Assembly: GCF_001432305.1 (NCBI RefSeq)
Contig: NZ_KQ483358.1
Location: 446,790 to 510,789, forward strand
Reading direction: 5' to 3'
Source of the DNA: Curvibacter sp. PAE-UM
GTDB lineage: Bacteria > Pseudomonadota > Gammaproteobacteria > Burkholderiales > Burkholderiaceae_C
Length of the DNA: 64,000 bases
A program made the position numbers and the translations under genes. The stretch's first letter is position 1; the number at the start of each line of letters is the position of its first letter. The notes beneath the pieces are model-generated. The model did not search any database. It saw only the letters and a program-made list of their open reading frames with translations, and was not told where the DNA came from. This document shows positions 1 to 64,000 of this stretch, piece by piece.

Positions 1-1
1 C

Positions 2-478
2 ATGCACGTGCTGGGCGAGGCCCTCAAACGTGATGGCAAGATCGAGATGCAGCACATCGGTTTCCGGGGCGCCGCGCCGCTGAAGCAGGAACTGCTGGCC
101 GGCCGCATCCAGTTCGGAGGCGACCAGCTGTCCTCCTCGCTGGCGGAGATCCGTGCCGGCACAGTGCGCGCACTGGCCACCACGGCCACCAAGCGCATCG
201 ACGGCCTACCCGAGGTGCCCACGGTGCGCGAATCCGGCTTCCCCTCGCTCGAACTGGAAGGCTGGAACGGCCTGTTCGCGCCAGCCAAGACGCCGAAGGA
301 GATCATCGAGCGCCTGCAACGGGAAGTGGCCGCCGCGGTGCGCCACCCGGAGGTCGCCAAGCGACTGGCCGATCTCGGGGCGGAACCGGTGGGCTCGTCC
401 CCGGCCGAGCAGGACGCCATGCTGCGGCGCCAGATGGACCAGTTCAGGCCGGTGATCCGCGACATGAAGATCGATTGA
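2..478 (+). CDS. Bug/TctC-type periplasmic solute receptor, 5' end outside window
   Basis: This is the C-terminal ~158 residues of a tripartite-tricarboxylate-transporter family receptor (Bug/TctC), which binds small carboxylates in the periplasm. The visible part has the family's second lobe: a G-F-R-G-A-A-P segment followed by a 'GG/GRI' strand, an ALATT segment, then PEVPTVRESGFP and the helix-rich C-terminus with KTPKEIIERL. Full members are about 320 residues, so roughly half the protein, including the signal peptide, lies upstream. The frame is open to the window edge and position 2 need not be the real start. No TctA/TctB membrane genes are visible, which is normal for Bug proteins in Burkholderiales. 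Ligand unknown. Confidence 0.85.
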   Translation: MHVLGEALKRDGKIEMQHIGFRGAAPLKQELLAGRIQFGGDQLSSSLAEIRAGTVRALATTATKRIDGLPEVPTVRESGFPSLELEGWNGLFAPAKTPKEIIERLQREVAAAVRHPEVAKRLADLGAEPVGSSPAEQDAMLRRQMDQFRPVIRDMKID

Positions 479-493
479 TCCTGAGCCGCCAGC

Positions 494-526
494 AAAAAGG
501 GCCTCCCGATGGAGGCCCTTTTTTTA
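494..526. terminator. Bidirectional rho-independent terminator
   Basis: A perfect 10-bp stem (AAGGGCCTCC at 497-506 pairing with GGAGGCCCTT at 511-520) with a 4-base loop, an A run on its left and T7 on its right. It sits between the converging receptor gene and the aminotransferase gene and can stop transcription from both sides. Confidence 0.9.
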
Positions 527-536
527 TGTTGCCTGG

Positions 537-1691
537 TCAGGCCGCAGCCGTGGCCTTTTCCTTGAAGCCCAGCTTGTCCAGCGCGCCCGCCAGTTGCGCC
601 ACGCTGCGGTCCGGGTTGTGCAGCTTGTCCAGGCCGAACAGGCCGACACGGAAGGTGCTGAAGTCGGCCGGTTCGTCGCACTGCAGCGGCACGCCACCGG
701 CCGTCTGCAAGCCCAGGGCCAGGAATTTCTTGCCGTTCTGGATCTCGGGGTCGGTGGTGTAGCTCACCACGACGCCCGGGGCCTTGAAGCCATCGGCGGC
801 CACGCTGACGAAGCCGCGGGCCTCCAGCAGGTCGCGCACCTTGGCACCCAGGGTGATCTGCTCCTGCTTGACCTTGTCGAAGCCGTAGGCCTTGGTCTCG
901 CGCATCACCTCGTCCAGGCGCGTGAGGGCGTCGGTGGGCATGGTGGTGTGGTACATGTGGCCGCCGTTTTCGTAGGCCTCCATGATCTGCAGCCATTTCT
1001 TGAGGTCGGCCGCGAAGCTGGTGCTGGTGGTGCCGTCGATGGCGGCACGGGCGCGCTCGCTGAGCATGACCATGGCGCAGGCGGGCGAACCGCTCCAGCC
1101 CTTTTGCGGGGCGCTGACCAGGATGTCCACGCCGGTGGCCTGCATGTCGACCCACATGCAGCCGGAGGCGATGCAGTCCAGCACGAAGAGGCCGCCCACT
1201 TCATGCACGGCGTCGGTGACCTTGCGCAGGTAGTCGTCGGGCAGCATCATGCCGGCGGCGGTTTCCACGTGCGGGGCAAACACCACGTCGGGCTTCTGGG
1301 CCTTGATGGTGGCGACCACTTCCTCGACCGGGCAGGGGATCCAGGCGGCCTGGGAGCCGGTGCCCACGCGACGGGCCTTGAGCACCGTGGACGAGGCCGG
1401 GATGCCACCCATGTCGAAGATCTGGGTCCAGCGGTAGCTGAACCAGCCATTGCGGATGACCAGGGTCTTCTTGCCGGTGGCGAACTGACGCGCCACGGCT
1501 TCCATGCCGAAGGTGCCGCTGCCGGGCACCAGCACCGAGGATTTGGCTTTGTAGACTTCCTTGAGGATGCCGGAGATGTCCTTCATCACGCCCTGGAAGC
1601 GCTTGGACATGTGGTTGAGGGCGCGGTCGGTGTAGACCACCGAGAACTCGAGCAGTCCATCGGGATCCACGTTGGGCAGAAGACCTGGCAT
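537..1691 (-). CDS. Class V PLP-dependent aminotransferase (serine/alanine-glyoxylate type)
   Basis: A 384-residue fold-type I aminotransferase of class V, related to serine-glyoxylate and alanine-glyoxylate aminotransferases. The probable PLP lysine is K197 in SAPQKGWSGSP, preceded by the DCIASG strand carrying the PLP-ring aspartate (around residue 172). The start at 1691 is chosen because a GGAG Shine-Dalgarno lies 6 bases upstream; the frame extends 16 codons further but into the end of psd. The exact amino donor is not readable from sequence; 2-aminoethylphosphonate and other class V substrates cannot be excluded. It is co-directional with psd, 16 bp downstream of it. A glyoxylate acceptor would fit the GlcD-like gene nearby (inference). 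Confidence 0.85.
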   Translation of the reverse strand: MPGLLPNVDPDGLLEFSVVYTDRALNHMSKRFQGVMKDISGILKEVYKAKSSVLVPGSGTFGMEAVARQFATGKKTLVIRNGWFSYRWTQIFDMGGIPASSTVLKARRVGTGSQAAWIPCPVEEVVATIKAQKPDVVFAPHVETAAGMMLPDDYLRKVTDAVHEVGGLFVLDCIASGCMWVDMQATGVDILVSAPQKGWSGSPACAMVMLSERARAAIDGTTSTSFAADLKKWLQIMEAYENGGHMYHTTMPTDALTRLDEVMRETKAYGFDKVKQEQITLGAKVRDLLEARGFVSVAADGFKAPGVVVSYTTDPEIQNGKKFLALGLQTAGGVPLQCDEPADFSTFRVGLFGLDKLHNPDRSVAQLAGALDKLGFKEKATAAA

Positions 1692-1707
1692 ATATAACTC
1701 CGTTGTT

Positions 1708-2556
1708 TCAGGACACTGAATTGGCCATTTTCTCACCAAGCCGGATCGGGCGGGCGGGCGCCCAGTCCGGGTTGAATTGCGTAGGGCCTTGGGGCCAGAG
1801 CATCACCACGGTAGACCCGAGGAGAAAACGGCCCATTTCCGCACCTTGTTTCAGCTCAATACCCTGACCCTCATAGTGCCATCCGGTCACGGTGGGCCGG
1901 CGCGGCGGGTTGACCAGGCCATGCCAGACCGTGGCCATGCTGCCCACGATGGTGGCGCCCACCAGCACCAGGGCCAGCGGGCCGTGGGCCGTGTCGAAAA
2001 TGCAGACCACCCGCTCGTTGCGGGCAAACAGGCCGGGCACACCACGCGCCGTGGTCGGGTTGACCGAGAACAGCTCGCCCGGCACGTAGATCATGCGCGT
2101 GAGCGTCCCGTCACAGGGCATGTGGATGCGGTGGTAGTCGCGCGGGCTCAGGTACAGGGTGGCGAAGTGGCCATTCTCGAACTTCGCCGCCAGCGCGGCG
2201 TCGCCGCCCACCAGGGCCTGCGTGCTGTAGCGGTGGCCCTTGGCCTGGAAGATCTGGTCGCGTTCGATGGGGCCGAACTGGCTGATGGCGCCGTCCACCG
2301 GGCAGACCCAGTGGGCGTCAGTCAGCGGGCGGGCGCCGTCTTTGAGGGCGCGCGTGAAAAATTCGTTGAACGTGGGGTAGCTGGCCGGATCGGGATTGGC
2401 GGCCTCGGCCATGTTCACGTCGTAGCGGCGGATGAAACGACGGATGATGGCCGTGGTCACGCCCCCCATGGCGGAACCAGCGACCAGGCCGGCAAAGGAA
2501 GTGATGGCCTTTTTAGGCAGCAGGTACTGGGGCAGCACCGCAAGACGGTCGGACAT
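1708..2556 (-). CDS. psd: Phosphatidylserine decarboxylase
   Basis: Makes phosphatidylethanolamine from phosphatidylserine at the inner membrane. The 282-residue length fits the proteobacterial proenzyme. The LGST self-cleavage motif is present near the C-terminus (G247-S248), where autocleavage yields the beta chain and an alpha chain of about 35 residues with an N-terminal pyruvoyl group. Conserved stretches FFTRALK, PVDG and the YLSPRDYHRIHMP segment containing the catalytic histidines are all visible. Divergent from the glcD-like gene, with a TATAAT hexamer on its side of the shared 92-bp promoter region. Psd is usually with pssA; here it precedes an aminotransferase instead. Confidence 0.96.
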   Translation of the reverse strand: MSDRLAVLPQYLLPKKAITSFAGLVAGSAMGGVTTAIIRRFIRRYDVNMAEAANPDPASYPTFNEFFTRALKDGARPLTDAHWVCPVDGAISQFGPIERDQIFQAKGHRYSTQALVGGDAALAAKFENGHFATLYLSPRDYHRIHMPCDGTLTRMIYVPGELFSVNPTTARGVPGLFARNERVVCIFDTAHGPLALVLVGATIVGSMATVWHGLVNPPRRPTVTGWHYEGQGIELKQGAEMGRFLLGSTVVMLWPQGPTQFNPDWAPARPIRLGEKMANSVS

Positions 2557-2594
2557 GGGCAGCTGCCACAGGAGCAGGAGTGGGGAAGAGGCGA

Positions 2595-2641
2595 ATTATA
2601 GGGAAGCGGGTCTGCCCGCGGGCACGGGCTGGGCCTAGAAT
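2595..2641. promoter_or_regulatory. Divergent promoter region psd / glcD-like
   Basis: Within the 92-bp divergent gap, TATAAT reads on the minus strand (2595-2600) towards psd, and TAGAAT reads on the plus strand (2636-2641) ending 7 bases before the glcD-like ATG. No good -35 hexamer was found for either. The plus-strand spacing would place the transcript start at or next to the ATG. Confidence 0.4.
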
Positions 2642-2648
2642 CGTCCTC

Positions 2649-4151
2649 ATGAACGCCCCAGCCTCCACCCCGCAGATCGACGCCCTGCAGCGCGCCCAGC
2701 GCCAGTCGCAGGTCGTGCAGGCCCTGGCTTCCGTGCTGCCGGCCCACGCCCTGCTCTGGCAGGCCGAGGACACCACCCCCTACGAATGCGACGGCCTGAC
2801 CGCCTACCGCCAGCGCCCCCTGGTGGTCGCCCTGCCCGAGACCGAGGCGCAGGTGCAGGGCGTGCTCAAGGCCTGCCACGCCCTGGGCGTGCCGGTGGTG
2901 GCGCGCGGCGCCGGCACCGGCCTGTCGGGCGGCGCCATGCCCAACGCCATGGGCGTGACCCTGAGCCTGGCCAAGTTCAACCAGATCCTGAAGATCGACC
3001 CCGTCAGCCGCACGGCCGTGGTCCAGGCCGGCGTGCGCAACCTGGCCATCAGCGAGGCCGCCGCGCCCTACAAGCTCTATTACGCGCCCGATCCGTCCAG
3101 CCAGATCGCCTGCACCATCGGCGGCAACGTGGCCGAGAACTCGGGCGGCGTGCACTGCCTCAAGTACGGCCTGACCGTGCACAACGTGCTGAAAGTCCGT
3201 GGTTACACGGTGGCAGGCGAGCCCATCGAGTTCGGCTCGGAAGCGCTGGACGTGCCGGGTTATGACCTGCTGTCCGTCTTCATCGGCAGTGAGGGCATGC
3301 TGGCGGTGACGGTAGAGGTCACCGTGCGCCTGGTGCCCAAGCCGCAGCTGGCGCGCTGCATCATGGCCAGCTTCGACGACGTGCGCAAGGCTGGCGACGC
3401 GGTGGCCGCGGTGATTGCCGCCGGCATCATCCCGGCCGGGCTGGAGATGATGGACCAGCCCATGACGGCCGCGGTGGAAGATTTCGTGCACGCAGGTTAT
3501 GACCTGAACGCCGCCGCCATCCTGCTGTGCGAGAGCGACGGCACGCCCGAGGAGGTGGAAGAGGAAATCGGCCGCATGAGCGAGGTGCTGCGCAAAGCCG
3601 GTGCCACCGCCATTGCCGTCAGCCGCGACGAGGCCGAGCGTCTGAAGTACTGGAGCGGGCGCAAGAATGCCTTCCCGGCCAGCGGCCGCCTGGCGCCGGA
3701 CTACATGTGCATGGACTCGACCATCCCGCGCAAGCGCCTGGCCGACATCCTGCTGGCGATCCAGGAGATGGAGCAGAAATACGCGCTGCGCTGCCTCAAC
3801 GTCTTCCACGCGGGCGACGGCAACCTGCACCCGCTGATCCTTTTCGATGCGAATGACGCGGACCAGCTGCACCGCTGCGAACTCTTCGGCGCCGACATCC
3901 TGGAGACCAGCGTGGCCATGGGCGGCACGGTGACGGGCGAGCACGGCGTGGGCGTGGAAAAGCTCAACTCCATGTGCGTGCAGTTCAGCACCGAGGAAAA
4001 CGCGCAGATGCTGGCCCTCAAGCGCGCCTTCGATCCGCAGGGCACGCTCAACCCCGGCAAGGTCATCCCCACGCACAACCGCTGCGCCGAGTACGGCAAG
4101 ATGCTGGTGCGCGGCGGCAAGATCAGCCACCCGGACCTGCCTCGCTTCTAG
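2649..4151 (+). CDS. glcD: GlcD-type FAD-linked oxidase (glycolate/D-lactate oxidase family)
   Basis: A 500-residue FAD flavoprotein of the GlcD/VAO family, expected to oxidise a 2-hydroxyacid such as glycolate to glyoxylate or D-lactate to pyruvate. FAD-binding motifs RGAGTGLSGG and CTIGGNVAENSGG, the C-terminal NVFHAGDGNLHP segment and GEHGVGVEK are all present and typical of GlcD. The ATG at 2649 is used because the open frame upstream is the divergent promoter; there is no Shine-Dalgarno. The partner subunits GlcE and GlcF are not here; instead lrgA- and lrgB-like genes follow 87 bp downstream on the same strand. Either it pairs with GlcEF encoded elsewhere or it works as a paralogue with its own electron acceptor. 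Confidence 0.88.
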   Translation: MNAPASTPQIDALQRAQRQSQVVQALASVLPAHALLWQAEDTTPYECDGLTAYRQRPLVVALPETEAQVQGVLKACHALGVPVVARGAGTGLSGGAMPNAMGVTLSLAKFNQILKIDPVSRTAVVQAGVRNLAISEAAAPYKLYYAPDPSSQIACTIGGNVAENSGGVHCLKYGLTVHNVLKVRGYTVAGEPIEFGSEALDVPGYDLLSVFIGSEGMLAVTVEVTVRLVPKPQLARCIMASFDDVRKAGDAVAAVIAAGIIPAGLEMMDQPMTAAVEDFVHAGYDLNAAAILLCESDGTPEEVEEEIGRMSEVLRKAGATAIAVSRDEAERLKYWSGRKNAFPASGRLAPDYMCMDSTIPRKRLADILLAIQEMEQKYALRCLNVFHAGDGNLHPLILFDANDADQLHRCELFGADILETSVAMGGTVTGEHGVGVEKLNSMCVQFSTEENAQMLALKRAFDPQGTLNPGKVIPTHNRCAEYGKMLVRGGKISHPDLPRF

Positions 4152-4156
4152 GATGT

Positions 4157-4227
4157 GGCCCCCTAGCTCCCTGCGGTCGCGTCCCCCCGAGGGGGAACAG
4201 CCCTCCTTGGGAACGGCCCGGCGGAGG
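4157..4227. repeat. GC-rich intergenic hairpin repeat
   Basis: The gap between the glcD-like and lrgA-like genes holds a CCCCCTAGCTCCCTGCGG segment and a TCCCCC-CGA-GGGGGA hairpin (4182-4196). From memory, such segments recur between genes throughout Comamonadaceae chromosomes. Its right end supplies GGAGG (4223-4227), the probable Shine-Dalgarno for lrgA. Copy number was not computed. Confidence 0.5.
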
Positions 4228-4238
4228 TCTGATCGTCG

Positions 4239-4592
4239 ATGAACGCCCTGCGCGGATTCGCCTGGCTGCTGGTCCTGCAATCCGCCGGGGAGCTGCTCGC
4301 ACACGCGCTGCGCCTGCCCTTTCCCGGCCCGGTCGTGGGCCTGGTACTGCTGCTCGCCGCCCTGTACTTCGAAGCCGTGCGCACACCGGTGGCGGCCTGT
4401 GCCGATTTCCTGCTGGCCCATCTCTCGCTGCTCTTCGTGCCGGTGGGCGTGGGCGTGATGACCCACCTGGGCCTGATCGGCGAATACGGCGGGCGCATGC
4501 TCGCCGTCATCGTGCTGTCCACCTGGATCGGCCTGGCCGTCACGGCGCTGGTGCTGCGCGCGCTGATGAAGCAACAAGCTCAGCAGAAGTAA
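4239..4592 (+). CDS. lrgA: CidA/LrgA-family membrane protein
   Basis: A 117-residue hydrophobic protein with about four predicted membrane segments and the family signature FPGPVVGLVLLL near residues 28-39, followed by a charged loop and a FVPVGVGVM segment. Length fits LrgA/CidA (110-140). A GGAGG lies 11 bases upstream of the ATG. It forms a pair with the lrgB-like gene 4 bp downstream. LrgAB was first described as a holin-antiholin-like system of Gram-positive bacteria, but relatives are organic acid transporters: the plastid glycolate/glycerate transporter PLGG1 is an LrgA-LrgB fusion, and a Bacillus pair moves pyruvate. With GlcD upstream the transport reading is favoured (inference). 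Confidence 0.85.
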   Translation: MNALRGFAWLLVLQSAGELLAHALRLPFPGPVVGLVLLLAALYFEAVRTPVAACADFLLAHLSLLFVPVGVGVMTHLGLIGEYGGRMLAVIVLSTWIGLAVTALVLRALMKQQAQQK

Positions 4593-4596
4593 TCTC

Positions 4597-5322
4597 ATGC
4601 AGAACTTCGTCCAGCTCTGGGTCTACCTCTCCAGCACGCCGCTGTTCGGCCTGACGGCCACCATCGCGGTCTACGTGCTGGCGCATGCCTTCTACACGGC
4701 ACGCCAGCAGGCGCCCTGGGCCAACCCGGTGCTGTGGACGGTGCTGGTGATCGCCGGTGTCCTGCTGCTCACCGGCATCCCCTACCCCACCTACTTCTCG
4801 GGGGCACAGTTCATCCACTTCCTGCTCGGGCCTGCCGTGGTGGCGCTGGCCTGGCCGCTGTGGCAGCGCCGCGTGGAGTTGCGCGCACGCTGGGCCCCGC
4901 TGCTGCTGGCGGCCCTCATCGGTGGTGCGGCGGCGGCCGGCTCGGCCTGGGTGCTGGGCCTGGCCTTCGGCCTGCCCACCGACGTGGTGCTGTCCATGAC
5001 GACCAAATCGGTCACGGCGCCGGTGGCCATGGGCGTGGCCGAGAAGATCGGTGGCATCCCCGCGCTGGCCGCGGTGTTTGCCGTGCTCACCGGCATCATC
5101 GGCGCCCTGAGCGGCAAATACCTGTTCGACTTGCTGCGCATCTCCACCACCCAGCCCGGCTGGATGGCGCGCGGCTTCGCGCTGGGCACCACCTCGCACG
5201 GCCTGGGTGCGGCGCGCGCGCTGCAGGTCAACGCCGATGCCGGTGCCTACGCCGGGCTGGCCATGGGCCTGCAGGTGGTGCTGGCCTCGCTGCTGATCCC
5301 GCTGGTGTTCCGCCTGCTGTAA
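4597..5322 (+). CDS. lrgB: LrgB-family membrane protein
   Basis: A 241-residue integral membrane protein with the LrgB signature: a TGIPYPTYFSGAQFIHFLLGPAVVALA segment early on and, in the second half, KSVTAPVAMGVAEKIGG and LGTTSHGLGAARA. About seven membrane segments are likely. It starts 4 bp after lrgA and should form a two-component transporter or pore with it. Its stop codon TAA is also the first three bases of the large inverted repeat 5320-5592, so the repeat abuts the gene without spacer and may act as its transcript end. Substrate is not shown by the sequence; glycolate or another 2-hydroxyacid is suggested by context. Confidence 0.88.
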   Translation: MQNFVQLWVYLSSTPLFGLTATIAVYVLAHAFYTARQQAPWANPVLWTVLVIAGVLLLTGIPYPTYFSGAQFIHFLLGPAVVALAWPLWQRRVELRARWAPLLLAALIGGAAAAGSAWVLGLAFGLPTDVVLSMTTKSVTAPVAMGVAEKIGGIPALAAVFAVLTGIIGALSGKYLFDLLRISTTQPGWMARGFALGTTSHGLGAARALQVNADAGAYAGLAMGLQVVLASLLIPLVFRLL

Positions 5323-5592
5323 GAGCCTGCTTGCGATCTGGAAGGGGCCGCGCAGATGTCTTTTCGGGATGGGATGCAAGGCGCGGTGTGCAGCCCATAG
5401 TTCACTATGGGCAAGCATTGCAACGCCGCAGACCGCCCGAAAAGACAACTGCCCTGCGGGTTGGGACGAAATCGGGCGATTTGCCCACCCATCCCCTTGC
5501 ATGGGCGGCCAGCCCATGCGGCGGGACTGGGCGAGCAACTCATCCCGATTGCGTCCCAACGCGACCCCTTCCAGATCGCAAACAGGCTCTTA
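5320..5592. repeat. 273-bp cloverleaf-like structured repeat element
   Basis: This fills most of the 333-bp gap after lrgB. Terminal arms 5320-5352 and 5560-5592 are inverted copies matching at 31 of 33 positions. Inside are two further long-armed dyads: 5353-5368 with 5436-5451 (15 of 16), enclosing the perfect hairpin GCCCATAG/CTATGGGC (5393-5412), and 5461-5476 with 5544-5559 (15 of 16), enclosing GCATGGGC/GCCCATGC (5499-5519). Drawn out it is one stem carrying two arms. No credible protein is encoded. It resembles a small non-autonomous mobile or REP-like element; no target-site duplication was clear because the left end is the lrgB stop codon. Confidence 0.8.
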
Positions 5593-5655
5593 GCCAGGCC
5601 GGGGGCGAGCTGGTGCAGAATTTGCCCCATTCTTTTTCAACACTGGAGTGACACC

Positions 5656-6627
5656 ATGTTCCTGAATCTCAAGCGCCGCACCCTGGGCCTGACCGCAGCG
5701 GCCCTGCTTTTCGCCGGCCAGGCCCTGGCCGAACCCGCCACCATCAAGATCATGGTGGGCTTCCCGCCCGGCGGCGGCACCGACGCCATCGCCCGCGTGC
5801 TGGCCGAGAAGCTCAAGGACCAGCTGGGCGCCAACGTCATCGTCGAGAACAAGGCCGGTGCCGGCGGCCAGCTGGCCGCCCAGGCGCTCAAGGCCGCGCC
5901 GGCCGACGGCACGGTGCTCTTCCTCTCGCACGACCACACCATCACCGTGATCCCGCTCACGATGAAGAACCCGGGTTTCGACCCGGCGCAGGACTTCGTG
6001 CCGGTGGCCGGTTTCGCCACCTTCGTCAACGGCCTGGCCCTGTCGGGCGGCACGCCGGCGAAAAGCTACAAGGAGTACCTGGCCTGGGTGCGCGAGAGCG
6101 GCAAGGGCAAGGGCACGGTGGGCGTGCCGGCCCCGGCCTCGGTGCCCGAATTCCTGGTCAAGGTGATGGGCCAGAAGAACGGCCTGGACCTGCAGGCCGC
6201 ACCCTACCGCGGCAGCGCCCCCATGATGGGCGACATGCTGGGCAACCAGATCGCTGCCGGCGTGGGCTCGGTGCCGGACTTCATCGAGAACCACAAGGCC
6301 GGCAAGATCCGCATGGTGGCCGTGATCGGCACCAAACGCCAGGCCATCCTGCCCGAGGTGCCGACCTTTGCCGAACTGGGGCTGAGCGGCTTCGAGGACC
6401 TGCCCTACTACGGCATCTTCGCGCCCAAGGGCACGCCCAAGGCCACCCTGGAGCGCTACTCGGCCGCGCTGGCCAAGGTCATCGCCCTGCCCGAGGTGCA
6501 TGAGCGCCTGACCGCCATGGGCCTGAGCGTGGGCCACATGACGTCCGAGCAATTGGGCCAGCGCGAGCGCGCCTACAGCGAGAGCTGGGCGCGCATCATC
6601 AAGGCCAGCGGCTTCCAGGCGCAGTGA
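5656..6627 (+). CDS. Bug/TctC-type periplasmic solute receptor
   Basis: A complete 323-residue Bug receptor. Residues 1-25 are a signal peptide (basic start, hydrophobic core, cleavage after ALA). The mature protein opens with the family motif VGFPPGGGTDAIAR, then IVENKAGAGGQLA, and in the second lobe PYRGSAPMMGDMLG and PEVPTFAELGL. The ATG at 5656 has a GGAG 7 bases upstream; a longer frame runs back into the structured repeat and is rejected. Bug proteins bind carboxylates such as citrate, glutamate or aspartate; ligand here is unknown. It follows the lrgAB pair on the same strand, separated by the repeat, so co-transcription is doubtful. Confidence 0.92.
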   Translation: MFLNLKRRTLGLTAAALLFAGQALAEPATIKIMVGFPPGGGTDAIARVLAEKLKDQLGANVIVENKAGAGGQLAAQALKAAPADGTVLFLSHDHTITVIPLTMKNPGFDPAQDFVPVAGFATFVNGLALSGGTPAKSYKEYLAWVRESGKGKGTVGVPAPASVPEFLVKVMGQKNGLDLQAAPYRGSAPMMGDMLGNQIAAGVGSVPDFIENHKAGKIRMVAVIGTKRQAILPEVPTFAELGLSGFEDLPYYGIFAPKGTPKATLERYSAALAKVIALPEVHERLTAMGLSVGHMTSEQLGQRERAYSESWARIIKASGFQAQ

Positions 6628-6633
6628 CGTGAC

Positions 6634-6653
6634 GCCGGCCCCCGCGGGCCGGC
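6634..6653. terminator. Strong GC hairpin between converging genes
   Basis: GCCGGCCC-CCGC-GGGCCGGC is an 8-bp perfect stem between the receptor gene and the converging chemoreceptor gene. There is no T run on either side, so it may be a weak or factor-dependent end. Confidence 0.4.
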
Positions 6654-6666
6654 CCGCAAGCTGTAC

Positions 6667-8643
6667 TCAGGCGTTCAGCCTGAAGACGGCCACGGTCTGC
6701 ACCAGGTCCTGCGCCTGGGCGCGCAGGCTGCCAGCCGCAGCGGCCATCTCTTCCACCAGCGCGGCGTTCTGCTGTGTGGCCTGGTCCATGTTCGTCACCG
6801 CCTCGCCGACCTGGGCCACGCCCTGGCTCTGCTCGCTGCTGGCCGCACTGATCTCGGCCATGATGTCGGTCACGCGCCGGATGGCGGCCACCACCTCGTT
6901 CATGGTGGCACCGGCCTGATCGACCTGGGCGCTGCCCTGCTCGACGCGCTGCACGCTGTCGGTGATCAGGTTCTTGATCTCCTTGGCGGCTTCGGCACTG
7001 CGCCCGGCCAGCGAGCGCACCTCAGAAGCCACCACGGCAAATCCGCGGCCCTGCTCGCCGGCCCGCGCGGCCTCTACCGCGGCATTGAGCGCCAGGATGT
7101 TGGTCTGGAAGGCGATGCCGTCGATCACGCTGATGATGTCGTGGATCTTGCGCGCGCTGTCGTTGATGCCCTTCATGGTGCCGACCACCTCGGCCACGAC
7201 TTCGCCGCCCTGGACCGCCACGGTGCTGGCGCTTTGTGCCAGCTGGTTGGCCTGCCTGGCGTTATCGGCGTTCTGGCGTACCGTGGAGCCGAGCTGCTCC
7301 ATGGACGCTGCCGTCTCCTCCAGCGAACTGGCCTGGCTTTCGGTACGCGCCGACAGGTCCTGGTTGCCCTGGGCAATCTCGGCGCTGGCGGTGGAGACCG
7401 ATTCGCTGCCCTGGCGCACGCGTGAAACCACCTTGGCCAGCCCGGTGCCGATCAGGTTCATCTCCTCCATGAGACGGCCCACCTCATCACGCCGGACCAC
7501 CTGCATCTGCACCGTCAGGTCGCCCTCGGCGAGGGCATGCGCGGCCTGCCCCACCTGCGCAAGCGGGGTGATCACCATGCGTCGAATCAAGACATACACG
7601 ATGCCGGCGATCAGCAGCACCAGCACCGCACCCGCCAGTCCGAACAGGTTGCGCAGGCGGCGCACGTCGCCCGTGAATTCGTCGGCATAGGTGCCGCCCA
7701 CGACGACCCACTGCCAGCCGGGAAAGTGAGAGAAGGCCGCCACCTTTTCACGCGCACGGGTCTCCCCGCGCTCCTTGTTGATCCAGGGGTAGTGGATCAC
7801 GCCGTTCTTGCGCTCCAGGATTTCCTTGAGGAACTCGCGGCCATCCGAGTCTTTCGCGTCCAGCAGGTTCTTGCCCTCGGCCACCGGGTGCACCAGCAGG
7901 TTTCCGTAACTCGCTCCCGGGCGCGCATCCATGACATAAAAGTAGCCGGACTCGCCGATCTTCATGCCGCGAATGGTGTTCTTGAGCTGGGTCAGGTAGT
8001 CGCTGTAGTCGAGCCCGATGAAGGACAGGCCGATGACCTTGCCCTGCGCGTCCACGATCGGGTCGTACTGGGTGATGTAGGGCTTGCCGAACAGCACGGC
8101 GGGGCCGTTGTAGGTCTTGCCTTCCAGCGTGGCCTTGTAGCCGGGGTGGGCGCGGTCCAGCAGGGTGCCGATGGCTCGTGCGCCCTTGTCGGTCTTGAGC
8201 GAGGTCGTGACACGGATGAAGTCGTCGCCGGTCTTGGCGAACACGGTGGCCACCGCGCCGGTGGCCTGGGTGAACTGGTCGGCCACGCTGAAGTCCATGT
8301 TCAGCACCTTGCCATCGAGCTTGAGCGTCGGCGCCGGCTTGCCGTTGACCTCGGTGATTGCCGGATCGAGTTCGAAGCGCCCGGCCAGCCGCACCTGCAG
8401 GGCCTTGGCCAGCGCCGCCGCGCGCAGGCGCAGGTCCTTGTCGGAAGCGTCGATCAGGTCGACGATGAGCCGGGTCTTCACCGCCACGTCTTCGCTGGCG
8501 CGCTGCTCGACCGAGTTCATCAGGGCATAACCGATGCCCAGGACAAAAGCCAGAAAGACCACGCCCACCACCGCAAAGAGGCTGAGGGGAAGTTTGGCGG
8601 CCAGGCTCAGATCGCGCCAACCTGTCAATTTCGAAGTGCTCAT
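6667..8643 (-). CDS. Methyl-accepting chemotaxis protein with Cache sensor
   Basis: A 658-residue transmembrane chemoreceptor. Domains in order: membrane helix at about 15-42; periplasmic Cache region of about 280 residues ([21 protein letters not shown] and [13 protein letters not shown] segments, Cache3-Cache2 type); second helix near 325-347; HAMP; and the signalling domain with the hairpin tip [22 protein letters not shown] near residue 530. The C-terminus ends in VFRLNA with no NWETF-like pentapeptide, so CheR/CheB would bind without a tether. ATG 8643 is preferred: upstream ATG codons exist but lack a Shine-Dalgarno and add a non-hydrophobic leader. Ligand likely a small organic acid or amine, by analogy only. 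No che genes adjoin it. Confidence 0.9.
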
Positions 8644-8869
8644 GCGGTTCACCAGTTTCCGGGCAACGAAGCCCCGAGGAACATTCTGCATAAGGAAACC
8701 TGCATCGCATAGTGGAAAAGGGCCGTATTTGCGGCAAGTTGCACCACGGGGGGACAGCCCTGCCCTGCCACGGTTGACGCAGCCCCCGCCGCGCAGTAAC
8801 GTTCTTCGGCAGTGCCGGAACCGTCGTTTGGGTCTCCGGCGCACCCCGCTCATGGATCGGAGCATCGAT

Positions 8870-9505
8870 ATGCAGGAGTTGCTGCGCATTCCGGCCGACG
8901 ATGTGCACATCGAAGGCCTGCTCGAATTGCCCACCGGTGCGCATGGCCTGGTGCTGTTCGCGCACGGCAGCGGCAGCAGCCGTCACAGCCCGCGCAACAC
9001 CCATGTGGCGCGTGTGCTGCATGCACAAGGCAGCGGCACGCTGCTGCTGGATCTGCTGACCCTGAGCGAGGACCTGGACTACCACACGCGTTTCGACATT
9101 TCACTGCTGACCCACCGCCTGCTGCTTGCCACCGGCTGGGTACGGCTGCATACACCGGCCAGCCGGCACCTGCCGCTGGGCTACTTCGGCGCCAGCACGG
9201 GTGCCGCCGCAGCTCTGCAGGCGGCAGCCGCCCTGGGTGAGGACATCCAGGCCGTGGTCTCGCGCGGCGGCCGCGCCGACCTGGCCGGCGCACACGAGCT
9301 GGCCAAGGTGCGTGCCCCCACGCTGCTGCTGGTGGGCGGCGCCGACAGCGAGGTGCTGCAGCTCAACCGCGTGGCCTACGGGAAGCTGCAGTGCGAGAAG
9401 GAGCTGTCGGTGATCCCGGACGCCACCCATCTCTTCGAGGAGCCGGGCGCGCTGGACGAGGTGGCGCGCCAGGCCGCCGACTGGTTCGGTCGGCACTGGA
9501 AATAA
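8870..9505 (+). CDS. Small alpha/beta hydrolase (dienelactone hydrolase-like)
   Basis: A 211-residue alpha/beta hydrolase. [17 protein letters not shown] carries the oxyanion region. The nucleophile elbow is [12 protein letters not shown] (serine in G-A-S-T-G), the acid is likely in [11 protein letters not shown] and the histidine in PDATHLFEE. Start 8870 has GGAG 7 bases upstream; an ATG at 8852 would add 6 residues. The gene converges on the phosphoribosyltransferase gene with only 4 bp between them. The two families commonly occur next to each other, and I recall them fused in some actinobacteria and rhizobia, so they probably share a pathway. Substrate unknown. Confidence 0.85.
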
Positions 9506-9509
9506 CCCT

Positions 9510-10130
9510 TTAATCCTTCAACAGCGCGATCACTTCCTCGTCTTCCACCTGCTGGAAGTTCTGGTAGAACTGGCCCACGGCCTGGAACCACTCGGGCGTC
9601 TCCAGGCACACCACCTCGTCGGCCAGCGTCCGCACTTTCTCCAGCGTATCGGGCGGCGCCACTGGCACGGCGCACACCAGTTTGGCCGGCTTCTGCTGGC
9701 GCAACCCGTGCAGGGCAGCGATCATGGTGGCGCCGGTGGCCAGGCCGTCGTCGACCACGATCACGGTGCGGCCGGCCGGATTGATGTGCGCGCGCAAGGG
9801 GGTGTACTGGACGCGGCGCTGGCGTATGGTCTCCAGCTGCTGGCGCTTTTCCGCTTCGATGTACTGCGCGTCGGCCCCTGTGCTGGCAGCAAAGGGGGCC
9901 ATATAGGTCCAACCGCTTTCGTCGACCGAGCCGATCGCCAGTTCGGGCTGGCCGGGTGCGCGCAGCTTGCGCACCAGCACCACGTCGAAATCGCCCTTCA
10001 GGCGCTCGGCAATGACCTTGGCCATGGGCACGGCGCCGCGCGGGATGGCCAGCACCAGCGGCCGCTGGCCCCGGTAGGCAGCGAGTTGTTCGGCCAGCCG
10101 CTCGGCGGCTTGAATTCGATCACGGAACAT
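9510..10130 (-). CDS. Phosphoribosyltransferase family protein
   Basis: A 206-residue type I phosphoribosyltransferase fold protein. The PRPP-binding loop is TVIVVDDGLATGATM, and the early LAIPRGAVPMA segment and YTPLRAHINPAGR are typical of a hydrolase-linked subgroup rather than of Apt, Hpt or PyrE. ATG 10130 has a GGGAG 6 bases upstream; upstream codons in frame run into the divergent arginase promoter. The 24-bp gap to the arginase start means the two divergent promoters overlap. Its target base is unknown. The converging small hydrolase is the conserved companion. Confidence 0.85.
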   Translation of the reverse strand: MFRDRIQAAERLAEQLAAYRGQRPLVLAIPRGAVPMAKVIAERLKGDFDVVLVRKLRAPGQPELAIGSVDESGWTYMAPFAASTGADAQYIEAEKRQQLETIRQRRVQYTPLRAHINPAGRTVIVVDDGLATGATMIAALHGLRQQKPAKLVCAVPVAPPDTLEKVRTLADEVVCLETPEWFQAVGQFYQNFQQVEDEEVIALLKD

Positions 10131-10154
10131 GCTTGTCTCCCGCAAAATGGCCAC

Positions 10155-11102
10155 ATGCCAACTGCATTGAAGCACGAGATCGAACTCATCGGAGCGCCGG
10201 CCGATGCCGGGGCCGGAGTGCCGGGTGCCCGTCTGGGGCCTGGCGCCCTGCGTGGGGCCGGGCTAGCAGCGGCCTTGCGTGCGCTGGGCTGGTCCATGCA
10301 CGATGCTGGCAACCTGGACGGCCCCACACCCTCGGTACAGACGGTGGCAGACGGCTACCGCAACCTGGCGCAGGTCACGGCCTGGAACCGGACCGTGCAC
10401 GATGCCGTGACCCGGGCGCTGGACCGGGGACGCCTGCCCCTGCTGCTGGGCGGCGACCACAGCCTGGCCATCGGCTCCATCAGCGCCGTGGCACGCCACT
10501 GCCGCGCCAGCGGCCAGCCTCTGCGCGTACTCTGGTTCGACGCCCATGCCGATTGCAACAGCCGCCGCACCAGCCCCAGCGCCAATCTGCACGGCATGCC
10601 GGTAGCTTGCCTGTGCGGGGTGGGCCCCATGGAGCTGTGCGGGCTGGGCGGCCGCGTCCCGGCGCTCGTGTCGTCCGAGCTGCGCCTGATCGGCGTGCGC
10701 AGCGTGGACCCGGGCGAGGCACAGCTGGTGCAGCGCCTGGGGCTGCAGGTGAGCGGCATGGACACCTTGCGCACAGAGGGCGCGGACGCCGTGATGGCGC
10801 ACGCACTGAAGGATCTGCCTGCCAACGCGCATCTGCATGTCAGCCTGGACCTGGACTTCCTGGACCCCGAGGTCGCGCCCGGCACGGGGACGACGGTGGC
10901 CGGTGGCGCCAGCCTGGAGCAGGCCCGCCAGTGCCTGCAGCTGATCGCGCGGTGCGGCCGGCTGGGCTCGCTGGACGTGATGGAACTCAACCCGGCGCTG
11001 GATCGGGACCAGCGGACGACCCGCCATGCGCTCGACCTGATCGCCGCGCTGCTGGGTGCGGGCCCGGCCCGCCGCGCCTCAGGCGATCTCGGCCGGACGT
11101 GA
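10155..11102 (+). CDS. rocF: Arginase family protein
   Basis: A 315-residue member of the arginase/ureohydrolase superfamily, which hydrolyses arginine to ornithine and urea using two manganese ions. Metal ligands are visible in order: GGDHS, WFDAHADCNS and SLDLDFLDP. The GAPADAGAGVPGARLGPGALR start matches arginase proper more than agmatinase; formiminoglutamase is possible. A CAAAAT hexamer ends 6 bases before the ATG and there is no Shine-Dalgarno, so the message may be leaderless. The last 24 bp overlap the 3' end of the converging GGDEF/EAL gene. No other arginine catabolism genes are adjacent. Confidence 0.87.
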   Translation: MPTALKHEIELIGAPADAGAGVPGARLGPGALRGAGLAAALRALGWSMHDAGNLDGPTPSVQTVADGYRNLAQVTAWNRTVHDAVTRALDRGRLPLLLGGDHSLAIGSISAVARHCRASGQPLRVLWFDAHADCNSRRTSPSANLHGMPVACLCGVGPMELCGLGGRVPALVSSELRLIGVRSVDPGEAQLVQRLGLQVSGMDTLRTEGADAVMAHALKDLPANAHLHVSLDLDFLDPEVAPGTGTTVAGGASLEQARQCLQLIARCGRLGSLDVMELNPALDRDQRTTRHALDLIAALLGAGPARRASGDLGRT

Positions 11103-13898
11103 AGGGGTCATCAGTGCTTCGAGTTCGGCGGCCGTGATCGGCAGGCTGTAGTGGTTGCCCTGGGCCTGCTCGCACTGCCAGATGCGCAGCAACTCGGCCT
11201 GCTCTTCGCTCTCCACGCCTTCGGCCACGACCGTCTTGCCCAGGGCATGCGCCAGCGCGATGATGGAGTGCACGATGCTGCCGGCGCCGTCGCTGCGACC
11301 CAGCTCCCGGATGAAAGAGCGGTCGATCTTCAGGATATCGATCGGCAGCCGCTGCAGATAGCTCAGCGAAGAGTAGCCGGTGCCGAAATCATCCAGCGCG
11401 ATGCCGACGCCGGTCTGCTTGATCTGGCCGAGCTGCTCACCCACCTCCTCGATGTTGTCGATCAGCGTGCCTTCCGTGACCTCGAGCTCCAGTGCGGCCG
11501 GCACCACGCCACTCTCGTTCAGCGACTGCTGCACCTGCTGGCCCAGACGTCCCGACTTGAGCTGGCGACCCGAGACGTTGACGGAGAGGGTGATGCGGTA
11601 GCCCGCCGTCTGCCAATGTCCCAGCTGTTCGCAGACATGGCGCAGCACCCAGCCCCCGATCTCGTCGATCAGCCCGACTTCCTCGGCCAACGGGATGAAC
11701 TTCTCGGGACTGACCCAGCCCAGCTCCGGATGCAACCAGCGCAGCAGCGCCTCGGCGCCCGAGAGCTTGCCATCACTCAGCCGTATGCGCGGCTGGTAAC
11801 GCAGCGAGAGCTGCCCACGCGTTATGGCCTGGCGCAGCTCGCGCTCCAGCACGGATTGCTCCTGCTGGACGATGTTCATGCTCTCCTCGAAGAAGATGAT
11901 GCGCCCGCGCCCCGTGGCCTTGGCCCGGTACATGGCCATGTCGGCCTTCTTGAGCAGTTCCGGCGCAATGCTGCCGTCGTCCGGGAAGATGGCCACGCCG
12001 ATGCTCGCACCCACGTAGTTGCTGCTGCCCTCGATGATGAAGGGCTCGGCCAGCAAGCCCAGCATCTCGCTGGCCAGGCGCGCTGCCAGCTGCGCGTTGC
12101 CCAGGTCGGGCAAGAGCACGACGAATTCGTCGCCACCCATGCGGGCCACGGTGTCGCCCTCGCGCGTGCATGAGGTCAGGCGCTCGGCCACCTGGCACAG
12201 CAGGCGGTCGCCCCCTTCATGCCCGAGGCTGTCGTTGATCTTCTTGAAGCGGTCGAGGTCGATGAACAGCACGGCCAGCTGTTTGCCATTGCGACGCGTG
12301 TGGGCCATCTCCTGGTTCAGGCGCTCAACCAGCAGCGGCCGGTTGGGCAGGCCGGTCAGGGCGTCGTGGTAGGCGCGGAACTTGAGCTGCTCGTCGCGCG
12401 CATGGGCTGCCAGGGCCACGCCGATGCGGTTGACCAGGTCGCGCGCCTGCTGCACCAGCTCGTTGCTGAACTCGCGCGGCTCCAGCAGGCCGATGGCCAG
12501 CAGGCCACTGACTTTTTCGTTCCAGAAAATGGGCAGCACCAGGATGCGCCGCGCGCCGGCGTCGGCCACCATGGACAGGAAATCAGGCAGTTCCCCGCCA
12601 CCGACGTCGAACCACATGCCGTCGTAGTCGCGCGCCAGTTGCTCCAGCAGCCAGGGCTCCAGCCGGCTGGGCATCTTGGACGTGACGTCATTCACGCCAG
12701 AGTAGAGATGCACGATGCCAAAGTCGGCAGCCTGCTGGTCGAACACCACCATGCTGGTCACGGCCTTCGGCCAGAGTTCGTGCAGGCGCTCCTGGACGCG
12801 GGAGATGATCTGCTCCATGTCCACACGCGACAGGATCTCGTGGTCGATCTCCGCCAGGGCGCGCAGCGTGCCCATCTGCCGGCCCAGGCGGGCCGCCATC
12901 TTGTTGAGGGCCTGCGCCAGTTGGCCGAACTCGTCGTCCCGCCGCACCATGACCGGCTGTGCGAATTCCTCACGCGCGATGCGCCGCGTGCCATCGATCA
13001 GCCGCTCCAGCGGCACCAGGATGCGCCGCAGCTGCACCCCGCTGAGCAGGGCCACCAGCAGCAGGGTCAGCAGGATGATGCCGAGAAAGTAATAGGCCAG
13101 CCGGCCCCAGCCGGCATCACTCGCTCCCTGCGGGCGCAGCGTGATGACGGTCCAGTCGTCGACCGCGAAGCGGGCACGCAGGAACAGGCGGCGGGTGTTG
13201 AACTGCCAGACGCCGCTGGTCCCCGTGGTCTGGTCCAGGCCCTGCGCAGCGATGTCGGCAGCGACGGCCATGAGTTGCATGTCGGAGCAGTACAGCACCT
13301 GAGCGGCGGCATCCAGCACGCAGGCCTGGGTCTGGTGCGCCAGATCATCGGCATCGCCCCAGACATGCTCCGGCTCCAGTTCGGCCAGCAGCACACCACG
13401 GGCGGCTTGCGCGGGATCGATGGCCGTCGCCAGCTCGATGCGGGCCCCCGCAGCATCGGGCAGTGTCAGCAACACGCTGTCACTGCGCGCCAGATGGGCG
13501 AGTGCCTGCGGCTGCTGCAGGCGCTCGCCCAGGGCCGCGTCCTGCGGGCTGTCTGACAGCGCCTTTTCATGCACGTTGATGCGCTTGAACACACGATGGG
13601 CCCGGTCCGGACTGGTGTCGGCCACCGTCAGCCCCTGGCGCAATCCGGCGGCCTGCACGCTGAGCATGAAATGGGCGCCCAGCAGCCGCTCGTACAAGCC
13701 GCTGGTGTAGTTGCCCGCTTCGAGGGCCAGCTGGCGGTTCACGTGCTGCTCGTCCATGGTGCGCATGTGCCAATAGGCCAGCACCGCCAGCAGCAGGGCA
13801 GGGATCAGGGCCGACAACAGGAACAGCAGGAACACGCGCCGTGCCACCTGGCTGCGCAGGAAGAGCCCTTGGATGGGGAGCTTGAGCAGCGGGAACAT
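11079..13898 (-). CDS. GGDEF/EAL c-di-GMP protein with periplasmic sensor, HAMP and GAF
   Basis: A 939-residue membrane sensor that could both make and break cyclic di-GMP. Order: membrane helix about 22-43; periplasmic region of ~220 residues; second helix about 275-297; HAMP; GAF-like domain (about 360-520); GGDEF; EAL. The cyclase motif ARMGGDEF is intact, with an RxxD inhibitory site (REGD) exactly five residues before it. The EAL side has EALLRW, DDFGTGYSSLSYLQRLP and AEGVES motifs, so phosphodiesterase activity is plausible. ATG 13898 is chosen; the frame extends further only inside the upstream pilin gene. It lies 19 bp downstream of the pseudopilin gene and is probably co-transcribed with it. 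Confidence 0.9.
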   Translation of the reverse strand: MFPLLKLPIQGLFLRSQVARRVFLLFLLSALIPALLLAVLAYWHMRTMDEQHVNRQLALEAGNYTSGLYERLLGAHFMLSVQAAGLRQGLTVADTSPDRAHRVFKRINVHEKALSDSPQDAALGERLQQPQALAHLARSDSVLLTLPDAAGARIELATAIDPAQAARGVLLAELEPEHVWGDADDLAHQTQACVLDAAAQVLYCSDMQLMAVAADIAAQGLDQTTGTSGVWQFNTRRLFLRARFAVDDWTVITLRPQGASDAGWGRLAYYFLGIILLTLLLVALLSGVQLRRILVPLERLIDGTRRIAREEFAQPVMVRRDDEFGQLAQALNKMAARLGRQMGTLRALAEIDHEILSRVDMEQIISRVQERLHELWPKAVTSMVVFDQQAADFGIVHLYSGVNDVTSKMPSRLEPWLLEQLARDYDGMWFDVGGGELPDFLSMVADAGARRILVLPIFWNEKVSGLLAIGLLEPREFSNELVQQARDLVNRIGVALAAHARDEQLKFRAYHDALTGLPNRPLLVERLNQEMAHTRRNGKQLAVLFIDLDRFKKINDSLGHEGGDRLLCQVAERLTSCTREGDTVARMGGDEFVVLLPDLGNAQLAARLASEMLGLLAEPFIIEGSSNYVGASIGVAIFPDDGSIAPELLKKADMAMYRAKATGRGRIIFFEESMNIVQQEQSVLERELRQAITRGQLSLRYQPRIRLSDGKLSGAEALLRWLHPELGWVSPEKFIPLAEEVGLIDEIGGWVLRHVCEQLGHWQTAGYRITLSVNVSGRQLKSGRLGQQVQQSLNESGVVPAALELEVTEGTLIDNIEEVGEQLGQIKQTGVGIALDDFGTGYSSLSYLQRLPIDILKIDRSFIRELGRSDGAGSIVHSIIALAHALGKTVVAEGVESEEQAELLRIWQCEQAQGNHYSLPITAAELEALMTPSRPAEIA

Positions 13899-13917
13899 GG
13901 CGGTCGCGGTACCGGAC

Positions 13918-14400
13918 TCAGCGGGTGTAGTCGGCAGCAAGGCCGACAAACGCACCGTCATTGGCCCGCACGACGTCGTCCAGACTGACCTTGTTCGTCA
14001 GCTGCGTCTTCGAGTCGCCATCCTTGCCCCGGCTATAGAGGTCGAAATCGGAGTTCAGCGGATTGAGCTTGCGGTCCTTGCGCGCCAGGCCCTTGCCATG
14101 CACGCTCATCAGTTCCTGGTAGGCATAGGGCTGGCCCCAGGGGTCGAGCAGGCCGCTGTTGCCGATCTCGGCCAGCGAGGCGGGATAGCTGCCGTTGTTG
14201 AGCTGGTAGTCCCGGATCAGGGCTTGCAGAACCGTGATGTCCTGGATGGCGTGGGTCTGCCTGATCCGCTCCTGGTAGCTCTGGTACTTGGGCAGGGCCA
14301 GTGCCGCCAGCACGCCGATCATGGCCACCACGAGCAGGAGCTCGATGACGGTCAGTCCGGTGGATCGGCGGGGCGCCGTGGTGGCAAACGTGGGGTACAT
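13918..14400 (-). CDS. Type II secretion/type IV pilin-like protein (GspG-type pseudopilin)
   Basis: A 160-residue class III-signal pilin. After a 15-residue basic leader comes G-LTVIELLLVVAMIGVLAALALP, with prepilin peptidase cleavage after G15 and the glutamate at mature position 5. The C-terminal part is GspG-like (NNGSYPASLAEIG, DPWGQPYAYQE, and an SDFDLYSRGKDG segment resembling the GspG calcium site). No gsp or pil assembly genes surround it; the next gene is a c-di-GMP sensor 19 bp downstream. It is therefore an orphan pseudopilin that must use a secretion or pilus machine encoded elsewhere. Confidence 0.88.
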   Translation of the reverse strand: MYPTFATTAPRRSTGLTVIELLLVVAMIGVLAALALPKYQSYQERIRQTHAIQDITVLQALIRDYQLNNGSYPASLAEIGNSGLLDPWGQPYAYQELMSVHGKGLARKDRKLNPLNSDFDLYSRGKDGDSKTQLTNKVSLDDVVRANDGAFVGLAADYTR

Positions 14401-14516
14401 GGTCAGACCTAGATTGTAATTTTATGTAACGGGCGCGCTTGCGCCAGCGGGTAAGCCCATCCCGTAACCCCAGGGGGTAGTCAATCCGTGACTTATTCCA
14501 CGCTTTGCGGCCCCGT

Positions 14517-15218
14517 TTACCGGGTCACCGAGGCATTGTCCGCCTGCGGTGCCACCAGCCCCGGCAGCACCTCCCGCGCACCCGCCATGAAGTGGCGGAT
14601 GGTAAGCCGGATCAGCGCGTCCAGGTCGGCCTCCAGCGGCACATCGAAAATCCAGCGCCGTTGCCCGAAATAGAAGATGCGCGCGTTGATGCCCCAGACC
14701 AGTTCGATCTCCAGTTCGCCCAGCGGCACGTCCTGTGGCCCCGGCAGGCCCAGCTCGGCACGCAGTTCGATGGCCACCGGTTCGAGCACGCGGCTGCGCA
14801 GGAAGTGCAGGTAGCGCTGGTTGATGGCTTCGCCCTTGAGTCCGGAAAACATGAACAGGCGCACCCAGTCCCGGGTCAGGGCGGTCTTCGCGTAGTCGCT
14901 GTACAGGCGCGTCAGCCGCTCCTCCAGCGGCACGCGCCGGTCGGCGATGATGACTTCCCAGTAGGGGTTCCAGCGCCCCACATAGACCTCCTGGTAGACC
15001 CGCTCGATCAGCGCCGCCTTGCTGGGGAAGTACTTGAAGATCAGCGACTGCGTGACGCCCACGCGCCGCGCCAGTTCACGCGTGTCGCCATCGAAGCCGA
15101 CCTCGGCGAAGAACTGCACCGCGGCCTCGACGATGGCCTTTTCGCGCGCCTCGCCCGCCAGGCGCCGGCGCGGGCCGACGGCGGCCGGCTTGGCGGATGC
15201 AGCAGCTGGGCTTGTCAT
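14517..15218 (-). CDS. TetR/AcrR-family transcriptional regulator
   Basis: A 233-residue regulator. The N-terminal DNA-binding domain covers about residues 20-68: AIVEAAVQFFAEVGFDG, then TRELARRVGVTQSLIFKYFPSKAALIE, a classic TetR helix-turn-helix. The remainder is an all-helical ligand and dimer domain. It is divergent from the enol-lactonase-like hydrolase gene with a 55-bp gap containing a TGATC-N4-TGATC element, so it probably represses itself and the hydrolase/monooxygenase genes. A TAAGAT hexamer ends 7 bases before its ATG. Inducer unknown. Confidence 0.9.
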   Translation of the reverse strand: MTSPAAASAKPAAVGPRRRLAGEAREKAIVEAAVQFFAEVGFDGDTRELARRVGVTQSLIFKYFPSKAALIERVYQEVYVGRWNPYWEVIIADRRVPLEERLTRLYSDYAKTALTRDWVRLFMFSGLKGEAINQRYLHFLRSRVLEPVAIELRAELGLPGPQDVPLGELEIELVWGINARIFYFGQRRWIFDVPLEADLDALIRLTIRHFMAGAREVLPGLVAPQADNASVTR

Positions 15219-15223
15219 GGCCC

Positions 15224-15237
15224 TGATCTTAATGATC
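15224..15237. promoter_or_regulatory. Candidate operator in tetR-hydrolase divergent gap
   Basis: TGATC-TTAA-TGATC is a short repeat with palindromic GATC cores and a central TTAA. It lies 6 bp from the TetR-family start, overlaps that gene's -10-like hexamer and resembles the perfect dyad at 16071-16084. Confidence 0.35.
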
Positions 15238-15273
15238 TAATGCTCACCCCCGCAACCTCAGCAGCGCGCCGCC

Positions 15274-16038
15274 ATGAGCCCCGTCCTCGAACACACCCTC
15301 CACGGCCCCGCCGATGCCCCCTGGCTGACCCTGAGCCACCCCATCGGCGCCAGCCTGCGTATCTGGGATGCACTGCTGCCCGCCCTGTCCCGCAACTACC
15401 GCGTGCTGGCATTCAATACCCATGGCCACGGCGGCGAAGCCGGCGCGCGCAACACGATGGACGATCTGGCCGCCCAGGTGCAGCAGCTCTGGCAGGTGCT
15501 GGGCATCGCCCGCAGCCATTTTCTCGGCCTCTCCCTGGGTGGCTGCATCGGCGTGGCCCTGGCCTTGCGCGCGCCGAAGAGCCTGCACTCACTGGTCGTG
15601 GCCTGCTCCCGCCTGGAGATGGACGCCGCCGCGACCGGCATGTGGCAACAGCGCGCCGCCCTGGTCGAGCAGCAGGGCATGACGCCGGTGGTCGCGCCCA
15701 CCCTGGAGCGCTGGTTCACCCCGGCCTTCCTGGCGCGCCAGCCGGCCGTCGTCGAGGACGTGCGCCAGCAGTTGCTGGCCTGCCCGCCACGCGGCTACGC
15801 CGCCAGCGCCCGGGCGCTGGCCGGCCTGCACCTGCAGGACCGTTTGGGCCAGTTGCAGGTGCCGACGCTCTACCTCGCAGGCCTGGACGACCAGGCTGTG
15901 GCCGCACCCCAGATCGAAGGCTACGCCCGGCTCACACCCGGGGCCCGTTATGCCGCGTTGGCCGGGCCGCACATCCTGCACCTTGAAAACCCCGACGGCT
16001 TCAGCCACCACGTGCTCGATTTCCTCGCCCAGCACTGA
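15274..16038 (+). CDS. Alpha/beta hydrolase, 3-oxoadipate enol-lactonase-like
   Basis: A 254-residue alpha/beta hydrolase closest in layout to PcaD-type lactonases. An LSHPIGASLRIWD segment forms the oxyanion region; FNTHGHGGE and the nucleophile elbow GLSLGGCIG (serine near residue 91) follow; LAGLDDQAV and GPHILHLENPDGF hold the probable acid and histidine. No Shine-Dalgarno precedes ATG 15274, but there is no better start. It is divergent from a TetR regulator and upstream of the flavin reductase remnant and flavin monooxygenase, which suggests an oxygenase-then-hydrolase pathway for a cyclic or ester-yielding substrate (inference). True pca genes are absent, so the substrate may differ. 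Confidence 0.82.
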   Translation: MSPVLEHTLHGPADAPWLTLSHPIGASLRIWDALLPALSRNYRVLAFNTHGHGGEAGARNTMDDLAAQVQQLWQVLGIARSHFLGLSLGGCIGVALALRAPKSLHSLVVACSRLEMDAAATGMWQQRAALVEQQGMTPVVAPTLERWFTPAFLARQPAVVEDVRQQLLACPPRGYAASARALAGLHLQDRLGQLQVPTLYLAGLDDQAVAAPQIEGYARLTPGARYAALAGPHILHLENPDGFSHHVLDFLAQH

Positions 16039-16070
16039 GCCCCGGCTCCGGGTAAACCCCGGATTGATAC

Positions 16071-16084
16071 TGATCAATTGATCA
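16071..16084. promoter_or_regulatory. Perfect 14-bp palindrome, candidate operator
   Basis: TGATCAATTGATCA is a perfect dyad in the gap after the hydrolase gene and directly before the flavin reductase remnant. Placement suits a regulator site for the remnant/monooxygenase promoter, possibly for the neighbouring TetR protein. Confidence 0.45.
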
Positions 16085-16254
16085 CCAAAATAGGGCCTGA
16101 CAGACGGCAAGCCCCAGGCCGCCCCGTCCCGGACACCCTGGGCCTGCGCCGCGCCTTCGGGCGATTTGGCACCGGAGTGACCGTGGTCACCGCGCGCACC
16201 CCCGAAGGGCAACGCCTGGGCGCGACGGCCAATTCCAGCAGGGCGTGGGGCTGA
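16078..16254 (+). pseudogene. Remnant of a flavin reductase (DIM6/NTAB, HpaC-like) gene
   Basis: A frame of about 58 codons reads LRRAFGRFGTGVTVVTA, then TPEGQRLGATANS, which is the well-conserved N-terminal FMN-binding part of HpaC-type flavin reductases (usual length 160-170). It stops in frame (TGA at 16252-16254) right after ATANSS, so the remaining two thirds is deleted. There is no ATG; TTG at 16078 opens the frame inside the palindrome. It sits just upstream of a flavin-dependent monooxygenase, the enzyme class such reductases supply with reduced flavin. Confidence 0.75.
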
Positions 16255-16303
16255 ACCCAGCGCCGGCCGATACCGTCTACCGATCCACATCGAGAGGACC
16301 CCC

Positions 16304-17398
16304 ATGAAACTCGGCATGTTCATGATGCCCATCCACCCCCCGGGGCGCGACATCTGCGAGACCCTTCGCGAAGACCGCGAGGCCGTGTTGCTGGCCGACC
16401 GCCTGGGTTACAGCGAGGCTTATGTCGGCGAGCACGTCACGGACGCGGCCGAGAACATCACCTCGTCCATGATCTTCCTGGCCAGCCTGGCGGCCGAGAC
16501 GAAACAGATCAAACTCGGCACCGGCACCCTCAACATTCCCAACAGCCATCCTGCGGCCGTGGCGGCGCAGGCCGCCATGCTGGACCACCTGCTGGGGGGT
16601 CGCTTCATCATGGGCATCAGCCCGGGTGGCCTGATGTCGGACGCCGAGGCCTTCGGCAACTTCGGCGCCAACCGCAACGAGATGTTCGTCGAGGGCATCG
16701 ATACGGTGCTCAAGATCTGGGCTTCCGAGCCGCCCTACGACATCGAGGGCAAGTACTGGAAGGTCTCGGTGGGCAAGACCATGATCCCCGAGATCGGCCA
16801 GGGTTTCATCATGAAACCGCTGCAAAAGCCCCACCCGCTGATCGTGGGCACCGCCGTCGCGCCGCACTCGCAGGGCGTGACAGAGATGGCCAAGCGCGGC
16901 TGGCAGCCCATCTCGGCCAACTTCCTGATGCCCGAGTGGGTCAGGTCGCACTGGCCCAAATACGTCGAGGGCCGCGAAGCCGTGGGCGCCCAGGCCAGCC
17001 CGGCCGAATGGCGCGTGGCCAAGAGCATCTTCGTCGCCGACGATGCGGCCACGGCCAAACGCTACGGACACAACGCCGACGGCCCCTACCACTTCTATTT
17101 CAAGCAACTGATCCGCAAGCTGGTGGGCGCCGGCGGACGCGGCAACCTCTTCAAGACCGACCCGGACATGCCCAACGAAGCCATCACGCCCGAGTACGTG
17201 ACGCAAAAGCTGGTGATCGCCGGCACGGTGGATTCAGTGGTGGAGCAGCTGCTGGCTTTCCGTGCGCAGGTGGGTGACTTCGGCACCCTGCTCTACGCCT
17301 GCCACGACTGGCTGGACCCGGCCCTGGGCCAGCGCTCCATGCAGCTCATGGCCGAAGAGGTGATGCCGCGCCTGAACGCGGCCATCGGTAAGACCTAA
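16304..17398 (+). CDS. LLM-class flavin-dependent monooxygenase (luciferase-like)
   Basis: A 364-residue bacterial luciferase-like oxygenase with a TIM-barrel fold, using reduced flavin and oxygen. Visible family features are the MKLGMFMMPIHPPG start, YVGEHVTD in the active-site strand, IKLGTGTLNIPNSHP, the GGRFIMGISPGG flavin-binding segment and IAGTVDSVVEQLLAF near the end. It most resembles the alkane/limonene monooxygenase branch, but the substrate is not determinable. AGAGGA lies 6 bases before the ATG. The expected flavin reductase partner upstream is a broken remnant, so reduced flavin must come from elsewhere. The gene ends 4 bp into the converging yggS. Confidence 0.87.
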   Translation: MKLGMFMMPIHPPGRDICETLREDREAVLLADRLGYSEAYVGEHVTDAAENITSSMIFLASLAAETKQIKLGTGTLNIPNSHPAAVAAQAAMLDHLLGGRFIMGISPGGLMSDAEAFGNFGANRNEMFVEGIDTVLKIWASEPPYDIEGKYWKVSVGKTMIPEIGQGFIMKPLQKPHPLIVGTAVAPHSQGVTEMAKRGWQPISANFLMPEWVRSHWPKYVEGREAVGAQASPAEWRVAKSIFVADDAATAKRYGHNADGPYHFYFKQLIRKLVGAGGRGNLFKTDPDMPNEAITPEYVTQKLVIAGTVDSVVEQLLAFRAQVGDFGTLLYACHDWLDPALGQRSMQLMAEEVMPRLNAAIGKT

Positions 17399-18090
17399 GC
17401 GCGGCTGTAGTCACGGCCGCCAAAGATGGCCGTGCCGACGCGCACCAGGGTGCTGCCGGCGTGGATGGCGGCTTCGAGGTCGGCGCTCATGCCCATGGAC
17501 AGGGTGTCCAGCGCCAGCCCTTCGGCACGCAACTGCTCAAACAAAGCTTTCGCCCGCGCAAACACGGACTTCATGGCCTCGAAGTCCGGCTGCGGATCGG
17601 GGATGCACATCAAGCCGCGCAGCTGCAGGCGTGGCAAGACCGCCACCGCATGGGCCAAGGCCGGCAGATCGACGGGCGCTACGCCAGACTTGGTCGTCCC
17701 GCCATCCACATTGACCTGGAGGCAGATCTGCAGGGGAGGCAAGTGGGCGGGACGCTGTTCGCTGAGCCGCTGCGCGATCTTGAGGCGATCCACGGTCTGC
17801 GCCCAGGCAAAGTGCTCGGCCACCAGGCGCGTCTTGTTGCTCTGGATCGGGCCGATGCAGTGCCACTGCAGGGGCAGATCCCCCAGCACGGCCATCTTGT
17901 CCACGGCCTCCTGGATGTAGTTCTCGCCGAAGGCCGTCTGGCCTGCTGCATGGGCCGAGCGCACCGCCTCGGGGCCGAAGGTCTTGGAGACCGCCAGCAG
18001 ACTGACAGCCACCGGGTCGCGCCCGGCCGCATGACATGCGGCAGCCATGCGGGCATGAACGGCTTGGAGCTGGGCGGCAATCACGGTCAT
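17395..18090 (-). CDS. yggS: YggS-family pyridoxal phosphate homeostasis protein
   Basis: A 231-residue single-domain alanine-racemase-fold protein that binds PLP and keeps its level balanced. The PLP lysine is in LLAVSKTFG; FGENYIQEAVDK, WHCIGPIQSNK and LSMGMSADLEAAI are diagnostic. Length matches the family (220-240). It is divergent from pilT with a 53-bp gap, the usual arrangement in Betaproteobacteria. The stop codon overlaps the stop of the converging monooxygenase gene. Confidence 0.95.
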   Translation of the reverse strand: MTVIAAQLQAVHARMAAACHAAGRDPVAVSLLAVSKTFGPEAVRSAHAAGQTAFGENYIQEAVDKMAVLGDLPLQWHCIGPIQSNKTRLVAEHFAWAQTVDRLKIAQRLSEQRPAHLPPLQICLQVNVDGGTTKSGVAPVDLPALAHAVAVLPRLQLRGLMCIPDPQPDFEAMKSVFARAKALFEQLRAEGLALDTLSMGMSADLEAAIHAGSTLVRVGTAIFGGRDYSRA

Positions 18091-18143
18091 AATTGTCCGG
18101 CAAGCTTAGCAAAGTACGCATACATCGATCGATAGAGGGACAC

Positions 18144-19187
18144 GTGGACATTACTCAACTGCTGGCATTCAGCGTCAAGAACAAAGCTTCCGACCTGCAC
18201 CTCTCCGCCGGCCTGCCGCCGATGATCCGCGTGCACGGCGATGTGCGCCGCATCAACGTCGACGCCCTGTCGCACAAGGAAGTGCACGCCATGGTGTACG
18301 ACATCATGAACGACACCCAGCGCAAGAACTACGAAGAATTCCTGGAAGTCGACTTTTCCTTCGAGATCGATGGCCTGGCGCGCTTTCGGGTCAACGCCTT
18401 CAACCACAACCGCGGCTCCGGCGCCGTGTTCCGGACCATCCCGAGCAAGATCCTGACGCTGGAACAGCTCAACGCACCCAAGATCTTCGGTGACCTGGCC
18501 CTCAAGCCGCGCGGTATGGTGCTGGTGACCGGCCCCACGGGCTCGGGCAAGTCCACCACCCTGGCGGCCATGGTCAACTACCTGAACGAAACCGAATTCG
18601 GCCACATCCTGACCGTGGAAGACCCGATCGAGTTCGTGCACGAGTCCAAGAAGTGCCTGATCAACCAGCGTGAAGTCGGCCCGCACACCCTGAGCTTTGC
18701 CGCCGCCCTCAAGTCCGCGCTGCGCGAAGACCCGGACGCCATCCTGGTGGGCGAAATGCGTGACCTGGAAACCATCCGTCTGGCGATGACGGCGGCCGAA
18801 ACCGGCCACCTGGTCTTCGGCACCCTGCACACCTCCAGCGCCGCCAAGACCATCGACCGGATCATCGACGTGTTTCCGGCGGAGGAAAAGGAAATGATCC
18901 GCGCCATGCTGTCCGAATCGCTGCAGGCCGTGATCTCGCAGACCCTGTGCAAGACCAAGGACGGCCAGGGCCGCGTGGCGGCGCACGAGATCATGCTGGG
19001 CACGCCGGCCATCCGCAACCTGATCCGCGAGGCCAAGGTGGCCCAGATGTACTCCAGCATCCAGACCGGCAACAGCGTGGGCATGCAGACGCTGGACCAG
19101 AACCTGACCGATCTGGTCAAGCGCAACGTGATCAGCGCCGCCGAGGCCCGCGGCAAGGCCAAGATCCCGGAGAACTTCCCCGGCTGA
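18144..19187 (+). CDS. pilT: Type IV pilus retraction ATPase PilT
   Basis: The 347-residue hexameric ATPase that depolymerises type IV pili for twitching motility. GTG at 18144 is the start: it gives the conserved VDITQLLAFSVKNKASDLHLS opening, has GAGGG a few bases upstream, and yields the standard PilT length. Walker A is GPTGSGKSTT; the Asp box, Walker B (AILVGEMRD) and His box (GHLVFGTLHTSSA) follow; the AIRNLIRE motif needed for retraction is intact. pilU follows after 70 bp. No pilus structural genes are nearby. Confidence 0.97.
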   Translation: MDITQLLAFSVKNKASDLHLSAGLPPMIRVHGDVRRINVDALSHKEVHAMVYDIMNDTQRKNYEEFLEVDFSFEIDGLARFRVNAFNHNRGSGAVFRTIPSKILTLEQLNAPKIFGDLALKPRGMVLVTGPTGSGKSTTLAAMVNYLNETEFGHILTVEDPIEFVHESKKCLINQREVGPHTLSFAAALKSALREDPDAILVGEMRDLETIRLAMTAAETGHLVFGTLHTSSAAKTIDRIIDVFPAEEKEMIRAMLSESLQAVISQTLCKTKDGQGRVAAHEIMLGTPAIRNLIREAKVAQMYSSIQTGNSVGMQTLDQNLTDLVKRNVISAAEARGKAKIPENFPG

Positions 19188-19257
19188 AGCCGCGGGAGTA
19201 CGAGCAACCCACACGTCCCGCCGCTGAGGCAGGACGCACCAGGAAGGAGGTGCTCTC

Positions 19258-20394
19258 ATGGAGCGCGACCAGGCAACCAAATTCATCAACGACCTGCTGC
19301 GACTGATGATCAGCCGCAACGGCAGCGATCTGTTCATCACGGCCGACTTTCCGCCCGCCATCAAGGTGGACGGCAAAGTCACCAAGGTCTCGCCCCAGCC
19401 TCTGAGCGGGGCCCACACCATGGCCCTGGCGCGTTCGGTCATGAACGACAAGCAGGTCGCGGAGTTCGAACGCACCAAGGAGTGCAATTTCGCGATCTCG
19501 CCGCCCAATGTCGGACGCTTCCGCGCCAACGCCTTCATTCAGCAGGGCAAGGTCGGCCTGGTGCTGCGGGTCATCCCCGCCGTGCTGCCGACCATCGACA
19601 CCCTGGGCGTGCCGCAGGTGCTCAAGGAAGTGACCATGGCCAAGCGCGGCCTGTGCATCATGGTCGGGGCCACGGGCTCGGGCAAGTCCACCACCCTGGC
19701 GGCCATGGTGGACTGGCGCAACGAAAACTCGCAAGGTCACATCATCACCGTGGAGGACCCGGTGGAGTTCGTGCACCCGCACAAGAACTGCGTGGTCACG
19801 CAGCGCGAAGTGGGCCTGGACACCGACAGCTGGGAAATCGCACTGAAGAACACACTGCGCCAGGCGCCCGACGTGATCCTGATGGGCGAGATCCGCGACC
19901 GCGAAACCATGGAACACGCCGTGGCCTTCGCCGAAACCGGCCACCTGTGCCTGGCCACCCTGCACGCCAACAGCGCCAACCAGGCCCTGGACCGCATCAT
20001 CAACTTCTTCCCCGAAGAGCGCCGCCCACAACTGCTGATGGACCTCTCGCTCAACCTGCGCGCCCTGGTCTCGCAGCGCCTGATCCCCAAGCAGGACAGC
20101 AAGGGGCGCATCGCGGCGGTGGAAGTCTTGCTCAACTCCCCGCTGATTTCGGACCTGATCTTCAAGGGCGAGGTCTCCGAGATCAAGGAGATCATGAAGA
20201 AGAGTCGCAACATCGGCATGCAGACTTTCGACCAGGCCCTGTTCGATCTCTACGAAAGCAATCAGATCACCTACGAAGACGCGCTGCGCAACGCCGACTC
20301 GCTCAACGACCTGCGCCTGCAGATCAAGCTCAACAGCCAGCGGGGCAAGTCGCAGGACCTGGCCGCCGGCACCGAAAACTTCGCCATTGTTTAG
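19258..20394 (+). CDS. pilU: Type IV pilus retraction ATPase PilU
   Basis: A 378-residue PilT paralogue that helps PilT retract pili under load. Walker A is GATGSGKSTT, Walker B VILMGEIRD, and the His box GHLCLATLHANSANQA. An AAGGAGGT Shine-Dalgarno is placed 7 bases before the ATG, one of the strongest in the window. The extended C-terminus after AADSL-like helices is typical of PilU. Co-transcribed with pilT. Confidence 0.96.
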   Translation: MERDQATKFINDLLRLMISRNGSDLFITADFPPAIKVDGKVTKVSPQPLSGAHTMALARSVMNDKQVAEFERTKECNFAISPPNVGRFRANAFIQQGKVGLVLRVIPAVLPTIDTLGVPQVLKEVTMAKRGLCIMVGATGSGKSTTLAAMVDWRNENSQGHIITVEDPVEFVHPHKNCVVTQREVGLDTDSWEIALKNTLRQAPDVILMGEIRDRETMEHAVAFAETGHLCLATLHANSANQALDRIINFFPEERRPQLLMDLSLNLRALVSQRLIPKQDSKGRIAAVEVLLNSPLISDLIFKGEVSEIKEIMKKSRNIGMQTFDQALFDLYESNQITYEDALRNADSLNDLRLQIKLNSQRGKSQDLAAGTENFAIV

Positions 20395-20435
20395 CGGCTA
20401 CTGCGCGGGCGCATAGCCGCGTTGCGGGGGCCCCC

Positions 20436-20475
20436 GGGCATTCCTCACGTACCCCAAGGTACGTTCCGGATGCCC
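20436..20475. repeat. Intergenic hairpin repeat
   Basis: In the 145-bp gap after pilU, GGGCAT...ACGTACC pairs with GGTACGT...ATGCCC around a CCAA loop, with a mismatched internal bulge. Flanking text has GGGGGCCCCC and CCGCGCCTTGC, the latter also seen in reverse inside the 5320-5592 element. I recall similar 'CTCACGTAC' hairpins between genes in Comamonadaceae. Confidence 0.5.
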
Positions 20476-20539
20476 GCCACCCGCGCCTTGCTCTGCATCC
20501 CGCTCGCTACGCCGCGCTACGTTTGTTCAGGAGCACAGC

Positions 20540-21454
20540 ATGCCCAGCCTCAATCCCAGGACGTACGAATCCACCCCCTCCCGCAAGGTCGCATTCCTCG
20601 GCCTGGGTGTCATGGGTTATCCCATGGCCGGACATCTGGCGCGCGCCGGGCACCAGGTCACGGTTTACAACCGCACCCTGTCCAAGGCGCAGGCCTGGGT
20701 CCAGGAGTTCGGCGGCACAGCCGCCGGCACGGCCGCCGCCACGCCGCGCGAAGCGGTGGCCGGAGCTGACATCGTCTATGCCTGCGTCGGCAACGACGAG
20801 GACCTGCGCAGCGTGGTGTTGGGTCTGGATGGTGCTTTGGCCGGCATGAAGACCGGCGCCGTGTTTACCGACCACACCACGGCCTCGGCCGAGGTCGCTC
20901 GCGAGCTGTATGCCGCTGCGCGTGAGCGCAAGCTGCACTTCGTCGACGCGCCGGTATCGGGTGGCCAGGCCGGCGCCCAGAACGGCATGCTCACGGTCAT
21001 GTGCGGAGGTGATCTGGCTGCTTTCGACACCGCGAAGCCGCCCGCCATGGCCTACTCGCGCGCTTTCACGCGCATCGGCGACAGCGGAGCCGGCCAACTG
21101 GCCAAGATGGTCAACCAGGTCTGCTGCATCGGCGTGATCCAGGGCCTGGCCGAAGCCGTGGCCTTCGGCCAGCAGGCCGGGCTGGACATGAACCTGGTGC
21201 TGGAGGTGATCGGCAAGGGCGCCGCCCAGAGCTGGCAGATGGACAACCGCGGCAAGACCATGGTGGCCGACCAGTTCGATTTCGGCTTTGCCGTGGACTG
21301 GATGCGCAAGGACCTGGGACTGGTGCTGGACGAGGCCCGCCGCAACGGCGCGCGTTTGCCCGTGACCGCCCTGGTGGACCAGTTCTATGGTGACGTACAG
21401 GAGATGGGCGGCGGACGCTGGGACACCTCCAGCCTGGTGCGACGCCTGCGCTGA
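20540..21454 (+). CDS. NAD(P)-dependent beta-hydroxyacid dehydrogenase (3-hydroxyisobutyrate/tartronate semialdehyde type)
   Basis: A 304-residue two-domain beta-hydroxyacid dehydrogenase. The Rossmann motif GLGVMGYPMAGHLARAGH is near residue 21, the substrate site DAPVSGGQAGAQNG near 140, and the catalytic lysine is in GAGQLAKMVNQ near residue 190. Family members reduce or oxidise 3-hydroxyisobutyrate, tartronate semialdehyde or similar acids; GlxR-type reduction of tartronate semialdehyde would fit glyoxylate metabolism but no glyoxylate carboligase gene is adjacent. It stands alone on the plus strand between pilU and the converging dolP. Confidence 0.88.
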   Translation: MPSLNPRTYESTPSRKVAFLGLGVMGYPMAGHLARAGHQVTVYNRTLSKAQAWVQEFGGTAAGTAAATPREAVAGADIVYACVGNDEDLRSVVLGLDGALAGMKTGAVFTDHTTASAEVARELYAAARERKLHFVDAPVSGGQAGAQNGMLTVMCGGDLAAFDTAKPPAMAYSRAFTRIGDSGAGQLAKMVNQVCCIGVIQGLAEAVAFGQQAGLDMNLVLEVIGKGAAQSWQMDNRGKTMVADQFDFGFAVDWMRKDLGLVLDEARRNGARLPVTALVDQFYGDVQEMGGGRWDTSSLVRRLR

Positions 21455-21466
21455 TAAGGGGGTCAG

Positions 21467-21493
21467 CCGGGCCTGGGAGATCCAGGCCCCCGG
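21467..21493. terminator. GC hairpin between converging genes
   Basis: CCGGGCCTGG and CCAGGCCCCCGG form a stem with one bulge and a 5-base loop between the dehydrogenase and dolP. No T run, so only a weak terminator call. Confidence 0.35.
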
Positions 21494-21495
21494 AT

Positions 21496-22826
<1,331 letters not shown>

Positions 22827-23222
22827 TCAGGCGGCGTCAAAGGCGGCCTGGAGCCACTGCAGGCCTGCTGCGCCGTCGAGCGCGACCACATCGAAGCGGC
22901 AGGGTGGCGGCACCTGCCAGCGCAGCAGGTAGTAGCGCGCGGCCAGCACGATGCGCCGCTGCTTGGTGGCGCTGACGCTGGCCGCCGCCCCGCCGTGCCG
23001 GACCCCGGCGCGCTGGCGCACCTCCACGAAGACCAGGGTCCCGTCGGCCGCACGCATGATCAGGTCGATCTCGCCGCCGCCGCGCCCGGGCGTCCGATAA
23101 TTGCGTTCAAGCAGCCGCAGACCGGCCGCCTGCAGATGCTGCAGGGCCTGCGCCTCGGCGGCCTCACCGGCCTGCCGGCTGCTGGGTTTGCCGGCTGCCG
23201 CCGGCCACTTGGGGAACACCAT
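22827..23222 (-). CDS. yraN: YraN family (UPF0102) endonuclease-fold protein
   Basis: A 131-residue protein of the YraN family, with a restriction-endonuclease-like core: GEAAEAQALQHLQAAGLRLLERNYRTPGRGGGEIDLI, then LVFVEVRQR carrying the E-x-K-like metal site with R in place of the usual K, and TKQRRIVLAARYYL. Function is not established; a role in DNA processing has been proposed. Its ATG (23220-23222) shares a base with the start codon of divergent rsmI. Conserved next to rsmI and diaA. Confidence 0.9.
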   Translation of the reverse strand: MVFPKWPAAAGKPSSRQAGEAAEAQALQHLQAAGLRLLERNYRTPGRGGGEIDLIMRAADGTLVFVEVRQRAGVRHGGAAASVSATKQRRIVLAARYYLLRWQVPPPCRFDVVALDGAAGLQWLQAAFDAA

Positions 23223-24136
23223 TGAACGCTACTTACGCCTCCGCCCTGTCCGCCGCGCATGACGCGGCCGCTGCCCAGCATTATCCGCAGGGAGCGCTCT
23301 ATGTGGTGGCCACCCCGATCGGCAACCTGGCCGACATCACGCTGCGCGCCCTGCACGTGCTGCAGCTGGTCGACGCACTCGCCTGCGAGGACACGCGCCA
23401 CACCCAGAGCCTGCTGCGCGCCTATGGCATCGAACATGGCGGAACGGCCCTCATCGCCGTGCACCAGCACAACGAGGCCGAGGCCGCGCAGCAGGTCGTC
23501 GCGCGCCTGCAGGCCGGCCAGCGCGTGGCCTATGTCAGCGATGCCGGCACGCCCGCCATCAGCGATCCCGGCGCGCGCCTGGTGACCGCGGTGCGTGCCG
23601 TCGGCCTGCCCATCGTCCCGCTGCCCGGCGCCAGCAGCATCACCGCCGCGCTCAGTGTGGCGGGGGTGGTTGACGAGGCCGGCGCCTTCGTCTTCGCCGG
23701 TTTCCTGCCGGCCAAGGCCGGCGAGCGCACAGCAGCGGTACAGGCGCTGGCCGGCGAACCGCGAGCCGTCGTGCTGCTGGAGGCACCGCATCGTATCGGG
23801 GCCCTGGCAACAGCGCTGGCCCTGCTGGGCACCCGCCCCCTGACCGTGGCGCGTGAACTGACCAAGCAGTTCGAGCAGTTGGTCACCCTGCCGGCGGCGG
23901 AGTTGAGTGCCTGGCTGGCAGCCGACGAAAAGCGTGAGCGTGGTGAATTCGTGCTGGTGCTGCACCCCTTGCAGGCGCAGGGGAACGAGGATGGCCCCGA
24001 CCTGCGCGTGCTCACCCTGCTGCTGGCCGAACTGCCGCTCAAGACGGCCGTACGCCTGGCAGCCGAGATCACGGGCACGTCGCGCAACACCCTCTACGAG
24101 GCTGCGCTGCAGCTGAAAAAGGACGAGGGCGCATGA
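23222..24136 (+). CDS. rsmI: 16S rRNA (cytidine-1402 2'-O) methyltransferase RsmI
   Basis: A 304-residue SAM-dependent methylase that 2'-O-methylates C1402 in the ribosomal P site. The family opening YVVATPIGNLADITLRAL, then CEDTRHT, YVSDAGTPAISDPGARLV and LPGASSITAALS are clear. The best start is TTG at 23222, with GGGG 6 bases upstream; the next in-frame candidates are inside the first strand. This start overlaps the divergent yraN ATG by one base (CATTG). The stop overlaps the downstream phosphatase start as ATGA. Confidence 0.94.
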   Translation: MNATYASALSAAHDAAAAQHYPQGALYVVATPIGNLADITLRALHVLQLVDALACEDTRHTQSLLRAYGIEHGGTALIAVHQHNEAEAAQQVVARLQAGQRVAYVSDAGTPAISDPGARLVTAVRAVGLPIVPLPGASSITAALSVAGVVDEAGAFVFAGFLPAKAGERTAAVQALAGEPRAVVLLEAPHRIGALATALALLGTRPLTVARELTKQFEQLVTLPAAELSAWLAADEKRERGEFVLVLHPLQAQGNEDGPDLRVLTLLLAELPLKTAVRLAAEITGTSRNTLYEAALQLKKDEGA

Positions 24137-24612
24137 AGGAGTACGCCGTCCTCTTCGTCTGCATGGGCAATATCTGCCGCAGCCCGACCGCGCACGGCGT
24201 GTTCCGCCACCAGCTGCTCGAAGGCGGCCTGGCACCCCGGGTGCAAGTCGACTCGGCCGGCACGCACGGCTACCATGCCGGCCGCCCGCCCGACGAACGC
24301 TCGCAGGAACATGCGGCGCGCCGTGGCTACGACCTGTCGGACCTGCGCGCGCGCCAGCTGCTGCCCAGGGATTTCGAACGCTACGACCTCGTCCTGGTCA
24401 TGGACCAGGACAACCACGAACACGCGCGCGAACTCTGCCCGCCCGGGCAGTTGCACAAACTCCGCCGCTTCACCGAGTTCTGCCTGCAGCGCACGGCACA
24501 GGTGGTACCGGACCCCTACTACGGCGGGGACCAGGGCTTCGAACAGGTGCTGGACCTGGTGGAAGACGCCTGCGCGGGCCTGCTGCAACACGTGCAGCAG
24601 CAACTGGACTAG
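24133..24612 (+). CDS. Low-molecular-weight protein-tyrosine phosphatase
   Basis: A 159-residue LMW-PTP. The phosphate loop C10-MGNIC-R16-SP is intact, and the general acid aspartate is in VPDPYYGG. Length equals the family norm. It overlaps rsmI by 4 bp and should be translated with it. LMW-PTPs often act on tyrosine kinases controlling polysaccharide export, but no such kinase is nearby, so its partner is unknown. Confidence 0.93.
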   Translation: MKEYAVLFVCMGNICRSPTAHGVFRHQLLEGGLAPRVQVDSAGTHGYHAGRPPDERSQEHAARRGYDLSDLRARQLLPRDFERYDLVLVMDQDNHEHARELCPPGQLHKLRRFTEFCLQRTAQVVPDPYYGGDQGFEQVLDLVEDACAGLLQHVQQQLD

Positions 24613-24739
24613 GGCCGCCTGCAGCAGGCAGGCCGTGTTGCCATGTGCAGGGGATCGCGCTGCGGGCAGGCGCGCGCAAGCACTTGATTTGACAGAAAAC
24701 TCATACGGATCAATGAGATACGCGAGTTTTACAGATGAT

Positions 24740-24815
24740 TGGTGCGGCTGGCGGGGATCGAACCCACGACCCTTGGCTTCGGAGGCCAATACTCTATCCA
24801 CTGAGCTACAGCCGC
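24740..24815 (-). tRNA. tRNA-Arg (anticodon CCG)
   Basis: Read on the minus strand, a full cloverleaf: acceptor GCGGCTG pairing with CAGCCGC, D arm GCTC...GAGT, anticodon stem TTGGC/GCCAA with loop CTCCGAA (anticodon CCG, decoding CGG), T arm GTGGG-TTCGATC-CCCGC, discriminator A and encoded CCA (24740-24742). No integrase or attachment duplication was seen beside it. Confidence 0.96.
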
Positions 24816-24862
24816 GTTCGGTAGAGCTCGGGATTGTAGGCGGTTTCAGCCCGGGCGACAGT

Positions 24863-24888
24863 TATAATCAGCGGCTGATTTAGATCAA
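24863..24888 (+). promoter_or_regulatory. -10 box and FNR-type site for cytochrome c5
   Basis: TATAAT at 24863-24868 faces the cytochrome gene 45 bp downstream; no good -35 was found. CTGAT-TTAG-ATCAA at 24875-24888 matches the FNR/Anr consensus TTGAT-N4-ATCAA at nine of ten positions. Lying just after the -10, it would suit oxygen-dependent repression. Confidence 0.45.
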
Positions 24889-24912
24889 ACCATCAGAATT
24901 ACCGAGGACACC

Positions 24913-25419
24913 ATGAGCGAGCAGCAGCACGAAGACCATACCGGCCCGATCAAGACGCCCCAGCAGATGATGTGGGTTGCCATTTTCTCTTTCGTGTTAC
25001 CCGTGTTCATCATCATCGGCCTGGTGTTCTTCGTGACCTCCGACAAGAAGCCGGCCGCCGGTGCGAGCAACATGGAAAAGTCGGTGTCCGAGCGCGCGCA
25101 GAAAGTCGGCACTGTCGAGATTCGCGACGCCAACCGCCAGCTCAAGGGCGGCGAAGCCGTCTACCAGGCTCAGTGCGTGGCCTGCCACGGCACCGGTGCA
25201 GCAGGTGCGCCCAAGCTTGGCGACAAAGGCGCCTGGGGCGCACGCATCAAGACCGGCCTGGATAGCCTGGTGAACTCCGCGCTCAAGGGCAAGGGCGCCA
25301 TGGCAGCGCAAGGGGGTGGCGACCACTCCGACGTCGAGATCGCCCGTGCCGTGGCTTATATGGCCAATGCAGCCGGCGCCAAATTCGCCGAGCCGAAGGC
25401 ACCGGAAGCTGCCAAGTAA
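24913..25419 (+). CDS. Membrane-anchored cytochrome c5 family protein
   Basis: A 168-residue c-type cytochrome. One membrane helix (about 20-41) anchors it. After a linker comes a class I haem domain with C88-VA-C91-H92 and a probable axial methionine in GKGAMAAQGGG near residue 135. It likely carries electrons in the periplasm to a terminal oxidase. AGGA lies a few bases before the ATG. The gene is monocistronic, with a terminator at 25443-25466 and a possible FNR site upstream. Confidence 0.92.
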   Translation: MSEQQHEDHTGPIKTPQQMMWVAIFSFVLPVFIIIGLVFFVTSDKKPAAGASNMEKSVSERAQKVGTVEIRDANRQLKGGEAVYQAQCVACHGTGAAGAPKLGDKGAWGARIKTGLDSLVNSALKGKGAMAAQGGGDHSDVEIARAVAYMANAAGAKFAEPKAPEAAK

Positions 25420-25442
25420 GGCTTTCCCAAGCCAAGAAGAAG

Positions 25443-25466
25443 AGCCGGTCCATGACCGGCTTTTTT
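25443..25466 (+). terminator. Rho-independent terminator after cytochrome c5 gene
   Basis: GCCGGT (25444-25449) pairs with ACCGGC (25455-25460) and is followed by T6. It also lies 16 bp past the end of the converging ligase gene. Confidence 0.85.
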
Positions 25467-25481
25467 CATGGCGCGAACACC

Positions 25482-27026
25482 TCAGGCGCGGTACAGATCA
25501 CGAAGCTCGCGCTTGAGCACCTTGCCTATGGCGCTGCGCGGCAGTTCGTCGATGTAGCGCAGGTCTGCCAGGCGCTGGGTCTTGCCCACCCGTTCGTTGG
25601 CCCACAGCCGCAAGGTATCGGCTGCCAGATCCTGGCCGGGCTGGCGCACGACAAAAGCCACCGGTGTCTCGCCCCATTGCTCCGAGGGCACACCCACCAC
25701 GGCGGCATCGTGCACGGCCGGATGCTCACGCAGCACGGCTTCCAGGTCGCTGGGGTAGATATTGAAGCCGCCCGAGATGATCATGTCCTTGCGCCGATCG
25801 AACAACGTCAGGAACCCATCGGCATCGAAGCGGCCGATGTCGCCGGTGCGGATGAAGCGCTTGCCCTGCGGGTCGAACCACTCGGCCTCGCGCGTCTGCT
25901 CCGGGCGCTGGTGGTAACCCTTCATCATGCCAGGCGAGTGGCCCACCACTTCGCCTGCCTCGCCTGGGGGCACCTCGCGTCCGTCTTCGTCAATCAGGCG
26001 AATGTCGTGCCCCTGCGCCGGCCGGCCTACGGTATGCAGCTTGTCCGGATGCAGATGTGCCTCCAGGATGCAGGTGCCGCCCCCCTCGGTCATGCCGTAG
26101 AACTCGACCAGTCCCCCCGGCCAGCGCTTGAGCACGTCGGCCTTGAGCGCGGCCGAAAACGGCGCGCTGGTAGAGAACTTGATGCGAAAGCTGGAAAGGT
26201 CGTATTGCCCGAAATCCGGCCGTGCCATCAGGCGCTGGTACTGCACCGGCACCAGCATGGTGTGCGTGACACGCTCTTTCGCAGCCAGAGCGAGATACGC
26301 AACCGCATCGAACTTGCTCATCAGCAGCACGGTGCCACCATAGGCCAGCGTGGGGAAGAACACCACCAGTGTGGTGTTGGAATACAGCGGGGTGGACAGC
26401 AGTGTGACGGTGTCGGCCCCGTAGCCGTAAGTCGCGCCGCGCTGCACATGCGCCCAGCGCATGCCATGCGGCTGCACGATGCCCTTGGGCTGGCCCGTGG
26501 TGCCCGACGAGTAGATGATGTTGAAGGGCCACTGGGCATCGACCGGCGCATTCTGTGGCTTGATCTCGGGGGCGCCCAGCCATTGGGTCCAGGGCCGCCC
26601 CGCCGCCGACTCATCCAGCGCGATGCGCGGCACGGTGGCGGCATGGCTGCCCAGAGCCTCGGCCACGCCGTGGTCGGTGAACAGCAAGCGTGCCCCCGCA
26701 TCGTGCAGCATGCTGGCCAGACTCTCAGAGGTGGCGCCCGGCGCCAGCGGTGCCACGACCACGCCGGCGCGTAGGGCGCCCAGGTAAGTCACCGCATAGG
26801 CGATGGAGGTGCCGGCGCAGATGGCGACGGCCTCGCCGGCCATGACGCCATCGCGCTGCAGCGCCGTGGCAACGCGGTCCATGTGCGCATCAAGTTCAGC
26901 ATAGGTCAGGGACTGGCCCTCTTGCACCAGGGCACGGCGTAGCGGGGCCTGGTGCGCATGCAGGTGGATCAGCCCGGTGATGGTGCCGAAGGGATCCGCC
27001 AGTGCCTGTATCAGCTCGCTCTTCAT
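25482..27026 (-). CDS. Class I AMP-dependent acyl-CoA ligase
   Basis: A 514-residue adenylate-forming enzyme that activates a carboxylic acid as acyl-AMP and then acyl-CoA. The P-loop YSSGTTGQPKG, the FYGMTEGGG and RTGDIGRFDADGFLTLFDR motifs and the C-terminal catalytic lysine segment LPRSAIGKVLKREL are intact. ATG 27026 overlaps the stop of the upstream ligase gene as ATGA. Third gene of an SDR-ligase-ligase operon. Substrate unknown; two ligases in tandem may differ in chain length or ring type. Confidence 0.88.
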   Translation of the reverse strand: MKSELIQALADPFGTITGLIHLHAHQAPLRRALVQEGQSLTYAELDAHMDRVATALQRDGVMAGEAVAICAGTSIAYAVTYLGALRAGVVVAPLAPGATSESLASMLHDAGARLLFTDHGVAEALGSHAATVPRIALDESAAGRPWTQWLGAPEIKPQNAPVDAQWPFNIIYSSGTTGQPKGIVQPHGMRWAHVQRGATYGYGADTVTLLSTPLYSNTTLVVFFPTLAYGGTVLLMSKFDAVAYLALAAKERVTHTMLVPVQYQRLMARPDFGQYDLSSFRIKFSTSAPFSAALKADVLKRWPGGLVEFYGMTEGGGTCILEAHLHPDKLHTVGRPAQGHDIRLIDEDGREVPPGEAGEVVGHSPGMMKGYHQRPEQTREAEWFDPQGKRFIRTGDIGRFDADGFLTLFDRRKDMIISGGFNIYPSDLEAVLREHPAVHDAAVVGVPSEQWGETPVAFVVRQPGQDLAADTLRLWANERVGKTQRLADLRYIDELPRSAIGKVLKRELRDLYRA

Positions 27027-28708
27027 TTGCGCGCCAGCTCCTGCTCCTGCAGCTCGCGCCACAGGATCTTGCCGGTCCCCGATTTGGGCAAGGTGCTCAC
27101 GAACTCCACGATGCGCGGACTCTTGTAGGCAGCCATGTGCGCGTGTGCCCACTGAATGATGTCATCCTCGCTCACCTTGCCACGCGTCTCCTCCTTGAGC
27201 ACCACCAGGGCCTTGACAGTCTCGCCCCGCTTGGCGTCGTGGGCACCGATCACGCAGGCCTCGTGGATGGCCGGGTGCTTGTACATGAGGGCCTCGACCT
27301 CGGCCGGCCAGACCTTGTAGCCTGAGGCATTGATCATGCGCTTGAGCCGGTCCACCATGAAGAAATAGCCATCCTGGTCCACGTAGGCCAGGTCACCCGT
27401 GCGCAGGAAACGCTTGCCGTCGATCTCGATGAAGGTCTGCACCGTCGCTTCAGGCTGGCGCCAGTAGCCCTGCATGACCTGGGGCGCATGCACCACGATC
27501 TCGCCGGTCTCGCCCGCTGCCACTTCCTGCAACGTCTGCGGATCCAGCACGCGCGCGTCGACGTCGAAGACCGGGATGCCCAGACATTGCGGCTTGGGGC
27601 GGTGCGGCGGGTTGATGTGCGTGGCGGCCAGTGTCTCGGACATGCCGTACCCCTCCACGTAGTCCAGCCCCGTCAGGTCCTTGAGCTTCTTGGCGATCGC
27701 CTCCGGCATGGCCGCGCCGCCACCGCGCACCCCCTGCAGGCTGGAGAGGTCGTATTCGCCCAGACGCGGGTTCGACAGGAAATCCACCACCATGGTCGAG
27801 ATGGCCTGCCAGATACCGATGCGGTGACGCTGGATGCACTGCGCGGCCACGTCCCGGTCCCAGCGCGTGAGCAGCACGATGGTGGCGCCTGCAAAGATCG
27901 GCCCGTTCATGCTGCCCGACATACCCGTCACGTGAAAAAAAGGCAGCACGGACAGATACACCGCGTCCTGCGTCCGATTGAACCACTGCACGCCACCCAC
28001 CAGCGTGCTCATGGTGCTGCGGTGGGTGTGCACGCAGCCCTTGGGCTGGCCCGTGGTGCCCGAGGTGTAGGGCATCACGCACAGGTCGTCCGGACCGGCA
28101 GTGTGCGGGCCGGGCCGATGGTCTTGTTGCAGCAGGTCGGCCCAGAGCGTGACCCCCGGCGCAGTGATCTGCTCACGCGGCGCGGCAACGAATGGCGGCA
28201 GGACCAGATCGGTGGGCTCGCGCAGGTAGTCGCTGTAGGCCGCCACCCCCAGGTGGCGCAGGCTCAGGCCGGCAGCCTCACCGTGCAGCGGGGCGATCTG
28301 GGGGTACAAATCCTGCGCCAGCAATGCCGTGCTCGCGCCACTGTCACTCACGTAATGACGCAGCTCTTCGGTGCGGTTCATGGGGTTGATGGGGACCACC
28401 ACCGCGTTGGCACGCAGGATGCCGTAGTAGGCCACCACCCATTGCGGGCTGTTCTGCATGTAGAGCAGCACGCGGTCACCGGCCTTGACACCACAGGCCT
28501 GCTGGAGCCAGCCGGCGATGCGCTCACACTCGTCGCGAAACCTGGCGTAGCTCAGCGGCGTGTCGTAATAGACGATGAAAGGCTTCTCCGGGTAGCGCGT
28601 CGCCGAGACTTCGACGTTGTACCAGAGGCTGGTCTGCGGCAGCGTCAACTGCCGCGGCAGCCCTGGTGGCCAGTGCGGGACATGGCGGGTGTTGTGGCCA
28701 GAGGACAT
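27023..28708 (-). CDS. FadD-like long-chain acyl-CoA ligase
   Basis: A 561-residue class I adenylate-forming ligase. PYTSGTTGQPKG, GYGMSETLAATH, RTGDLAYVDQDGYFFMVDR and the C-terminal LPKSGTGKILWREL motifs are complete. Its N-terminal SLWYNVEVSATRYPEKPF matches FadD-type enzymes. It starts 12 bp after the SDR gene and overlaps the next ligase by 4 bp. No acyl-CoA dehydrogenase, hydratase or thiolase is adjacent, so the pathway is not completed here. Confidence 0.88.
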   Translation of the reverse strand: MSSGHNTRHVPHWPPGLPRQLTLPQTSLWYNVEVSATRYPEKPFIVYYDTPLSYARFRDECERIAGWLQQACGVKAGDRVLLYMQNSPQWVVAYYGILRANAVVVPINPMNRTEELRHYVSDSGASTALLAQDLYPQIAPLHGEAAGLSLRHLGVAAYSDYLREPTDLVLPPFVAAPREQITAPGVTLWADLLQQDHRPGPHTAGPDDLCVMPYTSGTTGQPKGCVHTHRSTMSTLVGGVQWFNRTQDAVYLSVLPFFHVTGMSGSMNGPIFAGATIVLLTRWDRDVAAQCIQRHRIGIWQAISTMVVDFLSNPRLGEYDLSSLQGVRGGGAAMPEAIAKKLKDLTGLDYVEGYGMSETLAATHINPPHRPKPQCLGIPVFDVDARVLDPQTLQEVAAGETGEIVVHAPQVMQGYWRQPEATVQTFIEIDGKRFLRTGDLAYVDQDGYFFMVDRLKRMINASGYKVWPAEVEALMYKHPAIHEACVIGAHDAKRGETVKALVVLKEETRGKVSEDDIIQWAHAHMAAYKSPRIVEFVSTLPKSGTGKILWRELQEQELARK

Positions 28709-28720
28709 GAGGCCTGCCTT

Positions 28721-29494
28721 TCAGACGATGCTGCTGCCGCCGTCCACCGCCAGGTACTGGCCGGTGATGTGGCGCGAGGCCTCGCTGGCCAGGAACACCA
28801 CCGAGCCCTTGAGGTCTTCCTCGCCACCGATGCGGTGCAGCGGTGCGCGCGCGATCACGGCGTCCTGCACCTGCTCCAGCAGGCCCGCTGACAATTTCGA
28901 GGGGAAGAAGCCGGGGCAGAGGGCATTGACGTTGATGTTGTAGCGCCCCCATTCGGCGGCCAGGGTGCGCGTGAAGTTGATCAGCGCGGCCTTGGAGGTG
29001 TTGTAGGCGATGGTGTGCACGCCCGGCGCCGTACCCTTGAGTCCCGCCACCGAGGCGATGTTGATGATCTTGCCCTGCTGGCGCGGGATCATGCTGCGCC
29101 GGCCCACCTCGCGCGACAGAAAAAAGGGCGCATTGACGTTGAGGTTCATCACCTTGTGCCACGCGGCATCCGGATAGTCCTCCGCCGGGGCACCCCAGGT
29201 GGCGCCCGCATTGTTGACCAGGATGTCGATCTGGCCGTAGTGGGTCATCACCTGCTCCACCATGGCCGGTATCTCCGTGCTCTGCTGCAGGTCCGCGGCG
29301 AGGGTCAATACTTCCACGCCCAGGGCCTCCAGGTGCTCTCGGGCTGCATCCAGCTCATCGGCCTTGCGCGCCGTCAGCGCCAGTCGGCAGCCCATCTCGC
29401 CCAGTGCCTCAGCCATCTGCAGGCCGAGCCCGCGCGAACCGCCGGTGATCAGCACCACGCGGCCATCAAGCCGGAACAAGTCCCTCACACCCAT
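28721..29494 (-). CDS. Short-chain dehydrogenase/reductase
   Basis: A 257-residue classical SDR. TGGSRGLG is the cofactor loop, NNAGATWG the structural motif, and the serine-Y-x-x-x-K site is AYNTSKAALINF (Tyr and Lys present). ATG 29494 has GAGGAG 6 bases upstream. First gene of an operon with two acyl-CoA ligases; it may act on a hydroxy or keto group of the same substrate. Similar to gluconate 5-dehydrogenase and FabG-like enzymes, so substrate is not assigned. Confidence 0.9.
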   Translation of the reverse strand: MGVRDLFRLDGRVVLITGGSRGLGLQMAEALGEMGCRLALTARKADELDAAREHLEALGVEVLTLAADLQQSTEIPAMVEQVMTHYGQIDILVNNAGATWGAPAEDYPDAAWHKVMNLNVNAPFFLSREVGRRSMIPRQQGKIINIASVAGLKGTAPGVHTIAYNTSKAALINFTRTLAAEWGRYNINVNALCPGFFPSKLSAGLLEQVQDAVIARAPLHRIGGEEDLKGSVVFLASEASRHITGQYLAVDGGSSIV

Positions 29495-29545
29495 GCTGTC
29501 TCCTCGTCTGCGCCTGCATGCGCTCGTGCGCAAATGTCGAGGGAA

Positions 29546-30100
29546 TTATGGGCTTTCGCCCTGTGCCGGCCTGTCGCGCTGTGGACTGCGCACATAGCCG
29601 TACCGTCCGGGCAGGCTGACCGCAGGCTCCTGCTCGGGCGACCAGTGTCCGGCTTCCACCCGCTCTGCCACGTGTGTGACGTCCTGGGTGTGGACCAGGC
29701 CCAAGCCGCGTTCGGTCTGCAGATAAACACGCCCCAGCTCGTCCAACAGGCAGCGCTTTACGGTGACTAACTCACCACTGTGCGCCCGCACCGTGCCATC
29801 GCCTTCGATACGCCAGATCCAGGGCGTGGCTTCCAGTTCCACGTAGACACGCTGCGGGCCGTTCTGGAAGAACCAGCGGCCCAAGGCGTCGGCAGCATAG
29901 TTGCGCTGGATGAAATCGATCAGTTTCTCGTGCTTGAGCAGCGAGCCCCTGGACCCCGGCTTGCCGCTGTCGAAGGCGCCCGCTGCCTGCGCCCGGTCGT
30001 CACGCATGTACCAGTTGCCACGGGCATCCAGCCCGAGCCAGCCATAGCAGTCGGGCACATGGGGCCACTTGGCCATGGCCAGTCTTACGATGTCATCCAT
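29546..30100 (-). CDS. Uncharacterised conserved protein (possibly DUF2946)
   Basis: A 184-residue soluble protein that I recognise as a recurrent Burkholderiales family of unknown function. It opens MDDIVRLAMAKWPHVPDCYGWLGLD, followed by aromatic-rich segments (WYMRDDR, GRWFFQNGPQRVYVELEATPW) and a basic tail. The DUF2946 label is from memory and unsure. Its start overlaps the upstream hydrolase by 8 bp, showing co-transcription. No catalytic motif or membrane segment is evident. Confidence 0.75.
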   Translation of the reverse strand: MDDIVRLAMAKWPHVPDCYGWLGLDARGNWYMRDDRAQAAGAFDSGKPGSRGSLLKHEKLIDFIQRNYAADALGRWFFQNGPQRVYVELEATPWIWRIEGDGTVRAHSGELVTVKRCLLDELGRVYLQTERGLGLVHTQDVTHVAERVEAGHWSPEQEPAVSLPGRYGYVRSPQRDRPAQGESP

Positions 30101-31079
30101 GCCGCAGCTCCTGGATGCCCGCCGCCTGCAACAGCCACGCGCCCACCGCCTCGGGCATGGGGCGCACATGGCCTGGCCAGCGGCCACCGGCAAATCCCAC
30201 ATGGCCGCCATGGGACGGCTGCCACAGGGTCAGCCACTTGCCCGCGTCCGTCGAACGTGGCAGGCTGCCGGCCGGCACGAAAGGGTCGTTGAGCGCATTC
30301 AGCGCCAGCGCCGGGATGCGGATGCTGTGCAGGTGCGGCTTGGCCGATGCGCGCGCCCAGTAATCCTCGGTGTTCCTGAAGCCGTGCAGCGGCGCGGTGA
30401 AGATATTGTCAAACGCGTAGAGATCGCGCGCGCTCCGCATGGCTTCGGCATCGAAGAGCCCCGGATGCTGGGCCAGCTTGGCGTAGGCCTTGGGTTTCAT
30501 GCTGCGCAGGAACATGCGGGTGTAGACCTGCCGGTTGAAGCCTTGCCCGATGGCATGTCCCCCGGCGGCCAGGTCCAGCGGTGAGGACACACTGGCCACG
30601 GCGTTGACCACTTCGGCTGCGGCCGCACCCTGCTCGCCCGCCCAACGCATCAGCGCATTGCCGCCCAGCGAAATACCGACCGCCACGATGGGGCCGGCAA
30701 ACCGGCTGCGCAAAGTTCTCAGGATCCAGTCGATTTCCTGCCAGTCCCCCGAGTGGTAGGCACGCGGCGCACGATTGAGCTCGCCGCTGCAGCCACGGAA
30801 ATGCGGCACGGCGTAGGCCAGGCCGTGCTGCCGCCCAAAACCAGCAAAGGCTTGCGCGTAATGGCTTTGCGATGAGCCTTCGAGCCCATGAAACAGCACC
30901 AGCAGGGCCTGCCCCGTCGCGCCCTGCAACCAGTCGACGTCGATGAAATCGCCGTCCGGCGTATCCCAGCGCTCACGCCGGAACTGCGGTCTCGGCCCAT
31001 GCGCACGGCGCGCATACAGCGCAGGCCAGATGGTCTGCAGATGGCCGCCAGGCAGCCAGAGGGGTGAGGTGTAGTTCAT
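30093..31079 (-). CDS. YheT-family alpha/beta hydrolase
   Basis: A 328-residue alpha/beta hydrolase of the YheT/embryogenesis-associated EMB8 group. Motifs: LPGGHLQTIWPALY at the start, VLFHGLEGSSQSHY, HFRGCSGELNRAPRAYHSGD, the nucleophile elbow VGISLGGNALMRW, ALNDPFVP with the acid, and the histidine in PSHGGHVGF. ATG 31079 is the family start; upstream frame lacks similarity. Followed by an overlapping small gene of unknown function. Esterase activity is likely but the natural substrate is unknown. Confidence 0.9.
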   Translation of the reverse strand: MNYTSPLWLPGGHLQTIWPALYARRAHGPRPQFRRERWDTPDGDFIDVDWLQGATGQALLVLFHGLEGSSQSHYAQAFAGFGRQHGLAYAVPHFRGCSGELNRAPRAYHSGDWQEIDWILRTLRSRFAGPIVAVGISLGGNALMRWAGEQGAAAAEVVNAVASVSSPLDLAAGGHAIGQGFNRQVYTRMFLRSMKPKAYAKLAQHPGLFDAEAMRSARDLYAFDNIFTAPLHGFRNTEDYWARASAKPHLHSIRIPALALNALNDPFVPAGSLPRSTDAGKWLTLWQPSHGGHVGFAGGRWPGHVRPMPEAVGAWLLQAAGIQELRHG

Positions 31080-31215
31080 GCCAGGAAATCCGATCGCCTG
31101 ATTTTCCTCCACTGCGCACGCCGTGGCAGTCACCCGCGTATTCTTGCCGCGCCTGCTTGCCGGCACTCACCGTCGCCCGGTCTTTGCCGGGCCTCGGGTC
31201 AGCCCTTGCGGAAAG

Positions 31216-31247
31216 AACAAAGGCCCGGCGTTTGCACGCAGGGCCTT
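31216..31247 (-). terminator. Terminator of the ATP synthase operon
   Basis: On the minus strand, AAGGCCC and GGGCCTTT pair around a 14-base loop and are followed by a T-rich tract (about 31210-31218), 40 bp past atpC. Confidence 0.65.
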
Positions 31248-31286
31248 GGTAGCAGCGCGATCACCCGGACCGCGACTGGTTCGAAC

Positions 31287-31703
31287 CTACTTTTTCTGCA
31301 GGAACTTGCGTGCGGCCGCCATTTCGGCCACGGCGATGGCCAGTTCGGAGGTGGCGCGAGCGATATCGATTTCGCTCTTGGCGTTCTTGATCGCTTCTTC
31401 GGCAGCCAGCTTGGCTTCGTTGGCCTTCTCTTCGTCCAAGTCCTTGCCGCGCACGGCAGTGTCGGACAGGACGGTGACGCAGTCAGGCTGCACCTCGAGG
31501 ATGCCGCCGGCGACGAAGACGAACTCTTCCTTGCCGTCAGCCATTTCAATGCGCACCGAGCCCGGCCGGATGCGCGTGATCAGCGGGGTGTGACGCGGGT
31601 AGATGCCGAGTTCGCCGGCTTCGCCGGGCAGGGCGACAAAACGCGCCTCGCCCGAGAAGATGGCATCTTCGGCACTGACCACATCGACGTGGATCGTGTT
31701 CAT
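31287..31703 (-). CDS. atpC: ATP synthase F1 subunit epsilon
   Basis: A 138-residue epsilon subunit, part of the rotor stalk and an inhibitor of ATP hydrolysis. The N-terminal beta sandwich ([33 protein letters not shown]) and the C-terminal helical hairpin rich in A, K and E are both present. Last gene of the atp operon, 24 bp after atpD. Confidence 0.97.
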
Positions 31704-31727
31704 GGTGACTCCGGTAGGCCCGCGGGA

Positions 31728-33167
<1,440 letters not shown>

Positions 33168-33200
33168 TTAACGTACCAAAGGTCAGACCGGAGTGCTGTT

Positions 33201-34079
33201 TTACACAGCAGCCGCACCCGCCACGATTTCCGACAGCTCTTTCGTGATCGCTGCCTGACGCGTCTTGTTGTAGACCAGCTTGAGTTCACCGATCACGCTG
33301 CCTGCGTTGTCGGTGGCAGCCTTCATGGCCACCATCCGGGCCGACTGCTCCGAAGCCATGTTCTCGGCCACGGCCTGGTAAACCAGCGCCTCGACGTAGC
33401 GCAGCAGCAGTTCGTCGATGACGGCCTGGGCGTCGGGCTCGTAGATGTAGTCCCAGCCATGCTGGGGGCCGCTGGCTTGCGCCTCGGCTTCCATCTTGGC
33501 CGCCGACAAGGGCAGCAGCTGCGTGACCACCGGCTCCTGCTTCATGGTGTTGATGAACTTGGTGTAGCACAGATACACCGAATTCAGTTCGCCACGCGCA
33601 TAAGCGTCGAGCAGCACCTTGACCGGGCCGATCAGCTTTTCCAGATGCGGCGTATCGCCGAGCTGGGTCGACTGCGACACCACCTTGGCGCCGATGCGGT
33701 TGAGGAAACCCAGGCCCTTGTTGCCAATGGCCACCGCCTGCATGCTGACGCCTTCACCCTGCAACTCGCGCAACTTGTTGGTCACGCCACGCAGCACGTT
33801 GGTGTTGAGGCCACCGCACAGGCCTTTGTCCGTGGTCACGACGATCATGCCGGCCGTCTTGGCGTCATTCACCCGCATGAACGGATGGGTGTACTCCGGG
33901 TTGGCCTTGCCGAGGTTGGCGGCAATGTTGCGCACCTTCTCGCTGTAGGGACGGGCGGCACGCATACGCTGCTGCGCCTTGCGCATCTTCGACGCGGCCA
34001 CCATTTCCATGGCCTTGGTGATCTTCTTGGTGTTCTCCACCGATTTGATCTTGCCGCGTATTTCCTTACCTGCTGCCAT
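33201..34079 (-). CDS. atpG: ATP synthase F1 subunit gamma
   Basis: A 292-residue central-stalk subunit. N-terminal coiled-coil helix begins [36 protein letters not shown], and the C-terminal helix has [17 protein letters not shown]. The [11 protein letters not shown] motif is conserved. Located between atpA (29 bp upstream) and atpD. Confidence 0.98.
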
Positions 34080-34108
34080 GAGTGGCTCCTTGGATCGTCA
34101 GGTCGGAA

Positions 34109-35662
34109 TCAGGCGAAGGTCTTCTTGAACGCGGCAATCGCAGCGCTCAACTCGGCTTCGGCATCCTTGTCCATGGCCTTGGCAGCTTCCAGCTTGGCCA
34201 GCAGCGCAGCGCACTTGTCCTTCAGGTAGCCATGCAGGCCGTGCTCGAAGGACAGCACTTTCTTGACCTCGATGTCGTCCAGGAAACCCTTGTTCACGGC
34301 GAACAGCGAAGCGGCCATCAGGCTGATGGACAGCGGGCTGTATTGCGCCTGCTTGAGCAACTCGGTCACGCGGGCACCGCGGTCCAGCTGCTTGCGGGTG
34401 GCCTCGTCCAGGTCGGAAGCAAACTGCGCGAAGGCAGCCAGCTCACGGTACTGGGCCAGGTCGGTACGGATACCGCCGGACAGGTTCTTGATCAGCTTGG
34501 TCTGGGCAGCACCACCGACGCGCGACACCGAGATACCGGCGTTGATGGCGGGGCGGATACCGGCGTTGAACAGGCTGGTTTCCAGGAAGATCTGGCCGTC
34601 GGTGATCGAGATCACGTTGGTCGGCACGAAGGCGGACACGTCACCGGCTTGGGTTTCGATGATCGGCAGCGCGGTCAGCGAGCCGGTCTTGCCCTTGACG
34701 GCGCCCTTGGTGAAGGCTTCGACGTAGTCGGCGTTCACGCGAGCGGCACGCTCCAGCAGACGGCTGTGCAGATAGAACACGTCGCCGGGGTAGGCTTCGC
34801 GGCCCGGCGGGCGGCGCAGCAGCAGCGAAACCTGGCGGTAGGCCACGGCCTGCTTGGACAGGTCGTCATAAACGATCAGCGCGTCTTCACCGCGGTCGCG
34901 GAAGTATTCGCCCATGGTGCAGCCGGAGTAGGCCGACACGTACTGCATGGCAGCGGATTCAGAGGCGGTGGCGGCCACGACGATGGTGTATTCCATCGCG
35001 CCGGCCTGCTCCAGGGCACGCACCACGTTCTTGACGCTGGAGGCCTTCTGGCCGATCGCGACATAAACGCAGGTCATGTTCTGACCCTTCTGGTTGATGA
35101 TCGCGTCGATGGCCACGGCGGTCTTGCCGGTCTGGCGGTCGCCGATGATCAGTTCGCGCTGGCCGCGACCGACCGGCACCATGGCGTCGATCGACTTCAG
35201 GCCGGACTGCATGGGCTGGTCCACCGACTGGCGGGCGATCACGCCCGGAGCGACCTTCTCGATCACGTCGGTCATCTTGGCGTTGATCGGACCCTTGCCG
35301 TCGATCGGCTGACCCAGGGCGTTGACCACGCGGCCGATCAGCTCGGGGCCGACCGGCACTTCCAGAATGCGGCCCGTGCACTTGACGGTATCGCCTTCGG
35401 AGATGTGCTCGTACTCGCCCAGAATCACGGAGCCGACGGAGTCGCGCTCAAGATTCAGGGCCAGGCCGTAGGTGGGCTGGCCATCCTTGCCGGCCGGGAA
35501 TTCGAGCATTTCGCCCTGCATCACATCCGACAGGCCGTGGATACGGCAGATGCCGTCGGTCACGGACACCACGGTACCCTGGTTACGGATGTCGGCGCTG
35601 GCGGACAGGCCTTGAATCCGGCTCTTGATCAGTTCAGAGATTTCTGCGGGATTGAGTTGCAT
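34109..35662 (-). CDS. atpA: ATP synthase F1 subunit alpha
   Basis: A 517-residue non-catalytic nucleotide-binding subunit. P-loop [13 protein letters not shown], arginine finger region [10 protein letters not shown], and the N-terminal [17 protein letters not shown] helix that contacts delta are all present. Fifty bp after atpH. Confidence 0.98.
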
Positions 35663-35712
35663 GACTCTTTCCTTCTTTCCTTGGGTTGGGCTGACAGCTC
35701 GGGCGGGACGCC

Positions 35713-36243
35713 TCAGGCAGTGAGAGCCACTTTCATTTGTTCCAGACGGGCCTTGACGGAGGTGTCGAGCACCTCGTCACCGACCACCACGCGGATGCCA
35801 CCGATCAGTTCGGGCTGCAATTCGACGGACACGTTCAGCTTGCGGCCGAAGCGTTTTTCCAGCGTCGCCTTGACGTCGACCAGCGCCGCACCATCGATGG
35901 CAAAGGCGCTGTACACGACGGCATCAGAAGAGCCGCTCTGGGCGTTCTTCAGGGCACGAAACTGGGCCGCGATTTCCGGCAGCACGCTCAGACGGCCGTT
36001 GTCGATGACGGTGCGCAGAAAGTTCTTGGCGGCATCGTTCAGGGGGGCCTTGGCCACCCCGGCGATCACGTCGAACACCTGCTGTGCCGTCGCATTCGGG
36101 TTCTCGGCAAACTGCTGCAGCTGCGGATTGCCCGCAATCACAGCCAGCTCCTCGACCCAGACGGCCGCACCGGCCAGATCGGCCACGGTCGCCTTGAAAA
36201 GCGCTTCAGCGTAGGGACGGGCAATGGTGGCAAGTTCAGCCAT
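35713..36243 (-). CDS. atpH: ATP synthase F1 subunit delta
   Basis: A 176-residue peripheral-stalk subunit joining F1 to subunit b. The start [16 protein letters not shown] and the C-terminal beta strand [25 protein letters not shown] are diagnostic. Nine bp downstream of atpF. Confidence 0.97.
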
Positions 36244-36252
36244 GGGATCCTC

Positions 36253-36723
36253 TTACAGCTCAGTCTTCAAACGACCCAGCAGGTCCGCATGGACGCTGGC
36301 GTTGACTTCCTTGCGCAGAATCTGCTCGGCGCCCTTGACGGCCAGTGCGGCCACCTGCTCACGCAGGGCCTCACGTGCCTTGACCGTCTGCTGCTCGGCG
36401 TCGGACTTGGCAGCAGCAACAATCTTGTTGCCCTCTTCCGTCGCCCTGGCCTTGGCTTCCTCGATGATGGTCTGCGCGCGACGCTCGGCATCAGCCAGGC
36501 GGGCGGCAGTCTCATTGCGCGACTTCGCCAGCTCGTCTTCCACGCGCTTGTTGGCGGCGGACAGTTCGGACTTGGCCTTGTCGGCAGCAGCGAGGCCGTC
36601 GGCGATCTTCAGCGCGCGCTCATCCAGCGCCTTGGCAATCGGAGGCCACACAAACTTCATCGTGAACCCGACCAGGATCAGGAACACGATCATCTGAATG
36701 ATGAGGGTACCGGTAATGCTCAT
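36253..36723 (-). CDS. atpF: ATP synthase F0 subunit b
   Basis: A 156-residue subunit with one N-terminal membrane helix (about 7-26) followed by a long charged coiled-coil ([26 protein letters not shown] onwards). It forms the peripheral stalk as a dimer. Located between atpE and atpH. Confidence 0.97.
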
Positions 36724-36784
36724 GTTTCATCCTTCACCCTGACGTGCCCACGCACGCCGGGGAATGTTTTGTGTCCGGCGGAGC

Positions 36785-37069
<285 letters not shown>

Positions 37070-37103
37070 TTAAAAAGAGAAAGGAAAAAGGGAATAGCGG
37101 GAC

Positions 37104-37952
37104 TCAATGCGCGTCATGCGCCTGACCGAGGTAGACCAGGGTCAGCATCATGAACACAAAGGCCTGCAAGGTGATGATCAGGATGTGGAAGATCGCCCAC
37201 GCCGTGCCGGCGATGACGTGGCCGATGGCCAGGCCGATGCCGGTGGCCGACATCGACCACGCACCGCCCATCAGGGCGATCAGCATGAAGATCAGTTCGC
37301 CGGCATACATATTGCCGAACAGTCGCATGCCGTGCGAAACGGTCTTGGCGATGAACTCGATGATCTGCATCATGAAGTTGAAGGGCCACAGCAGCGGATG
37401 GGCACCGAAGGGGGCGGTGAACAGCTCATGGATCCAGCCGCCTGCGCCCTTGATCTTGATGTTGTAGTAAATGCAGATCAGCAGCACGGCCAGGGACAGG
37501 CCCATGGTGACCGACAGGTCGGCAGTGGGCACCACACGCATGTAATCCTTCATGCCCACCGCCGGGCCGGCGCTGTGCCACAGGGCCGGGATCAGGTCGA
37601 CCGGCAGCAGATCCATGGCGTTCATCATGAAGATCCAGACGAACACGGTCAGCGCCAGAGGAGCCACGAACTTGCGGCTTTCGGCGTTGTGCACGATGCC
37701 CTTGGCCTGCGCATCCACCATCTCGACCAGGATCTCCACCGCAGCCTGGAAACGACCCGGCACACCCGAAGTGGCCTTGCGCGCGGCCAGCCAGAGCAGC
37801 CAGCAGCCCAGCACCCCGAGGGCGATCGAGAAGAACAGGGAATCGAAGTTGAAAACCGAGAAGTCGGCAACCGCCTTGGGCGCCTGGTTTTGCAGATGAT
37901 GCAGGTGGTGAACGATGTACTCGCCTGCGGTCAGTCCGGTTTCAGCACTCAT
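37104..37952 (-). CDS. atpB: ATP synthase F0 subunit a
   Basis: A 282-residue membrane subunit that forms the proton half-channels. The essential arginine lies in [14 protein letters not shown], and the conserved glutamine-rich last helix is [19 protein letters not shown]. About five to six membrane segments. Thirteen bp downstream of atpI. Confidence 0.97.
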
Positions 37953-37965
37953 CTGTTTACTCGTC

Positions 37966-38448
37966 TCAAAGTTTCATGTTCCGTGGCGCGAATCTCAACG
38001 CCACCCAATACACCTTCAACGCCAGCACCAAGCCCACCAGCAGGGCCGGCCAACTCAGCGCCACCACCAGCCTGGGCGCGGCAAACAACATTGCCATCGT
38101 CAAGGCCAACTTAACCATCTGCCACACCAGGAAGCCAAGGGCCGCCGTCATCGGATTCACCGACGCCAGGCGACCACTCAACCCCCGCGCAAACAAGGCG
38201 GCCGGCAGGGCCACCGCTAACGCACCATATGCAAGAGACCAGGCCGCCGAAGGCAAACCGGTCAGGAGCCAGGCCAGCAAAGCCGCCACTGCCCCGACCA
38301 CCACCTGAGCCATCACCACCCACCAGGGAGAAACCGATGGGTTTCGCTCCCGCAGCGCCTGCGCCTCCTGGGCGCTCAGCGGCGTGAAATCTGACTCCGC
38401 AGCCTCGTCTTGTGCGCCACCCCGCGGTCCTGATGCCAATTTAGACAT
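37966..38448 (-). CDS. atpI: ATP synthase subunit I (AtpI)
   Basis: A 160-residue protein with four membrane segments after a charged 40-residue leader. In other bacteria AtpI assists c-ring assembly or magnesium uptake. Features are weakly conserved, but the position as first gene of the atp operon and the membrane pattern fit. Preceded by a TATAAT promoter element 48 bp upstream. Confidence 0.88.
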
Positions 38449-38495
38449 GTCAAATCACACCCGGATCCAGCTTTGGCAACGCCACAAAGCCTTAG

Positions 38496-38524
38496 ATTAT
38501 ACGTAGAAACCCGAGCCGTTTGAC
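38496..38524 (-). promoter_or_regulatory. Promoter of the atpIBEFHAGDC operon
   Basis: On the minus strand a perfect -10 TATAAT (38496-38501) is preceded at 17-bp spacing by GTCAAA (38519-38524), a poor -35. It sits 48 bp before the atpI start. Confidence 0.55.
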
Positions 38525-38630
38525 CAGTACCTGACTAGAACATTAAAAAAGCGCCCCCATATGGTTTCACCACCAGCCAGCGCAAGCGCCGCGCGCTCAT
38601 CGCCACCACCCTTGCTGCCATAATTTGGCC

Positions 38631-39536
38631 ATGCCATCCACCGCTCTGCCCGCCCTGCCCTGCTATCTCAACGGTGAGTACACACTGCTACCGGATGCAA
38701 AAGTCAGCGTCATGGACCGCGGCTTCATCTTTGGCGACGGGATTTATGAAGTGGTCCCGGTCTATGGCCGCTGCCTGTTCCGCTTCGAGCAGCACATGGC
38801 CCGGCTGGAGCGCAGCCTGGCCGAACTGCGCATCCCCAACCCGCACACACGCAGCCAGTGGCGCGCCATCGCCGAGCAACTGGTCGCCGACTTCGCCCGC
38901 GGCACGGACGAGGACCCGGAAAAGATCGAACAGATGGTCTACATCCAGGTCACGCGCGGCGTCGCCATGCGCGACCATGCCATGCTGCCCGGGCTCACGC
39001 CCACGGTGTTTGTCATGACCAACACCATGAAACTCCCCGCCGAGCGCCTGCGCCAGGACGGCGTGAATTGCGTGACAGCCGAAGACTTCCGCTGGGAGAA
39101 GGCGCATATCAAGAGCACCAGCCTGTTGGGCGCGGTGCTGGCACGCCAGATCAGCGTAGACGCCGGCGCCACCGAGACCCTCATGTTCCGCGCGGGCCAG
39201 CTCAGCGAGGGCGCGTCCAGCAATGTCTGGATCGTCAAGGACGGCGTGCTGCTGGGCCCGCCCCGCGACAATCTGGTGCTCGAAGGCATACGCTACGGCC
39301 TGCTGGAGGAAATCTGCAAGACCCACGGCATCCCCTTCGAGCTGCGCAGCATCTCCCGCCAGGAAGTTCTGGCGGCCGACGAAGTACTGCTGAGCTCGGC
39401 CACCAAGGAAGTGCTGCCCGTGACCCGCATCGATGGCCAGCCCGTGGGGGACGGCCACCCCGGCCCCATCTACGCCCAACTCTACGCCGGCTACCAGGCC
39501 GCCAAACTGCAGGCCCGCCTGCGCCGCCCAGCATGA
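38631..39536 (+). CDS. dat: D-amino acid aminotransferase (class IV)
   Basis: A 301-residue fold-type IV PLP enzyme that interconverts D-amino acids and 2-oxoacids, feeding D-glutamate or D-alanine to peptidoglycan. The start YLNGEY, DRGFIFGDGIYEVVPVYGR, the PLP lysine in AHIKSTSLLGAVLA and GASSNVWIVKDG are typical of D-AAT rather than branched-chain IlvE. ATG 38631 is preferred over TTG 38625. CATAAT ends 6 bases before it and there is no Shine-Dalgarno. Followed by ybeD with ATGA overlap. Confidence 0.88.
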   Translation: MPSTALPALPCYLNGEYTLLPDAKVSVMDRGFIFGDGIYEVVPVYGRCLFRFEQHMARLERSLAELRIPNPHTRSQWRAIAEQLVADFARGTDEDPEKIEQMVYIQVTRGVAMRDHAMLPGLTPTVFVMTNTMKLPAERLRQDGVNCVTAEDFRWEKAHIKSTSLLGAVLARQISVDAGATETLMFRAGQLSEGASSNVWIVKDGVLLGPPRDNLVLEGIRYGLLEEICKTHGIPFELRSISRQEVLAADEVLLSSATKEVLPVTRIDGQPVGDGHPGPIYAQLYAGYQAAKLQARLRRPA

Positions 39537-39820
39537 GCACCCAGCCCCCCAGCCCCTCGCGCACCGACAGCCTGATCGAGTACCCCTGCCGTTTCCCCAT
39601 CAAGGTGATGGGTGCCAAGGCCGAGGGCTTCGTGCATGCCGTGACCACGGTGGCCCGCCAGTTCGACCCCACGTTTGATGCCGCCTCCATCGAACTGCGC
39701 GAAAGCAAGGGCGGCAACTACCTGGGCGTGACCATCACCATCAACGCCACCAGCCGCGAGCAGCTCGACGAGCTCTACCGCACGCTGTCCACACACCCCA
39801 TGGTGAAAGTGGTCCTCTGA
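39533..39820 (+). CDS. ybeD: YbeD family protein (DUF493)
   Basis: A 95-residue small alpha/beta protein of the YbeD/DUF493 family, typically encoded just before lip[14 protein letters not shown] and [35 protein letters not shown] segments are diagnostic. Its function is unknown; a link to lipoate metabolism rests on gene order only. It overlaps dat by 4 bp and shares one base with the lipB start. Confidence 0.93.
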
Positions 39821-40503
39821 TGGATGTGCGCCTGCTGGGTCGGGTGGACTATGCGCCGACCTATGCGGCCATGCAGGATTTCACCTCCACCCGCACGGCC
39901 GCCACGCCCGACGTGCTGTGGGTCTGCGAACACCCACCTGTCTTCACGCAGGGCCTGGCCGGTCAGGCCGGCCATGTGCTGGTGCCGGGCGACATCCCGG
40001 TGGTCGCCACCAACCGCGGCGGCCAGGTGACCTACCATGGCCCCGGCCAGGTTGTGGCCTATCCGCTCATCGACCTCAAGCGGGCTGGGTATTTTGTCAA
40101 GGAATACGTCTACCGGCTCGAAGAGGCCGTGATCCGCACCCTGGCACATTACGGTGTGACAGGCCATCGCGTGGCCGGGGCGCCTGGTATCTACGTGCGG
40201 CTGGACAACCCGGGCTCGCACACCCTGCTGGAGCAACGCCCCCAGAAGGGCGCCGCCACAGGCGCGCCCGACTTCACGGGGCTGGGCAAGATCGCCGCGC
40301 TGGGCATCAAGGTCAGCCGCAACTGCACCTACCACGGCCTGGCGCTGAATGTGGCCATGGACCTCGAACCCTACTCGCGTATCAATCCCTGCGGCTATGC
40401 CGGGCTGCAAAGCATCGACCTTTCTACAATCGGGATATCCGCCGACTGGGCGGACGTTGCCAGCGTACTGAGCCACAAGCTCCTGACCCACCTGAAGCCC
40501 TGA
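39820..40503 (+). CDS. lipB: Octanoyl-[acyl carrier protein]:protein N-octanoyltransferase
   Basis: A 227-residue transferase that moves octanoate from acyl carrier protein to lipoyl domains. [21 protein letters not shown] and the catalytic pair, lysine in [12 protein letters not shown] and cysteine in [13 protein letters not shown], are all present. A 20-residue insert (around [21 protein letters not shown]) before the catalytic lysine is seen in related species. ATG shares its A with the ybeD stop TGA. Confidence 0.96.
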
Positions 40504-40514
40504 AGGCACCCTGC

Positions 40515-41507
40515 ATGAGCACTCGCGAATCCAACACTGTGCGTGAAGCACAAAGCGTCGAAACCTACGACCCCGCCGCCAAGCAGAAGGCTGCCGCCAA
40601 GCTCTCGCGCATCCCGGTCAAGGTCGAAGCCGGCGAGGTGCTCAAGAAACCCGACTGGATCCGCGTCAAGGCCGGCTCGCCCAGCACACGGTTCTACGAG
40701 ATCAAGGACATCCTGCGCGCCAACAAGCTGGTGACGGTCTGCGAGGAAGCCAGCTGCCCCAATATCGGCGAATGCTTCGGCAAGGGCACAGCGACTTTCA
40801 TGATCATGGGCGACAAGTGCACGCGCCGCTGCCCCTTCTGCGACGTGGGCCACGGCCGCCCCGATCCGCTGGACGTGAATGAACCCGAGAACCTGGCCAA
40901 GACCATCGCCGCGCTCAAGCTGAAATACGTCGTCATCACCAGCGTGGACCGTGACGACCTGCGCGACGGCGGCGCCGGTCACTTCGTCGACTGCATCCGC
41001 AAAACGCGTGAGCTGTCGCCTGACACGCAGATCGAGGTGCTGGTGCCCGACTTCCGCGGCCGCGATGATCGCGCGCTGGACATCCTCAAGGCCGCGCCGC
41101 CGGATGTGATGAACCACAACATGGAGACCGTGCCGCGCCTGTACAAGCAGGCCCGCCCGGGCAGCGACTACCAGTTCTCACTCAACCTGCTCAAGAAGTT
41201 CAAGGCCTTGTTCCCTGAAGTGCCGACCAAGAGCGGCCTGATGGTGGGCCTGGGCGAGACCGACGAGGAAATCCTGGACGTGATGCGCGACATGCGCGCC
41301 CACAACATCGAGATGCTGACCATCGGCCAGTACCTGGCCCCGTCCACCTCGCATCTGCCGGTCAAGCGCTACGTGCACCCCGACACCTTCAGGATGTTCG
41401 AGGAAGAAGCCTACAAGATGGGTTTCACGCACGCCGCCGTGGGCGCCATGGTGCGCTCCAGCTACCACGCCGACCAGCAGGCCCACGCCGCCAGCCTGGC
41501 GCGTTGA
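40515..41507 (+). CDS. lipA: Lipoyl synthase
   Basis: A 330-residue radical SAM enzyme that inserts two sulfurs into octanoyl groups. The radical SAM cluster motif is CTRRCPFC; the auxiliary cluster cysteines are in [12 protein letters not shown]. Conserved [21 protein letters not shown] and the C-terminal MVRSSYHAD serine ligand are visible. Eleven bp after lipB; the four-gene dat-ybeD-lipB-lipA unit is tightly packed. Confidence 0.98.
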
Positions 41508-41525
41508 ACCAGCCCAGCCCTTCGA

Positions 41526-43295
41526 TCAGGTGCCCATGGCAGCCGACGGCTCGTCGGCGTTCAGCACCGTCTGCGCCCAGGGCTGCAGGCGCGTCGTATC
41601 GGCGCGCAGCACCTCCTGCTTGACCGCCAGGATCTGGGCCGGGTGCATGGAGAAGCTGCGCAGGCCCAGGCCCAGCAGCAACCGTGTCATGGCGATATCG
41701 CCGGCCATCTCGCCGCAGACGCTGACCTCCTTGCCCTGCGCGCGGCATTCGGAAATCGTGTCAGCCACCAGGCGCAACACGGCCGGGTGCAGCGGGTCAT
41801 AGAGATGAGCCACCGACTCGTCAGCCCGGTCGATCGCCAGGGTGTACTGGATCAGGTCATTGGTACCTAGCGACAGATAGTCAAAGTACTTGAGAAAGGT
41901 CTTGAGCATCAGCGCTGCCGCCGGAATCTCGATCATGGCGCCCAGCGACACCTGCCCGAATATCCGCCCTTCGCGCTGCAGCTCGGCACGCGCCTGTTCG
42001 ACCAACGCCACGGTCTGACGGATCTCGCTCAGATGCGCCAGCATGGGGATCAGCATCTTGACCGGTCCGTGTGCAGCGGCACGCAGGATGGCACGCAACT
42101 GGGTCAGGAACATGGACGGATCGGCCAGGCTCCAGCGTATGGCACGCAGGCCCAGGGCCGGGTTGAGGTGACTGCCTTCGACGATGTTGCTGTCCATGGG
42201 CTTGTCAGCGCCAATGTCCACGGTACGGATGGTGACCGGCAGCCCCGCCATGCCCTCGACCGCGCGGCGGTAGGCCTGGTACTGCTCCTCCTCGTCCGGC
42301 AGATGGCCGAGCCGTCCCATGAAGAGGAATTCGCTGCGGAACAGGCCGACGCCCACGGCGCCAGCCTTCAGGGCCACAGGCGCATCCTCCGGCATCTCGA
42401 TATTGGCCAGCAGCTCGACCTTCTCGCCGTCCAGCGTGACGGCCGGCGTATTCAGCAGGCGTCCCAGGCGACCGCGCTCCAGGTCGCGCTGGCGTTGTTT
42501 GTACTGGTACTCGGCCAGGATGATGGGCGAAGGGTCGACGATCACCACGCCGGCATCGCCGTCGATGATGACCCAGTCATCCTGGCGCACCAGCTGGCTG
42601 GCGGTGCGTGCGCCCACCACGGCCGGGATGTCCATGCTGCGCGCCACGATGGCGGTGTGCGAGGTCTTGCCCCCGACGTCGGTGACAAAACCGGCAAACA
42701 GGCCTTGCTTGAACTGCAGCATGTCCGATGGCGAGATCTCGTGCGCGATCAGCACCAGCGGTGTGTCCGTGTCCTCCAGCTGCAATTCAGCCGATGGCGC
42801 CTTGCGCGCGGCGGCGATGCCGGCAGGCAGACCGGAGGTGGTCTGGCCCTGCATGGCACGCAAGACCTTTTCGGTGATCTGCTCCAGGTCGGCCTTGCGC
42901 TCGCGCAGGTATTCATCCTCCATCTCGTCGAACTGGCGCGCCACCATCTCCAGCTGGGTGGTCAGCGCCCACTCGGCGTTGTAGAGCCGGTCGCGTATCC
43001 AGTGCTTGACGCCGCCCACCATCTCCTCGTCCTGCAGCAGCATGAGGTGCACGTCGAGCAGGGCTCGCAGCTCGTGCGGCGCATCCTTGGGCCCGAGTTG
43101 GGAGATGGTCTGCTGCAGGCGGTGGAGCTCGTCGACCACCGCATCGCGCCCGCGCTTCACACGCTCGATCTCGCGCTCCACCTGGGCGGGCTCAATGAAG
43201 TAGTGCGCCACGTCCACCCGGCTGCTGGCCACCAGCACGGCACGCCCGATGGCAATGCCGCGCGCGACGGCCAAGCCGTGGATGGAGAAGGTCAT
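41526..43295 (-). CDS. ptsI: Phosphoenolpyruvate-protein phosphotransferase (PTS Enzyme I)
   Basis: A 589-residue Enzyme I, passing phosphate from PEP to HPr. The phospho-histidine is in GGKTSHTAIVARS; the PEP-binding barrel has GVGLFRSEFLFMGR, SLGTNDLIQYTLA and VCGEMAGD with the catalytic cysteine. Length is close to enterobacterial EI (575). Forty bp downstream of ptsH. Upstream partner EIIA-Man is present but no EIIB or EIIC is seen. Confidence 0.96.
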   Translation of the reverse strand: MTFSIHGLAVARGIAIGRAVLVASSRVDVAHYFIEPAQVEREIERVKRGRDAVVDELHRLQQTISQLGPKDAPHELRALLDVHLMLLQDEEMVGGVKHWIRDRLYNAEWALTTQLEMVARQFDEMEDEYLRERKADLEQITEKVLRAMQGQTTSGLPAGIAAARKAPSAELQLEDTDTPLVLIAHEISPSDMLQFKQGLFAGFVTDVGGKTSHTAIVARSMDIPAVVGARTASQLVRQDDWVIIDGDAGVVIVDPSPIILAEYQYKQRQRDLERGRLGRLLNTPAVTLDGEKVELLANIEMPEDAPVALKAGAVGVGLFRSEFLFMGRLGHLPDEEEQYQAYRRAVEGMAGLPVTIRTVDIGADKPMDSNIVEGSHLNPALGLRAIRWSLADPSMFLTQLRAILRAAAHGPVKMLIPMLAHLSEIRQTVALVEQARAELQREGRIFGQVSLGAMIEIPAAALMLKTFLKYFDYLSLGTNDLIQYTLAIDRADESVAHLYDPLHPAVLRLVADTISECRAQGKEVSVCGEMAGDIAMTRLLLGLGLRSFSMHPAQILAVKQEVLRADTTRLQPWAQTVLNADEPSAAMGT

Positions 43296-43335
43296 GCCTC
43301 GTCTCCTGGAGCATCGGCCAGACGGCTGTGCATGA

Positions 43336-43605
43336 TCATTCGCCCTCGCCGAACTTGTCGTTGATCAGCACCAGCAGCGCATCCACGGCCTCCTGGGCAC
43401 GCTCGCCCTGGGCCTCGATCTCGACCACGCTGCCCAGGCCGGCGGCCAGCATCATCACACCCATGATGCTCTTGGCGTTCACGCGCCGCTCACCGCGGGA
43501 CAGCCAGACTTCGCAAGGGAAGCTGCCCGCCATCTTGGTGAGCTTGGCCGAGGCTCGGGCATGCAGTCCGAGCTTGTTGCTGATGGTGACACTGGCCTTG
43601 ATCAT
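43336..43605 (-). CDS. ptsH: Phosphocarrier protein HPr
   Basis: An 89-residue HPr. Phosphorylated histidine H15 in LGLHARASAKL and the regulatory serine S46 in AKSIMGVMML are at canonical positions. S46 would be the target of HPr kinase, which is common in Betaproteobacteria but not in this window. Central gene of the EIIA-HPr-EI cluster. Confidence 0.97.
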   Translation of the reverse strand: MIKASVTISNKLGLHARASAKLTKMAGSFPCEVWLSRGERRVNAKSIMGVMMLAAGLGSVVEIEAQGERAQEAVDALLVLINDKFGEGE

Positions 43606-43638
43606 TCCTTGGTCCCTATCTTTCGTCCGTTCAAATCG

Positions 43639-44028
43639 TCACACCGTCGTCACCTGCAGCACGCCCTGGGTGCCGCCTTGCAGGGCACGGGCCAGCAGTT
43701 CGTCCAGCGGCTCGTGCTGGTAGGTCACGGCACGCAGCAGCATGGACAGGTTCACCCCCGCCAGCAGGCGCGCCCGACGTCCTTCCAGCAGCTGACGTGC
43801 CACATTGCAGGGCGTGGCACCCAGCACGTCGGTCAGCAGCAGCAGCGGGGCCTGCCCCAGCGGGCCGACGGCCTGCCGTGCCTGCGCCACGCTCTGGGCG
43901 ACCGGCGCATCCGGCAACACGTCCACGGCCACCACCCCGCCCAAGCGGTCAGGAAAGACGTGGGCCACGCACTGGCGCAGCGCACTGGCCAGCGGCGCAT
44001 GGGCAATGATGACGATGCCGTTGTTCAT
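43639..44028 (-). CDS. PTS EIIA component, mannose family
   Basis: A 129-residue EIIA of the mannose family, phosphorylated on H10 in IVIIAHAPLA. TDVLGATPCNVARQLLEG matches the family core. Without EIIB/EIIC nearby it is probably part of a regulatory rather than sugar-uptake chain, as known for Ralstonia and relatives. Ten bp after an MFS gene on the same strand. Confidence 0.9.
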   Translation of the reverse strand: MNNGIVIIAHAPLASALRQCVAHVFPDRLGGVVAVDVLPDAPVAQSVAQARQAVGPLGQAPLLLLTDVLGATPCNVARQLLEGRRARLLAGVNLSMLLRAVTYQHEPLDELLARALQGGTQGVLQVTTV

Positions 44029-44038
44029 GCTGACCTGA

Positions 44039-45259
44039 TTATGTCTTTTTCGCCACCAGGAAATAGAGATAGGACAGCAGGTTCAGCAGCAGAAACACGG
44101 CCAGCGCCCCCTGGAAGGCCTGCACCTGGGCCCAGCCCTGCGCGGCAAAGGCATCGATCAGCAGGCCGATGCCCCACTGCACCACGAACACCCCGGCAAA
44201 AATGACCAGGTTGTAAGCCGAAAGAGCCCGCCCTGCGAGTTCTGCGGGGAAGGCCATGCCCACGGCCGGCTGCGCCAGCGATAGAAAGGTGGAACTGACG
44301 CAGAACAGCGCCCACAGCAAGCCTGCATGGCGGGCCCCGGATTCGCCGGCCATCACGATGATCGCCAGCAGCAACAGGCTCAGCGGGGTGCCCCAGGCGA
44401 TCAACTGGTTGGTGTGCACACCACGCCGTGTCAGTCGCGGAATCAACAGGCCCCAGGACCAGAAGGTGGCCAGCATGGCCACATTGATCCAGAACAGGCT
44501 GGTGGCCGCCTGCACCGGCGTGTAGCCAGCGACACGGGTCATCCAGGGCACGGCCCACAAGGTCTGGATGGCCACCATGCCACCGTAGTTGAAGAAGCCC
44601 AGCGGTGTCAGGCGACGGAAATAGGCATGCCGCCAGACCTCTGTATAACTGCCCGCCGCTTTTCCTGCAACGGGGGCGCTCACCGTCTTTTGCCAGCGCG
44701 GCACTTGCCAGGCGATCACCACCATGGACAACAACAACATGGCCGCCAGACCCCAGAACAGGGGACGCCAGCCGTAGTCCGGCAGCAACCATTGCACCGG
44801 CAGCGTGGAGGCCACCATGCCCATGGAGCCTGTCATCAGCATCCAGGAATTCGCACGCAGCTGGCTGGCCGGATCCAGCCAGCGCCGGAAACCGGTCAGT
44901 GGCGCCATCAGGCAGGCCGCCAGGCCGATGCCGCAAAGCACACGCGCCACCAAGAGGCCCGAGAAACTCGTGGCCTGCGAGAAGGCCAGGCAGCCGATGG
45001 CGGCCACGGCCAGAAAACCGAGGATGACGGTCTTCGGCCCCTGCCGGTCCAGCCAGCGTCCCAGGGGCAGTTGCATGGCAGCAAAACCGAGAAAGTATCC
45101 CCCGGCGAGCAGCCCCAGATCGCGCGCATGCAGACTGAACTCCTGGGTCAGCTGTGGCGAGAGCGTGGCGGTGATCGCGCGGATCAACGCCGAGAAAAAA
45201 TAGGCAAAGGCAAAGGCCAGGAAAACCAGTACCGCCCCACGGCGGCTCAGGACATTCAT
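44039..45259 (-). CDS. MFS transporter
   Basis: A 406-residue major facilitator with twelve predicted membrane helices. The loop 2-3 motif is GRWLDRQGPKTV, a variant of the MFS G-x-x-x-D-R/K pattern. ATG 45259 has TGGAG 5 bases upstream and overlaps the stop of the preceding lipoprotein gene by 4 bp. It precedes the PTS EIIA gene by 10 bp, suggesting shared transcription. Substrate unknown; no family-specific signature recognised. Confidence 0.88.
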   Translation of the reverse strand: MNVLSRRGAVLVFLAFAFAYFFSALIRAITATLSPQLTQEFSLHARDLGLLAGGYFLGFAAMQLPLGRWLDRQGPKTVILGFLAVAAIGCLAFSQATSFSGLLVARVLCGIGLAACLMAPLTGFRRWLDPASQLRANSWMLMTGSMGMVASTLPVQWLLPDYGWRPLFWGLAAMLLLSMVVIAWQVPRWQKTVSAPVAGKAAGSYTEVWRHAYFRRLTPLGFFNYGGMVAIQTLWAVPWMTRVAGYTPVQAATSLFWINVAMLATFWSWGLLIPRLTRRGVHTNQLIAWGTPLSLLLLAIIVMAGESGARHAGLLWALFCVSSTFLSLAQPAVGMAFPAELAGRALSAYNLVIFAGVFVVQWGIGLLIDAFAAQGWAQVQAFQGALAVFLLLNLLSYLYFLVAKKT

Positions 45260-45768
45260 GGCAGCTCCAGGCCACTGAAGAAGGGCTCGTTCATCTCGGT
45301 AGCGATGCGCTCGGCATAGATGACGGCGTGGTACAAGCGCGTGCCATGGGCAAACCACACAGCCTCAGCGGCCACCGGCTGGCCATCGGGTCGCAGGCCC
45401 TGGGCCTTCAGGCGTACGGGCTCCAGCATGGCATTCGCGCCCTTGAGGGCCCAGGCACTGCTGGTCGAAGTGGTGGCCTGCATATTCCCCAACAGATTGG
45501 CCTGCCATTGCACCTGCACGGCCAGCGCCTGCTTGGCATTCCCGAGTTCGACCACTGACACGGCGTACAGGGCCCCGGCGGCCTCGCAGCCCAACATCTG
45601 CACCTCGATCTCCCGGCCCGCCAGATTCTGCCGGCGGCTGCCCTGGTCCGGCTTGCAGGGCAGCAATGCCTTGAGCTCGCCGCCGGGCCGGACCTCGCGC
45701 CAGTTGAGGGTAGGGCTGCAGGCAGCCAGCAGAAGGGCTGTGCCCAGAAGCAGGAAATGACGGTACAT
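45256..45768 (-). CDS. Hypothetical lipoprotein
   Basis: A 170-residue protein with a lipoprotein signal: basic start, hydrophobic stretch and lipobox LAAC (lipidated Cys17). The mature part has two further cysteines (LLPCKPDQ and MLGCEAAG) that could form a disulfide. I do not recognise the family. GATAAT ends 6 bases before ATG 45768. The 3' end overlaps the MFS gene start as ATGA, so the lipoprotein and transporter are coupled. Confidence 0.8.
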   Translation of the reverse strand: MYRHFLLLGTALLLAACSPTLNWREVRPGGELKALLPCKPDQGSRRQNLAGREIEVQMLGCEAAGALYAVSVVELGNAKQALAVQVQWQANLLGNMQATTSTSSAWALKGANAMLEPVRLKAQGLRPDGQPVAAEAVWFAHGTRLYHAVIYAERIATEMNEPFFSGLELP

Positions 45769-45812
45769 CCGCAAATTATCCCCGCCGAAGCAGCGTGAAC
45801 ATCGCGGGCGCA

Positions 45813-46517
45813 CTACTTCAATGCACCAAATACCTTGCTGAGTAGCGCGCTGCCCGTCGCCACCGGATCTCTGCGAATCTTGCGCTCTTCCTCACCGATC
45901 ACGTAGTAAAGACCGTCCAGGGCCTTGCCGGTCACATATTGTTCGATGCTCGCGTCCTCGCGGCGCAGCAGGCCGAAATCGGCCGCCTTGCTGGCGATGT
46001 GGTTGTACTGTCCCGCGAGGCCGACTTTTTCGGTGCTGCGCGTCACCACTGGCAGGAATTTCTGTCCCAGCGGCAGCCGTGTCTTGTCGGCAAAAAAGGT
46101 GGTCACCGAGGTCTCGCCCCCGCCCAGGATCTTCTTGCCGTCGGCGACCGTCATGCCGCGCACGGCACCCAACATCAGTTCCTGCGCCATGGGCACCGCC
46201 GCCTCTGCCGCGCGGTTCATCGTCGTCACCAGCTCGTCCAGCCGTCCACCTTGACCAAAGGTGCGCAGCATCTGCTCGGCATCCTGCAGCTGTCGGGGCA
46301 GGGGAATCCTGACTTTTTCGTTACCTAGGAAGCCATTGAGTTGCCCCAGCTGGCCGATGGCACTGCGTGCGCCACGCTCCAGAGCTGCCTTGAGAGCACG
46401 CACCGCCTCACTCTGGCTCAGCTCTTCCAATGTGAGCGCCTGGGCCGGACCCAGAGTCAGCAGGGGAACTCCCGGCAGCGCAAGCCATCCAATCGAATTA
46501 AACTTCCGACGGTCCAT
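45813..46517 (-). CDS. DUF4197 family exported protein
   Basis: A 234-residue protein with an N-terminal signal-like segment (RRKFNSIGWLALPGVPLL, ending near AQA at 26-28). The rest is helical with GARSAIGQLGQLNGFLGN, MTVADGKKILGGGETSVTTFF and YVTGKALDGLYYVIGEEERKIR, which match DUF4197 proteins as I remember them. Function unknown. Its ATG overlaps that of the divergent TlpA-like gene within CATG (46515-46518). Confidence 0.82.
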   Translation of the reverse strand: MDRRKFNSIGWLALPGVPLLTLGPAQALTLEELSQSEAVRALKAALERGARSAIGQLGQLNGFLGNEKVRIPLPRQLQDAEQMLRTFGQGGRLDELVTTMNRAAEAAVPMAQELMLGAVRGMTVADGKKILGGGETSVTTFFADKTRLPLGQKFLPVVTRSTEKVGLAGQYNHIASKAADFGLLRREDASIEQYVTGKALDGLYYVIGEEERKIRRDPVATGSALLSKVFGALK

Positions 46518-47031
46518 GTCATTTCCCCAATTGATGAAACGTGCCCTCTATCTTGCCGCAGTTGCCGTCGTTGCCATCGCCGGCTGGCTGCTGTTGCGCG
46601 CGCCAGGCTTCGGCCCGGCCCCGGAATCCACTTTCGTGCTGCTGGACGGCTCTAAACAGACCACCGCCGATTTTCGCGGCCGTGTCGTCCTGGTGAACTT
46701 CTGGGCGACCAGCTGCACCACCTGTGTGGCCGAGATGCCCAAACTCATGGCGACCTACGACAAGTACCGCGAGCGCGGCTTCGACACCGTAGCAGTGGCC
46801 ATGAGCTATGACCCGCCCAGCTACGTCGTCAATTTCAGCCAGACCCGCAAGCTGCCTTTCAAGGTGGCCATCGACAACACGGGTGCCGTGGCCACGGCCT
46901 GGGGTGAGGTGCGCCTGACCCCGACCACCTACCTGGTCGACAAGCGCGGCCAGATCGTCAAGCGTTACATCGGCGAACCCGATTTCGCCGAGTTGCACCG
47001 CCTGATCGAGGAGCTGCTGGCGCAGGCCTGA
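46516..47031 (+). CDS. TlpA-like thiol-disulfide oxidoreductase
   Basis: A 171-residue membrane-anchored thioredoxin-fold protein. One N-terminal helix (about 8-28), then a TlpA/ResA domain with the redox pair C67-TT-C70 in NFWATSCTTC and the cis-proline in RLTPTTYLVD. Such proteins reduce apocytochrome c or other periplasmic thiols; a cytochrome c' gene follows on the opposite strand. ATG 46516 overlaps the divergent DUF4197 start; ATG 46534 would also retain the helix. Confidence 0.88.
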   Translation: MSFPQLMKRALYLAAVAVVAIAGWLLLRAPGFGPAPESTFVLLDGSKQTTADFRGRVVLVNFWATSCTTCVAEMPKLMATYDKYRERGFDTVAVAMSYDPPSYVVNFSQTRKLPFKVAIDNTGAVATAWGEVRLTPTTYLVDKRGQIVKRYIGEPDFAELHRLIEELLAQA

Positions 47032-47046
47032 ACGATCCCTCTAATG

Positions 47047-47087
47047 GAAATGGAAAGGGGCAGCTCTGGCTGCCCCTTTTCCATTTC
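47047..47087. terminator. Bidirectional terminator between tlpA-like and cytochrome c' genes
   Basis: A 17-bp stem (47047-47063 with 47070-47087, one bulge) around loop CTCTGG, with A-rich left arm and T-rich right arm, so it can end transcription from either side. Confidence 0.85.
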
Positions 47088-47120
47088 ATGGGTCGCCCTC
47101 CATCTGCGAAGGGCCCAGGC

Positions 47121-47573
47121 TCATTTGCCCCGGAAATCGTCGTGGCAGGCCTTGCAGCTGCCCGAAGTTGCCTGGAAAGCCGTCTTGATACTGTCCAGAT
47201 TGCCGGTCTTGGCAGCGGCTGCCAGCTTGCTCATTTCAGATTCCATCTTCTCGGCGGCGGCCTTGAACTTGGCCTGCTCTTTCCAGACCTCCGGCAAAGC
47301 CTTGGTATCGCCCTTGTCGGTACCTTCACCAAACGCTGCCCAGGGCAGCCGCGACATGGTTTCTGCAATCGCGGCATTGTCAGCCGCCACCTTGGCATCG
47401 AAAGGTGCCCGGCCGCTGGCCATGGCGCCAACGCGCGCATAGTGCTGCTGCATCACAAACAGCGCATTCTTGCGATATTTGATGGCATCGTCCGGCTTGG
47501 CGAACTGGGCCGATGCCACACCACTGAAGCCGATGGCCGCGGCTGCGACGACAAGAATACTGACCTTTTTCAT
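47121..47573 (-). CDS. Cytochrome c' (class II cytochrome c)
   Basis: A 150-residue periplasmic four-helix-bundle cytochrome. Signal peptide 1-22 (cleavage after ASA), haem site SCKACHDDF at the C-terminus, as usual for class II. Such proteins bind NO or carry electrons. AAGGAAG precedes ATG 47573. It is divergent from the cytochrome b561 gene, and such pairs recur in proteobacteria, suggesting the two act together. Confidence 0.92.
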   Translation of the reverse strand: MKKVSILVVAAAAIGFSGVASAQFAKPDDAIKYRKNALFVMQQHYARVGAMASGRAPFDAKVAADNAAIAETMSRLPWAAFGEGTDKGDTKALPEVWKEQAKFKAAAEKMESEMSKLAAAAKTGNLDSIKTAFQATSGSCKACHDDFRGK

Positions 47574-47644
47574 GTTCTTCCTTTGCTGGTAAACGGGAAG
47601 GTTCCCGCTCATGGGAGCCGCTGCTCGTATCAAAGTTCGCACGA

Positions 47645-47664
47645 TTTCCCTTATCTCAGGGAAA
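47645..47664. promoter_or_regulatory. Inverted repeat in cytochrome c'/b561 divergent gap
   Basis: TTTCCC and GGGAAA flank an 8-base centre (TTATCTCA). A second dyad, CGGGAA-GG-TTCCCG, lies at 47594-47607. Either could be an operator; no regulator is identified. Confidence 0.3.
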
Positions 47665-47711
47665 ATACCGAGCAGCGCCTTCCCCTTACGCATCCTATCC
47701 TAGGGCCCGCC

Positions 47712-48374
47712 ATGCCGCATCTCGTCAGAATCTGGGATCTCCCCACCCGCCTCTTCCACTGGCTGCTGGCGCTCTGCGTCATCGGACTGGTCACCTCCGC
47801 CCAGCTTGGTTATATGGAATGGCATTTCCGCCTGGGTTATGCCGTGCTGACCTTGTTGGTTTTTCGCCTGCTCTGGGGCCTGTTCGGCGGACGCTGGTCA
47901 CGCTTTGTGGCCTTCATCTACTCACCTTTGAGCCTGTGGCGCTACCTGCGTGGCCGGGGTGATCCATTGCACGCGGTCGGGCATACGCCGACAGGCGCAC
48001 TTTCGGTATTTGCACTGCTGTTTTTTCTACTGGCCCAGGTGGGCACCGGACTTTTCAGCGATGACGAAATCTCCGCCAGCGGGCCGCTGACGCGGCTGGC
48101 GTCCAGTGACCTCGTGAGTTTGGCGAGCTGGTACCACAGCGAGGTCGGCAAGCGCGTACTGATCGTGCTCGTGATACTGCACATCGTGGCCATCCTCTAT
48201 TACCTCTGGCGCAAGCGGCAAAACCTGGTGCGCCCCATGCTCACCGGTGACAAGGAGTTGGCTCAGCCGGCCCCTGCATCACGCGATGACGCGCGCACCC
48301 GCCTGCTGGCAGCCGTGCTGCTGCTGCTGAGCGCCGCCGCCGTGACGCTGCTGTTGTGGCTCGCAGGAGCCTGA
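47712..48374 (+). CDS. Cytochrome b561-type di-haem membrane protein
   Basis: A 220-residue membrane cytochrome of the Ni-Fe hydrogenase b-type/b561 family. It opens VRIWDLPTRLFHWLLALC, with histidine ligands in that first helix, in the GHTPTGALSVFALL helix and in VLILHIVAI. Four core helices plus an extra C-terminal one. It likely exchanges electrons between quinol and the divergently encoded cytochrome c'. Confidence 0.9.
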   Translation: MPHLVRIWDLPTRLFHWLLALCVIGLVTSAQLGYMEWHFRLGYAVLTLLVFRLLWGLFGGRWSRFVAFIYSPLSLWRYLRGRGDPLHAVGHTPTGALSVFALLFFLLAQVGTGLFSDDEISASGPLTRLASSDLVSLASWYHSEVGKRVLIVLVILHIVAILYYLWRKRQNLVRPMLTGDKELAQPAPASRDDARTRLLAAVLLLLSAAAVTLLLWLAGA

Positions 48375-48381
48375 GCCTCTC

Positions 48382-49233
48382 TCAGCGTTTCCTGCTTTGC
48401 TCGTACAGGGGCATCACGACGGCGCTGATGCGCGCGAGGTCCTGCTGACGCGAGTCCGGTGACGGGTGCGTGCTGAGAAACTCGGGTGGGCGCCCACCGC
48501 CCAGCTGGTTCATCTTCTGCCACAGGCTGATGGCCGCACGCGGGTCGTAGCCGGCCCGCGCCGCCAATTCGACACCGATCTGATCCGCCTCGCTCTCGGC
48601 CTCGCGGCTGCGCGGCAGGGTCAGACTCACGTCGGTCACCATATTGCCCAGATCGGCCAGAACCTGGCTGCCCGTCACGATGGCCAGCACCAAGCCTGGC
48701 ACACGGGCGGCCTGCTGCATCGAGACCTGTTCGCGTACATGCTCGCGCAGGGCGTGTGCGATTTCATGGCCCATCACGGCAGCCAATTCGTCGTCGGTGA
48801 TCTTCAGCTTCTCGATCAGGCCGCTGTAGATACCGATCTTGCCGCCGGCCATGCAGAACGCATTCACCTGGTCGCTGTGGAAGACATTTGTTTCCCAACG
48901 CCAGCCCTGCGCATCGGGGCGGAAATGCGCGGTCTGGGCGACCAGCCTCTTGGCAATGCCCTGCACCCGCGCCAGCATGGCCGCATCAACGTTGAGCTCC
49001 TTCTTGCGCTCAGACTCCTGCAGCATCTTGCGATAGGACTGCGCCGATGCGGCATTCACCTCTGCGGAGCTGACCCCCATGTACTGGTTGCGCGTGACAC
49101 CGACCTGCCCCGCCCCGGTGGTCTGTACCGTCTGGCAACCAGCAAGCAGCCCGCCGGCAAGAACCACACCCAGCCACAGGCCTGCGCGCGCCCATGAATT
49201 TTGTCTTTCCCGCACGCTAAACTCGATTCTCAT
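48382..49233 (-). CDS. M48-family metalloprotease lipoprotein
   Basis: A 283-residue outer-membrane or periplasmic zinc protease of the LoiP/BepA-like group. Lipobox LAGC gives lipidated Cys33. The zinc motif is GHEIAHALREH, with the third ligand glutamate in REAESEADQIG, then GYDPRAAISLWQKM and STHPSPDSRQ. ATG 49233 is used; ATG 49245 would add four residues. Probably degrades misfolded envelope proteins. Divergent from the acetyltransferase gene with a 19-bp gap. Confidence 0.92.
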   Translation of the reverse strand: MRIEFSVRERQNSWARAGLWLGVVLAGGLLAGCQTVQTTGAGQVGVTRNQYMGVSSAEVNAASAQSYRKMLQESERKKELNVDAAMLARVQGIAKRLVAQTAHFRPDAQGWRWETNVFHSDQVNAFCMAGGKIGIYSGLIEKLKITDDELAAVMGHEIAHALREHVREQVSMQQAARVPGLVLAIVTGSQVLADLGNMVTDVSLTLPRSREAESEADQIGVELAARAGYDPRAAISLWQKMNQLGGGRPPEFLSTHPSPDSRQQDLARISAVVMPLYEQSRKR

Positions 49234-49252
49234 TTTTTGACGCATCCTTGCC

Positions 49253-49756
49253 GTGAACCAACCTATCGTTGAAATCCTGACGCCACGGTCGCCTGCCGAA
49301 TTTGACACCGTACGCGAGATTTTCCGCGAGTATGCCGCCAGTCTCAACATTGATCTGCGCTTCCAGGGGTTTGAGCAGGAACTCGCCAACCTGCCCGGCG
49401 ACTATGCCACTCCACGCGGTGGCCTGCTGCTGGCCCGCATTGACGGCCAGACCGCCGGCTGCTGTGCCCTTCGCCCCATCGACAGCACTGACTATCCCAA
49501 CGCCTGCGAGATGAAACGCCTGTATGTGCGTCCTGCATTTCGCGGGCTGGGCCTGGGCCGCCGGCTTGCCCAGGCCATCCTGGATACAGCCCATCTCTAC
49601 GCCTACGACCACGTCCTGCTCGACACCCTGAACGAGATGGAGGCCGCACGCGCGCTCTACAAGGACTTGGGCTTTGTGGAAGTGCCCCCTTACTACCATA
49701 ACCCTATCGCCGGCGCCCACTACCTTATGGCCACCCTTTCGGACACCCGCCTGTAG
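49253..49756 (+). CDS. GNAT-family N-acetyltransferase
   Basis: A 167-residue acetyltransferase starting at GTG. The acetyl-CoA loop is VRPAFRGLGLGRRLAQ, a variant of R/Q-x-x-G-x-G/A; the earlier strand GCCALRPI and the late LYKDLGFVEVPPYYHNP are typical. Substrate unknown. Ends just before a bidirectional terminator. Confidence 0.9.
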   Translation: MNQPIVEILTPRSPAEFDTVREIFREYAASLNIDLRFQGFEQELANLPGDYATPRGGLLLARIDGQTAGCCALRPIDSTDYPNACEMKRLYVRPAFRGLGLGRRLAQAILDTAHLYAYDHVLLDTLNEMEAARALYKDLGFVEVPPYYHNPIAGAHYLMATLSDTRL

Positions 49757-49763
49757 TTCGTCC

Positions 49764-49795
49764 AAAAAAAAACCACCGTCGCGACGGTGGCTTTT
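49764..49795. terminator. Bidirectional rho-independent terminator
   Basis: Perfect palindrome CCACCGTCGCGACGGTGG (49773-49790) with an A9 run on the left and CTTTT on the right, between the acetyltransferase and the converging peroxiredoxin. Confidence 0.9.
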
Positions 49796-49813
49796 GTGTA
49801 GCGTCGAAGCGAC

Positions 49814-50320
49814 TCAGGCCTTGGCTTGGCCCAGCAGGGTGCCGGCGTCACTCACTTCGAACTTGCCCGGTGCCTCGATGTTCAGGCTCTTGACCTTGCC
49901 GTCCTTGACCAGCATGGAATAACGGTTGCTGCGCAGGCCCATGCCGCGAGCCGTCAGATCCAGCGTGAGCCCGGTGGCCTTCGCGAAGTCGGCACTGCCG
50001 TCCGCCAGCATGCGCACCTTGTTGCCCGTCTTCTGGTCACGCGCCCAGGCGCCCATGACGAAGGCATCGTTCACGCTCACGCACCAGATCTCGTCGACAC
50101 CGGCCGCCTTGAGCTCGTTGAACTTCTCGACATAACCCGGCACGTGCTTGGCCGAGCAGGTCGGGGTGTAGGCGCCGGGCAGGCCAAAGATGGCGATCGT
50201 CTTGCCCGCCACAGCCTTGCTCACGTCCACCGGGTTGGGGCCGATGCTGCAGCCATTGCCTTCCACTTCGGAATATTCCATCAGCGTGGCGCCAGGCAGG
50301 GTATCACCGACTTTGATCAT
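49814..50320 (-). CDS. Peroxiredoxin (Prx5 family)
   Basis: A 168-residue thiol peroxidase. The peroxidatic cysteine is C55 in PGAYTPTCS. MIKVGDTLP at the start and SVNDAFVMGAWA are typical of Prx5/AhpE2-like enzymes. A further cysteine in SVEIWC-like position (IWCVSVND) may resolve. It reduces peroxides with glutathione or thioredoxin. Monocistronic between two terminators. Confidence 0.94.
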   Translation of the reverse strand: MIKVGDTLPGATLMEYSEVEGNGCSIGPNPVDVSKAVAGKTIAIFGLPGAYTPTCSAKHVPGYVEKFNELKAAGVDEIWCVSVNDAFVMGAWARDQKTGNKVRMLADGSADFAKATGLTLDLTARGMGLRSNRYSMLVKDGKVKSLNIEAPGKFEVSDAGTLLGQAKA

Positions 50321-50354
50321 GTTGTGCTCCTCGAATTAGCAGTTGGGGTGGGCC

Positions 50355-50385
50355 AAAAAAAACGGCTCACGCATTGTGAGCCGTT
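50355..50385 (-). terminator. Terminator of the S10 ribosomal operon
   Basis: On the minus strand AACGGCTCAC pairs with GTGAGCCGTT around a 5-base loop and is followed by a T run (the A8 at 50355-50362). It lies 33 bp after rpsQ, showing that the operon stops there and the spc operon is not directly attached. Confidence 0.9.
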
Positions 50386-50418
50386 TTTGTCTGTCCTGCA
50401 GCGTGTGCTGCAATGAAC

Positions 50419-50688
50419 TTAGACTGCAGCAGCCTTTTCGACCAGACGGGTGGCAACCCAGTTCTTGGTCTTGGAAATCGGCTTGCTCTCGGTGATTTCG
50501 ATTACGTCGCCCAGCTTGTACTCGCCCTTTTCGTCATGGGCGTGGTACTTGCTCGACTTGGCCACGATCTTGCCGTAGAGCTCGTGCATCACACGACGCT
50601 CGACCAGCACGGTCACCGTCTTGGTTCGCTTGTCGCTGACGACCTTGCCAACCAAGGTGCGCTTGAGGGATTTTTTAGCTTCCGTCAT
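50419..50688 (-). CDS. rpsQ: 30S ribosomal protein S17
   Basis: An 89-residue OB-fold protein that binds 16S rRNA early in assembly. [27 protein letters not shown] and [18 protein letters not shown] are diagnostic. Last gene of the operon, 10 bp after rpmC. Confidence 0.97.
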
Positions 50689-50698
50689 TTAGTGCTCC

Positions 50699-50893
50699 TT
50701 ATTTGGCGGCTTGCTTTTGAGCAAGGATGGTCTTGGCACGGGCGATGTCACGACGGGTATTGCCCAGCGTGGCCGTGTTGTTCAGCTGTTGCGTGGCTTT
50801 TTGCATGCGCAGACCAAAGTGGGCTTTTTGCAGCTCTTTGACCTCGGCTTGCAGGCCGGCAACGTCTTTTTGGCGCAGTTCAGCAGCTTTCAT
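50699..50893 (-). CDS. rpmC: 50S ribosomal protein L29
   Basis: A 64-residue helical hairpin protein at the peptide exit tunnel. [21 protein letters not shown] and the [11 protein letters not shown] segment match L29. Between rplP and rpsQ as usual. Confidence 0.97.
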
Positions 50894-50909
50894 TTCTTCA
50901 TTCTCCTGA

Positions 50910-51326
50910 TTACTGGCCGATCATGCGGCTGACGAAGGTGGTGCGCAGCGGCAGCTTGGCGGCCGCCAGCTTGAACGCTTCACGGGCCAGCTCTTCGGGC
51001 ACACCGACGATCTCGAACACGATCTTGCCGGGCTGGATTTCAGCCACGTAGTACTCGGGGTTGCCCTTGCCGTTACCCATACGCACTTCAGCAGGCTTCT
51101 GGGAAATAGGCTTGTCGGGGAACACGCGGATCCAGATGCGGCCGCCACGCTTGACGTGACGGGAGATGGCACGACGTGCCGCCTCGATCTGGCGAGCCGT
51201 CAGACGGCCGCGGTCGGTACATTTCAGGCCGAAGTCGCCAAAGGCCACGGAACTGCCACGGGTGGCAATACCGGTGTTACGGCCTTTTTGCTCCTTGCGG
51301 TATTTTCTACGTGCAGGTTGCAGCAT
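50910..51326 (-). CDS. rplP: 50S ribosomal protein L16
   Basis: A 138-residue protein near the A site. [17 protein letters not shown] and the [26 protein letters not shown] segment, containing the arginine that is hydroxylated in E. coli, are present. Two bp after rpsC. Confidence 0.98.
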
Positions 51327-51328
51327 GT

Positions 51329-52222
51329 TTATTCTCCTTTGGCACCGTCAGCTGCTGCAGCTGGCGCGGCGACTTTGCGTACGCGCTTAACGGCGGTTTT
51401 CGGGGCATCGGCACCAGGGGTGGCCTCTGCGGGTTTGTCGCTGCCATCGGCAGGCGCGGCGGCAGAGCCGACCGGGCGGCGGGCACCGCGGGGAGCCGCG
51501 GGACGATCACCGGCAGGACGGCCATCACGACGCGGGCCACGCGGGCGACGCTCTTCTTCGCTACGCGGCTCAACGGCTGCGGGCAGATCGTTGCGACCCA
51601 GGGTATCACCCTTGTAGACCCAGACCTTGACGCCGATGACGCCGTAGGTGGTCTTGGCTTCCGAGGTGCCGTAGTCGATGTCGGCGCGCAGGGTGTGCAG
51701 CGGCACACGGCCTTCGCGGTACCACTCGGTACGGGCGATTTCGATACCGTTCAGGCGGCCAGCCGACATGATCTTGATGCCCAGGGCACCCAGACGCATG
51801 GCGTTTTGCATAGCGCGCTTCATGGCGCGGCGGAACATGATCCGCTTTTCGAGCTGCTGGGTGATGCTGTCGGCGATCAGCTTGGCATCGATTTCGGGCT
51901 TGCGCACTTCTTCGATGTTGACGGCCACCGGCACGCCCAGCTGTTTGCCGAGGTCGCGCTTGAGGTTTTCGATGTCCTCGCCCTTCTTGCCGATCACGAC
52001 GCCCGGACGAGCCGAGAAAATCGTGATGCGGGCGTTCTTGGCGGGGCGCTCGATCAGCACGCGCGAAACGGAGGCGTTCTTCAGCTTGGCCTTCAGGTAC
52101 TCGCGCACCTTGATGTCTTCGGCCAGCATGCCGGCGAAGTCACGGTTGCTCGCGTACCAGCGCGAAGCCCAGTTACGGCTGATGGCGAGGCGGAAGCCGG
52201 TCGGGTTGATTTTTTGTCCCAT
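51329..52222 (-). CDS. rpsC: 30S ribosomal protein S3
   Basis: A 297-residue S3, with KH domain [16 protein letters not shown] and the C-terminal domain [17 protein letters not shown]. It is about 65 residues longer than E. coli S3 (233): the tail after [15 protein letters not shown] is rich in Ala, Pro, Arg and Lys and of low complexity. Such tails are common in Burkholderiales and are probably disordered. Confidence 0.97.
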
Positions 52223-52237
52223 ATCCTTCTGACCTCT

Positions 52238-52567
52238 TTAGTTGCCGACCGTCACGTACACATGGCACGTGGGCTTGCTGATACGGTTGCCACGGCCCTT
52301 GGCACGGGCAGTAAAACGCTTGAGCGTGGTGCCTTGTTCGACGTAGATGGTCTTGACCTTCAGTTCGTCGATATCGGCGCCGTCGTTGTGCTCGGCGTTG
52401 GCAATGGCGGACTCCAGAACCTTCTTGATGATCACAGCAGCTTTTTTCTGCGTGAACTGCAGGATGTTCAGGGCTTGGTCGACCTTCTTGCCACGGATCA
52501 GATCCGCGACCAGACGGCCCTTGTCCACCGACAGGCGGACACCACGAAGGGTTGCACGTGTTTCCAT
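52238..52567 (-). CDS. rplV: 50S ribosomal protein L22
   Basis: A 109-residue protein whose long beta hairpin lines the exit tunnel. ATG 52567 ([13 protein letters not shown]) is preferred to a TTG two codons earlier and has AAGGGA 8 bases upstream. [16 protein letters not shown] and the C-terminal [16 protein letters not shown] hairpin are typical. Confidence 0.96.
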
Positions 52568-52578
52568 GTTCAATTCCC

Positions 52579-52857
52579 TTATTTCTTCTGGACTTTTTTG
52601 TCCGCAGGGTGGCCCTTGAAGGTGCGGGTCAGTGCGAACTCACCCAGCTTGTGGCCCACCATTTGGTCAGTGATGTAGACAGGTACGTGCTGCTTGCCGT
52701 TGTGCACGGCGATCGTCAGACCGATGAACTCGGGCAGGATCATGGAGCGACGCGACCAGGTCTTGATCGGCTTCTTGTCCTTGGTGGCAACGGCCTTGTC
52801 GACCTTGGCCACCAGGTGATGATCCACGAAGGGACCTTTTTTCAGAGAGCGTGTCAT
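52579..52857 (-). CDS. rpsS: 30S ribosomal protein S19
   Basis: A 92-residue protein of the 30S head. [16 protein letters not shown] and [23 protein letters not shown] are near invariant. Twelve bp after rplB. Confidence 0.98.
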
Positions 52858-52869
52858 TGTGCGTTCCCC

Positions 52870-53694
52870 TTACTTCTTGCGACGCGACACGATCATGACC
52901 TGCGTGCGCTTGTTGTTACGGGTACGGTAACCCTTGGTCAGATTGCCCCACGGATCGACCGGATGACGGCCTTCGCCAGTCTTGCCTTCACCACCACCAT
53001 GCGGGTGGTCGACCGGATTCATGACCACACCTCGAACGGTCGGGCGAATACCCATCCAGCGCTTCACACCGGCCTTGCCGAGCTGGCGCAGGCTGTGTTC
53101 TTCGTTGGCGACCTGGCCAATGGTGGCGCGGCACTCGATGTGAATCTTGCGCACTTCGCCCGAACGCATACGGACCTGGGCGTAGGTGCCTTCACGGGCC
53201 AACAGCGTGGCGGAAGCACCAGCGGAACGCACCACCTGGGCACCCTTGCCGACTTGCAACTCGATGCAGTGGATGATGGAACCCACCGGGATGTTGCGGA
53301 TCGGCAGGGTGTTGCCCACACGGATCGGCGCTTCAGAGCCGTTCAGGATGGTGGCGCCCACTTCCAGGCCGCGCGGCGCGATGATGTAGCGACGCTCACC
53401 GTCGGCATAGCACACCAGAGCGATGTGAGCCGAGCGGTTCGGATCGTACTCAATGCGCTCGACCTTGGCGGGGATGCCGTCCTTGTTGCGCTTGAAGTCG
53501 ACCACACGGTAGTGGTGCTTGTGACCGCCGCCCTTGTGACGGGTGGTGATGTGGCCGTTATTGTTGCGGCCGGCCTGCTGGAACTGGGGTTCGAGCAGGG
53601 GCGCGTAGGCCTCACCCTTGTACAGGTGGTCACGCGAGATCTTCACCACGCCACGACGGCCCGGCGAAGTCGGTTTCATTTTGATGACAGCCAT
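52870..53694 (-). CDS. rplB: 50S ribosomal protein L2
   Basis: A 274-residue protein needed for peptidyl transfer and subunit joining. [22 protein letters not shown] and the C-terminal [18 protein letters not shown] motif with its conserved histidine are present. Two bp after rplW. Confidence 0.98.
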
Positions 53695-53696
53695 GA

Positions 53697-54011
53697 TTAC
53701 GCAGCCTCCCCGGACAGGTTCAGCTCTTGACCCGGCTGCAGCGTCACGTAAGCCTTGCGAACGTTGTCGCGACGACCGACGGACTTGCCATAGCGCTTGG
53801 TCTTGCCTTTGGTATTCACCACAGACACGCCCTTGACCTCAACCTTGAACATCAGTTCAACGGCGGCCTTGATTTCAGGCTTGGTCGCGTCCTGCAGCAC
53901 CTTGAACGTCACTGCATTGCTCTTCTCGGCAACCATGGTGGCCTTTTCGGACACGATGGGAGCGACGAGCACCTGCATCAGACGACCTTCTTCAAACTTG
54001 GCGGTGCTCAT
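53697..54011 (-). CDS. rplW: 50S ribosomal protein L23
   Basis: A 104-residue protein at the tunnel exit, docking site for trigger factor and [22 protein letters not shown] and [25 protein letters not shown] are diagnostic. Overlaps rplD by 4 bp. Confidence 0.97.
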
Positions 54012-54628
54012 GCGAACATCTCCTTGAGTTGGTCCATGGCCGCCTTGGTCACCAGCACCTTGCGGTAGTGCACCAGCGACAGCGGATCGGCGTAACGCGG
54101 CTCGACCACCAGCACGTTGGTCAGGTTGCGCGAGGCCAGGTACAGGTTTTCGTCGACCTGGTCGGCGATCACCAGCACGGAGTCCAGCTTCATGGCCTTG
54201 AACTTGTCAGCCAGCTGCTTGGTCTTGGGCGAATCCACCTTGAGGGACTCGACCACGGCCAGGCGGCCTTCGCGGGCCAGCTGCGAGAAGATCGAAGCCA
54301 TACCGGCGCGGTACATCTTCTTGTTGATCTTCTGGGTGAAGTTCTCGTCCGGCATATTCGGGAAGATGCGACCGCCGCCGCGCCACAGCGGGGAGGAGGT
54401 CATACCAGCACGAGCGCGGCCGGTACCCTTCTGCTTGAACGGCTTCTTGGTCGAGTGCTTGACCTGTTCGCGGTCCTTCTGGGCGCGGGTGCCCTGGCGA
54501 GCGTTGGCCTGGAAGGCCACCACGATCTGGTGCACCAGCGCTTCGTTGTATTCACGACCGAAAACGGTGTCCGGGGCTTCCATCTTGGAAGCAGCCTGGC
54601 CCTGGTCGTTCAGGAGTTCGATCTGCAT
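54008..54628 (-). CDS. rplD: 50S ribosomal protein L4
   Basis: A 206-residue protein. The long tunnel loop [31 protein letters not shown] is complete. In E. coli L4 also represses its own operon; the leader here differs because the promoter precedes rplC. Shares one base with rplC stop. Confidence 0.97.
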
Positions 54629-55308
54629 CAGTTCGCCCCTTTCGCGTTCTTGGCCTTGGCCTTCACGGCGTGGCGCACAGTCACGAAACCACCGGCGGAA
54701 CCAGGGATCGCGCCCTTGATCAGCAGCAGTTGACGTGCTTCATCGATACGGATGACGTCCAGGTTCTGGATCGTCTTGGTCTGGTCGCCCATGTGGCCCG
54801 TCATGCGCTTGCCCGGGAACACGCGGCCCGGATCCTGCGCCATGGAGATGGAGCCCGGAACGTTGTGCGAACGGCTGTTACCGTGCGACGCGCGCTGCGA
54901 CTTGAAGTTGTGGCGCTTGATCGTGCCGGCAAAGCCCTTGCCGATCGAGGTGCCCTGCACGTCGACCTTCTGGCCCACGGCAAACACATCGGTCACAGCC
55001 ACAGCAGCACCCGCCTGGTACTTGGCGGCAGCATCGGCCTCAACACGGAATTCCTGGATGATTTCACCGGCCTCAACCCCTGCCTTGGCAAGGTGGCCAG
55101 CTTCCGGCTTGGTCACGCGCGAAGCTTTGCGCGAGCCAAAGGTCACCTGGAGGGCGACATAGCCGTCGTTGTCCTGGGTTTTGATCTGGGTCACTCGGTT
55201 GTTGGACACATCCACCACCGTGACGGGCACTGCATCGCCGTCATCAGTGAACAGACGCATCATGCCCACCTTGCGCCCCAGCAACCCCAATCGATTGCTC
55301 AGACTCAT
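54628..55308 (-). CDS. rplC: 50S ribosomal protein L3
   Basis: A 226-residue protein near the peptidyl transferase centre. [18 protein letters not shown] and the W-loop region [20 protein letters not shown], including the glutamine methylated in E. coli (here in [14 protein letters not shown]), are present. First gene after a 190-bp gap carrying a promoter, with GGAG 6 bases before the ATG. Confidence 0.98.
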
Positions 55309-55409
55309 TTTTTCTCCTTTGCTTTCACCGCCACGACTTCAATTGGTCATGGACGTTGGAATGTGAAAGAGGGTTAATAAAACTCGGTCGAAATTCGACA
55401 GAGCCTGAC

Positions 55410-55445
55410 AGTATAGCCTGATCTGCCACTTCTGGCAAATCAGGC
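55410..55445 (-). promoter_or_regulatory. rplC promoter overlapped by an inverted repeat
   Basis: On the minus strand -35 TTGCCA (55433-55438), 17-bp spacing and -10 TATACT (55410-55415) form a good sigma70-type promoter about 100 bp before rplC. A dyad with 13-bp arms and one mismatch (55416-55428 and 55433-55445) covers the -35 and the whole spacer. Confidence 0.7.
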
Positions 55446-55499
55446 CATTTCCGTCGGTTTTGGGGCTCCCGCCTTTCGGCCTGGAACTCCGAACTTGCC

Positions 55500-55814
55500 T
55501 TACTGCAGCTTGATCTCGACGTCCACACCAGCCGGCAGGTCGAGCTTCATCAGGGCGTCGACCGTCTTGTCGGTCGGGTCCACGATGTCCATCAGGCGCT
55601 GGTGGGTGCGGATTTCGAACTGGTCACGGCTGGTCTTGTTGACGTGCGGCGAACGCAGGATGTCGAAACGCTTCATGCGCGTCGGCAGGGGCACAGGGCC
55701 CTTGACGATGGCGCCGGTGCGCTTGGCAGTGTCCACGATCTCGGCAGCCGACTGGTCGATCAGCTTGTAGTCGAACGCCTTGAGGCGGATGCGGATTTTC
55801 TGTTTGGTAGCCAT
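55500..55814 (-). CDS. rpsJ: 30S ribosomal protein S10 / NusE
   Basis: A 104-residue protein that also acts as NusE in antitermination. [22 protein letters not shown] and [22 protein letters not shown] are invariant features. AAGGAAT precedes the ATG. It lies 23 bp after tuf, and 191 bp separate it from rplC, so it belongs with the str operon transcript. Confidence 0.98.
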
Positions 55815-55837
55815 GGTAATTCCTTGTTGCTAGCGAA

Positions 55838-57028
<1,191 letters not shown>

Positions 57029-57130
57029 TTTTCAAATCTCCAAAGAGCATTCCCGTGTATTGGTTTTACGTCTGCATCCGATTGCTGGTTCGCCCCGCAC
57101 GGGAACAGGGCGGCACCGGATCGCAGACAA

Positions 57131-57157
57131 CAAAAAAACAGCCCCGTCAGCACGGGG
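57131..57157 (-). terminator. Terminator between fusA and tuf
   Basis: On the minus strand CCCCGT pairs with ACGGGG and is followed by CTG and T7 (plus-strand A run at 57131-57138). It would reduce read-through from fusA into tuf. Confidence 0.7.
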
Positions 57158-57168
57158 ATGCGAACTTC

Positions 57169-59271
<2,103 letters not shown>

Positions 59272-59288
59272 GATGGTCTTTCGTTAAA

Positions 59289-59326
59289 ACAGGTCAGGCC
59301 CGCTCGTGGCGGGCCTGCGCACCTGT
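59289..59326 (-). terminator. Stable hairpin between rpsG and fusA
   Basis: CAGGCCCGC (59295-59303) pairs with GCGGGCCTG (59309-59317), extended by ACAGGT/ACCTGT outside. Only four T follow on the minus strand, so this is a partial terminator or a message-processing signal. Confidence 0.5.
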
Positions 59327-59340
59327 GGGGCAGTTGTGGC

Positions 59341-59811
59341 TTAGAAACGGAAGTGGCTGAAGGCCTTGTTGGCTTCGGCCATGCGGTGCACTTCATCACG
59401 ACGCTTCATGGCGCCACCACGGCCTTCGGTGGCCTCGATGATTTCGTTGGCCAGGCGCAGGGCCATGGACTTCTCGCCACGCTTGCGGGCGGCTTCCTTG
59501 ATCCAGCGCATGGACAGGGCCAGACGGCGCACCGGGCGCACTTCAACCGGCACCTGGTAGTTGGCGCCGCCGACACGGCGGGACTTCACTTCGACCATCG
59601 GCTTGACATTGTTGATGGCGATCGTGAACAGCTCCAGCGCATCCTTGCCGGTTTTCTGTCCAATGGTTTCGAGGGCACCGTAAATGATGCGCTCGGCAAC
59701 CGCCTTCTTGCCGCCTTCCATGATCACGTTCATGAACTTGGAGAGGTCGACATTGCCGAACTTCGGATCCGGCAGGATTTCACGTTTAGGGACTTCGCGA
59801 CGACGTGGCAT
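59341..59811 (-). CDS. rpsG: 30S ribosomal protein S7
   Basis: A 156-residue protein that nucleates the 30S head and in E. coli represses the str operon. [19 protein letters not shown] and [17 protein letters not shown] are diagnostic. A 160-bp gap separates it from rpsL, longer than in E. coli. Confidence 0.98.
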
Positions 59812-59971
59812 GTTTCACCTCATACTGCTTCAGTTGGCATCTTTTCAGACACCGCGAGAGCCATACAGAACTCTCACTTACTCGACCCACCCGGACGATT
59901 CCGAGCTTCGGGTCACTACGCTCAAACCGTCTGCCAGACGACTTGAACACCGAAAAATCAGGGCTTGAGAA

Positions 59972-60349
59972 TCAAGCCTTCTTGGGGCGCTTGGCGCCGT
60001 ACTTGGAACGCGACTGCTTGCGGTCTTTCACGCCTTGCAGGTCAAGCGAGCCACGCACGATGTGGTAACGCACACCCGGCAGATCCTTGACACGACCGCC
60101 ACGAACCAGCACCACGCTGTGTTCCTGCAGGTTGTGGCCTTCACCGCCGATGTAGGAAATGACTTCGAAACCGTTGGTCAGGCGCACCTTGGCGACCTTA
60201 CGCAGAGCGGAATTCGGCTTCTTGGGCGTCGTGGTGTACACACGGGTGCACACGCCACGGCGCTGCGGAGAGTTCTGCATGGCAGGACTCTTCGACTTGA
60301 TGGTCTCGACCTCGCGGCCTTGACGCACTAGCTGGTTAATGGTTGGCAT
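59972..60349 (-). CDS. rpsL: 30S ribosomal protein S12
   Basis: A 125-residue decoding-centre protein. The regions altered in streptomycin-resistant mutants, [11 protein letters not shown] and [12 protein letters not shown], read as wild type. First gene of the str operon, with a promoter about 70 bp upstream. Confidence 0.98.
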
Positions 60350-60419
60350 TTAAAAACGTCCCTCAACGTTTGATAAAAACGAAAACGTGAAACCCTTCGG
60401 AATTTCCGAAAAGCCTTCA

Positions 60420-60448
60420 AGTGTATCAGGTCAACCATGGACCCGCAA
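60420..60448 (-). promoter_or_regulatory. Promoter of the str operon (rpsL)
   Basis: On the minus strand -35 TTGCGG (60443-60448), 17 bp spacing, -10 TACACT (60420-60425). A small TTCGGAA-type palindrome (60396-60410) lies in the leader. Confidence 0.5.
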
Positions 60449-60501
60449 TGCTTCCCTCGCCAATCCGCCTGTGCCGAGACCCGGAGAGGGGGCCGACGGG
60501 C

Positions 60502-61680
60502 TTATTGGATCCAGAGCCTGAAGGCATCCCAGGCGCGGCCGATCAGGCCCGCCTCTTCCACCGATTCAAGAGCAAGCAATGGAATTGTTGAGAGTGTGTG
60601 CTCGCCTATATTTATCTTCAAGGTACCGCTGGCCTGGCCCTTTTTAAGCGGGGCAATCAGGGGGTCAGGGCGCACGGCCTCGGTCCGCAGGCGACCGGCA
60701 TATCCCGCCGGCACCGTCACCACCACAGCCAGTGGACGTCCCAACCGGACCTGGGCCGACCGGCCCTTCCAGACCGCCGGGGTGAGTACCGGCTGGTTGG
60801 CATCGAACAATTTGACCGCCTCGAAGGCGGTGTAGCCCCAGTTCAGCAGTTTCTGCGTCTCGGTGGCCCGGGCATTCTCGCTGTCGGTCCCGAGCACCAC
60901 GGCCAACAGGCGCCGGACACCGGGCGCGCCGGCCGGCCCCAGATGGGGAAACTCGCGCTGGGCCGTCGCAATCAGGCAGTAACCGGCCGCTTCGGTGTGG
61001 CCAGTCTTGAGGCCATCCACTGACGGATCGCGAAACAGCAACAGGTTGCGATTGCTGTCATTGGCCGGCGGGGTGCCCTCGTAGCGGTATTTTCGGATGG
61101 CATGGAAGCGGGCCTGGTCCGGGAAGTCACGCAACAACCGTGTGGCCAGGATAGCCAGGTCGCGCGCCGTGCTCAGCTGGCCGGGCTGGGACAGGCCGGT
61201 CGGATTGACGAAGCGGGTCGCCTTCATCCCCAAGGCCTGGGCCTGCTCGTTCATGAGCTGGACAAAACGCTCCTCGCTGCCCGCTACGCCTTCGGCCAAC
61301 GCCATGGCAGCATCGTTGCCGGACTGCACCAGCAAGCCCTTGAGCAGATCCTCCACCGGCACCTTCATCCGGGTGTCGATGAACATGCGCGAGCCGGGCT
61401 GGCGCCAGGCACGCTCGCTGACGGGCAAGGCCTGCTTCAACTCCAGCAGCCCCAGGCGCAGTGCATCAAAGACCAGATAGGCCGTCATGAGCTTGGTCAG
61501 GGAGGCCGGCTGAACCGGGCTGTCCGCCTCGCGGGCGGCCAGCGTCTGGTCGCTGGTCAGGTCCAGCAGCAGATAAGCCCGGGCCGCGACCTCGGGCGGC
61601 TGGGGCATGGCCTGGGCCCAAGCGTTGCCCCACAACAGGCCGCACGCAGCAGCCAGCAGGGCTAGGACGTTTTTCATCAT
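60502..61680 (-). CDS. dacA: D-alanyl-D-alanine carboxypeptidase (PBP5/6 family)
   Basis: A 392-residue periplasmic carboxypeptidase that trims the terminal D-Ala from peptidoglycan. Signal peptide 1-23 (WAQA cleavage), S60-LT-K63, S120-G-N122 and K225-T-G227 motifs complete the active site. The C-terminal beta domain and a final amphipathic helix (IGRAWDAFRLWIQ) anchor it to the membrane. It overlaps the upstream hydrolase by 4 bp as ATGA. Confidence 0.95.
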   Translation of the reverse strand: MMKNVLALLAAACGLLWGNAWAQAMPQPPEVAARAYLLLDLTSDQTLAAREADSPVQPASLTKLMTAYLVFDALRLGLLELKQALPVSERAWRQPGSRMFIDTRMKVPVEDLLKGLLVQSGNDAAMALAEGVAGSEERFVQLMNEQAQALGMKATRFVNPTGLSQPGQLSTARDLAILATRLLRDFPDQARFHAIRKYRYEGTPPANDSNRNLLLFRDPSVDGLKTGHTEAAGYCLIATAQREFPHLGPAGAPGVRRLLAVVLGTDSENARATETQKLLNWGYTAFEAVKLFDANQPVLTPAVWKGRSAQVRLGRPLAVVVTVPAGYAGRLRTEAVRPDPLIAPLKKGQASGTLKINIGEHTLSTIPLLALESVEEAGLIGRAWDAFRLWIQ

Positions 61681-62312
61681 GGCGCGGAAGAGAGGTGGCG
61701 CACCACCAGACTCTTGAGCAGGGGCAGTTGCCCATGGAAGAAGTGGCTGCCGCCGGGCACCACCGTCACCGGCAGCACCTGGGGACGGGCCCAGTCCATC
61801 ACGGCCGCCAGCGGCACCGTGTCGTCGTGTTCACCGTGGATCACCAGGGTGCGTTCGTGCAGATCCTGGGGCACCTGGGCTACCTGGAAACGGCTGGCCG
61901 CCGCCCCGACGAACACCAGCTTGTCGATCTGGCGCGCCGGCCACAGGGAGGTCAGGGCCTGGCTCATCACGAAAGAGCCAAAGGAAAAGCCGGCCAGTGC
62001 CAGCGGGCCTTCGGGCGCGTACTGCTGCACCACGGCCAGAAAATCCTCGGCTTCGCCCCGACCTTCGTCATGCACACCCTCGGTAGCACCAACGCCGCGA
62101 AAGTTGAAACGCAAGGCCGACCAACCGCATTGCACGAAGGCGCGCGCCAGCGTCTGCACCACCTTGTTGTCCATGGTGCCGCCGAAGAGCGGATGCGGGT
62201 GGGCGATGACGGCCGCGCCACGCGGACTGACACCTTCAGCGGGTGCGTCACGCAGCACTTCAATGCGGCCCGCCGGGCCCGCCAGCAGCAGGCGCTCCGT
62301 CTGCGAGTTCAT
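61677..62312 (-). CDS. Alpha/beta hydrolase (YqiA/prolyl-oligopeptidase-like family)
   Basis: A 211-residue alpha/beta hydrolase of a family widespread in proteobacteria. HPHPLFGGTMDNKVV, RFNFRGVGATEG, nucleophile elbow AGFSFGSFV, acid in GEHDDTVP and histidine in GGSHFFHGQL. Sits between the ferredoxin and dacA genes with 1 bp and 4 bp overlap, so it belongs to the operon. Substrate unknown. Confidence 0.88.
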   Translation of the reverse strand: MNSQTERLLLAGPAGRIEVLRDAPAEGVSPRGAAVIAHPHPLFGGTMDNKVVQTLARAFVQCGWSALRFNFRGVGATEGVHDEGRGEAEDFLAVVQQYAPEGPLALAGFSFGSFVMSQALTSLWPARQIDKLVFVGAAASRFQVAQVPQDLHERTLVIHGEHDDTVPLAAVMDWARPQVLPVTVVPGGSHFFHGQLPLLKSLVVRHLSSAP

Positions 62313-62313
62313 G

Positions 62314-62673
62314 TCAACGCCCCAGGTGCGGCGGCGTCAGCAGGCGCTCGACCACCTTGCCATGCTTGAGGTGCGACTCGACGATCTCGTCGATGTCACT
62401 CACATCGACATAGGAATACCAGACCGCATCCGGGTAGACCACGGCCACCGGGCCGCCAGCGCAACGATCCAGGCAGCCCGCGCGGTTCACGCGCACTTTC
62501 CCCGGCCCGGCCAGGCCGGCCGCCTTGACCAGGGATTTGCAACGCTCGAACGCCGCTTCGGCCTGATGGTTGGCGCAGCAAGACTCACCTGCGGGGCGTT
62601 GATTCAGGCAGAAAAAGACATGCCGCTCGTAATAAGAAGCAGAAGCGGCCTGCGGGACAGTATTGGTACTCAT
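62314..62673 (-). CDS. Thioredoxin-like [2Fe-2S] ferredoxin
   Basis: A 119-residue protein of the thioredoxin-like ferredoxin family. Cysteines in FFCLNQRP...SCC and GCLDRCAGGPVAVVYP provide the cluster ligands, in the pattern C-x10-C then C-x3-C. Related to NuoE C-terminal domains. Its partner is unknown. Overlaps the VanZ-like gene by 4 bp. Confidence 0.9.
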   Translation of the reverse strand: MSTNTVPQAASASYYERHVFFCLNQRPAGESCCANHQAEAAFERCKSLVKAAGLAGPGKVRVNRAGCLDRCAGGPVAVVYPDAVWYSYVDVSDIDEIVESHLKHGKVVERLLTPPHLGR

Positions 62674-63791
62674 GCCTGAATTCTAGGTGCAGCCCCGTCC
62701 AGGCTGCGCAGAGCCCAGACGCGCGTCAGCACATACAACAGCACGGCATAGGGCCACAGCCAGCCCAGCCACTGGGCCACACCGTGGAACCGGATGAAAC
62801 GCCCCTGCTCCCAGACCTGCAGGTTGTGGGCAAAGTAGGGGCTGGCCGGGGCCTGGTTGATCAGGCTCAGGTACAGGCCCAGACCCAGCAGCAGCAAAGC
62901 CGCACAGACGCGGGCCGGGACGCGCAGCAGCAGCAGGGCAACGACAGCGGCCAGCACCAGACCGGCCTTGACTGGCAAGCTGAACCAGGCCCAGGCATGC
63001 ACCGGCCCGTAGCTCAGGGCCGCCGACAGCAGCGTGCCCCCCACGGCCGCGGCCAGGACGGCCAGCACGAAAGCGGCGCGGCGGACGGTTGAAGGAATGA
63101 TGCTGAAACCAAGCAGACAGGGAATCAGGGCACCCAGCAAAACACAGGTCATTTCTGTGCCGGGCACCAGCGGCTGCAACTCCACGGTCCGCAGCGGCAG
63201 CCACTCCAGGAAGGGGGTGTCCATCAGCAGTTCGGCCAAGCCGGCTTCCACCCGCTCGAAGACCTGGCCCAGCCCTAGCGGCACCGCCGCCGGAAACAGC
63301 AGGGCACAGGGCCAGAGCGCCAGCAGCACCAGGGCCCCGCGCGCTTCGGGCACGAACCAGCGGGCGCGAAAACGGATCCAGCGGTCGATGGCGCCCAGCT
63401 TCTCCAGCAGGGTGGACGTCACGGCCCCAAGCCACGCCCCGGCCACGTTGAGCAGGAAATCGATGTTGGAAGGAACCCGCGACGACAGATAACCCTGCAG
63501 GGTTTCCATCAGCAGGGACAGGAAGCCCGCCGCCAACGTAGCCAGCAGCACGGCACGGGCGCCCTGGCCGATGCGCAACGCACCCAGGGCCAGCAAAAAC
63601 CCGAGTGGCGCATACCCCAACACATTGGAGAAGAGATCGAAGGCCGTCCAGTAGTGCGGCCACGGCGCCACGAGAAAGCCCCAGGGCAGCGGCCCCTGGT
63701 CGCGCCAATCGGTAAAGGGATAAAGACTGGCATAAACCACCAGCCCCACATAAACCAGACTCAGGGGCCAGGCGGAAGTCTTGTGCGGCAT
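62670..63791 (-). CDS. VanZ-family membrane protein
   Basis: A 373-residue polytopic membrane protein with the VanZ-like domain in its first half: SLYPFTDWRDQG, DLFSNVLGYAPLGFLLALG, METLQGYLSSRVPSNIDFLLNVAGAWLGA. About nine to ten membrane segments overall. VanZ homologues are linked to glycopeptide tolerance in Gram-positives, but in Betaproteobacteria the role is unknown. ATG 63791 has AGGTG close upstream. It follows hemJ by 13 bp. Confidence 0.87.
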   Translation of the reverse strand: MPHKTSAWPLSLVYVGLVVYASLYPFTDWRDQGPLPWGFLVAPWPHYWTAFDLFSNVLGYAPLGFLLALGALRIGQGARAVLLATLAAGFLSLLMETLQGYLSSRVPSNIDFLLNVAGAWLGAVTSTLLEKLGAIDRWIRFRARWFVPEARGALVLLALWPCALLFPAAVPLGLGQVFERVEAGLAELLMDTPFLEWLPLRTVELQPLVPGTEMTCVLLGALIPCLLGFSIIPSTVRRAAFVLAVLAAAVGGTLLSAALSYGPVHAWAWFSLPVKAGLVLAAVVALLLLRVPARVCAALLLLGLGLYLSLINQAPASPYFAHNLQVWEQGRFIRFHGVAQWLGWLWPYAVLLYVLTRVWALRSLDGAAPRIQA

Positions 63792-63804
63792 GGCACCTGC
63801 CGGG

Positions 63805-64000
63805 TCAGAAGGGCTTGACCACCACCAGCACGACGGCCGCCAGCAACAGCAACACCGGCGCCTCGTTGAACCAGCGGAACCAGACATGGCCGCGCCGGTT
63901 CTCGCCGCGCCGGAACTTCTTCAGCAGAACGCCGCAGGCATGGTGGTAACCCAGAGCCAGCGCCACGACCACCAGTTTGGCATGCAGCCAGCCATTGCCC
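63805..64000 (-). CDS. hemJ: HemJ-type protoporphyrinogen IX oxidase, N-terminal part outside window
   Basis: The last 65 codons of a membrane protein. GWLHAKLVVVALALGYHH, NRRGHVWFRWFNEAPV and a final hydrophobic helix ending VVVKPF match the C-terminus of HemJ (UPF0093, about 140 residues), which oxidises protoporphyrinogen IX in haem synthesis. The frame is open to the window edge. It heads the run hemJ-vanZ-ferredoxin-hydrolase-dacA. Confidence 0.85.
   Translation of the reverse strand, partial: GNGWLHAKLVVVALALGYHHACGVLLKKFRRGENRRGHVWFRWFNEAPVLLLLAAVVLVVVKPF

Follow-up and report, generated by a model that had tools for sequence, protein, structure and literature searches.

RESULTS

Six -10-like hexamers and their genes

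The window, by which we mean the whole 64,000-nucleotide stretch of DNA analyzed, comes from the genome of a betaproteobacterium near Comamonadaceae, and its named relatives are Burkholderiales. A first-pass annotation had pointed to six genes here as candidates for leaderless expression, each with a "TANNNT-like" hexamer ending 6–7 bases before its ATG. When re-read in the sequence, the position, strand, and spacing agreed in all six cases. As to the motif, TAGAAT, TAAGAT, and TATCAT fit TANNNT, and CAAAAT, CATAAT, and GATAAT do not have the first T.

On the minus strand, TATCAT (22768..22773) lies 7 bases before the ATG of a diaA-type gene (22161..22760; phosphoheptose isomerase/DiaA family). 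The protein scores above the curated cut-offs of NCBIfam PRK13936 (337.4 bits against 276) and gmhA (214.3 against 209.45), and below that of the DiaA equivalog model (210.8 against 352). The gene has a yraN-like UPF0102 gene on one side and a BON-domain gene on the other, with RsmI also in the neighborhood. The name diaA follows the first-pass annotation and these neighbors (RsmI, UPF0102, and BON), an order that we take to be that of E. coli. Also on the minus strand, GATAAT (45775..45780) lies 6 bases before the ATG of a gene for a 170-amino-acid lipoprotein (45256..45768), with a LAAC lipobox read from the translation and no Pfam or NCBIfam match at an E value of 0.001. An MFS gene, EIIA, HPr, and PtsI follow on the same strand.

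Three hexamers are on the plus strand. CATAAT (38619..38624) precedes by 6 bases the ATG of a dat-like gene (38631..39536) encoding a class IV aminotransferase (D-amino-acid transaminase-like; PF01063), for which D-amino-acid transaminase models score below their cut-offs. TAGAAT (2636..2641) is 7 bases before the ATG of a gene for a glycolate oxidase GlcD-like FAD-linked oxidase (2649..4151; 735 bits where the equivalog cut-off is 897), and CAAAAT (10143..10148) is 6 bases before that of an arginase gene (10155..11102; TIGR01229, 242 bits, cut-off 227.6). The sixth, TAAGAT (15226..15231, minus strand), is 7 bases before the ATG of a TetR-family regulator gene (14517..15218, minus strand; PF00440). 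Elsewhere in the window are genes of an F-type ATP synthase (alpha identified by HMM, beta by DNA similarity); together with the Burkholderiales relatives, they speak against Deinococcus as the source, which the style of the sequence had suggested. An Rfam scan of the window at gathering thresholds returned tRNA only.

TANNNT is enriched just before called starts

We counted TANNNT before the starts of 1081 called genes in 1.26 Mb (35%) of the host genome, using a GC3-trained gene caller. That the hexamers recur, as the first-pass annotation had it, was borne out against shuffled controls: 49 of the 1081 genes have TANNNT 6 or 7 bases before the start, compared with 10.5 ± 3.1 in 100 dinucleotide shuffles (maximum 19). 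The peak consists of 31 genes at spacing 6 and 18 at spacing 7, against a background of 5.18 (sd 2.92, maximum 14); spacings 5 and 8 have 0 and 3 matches, and spacing 9, with 12, is somewhat above background. A caller trained on the longest open reading frames worked badly at high GC (842 genes, many with GTG or TTG starts) and still gave 34 hexamers against 7.5 expected, so that the excess is seen with both callers in the host genome. Within the window alone, the 72 called genes have three matches at spacing 7 and none at spacing 6, against 0.20 per offset at offsets 20–109. The 1009 genes outside the window, which are therefore independent of the choice made in the first-pass annotation, have 31 and 15 matches at spacings 6 and 7, against 4.98 per offset. 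ATGs within genes showed no such peak: 6606 in frame gave 3 matches at spacing 6 and 4 at spacing 7 (background 4.57), and 3796 out of frame gave 0 and 5 (background 2.93). The above-chance signal is real and amounts to about 3–4% of called genes.

A occupies the fifth position of the hexamer in 30 of the 49 matches, compared with 30% of 271 hexamers at control offsets. A pyrimidine before the start was not significantly commoner among the matches (40/49 against 723/1032 others, p 0.11). Among the 25 commonest families listed in a Pfam scan, the 49 matches include TetR_N (4 members), GntR (2), and MarR_2 (2), and 49 random non-operon ATG genes (drawn from 402) include HTH_1 (2) and HTH_IclR (2), which is suggestive of regulators among the matches.

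The control-genome samples are small, and their counts at spacings 6–7 are a rough guide only: there was no clear excess in 200 kb of the Cupriavidus metallidurans CH34 megaplasmid, with few genes (1/146, 1.6 expected), or in Variovorax (2/131, 0.6 expected), and annotated E. coli starts gave 1/118 (4.2 expected) and a D. deserti plasmid 5/97 (1.0 expected). With the longest-ORF caller, the figures were 2/164 for E. coli (5.1 expected), 5/96 for D. deserti (1.0), 0/138 for Cupriavidus (1.4), and 0/74 for Variovorax (0.3).

Shine-Dalgarno sequences are weak or missing

Duplex energies with the 16S tail were -1.5 for arginase, -0.9 for dat, -2.9 for diaA, -3.0 for tetR, -3.8 for glcD, and -5.9 for the lipoprotein. 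Compared with the median of the other 1032 genes (-4.05), five of the six are weaker and the lipoprotein is stronger, so the earlier statement that at least four lack a Shine-Dalgarno holds. Shine-Dalgarno 4-mers precede 1 of the 49 leaderless-like genes and 402 of the 1032 others; this difference is partly geometric, because a hexamer at -13 to -7 occupies the Shine-Dalgarno zone.

The diaA hexamer is conserved beside the start codon

Of 72 genomes of the family, 67 have a -10-like hexamer 5–10 bases upstream of the diaA ATG, amid diverged flanks, and in 60 it is TATCAT; the other 5 loci are without a near hexamer. In all 80 named loci, TATCAT or TATGAT stands 6–9 bases before the ATG. Among 65 diaA loci from other families of the order, the hexamer is near the ATG in 13, only further upstream in 30, and absent in 22. 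The upstream ones are 16–63 bases from the ATG (27–37 in 21 of the 30) and are of the TATAAT/TAGAAT/AATAAT type. The base before the diaA start is C in 68 of 72 family genomes, compared with 29 of 65 in other families; such a C would favor initiation at the A. In our searches of the literature, no paper joined leaderless genes with diaA or with Comamonadaceae, and we found no published description of this near-fixation.

A promoter scan made no prediction at diaA, and we saw no conserved -35 upstream of its hexamer in 69 family loci (2.41 matches against 2.62 shuffled) or in the 80 named loci (2.51 against 2.63); 39 loci from other families gave 2.77 against 2.65. Nor was there a significant -35 in the 49 genome-wide matches (2.73 against 2.64 ± 0.13), with a small rise at spacer 17. 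Among 271 TANNNT hexamers 30–79 bases before starts, there was a small -35 excess (2.82 against 2.69 ± 0.05).

That no conserved -35 was seen counts in favor of another reading, in which the hexamers are not promoters and mark places where leadered mRNAs, AT-rich and unstructured at that point, initiate translation through S1 or low structure. AT-rich non-Shine-Dalgarno signals are among those described in bacteria (PMC3160421), and the 12 matches at spacing 9 also lean this way. The main excess is nonetheless confined to two offsets, falling away at spacings 5 and 8, and the diaA hexamer is near-invariant at a spacing of 5 to 10 while its flanks diverge, which better fits a protein-DNA site. 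We regard this explanation as improbable.

A protein-DNA site could also be an operator, or another DNA site beside the start at diaA and the lipoprotein gene, with the promoters further upstream. TATCAT/TATGAT allows less variation than a generic -10 does, and a GATC-N5-GATC dyad overlapping the tetR TAAGAT could be an operator. Most operators conserve more than six to seven bases, whereas the wide diaA family set conserves the six hexamer bases and, weakly, the next one. Moreover, the 30 of 65 other-family loci with a hexamer at a leadered distance are as expected if a -10 element had moved. We consider an operator even less probable.

Conservation of the other five hexamers

The six candidates fared unequally among other genomes. 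Besides diaA, the lipoprotein stood up: 24 of 29 loci, its own included, have GATAAT, CATAAT, or AATAAT 5–9 bases upstream of an in-frame ATG, where 0.5 would be expected; without its own locus, the count is 23 of 28. For dat and glcD, a minority of loci agree. The strict hexamer occurs at 5 of 29 other dat loci and is missing from a same-genus locus, and for glcD 2 of 29 other loci are strict and 11 have looser hexamers. The tetR TAAGAT was not seen in six other usable loci, of which two have a different strict hexamer 5–9 bases before some in-frame ATG and four have none. At arginase the proposal found no support, with the hexamer in 0 of 29 other loci, the same-genus one included; CAAAAT there lies just upstream of the GGGAG of a divergent neighbor, whose likely ATG is 24 bases away. 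From these comparisons, diaA and the lipoprotein are solid candidates, dat and glcD plausible and lineage-limited, tetR possible, and arginase probably a chance match.

The doubtful standing of arginase and tetR is what remains in favor of a last reading, that all six match by chance and were merely picked out by eye. The enrichment in held-out genes and the conservation at diaA and the lipoprotein gene refute this for the whole set, and we give it almost no weight.

DISCUSSION

We consider it likely that the recurring hexamers, in a subset of genes, are housekeeping-type -10 elements placed at the start codon that give leaderless mRNAs. With the -10 so placed, RNA polymerase would start on the start codon or no more than about three bases from it, and an mRNA whose 5' end is at or beside the AUG would be translated with neither a leader nor a Shine-Dalgarno. 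We infer each of these three steps, from hexamer to transcription start to leaderless translation.

Leaderless genes have been described before in bacteria, members of this order included (PMC3160421, PMC4603805, PMC7563307). Zheng et al. (2011) described TA-led genes in 9 of 71 beta-proteobacterial genomes, at a mean of 6.8% (PMC3160421); TANNNT lies some 12 bp ahead of the start in such genes and is taken to be a -10 box, so that they are interpreted as leaderless. The 49 host matches are alike in having a -10-like hexamer about 12 bp upstream, in excess of shuffled controls, and, for the most part, no Shine-Dalgarno; the figures that we cite from that work are percentages per genome group, whereas we follow single genes across a family. 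In Burkholderia cenocepacia J2315, of the same order, 72 genes are reported to start exactly at the codon and 42 more within 10 nt; 24 of those leaderless transcripts are tRNAs, a TA-rich motif lies directly upstream of leaderless starts, and regulators are over-represented (PMC4603805). Starts were measured there and are inferred from sequence here, and the account that we draw on does not name diaA. For C. metallidurans CH34, a leader shorter than 5 nt is reported experimentally at 4.67% of primary starts (PMC7563307), close to the 3–4% of genes that we estimate from sequence for the host.

As to how the diaA arrangement arose, one scenario, which we offer as doubtful, is that the -10 moved once to the start codon at the base of the family and then stayed, with six to ten further moves in other families (by tree). 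The cause would be selection for leaderless expression of a candidate replication-initiation regulator, for example for translation under stress or by 70S ribosomes.

Start calling that is blind to -10 signals may misplace such starts in annotation. With these results, the betaproteobacteria in which a small but real part of the genes is leaderless come to include a lineage near Comamonadaceae. Orthologs of diaA from many families allow hexamers near the start to be set against those at a leadered distance, and it therefore becomes testable why some genes lose their leader.

Hexamers before gene starts are enriched across the genome

The first-pass annotation had placed TANNNT-like -10 hexamers 6 or 7 bases before the ATG of six genes in the window, and the presence, place, and spacing of all six were confirmed in the sequence. 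The hexamers of the glcD-like gene, tetR, and diaA are true TANNNT; those of arginase (CAAAAT), dat (CATAAT), and the lipoprotein gene (GATAAT) do not match TANNNT. The source genome is 3.63 Mb, with the usual CCTCC anti-Shine-Dalgarno at the 16S rRNA end, and the window (main contig 446790–510789) has a G+C content of 65%. A minus-strand gene run at 31728–37952 includes the alpha subunit of an F-type ATP synthase (34109–35662, 807 bits for atpA); DNA similarity also identifies a beta subunit gene in this run.

Genes were called from codon usage alone in the window and 60 stretches of 20 kb, giving 1081 starts chosen without influence from upstream sequence. TANNNT was found at spacing 6 before 31 of these starts and at spacing 7 before 18, against a background mean of 5.18 per offset over offsets 20–109 (sd 2.92, maximum 14); spacings 5, 8, and 9 gave 0, 3, and 12. 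Across 100 shuffles of the final 40 bases before the start, an average of 10.5 genes had TANNNT at these two spacings (maximum 19) versus the 49 observed, an excess over chance of ~3.6% of called genes. The refuting outcome named in the first-pass annotation, a lack of enrichment across the genome, was therefore not seen. Excluding the window changed little (31 and 15 among 1009 genes), and internal ATGs of genes showed no TANNNT signal at spacing 6–7. Only 9 of the 49 genes, compared with 396 of the 1032 others, start within 40 bases of a preceding same-strand gene. Small control samples of Cupriavidus, Variovorax, and E. coli showed no clear TANNNT excess; a Deinococcus plasmid, also a small sample, did.

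The diaA hexamer is conserved within the family

When the diaA protein was searched against named genomes, the top match was a Burkholderiales MAG at 100% identity; MAGs of Hylemonella, Curvibacter, Rhodoferax, and Polaromonas were among those that followed. By these matches, the source is a betaproteobacterium in or near Comamonadaceae. All of the best 80 of 357 diaA loci from named genomes carry TATCAT (79) or TATGAT (1) ending 6–9 bases before the ATG. Across 72 genomes of the family, reaching down to 46% DiaA protein identity, a near-consensus hexamer lies 5–10 bases before the ATG in 67 (60 TATCAT, 6 TATGAT, 1 TACAAT), with two more having one only further upstream and three having none. 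Alignment of this set on the hexamer shows conservation of only the hexamer and, weakly, the next base; two G residues before it also stand out in the closer named set. Shine-Dalgarno 4-mers occur upstream of diaA in 2/72 family loci and 12/65 loci from other families of the order.

The hexamer is near the ATG in 13 of these 65 other-family loci, only at 16–63 bases in 30 (21 of them at 27–37 bases), and nowhere in 22. The 13 near cases exceed an assumed 4% baseline (p = 1.6e-6), and six-base control bins hold 1 (12–17 bases) and 2 (18–23 bases) of the 65, which suggests that chance may account for one or two of the near cases. Seven other-family loci (L301, L307, L310, L312, L313, L365, and L391) have AATAAT directly after TGC, 27–30 bases before the start, which looks like an extended -10. 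A quick tree of 136 DiaA proteins, in which support is weak for 57 of 133 inner branches, separates the family from the rest by a single branch. The near-hexamer state requires four changes within the family; the 12 near cases outside it require 10, or at least 6 when only well-supported branches are trusted. The simplest reading is that the hexamer shifted to the start once in the ancestor of the family, was lost from there a few times, and made the same shift repeatedly in other families.

The other hexamers differ in conservation

For the lipoprotein gene, GATAAT (21), CATAAT (2), or AATAAT (1) lies 5–9 bases before an in-frame ATG in 24 of 29 loci including its own, with 0.5 loci expected from other offsets, despite protein identities of only 32–56% for the other loci. 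This gene shares one minus-strand run (41526–45768) with genes for an MFS transporter, EIIA, HPr, and PtsI, a PTS that may be regulatory. For dat, a strict hexamer is present in 6/30 loci including its own (0.0 expected) and missing from the same-genus ortholog. For glcD, a strict hexamer is found in 3/30 loci including its own (0.3 expected), rising to 12/30 with looser hexamers such as TACAGT. Seven tetR loci were usable, counting the window's own. In two of the others, TATGAT or AATAAT lies 5–9 bases before an in-frame ATG (0.0 expected); neither has the window's own hexamer, which is overlapped by a GATC-N5-GATC dyad. Two further genes related to this TetR regulator lie elsewhere in the genome, at G000:C1:2789068-2789745 (65% identity) and G000:C1:1883211-1883756 (45%).

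For arginase, a strict hexamer appears in 0/30 loci, and a looser one in the window's own gene only. Its CAAAAT is directly upstream of a GGGAG of the divergently transcribed phosphoribosyltransferase gene; the likely ATGs of the two genes are 24 bases apart (10130–10155). With starts this close, each promoter would be expected to run into coding sequence or a start codon.

Promoter reading and known leaderless signals

For a -10 element, the hexamer spacing would place the transcription start at the ATG or within ~3 bases of it. A C immediately precedes the diaA start in 68/72 family loci versus 29/65 elsewhere, which would fit a pyrimidine-A initiator; the trend toward a pyrimidine before the start is not significant across the 49 genes as a whole. 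We found no -35 signal at diaA and no significant one in the 49 genes, which speaks against a full sigma-70 promoter, whereas 271 hexamers further upstream have a small -35 signal. The promoter may be -35-poor or rely on activation.

Leaderless genes are modeled by GeneMarkS-2. The part of the literature searched yielded no paper joining leaderless genes with diaA or with Comamonadaceae. Published work describes TANNNT ~12 bp upstream in 9 of 71 beta-proteobacterial genomes, where it is interpreted as a sign of leaderless genes (PMC3160421), and mapped leaderless starts in B. cenocepacia (PMC4603805) and C. metallidurans (PMC7563307). The hexamer-led starts seen here belong to this already described TANNNT/leaderless signal type, and we infer that transcription starts at the ATG and that translation is leaderless.
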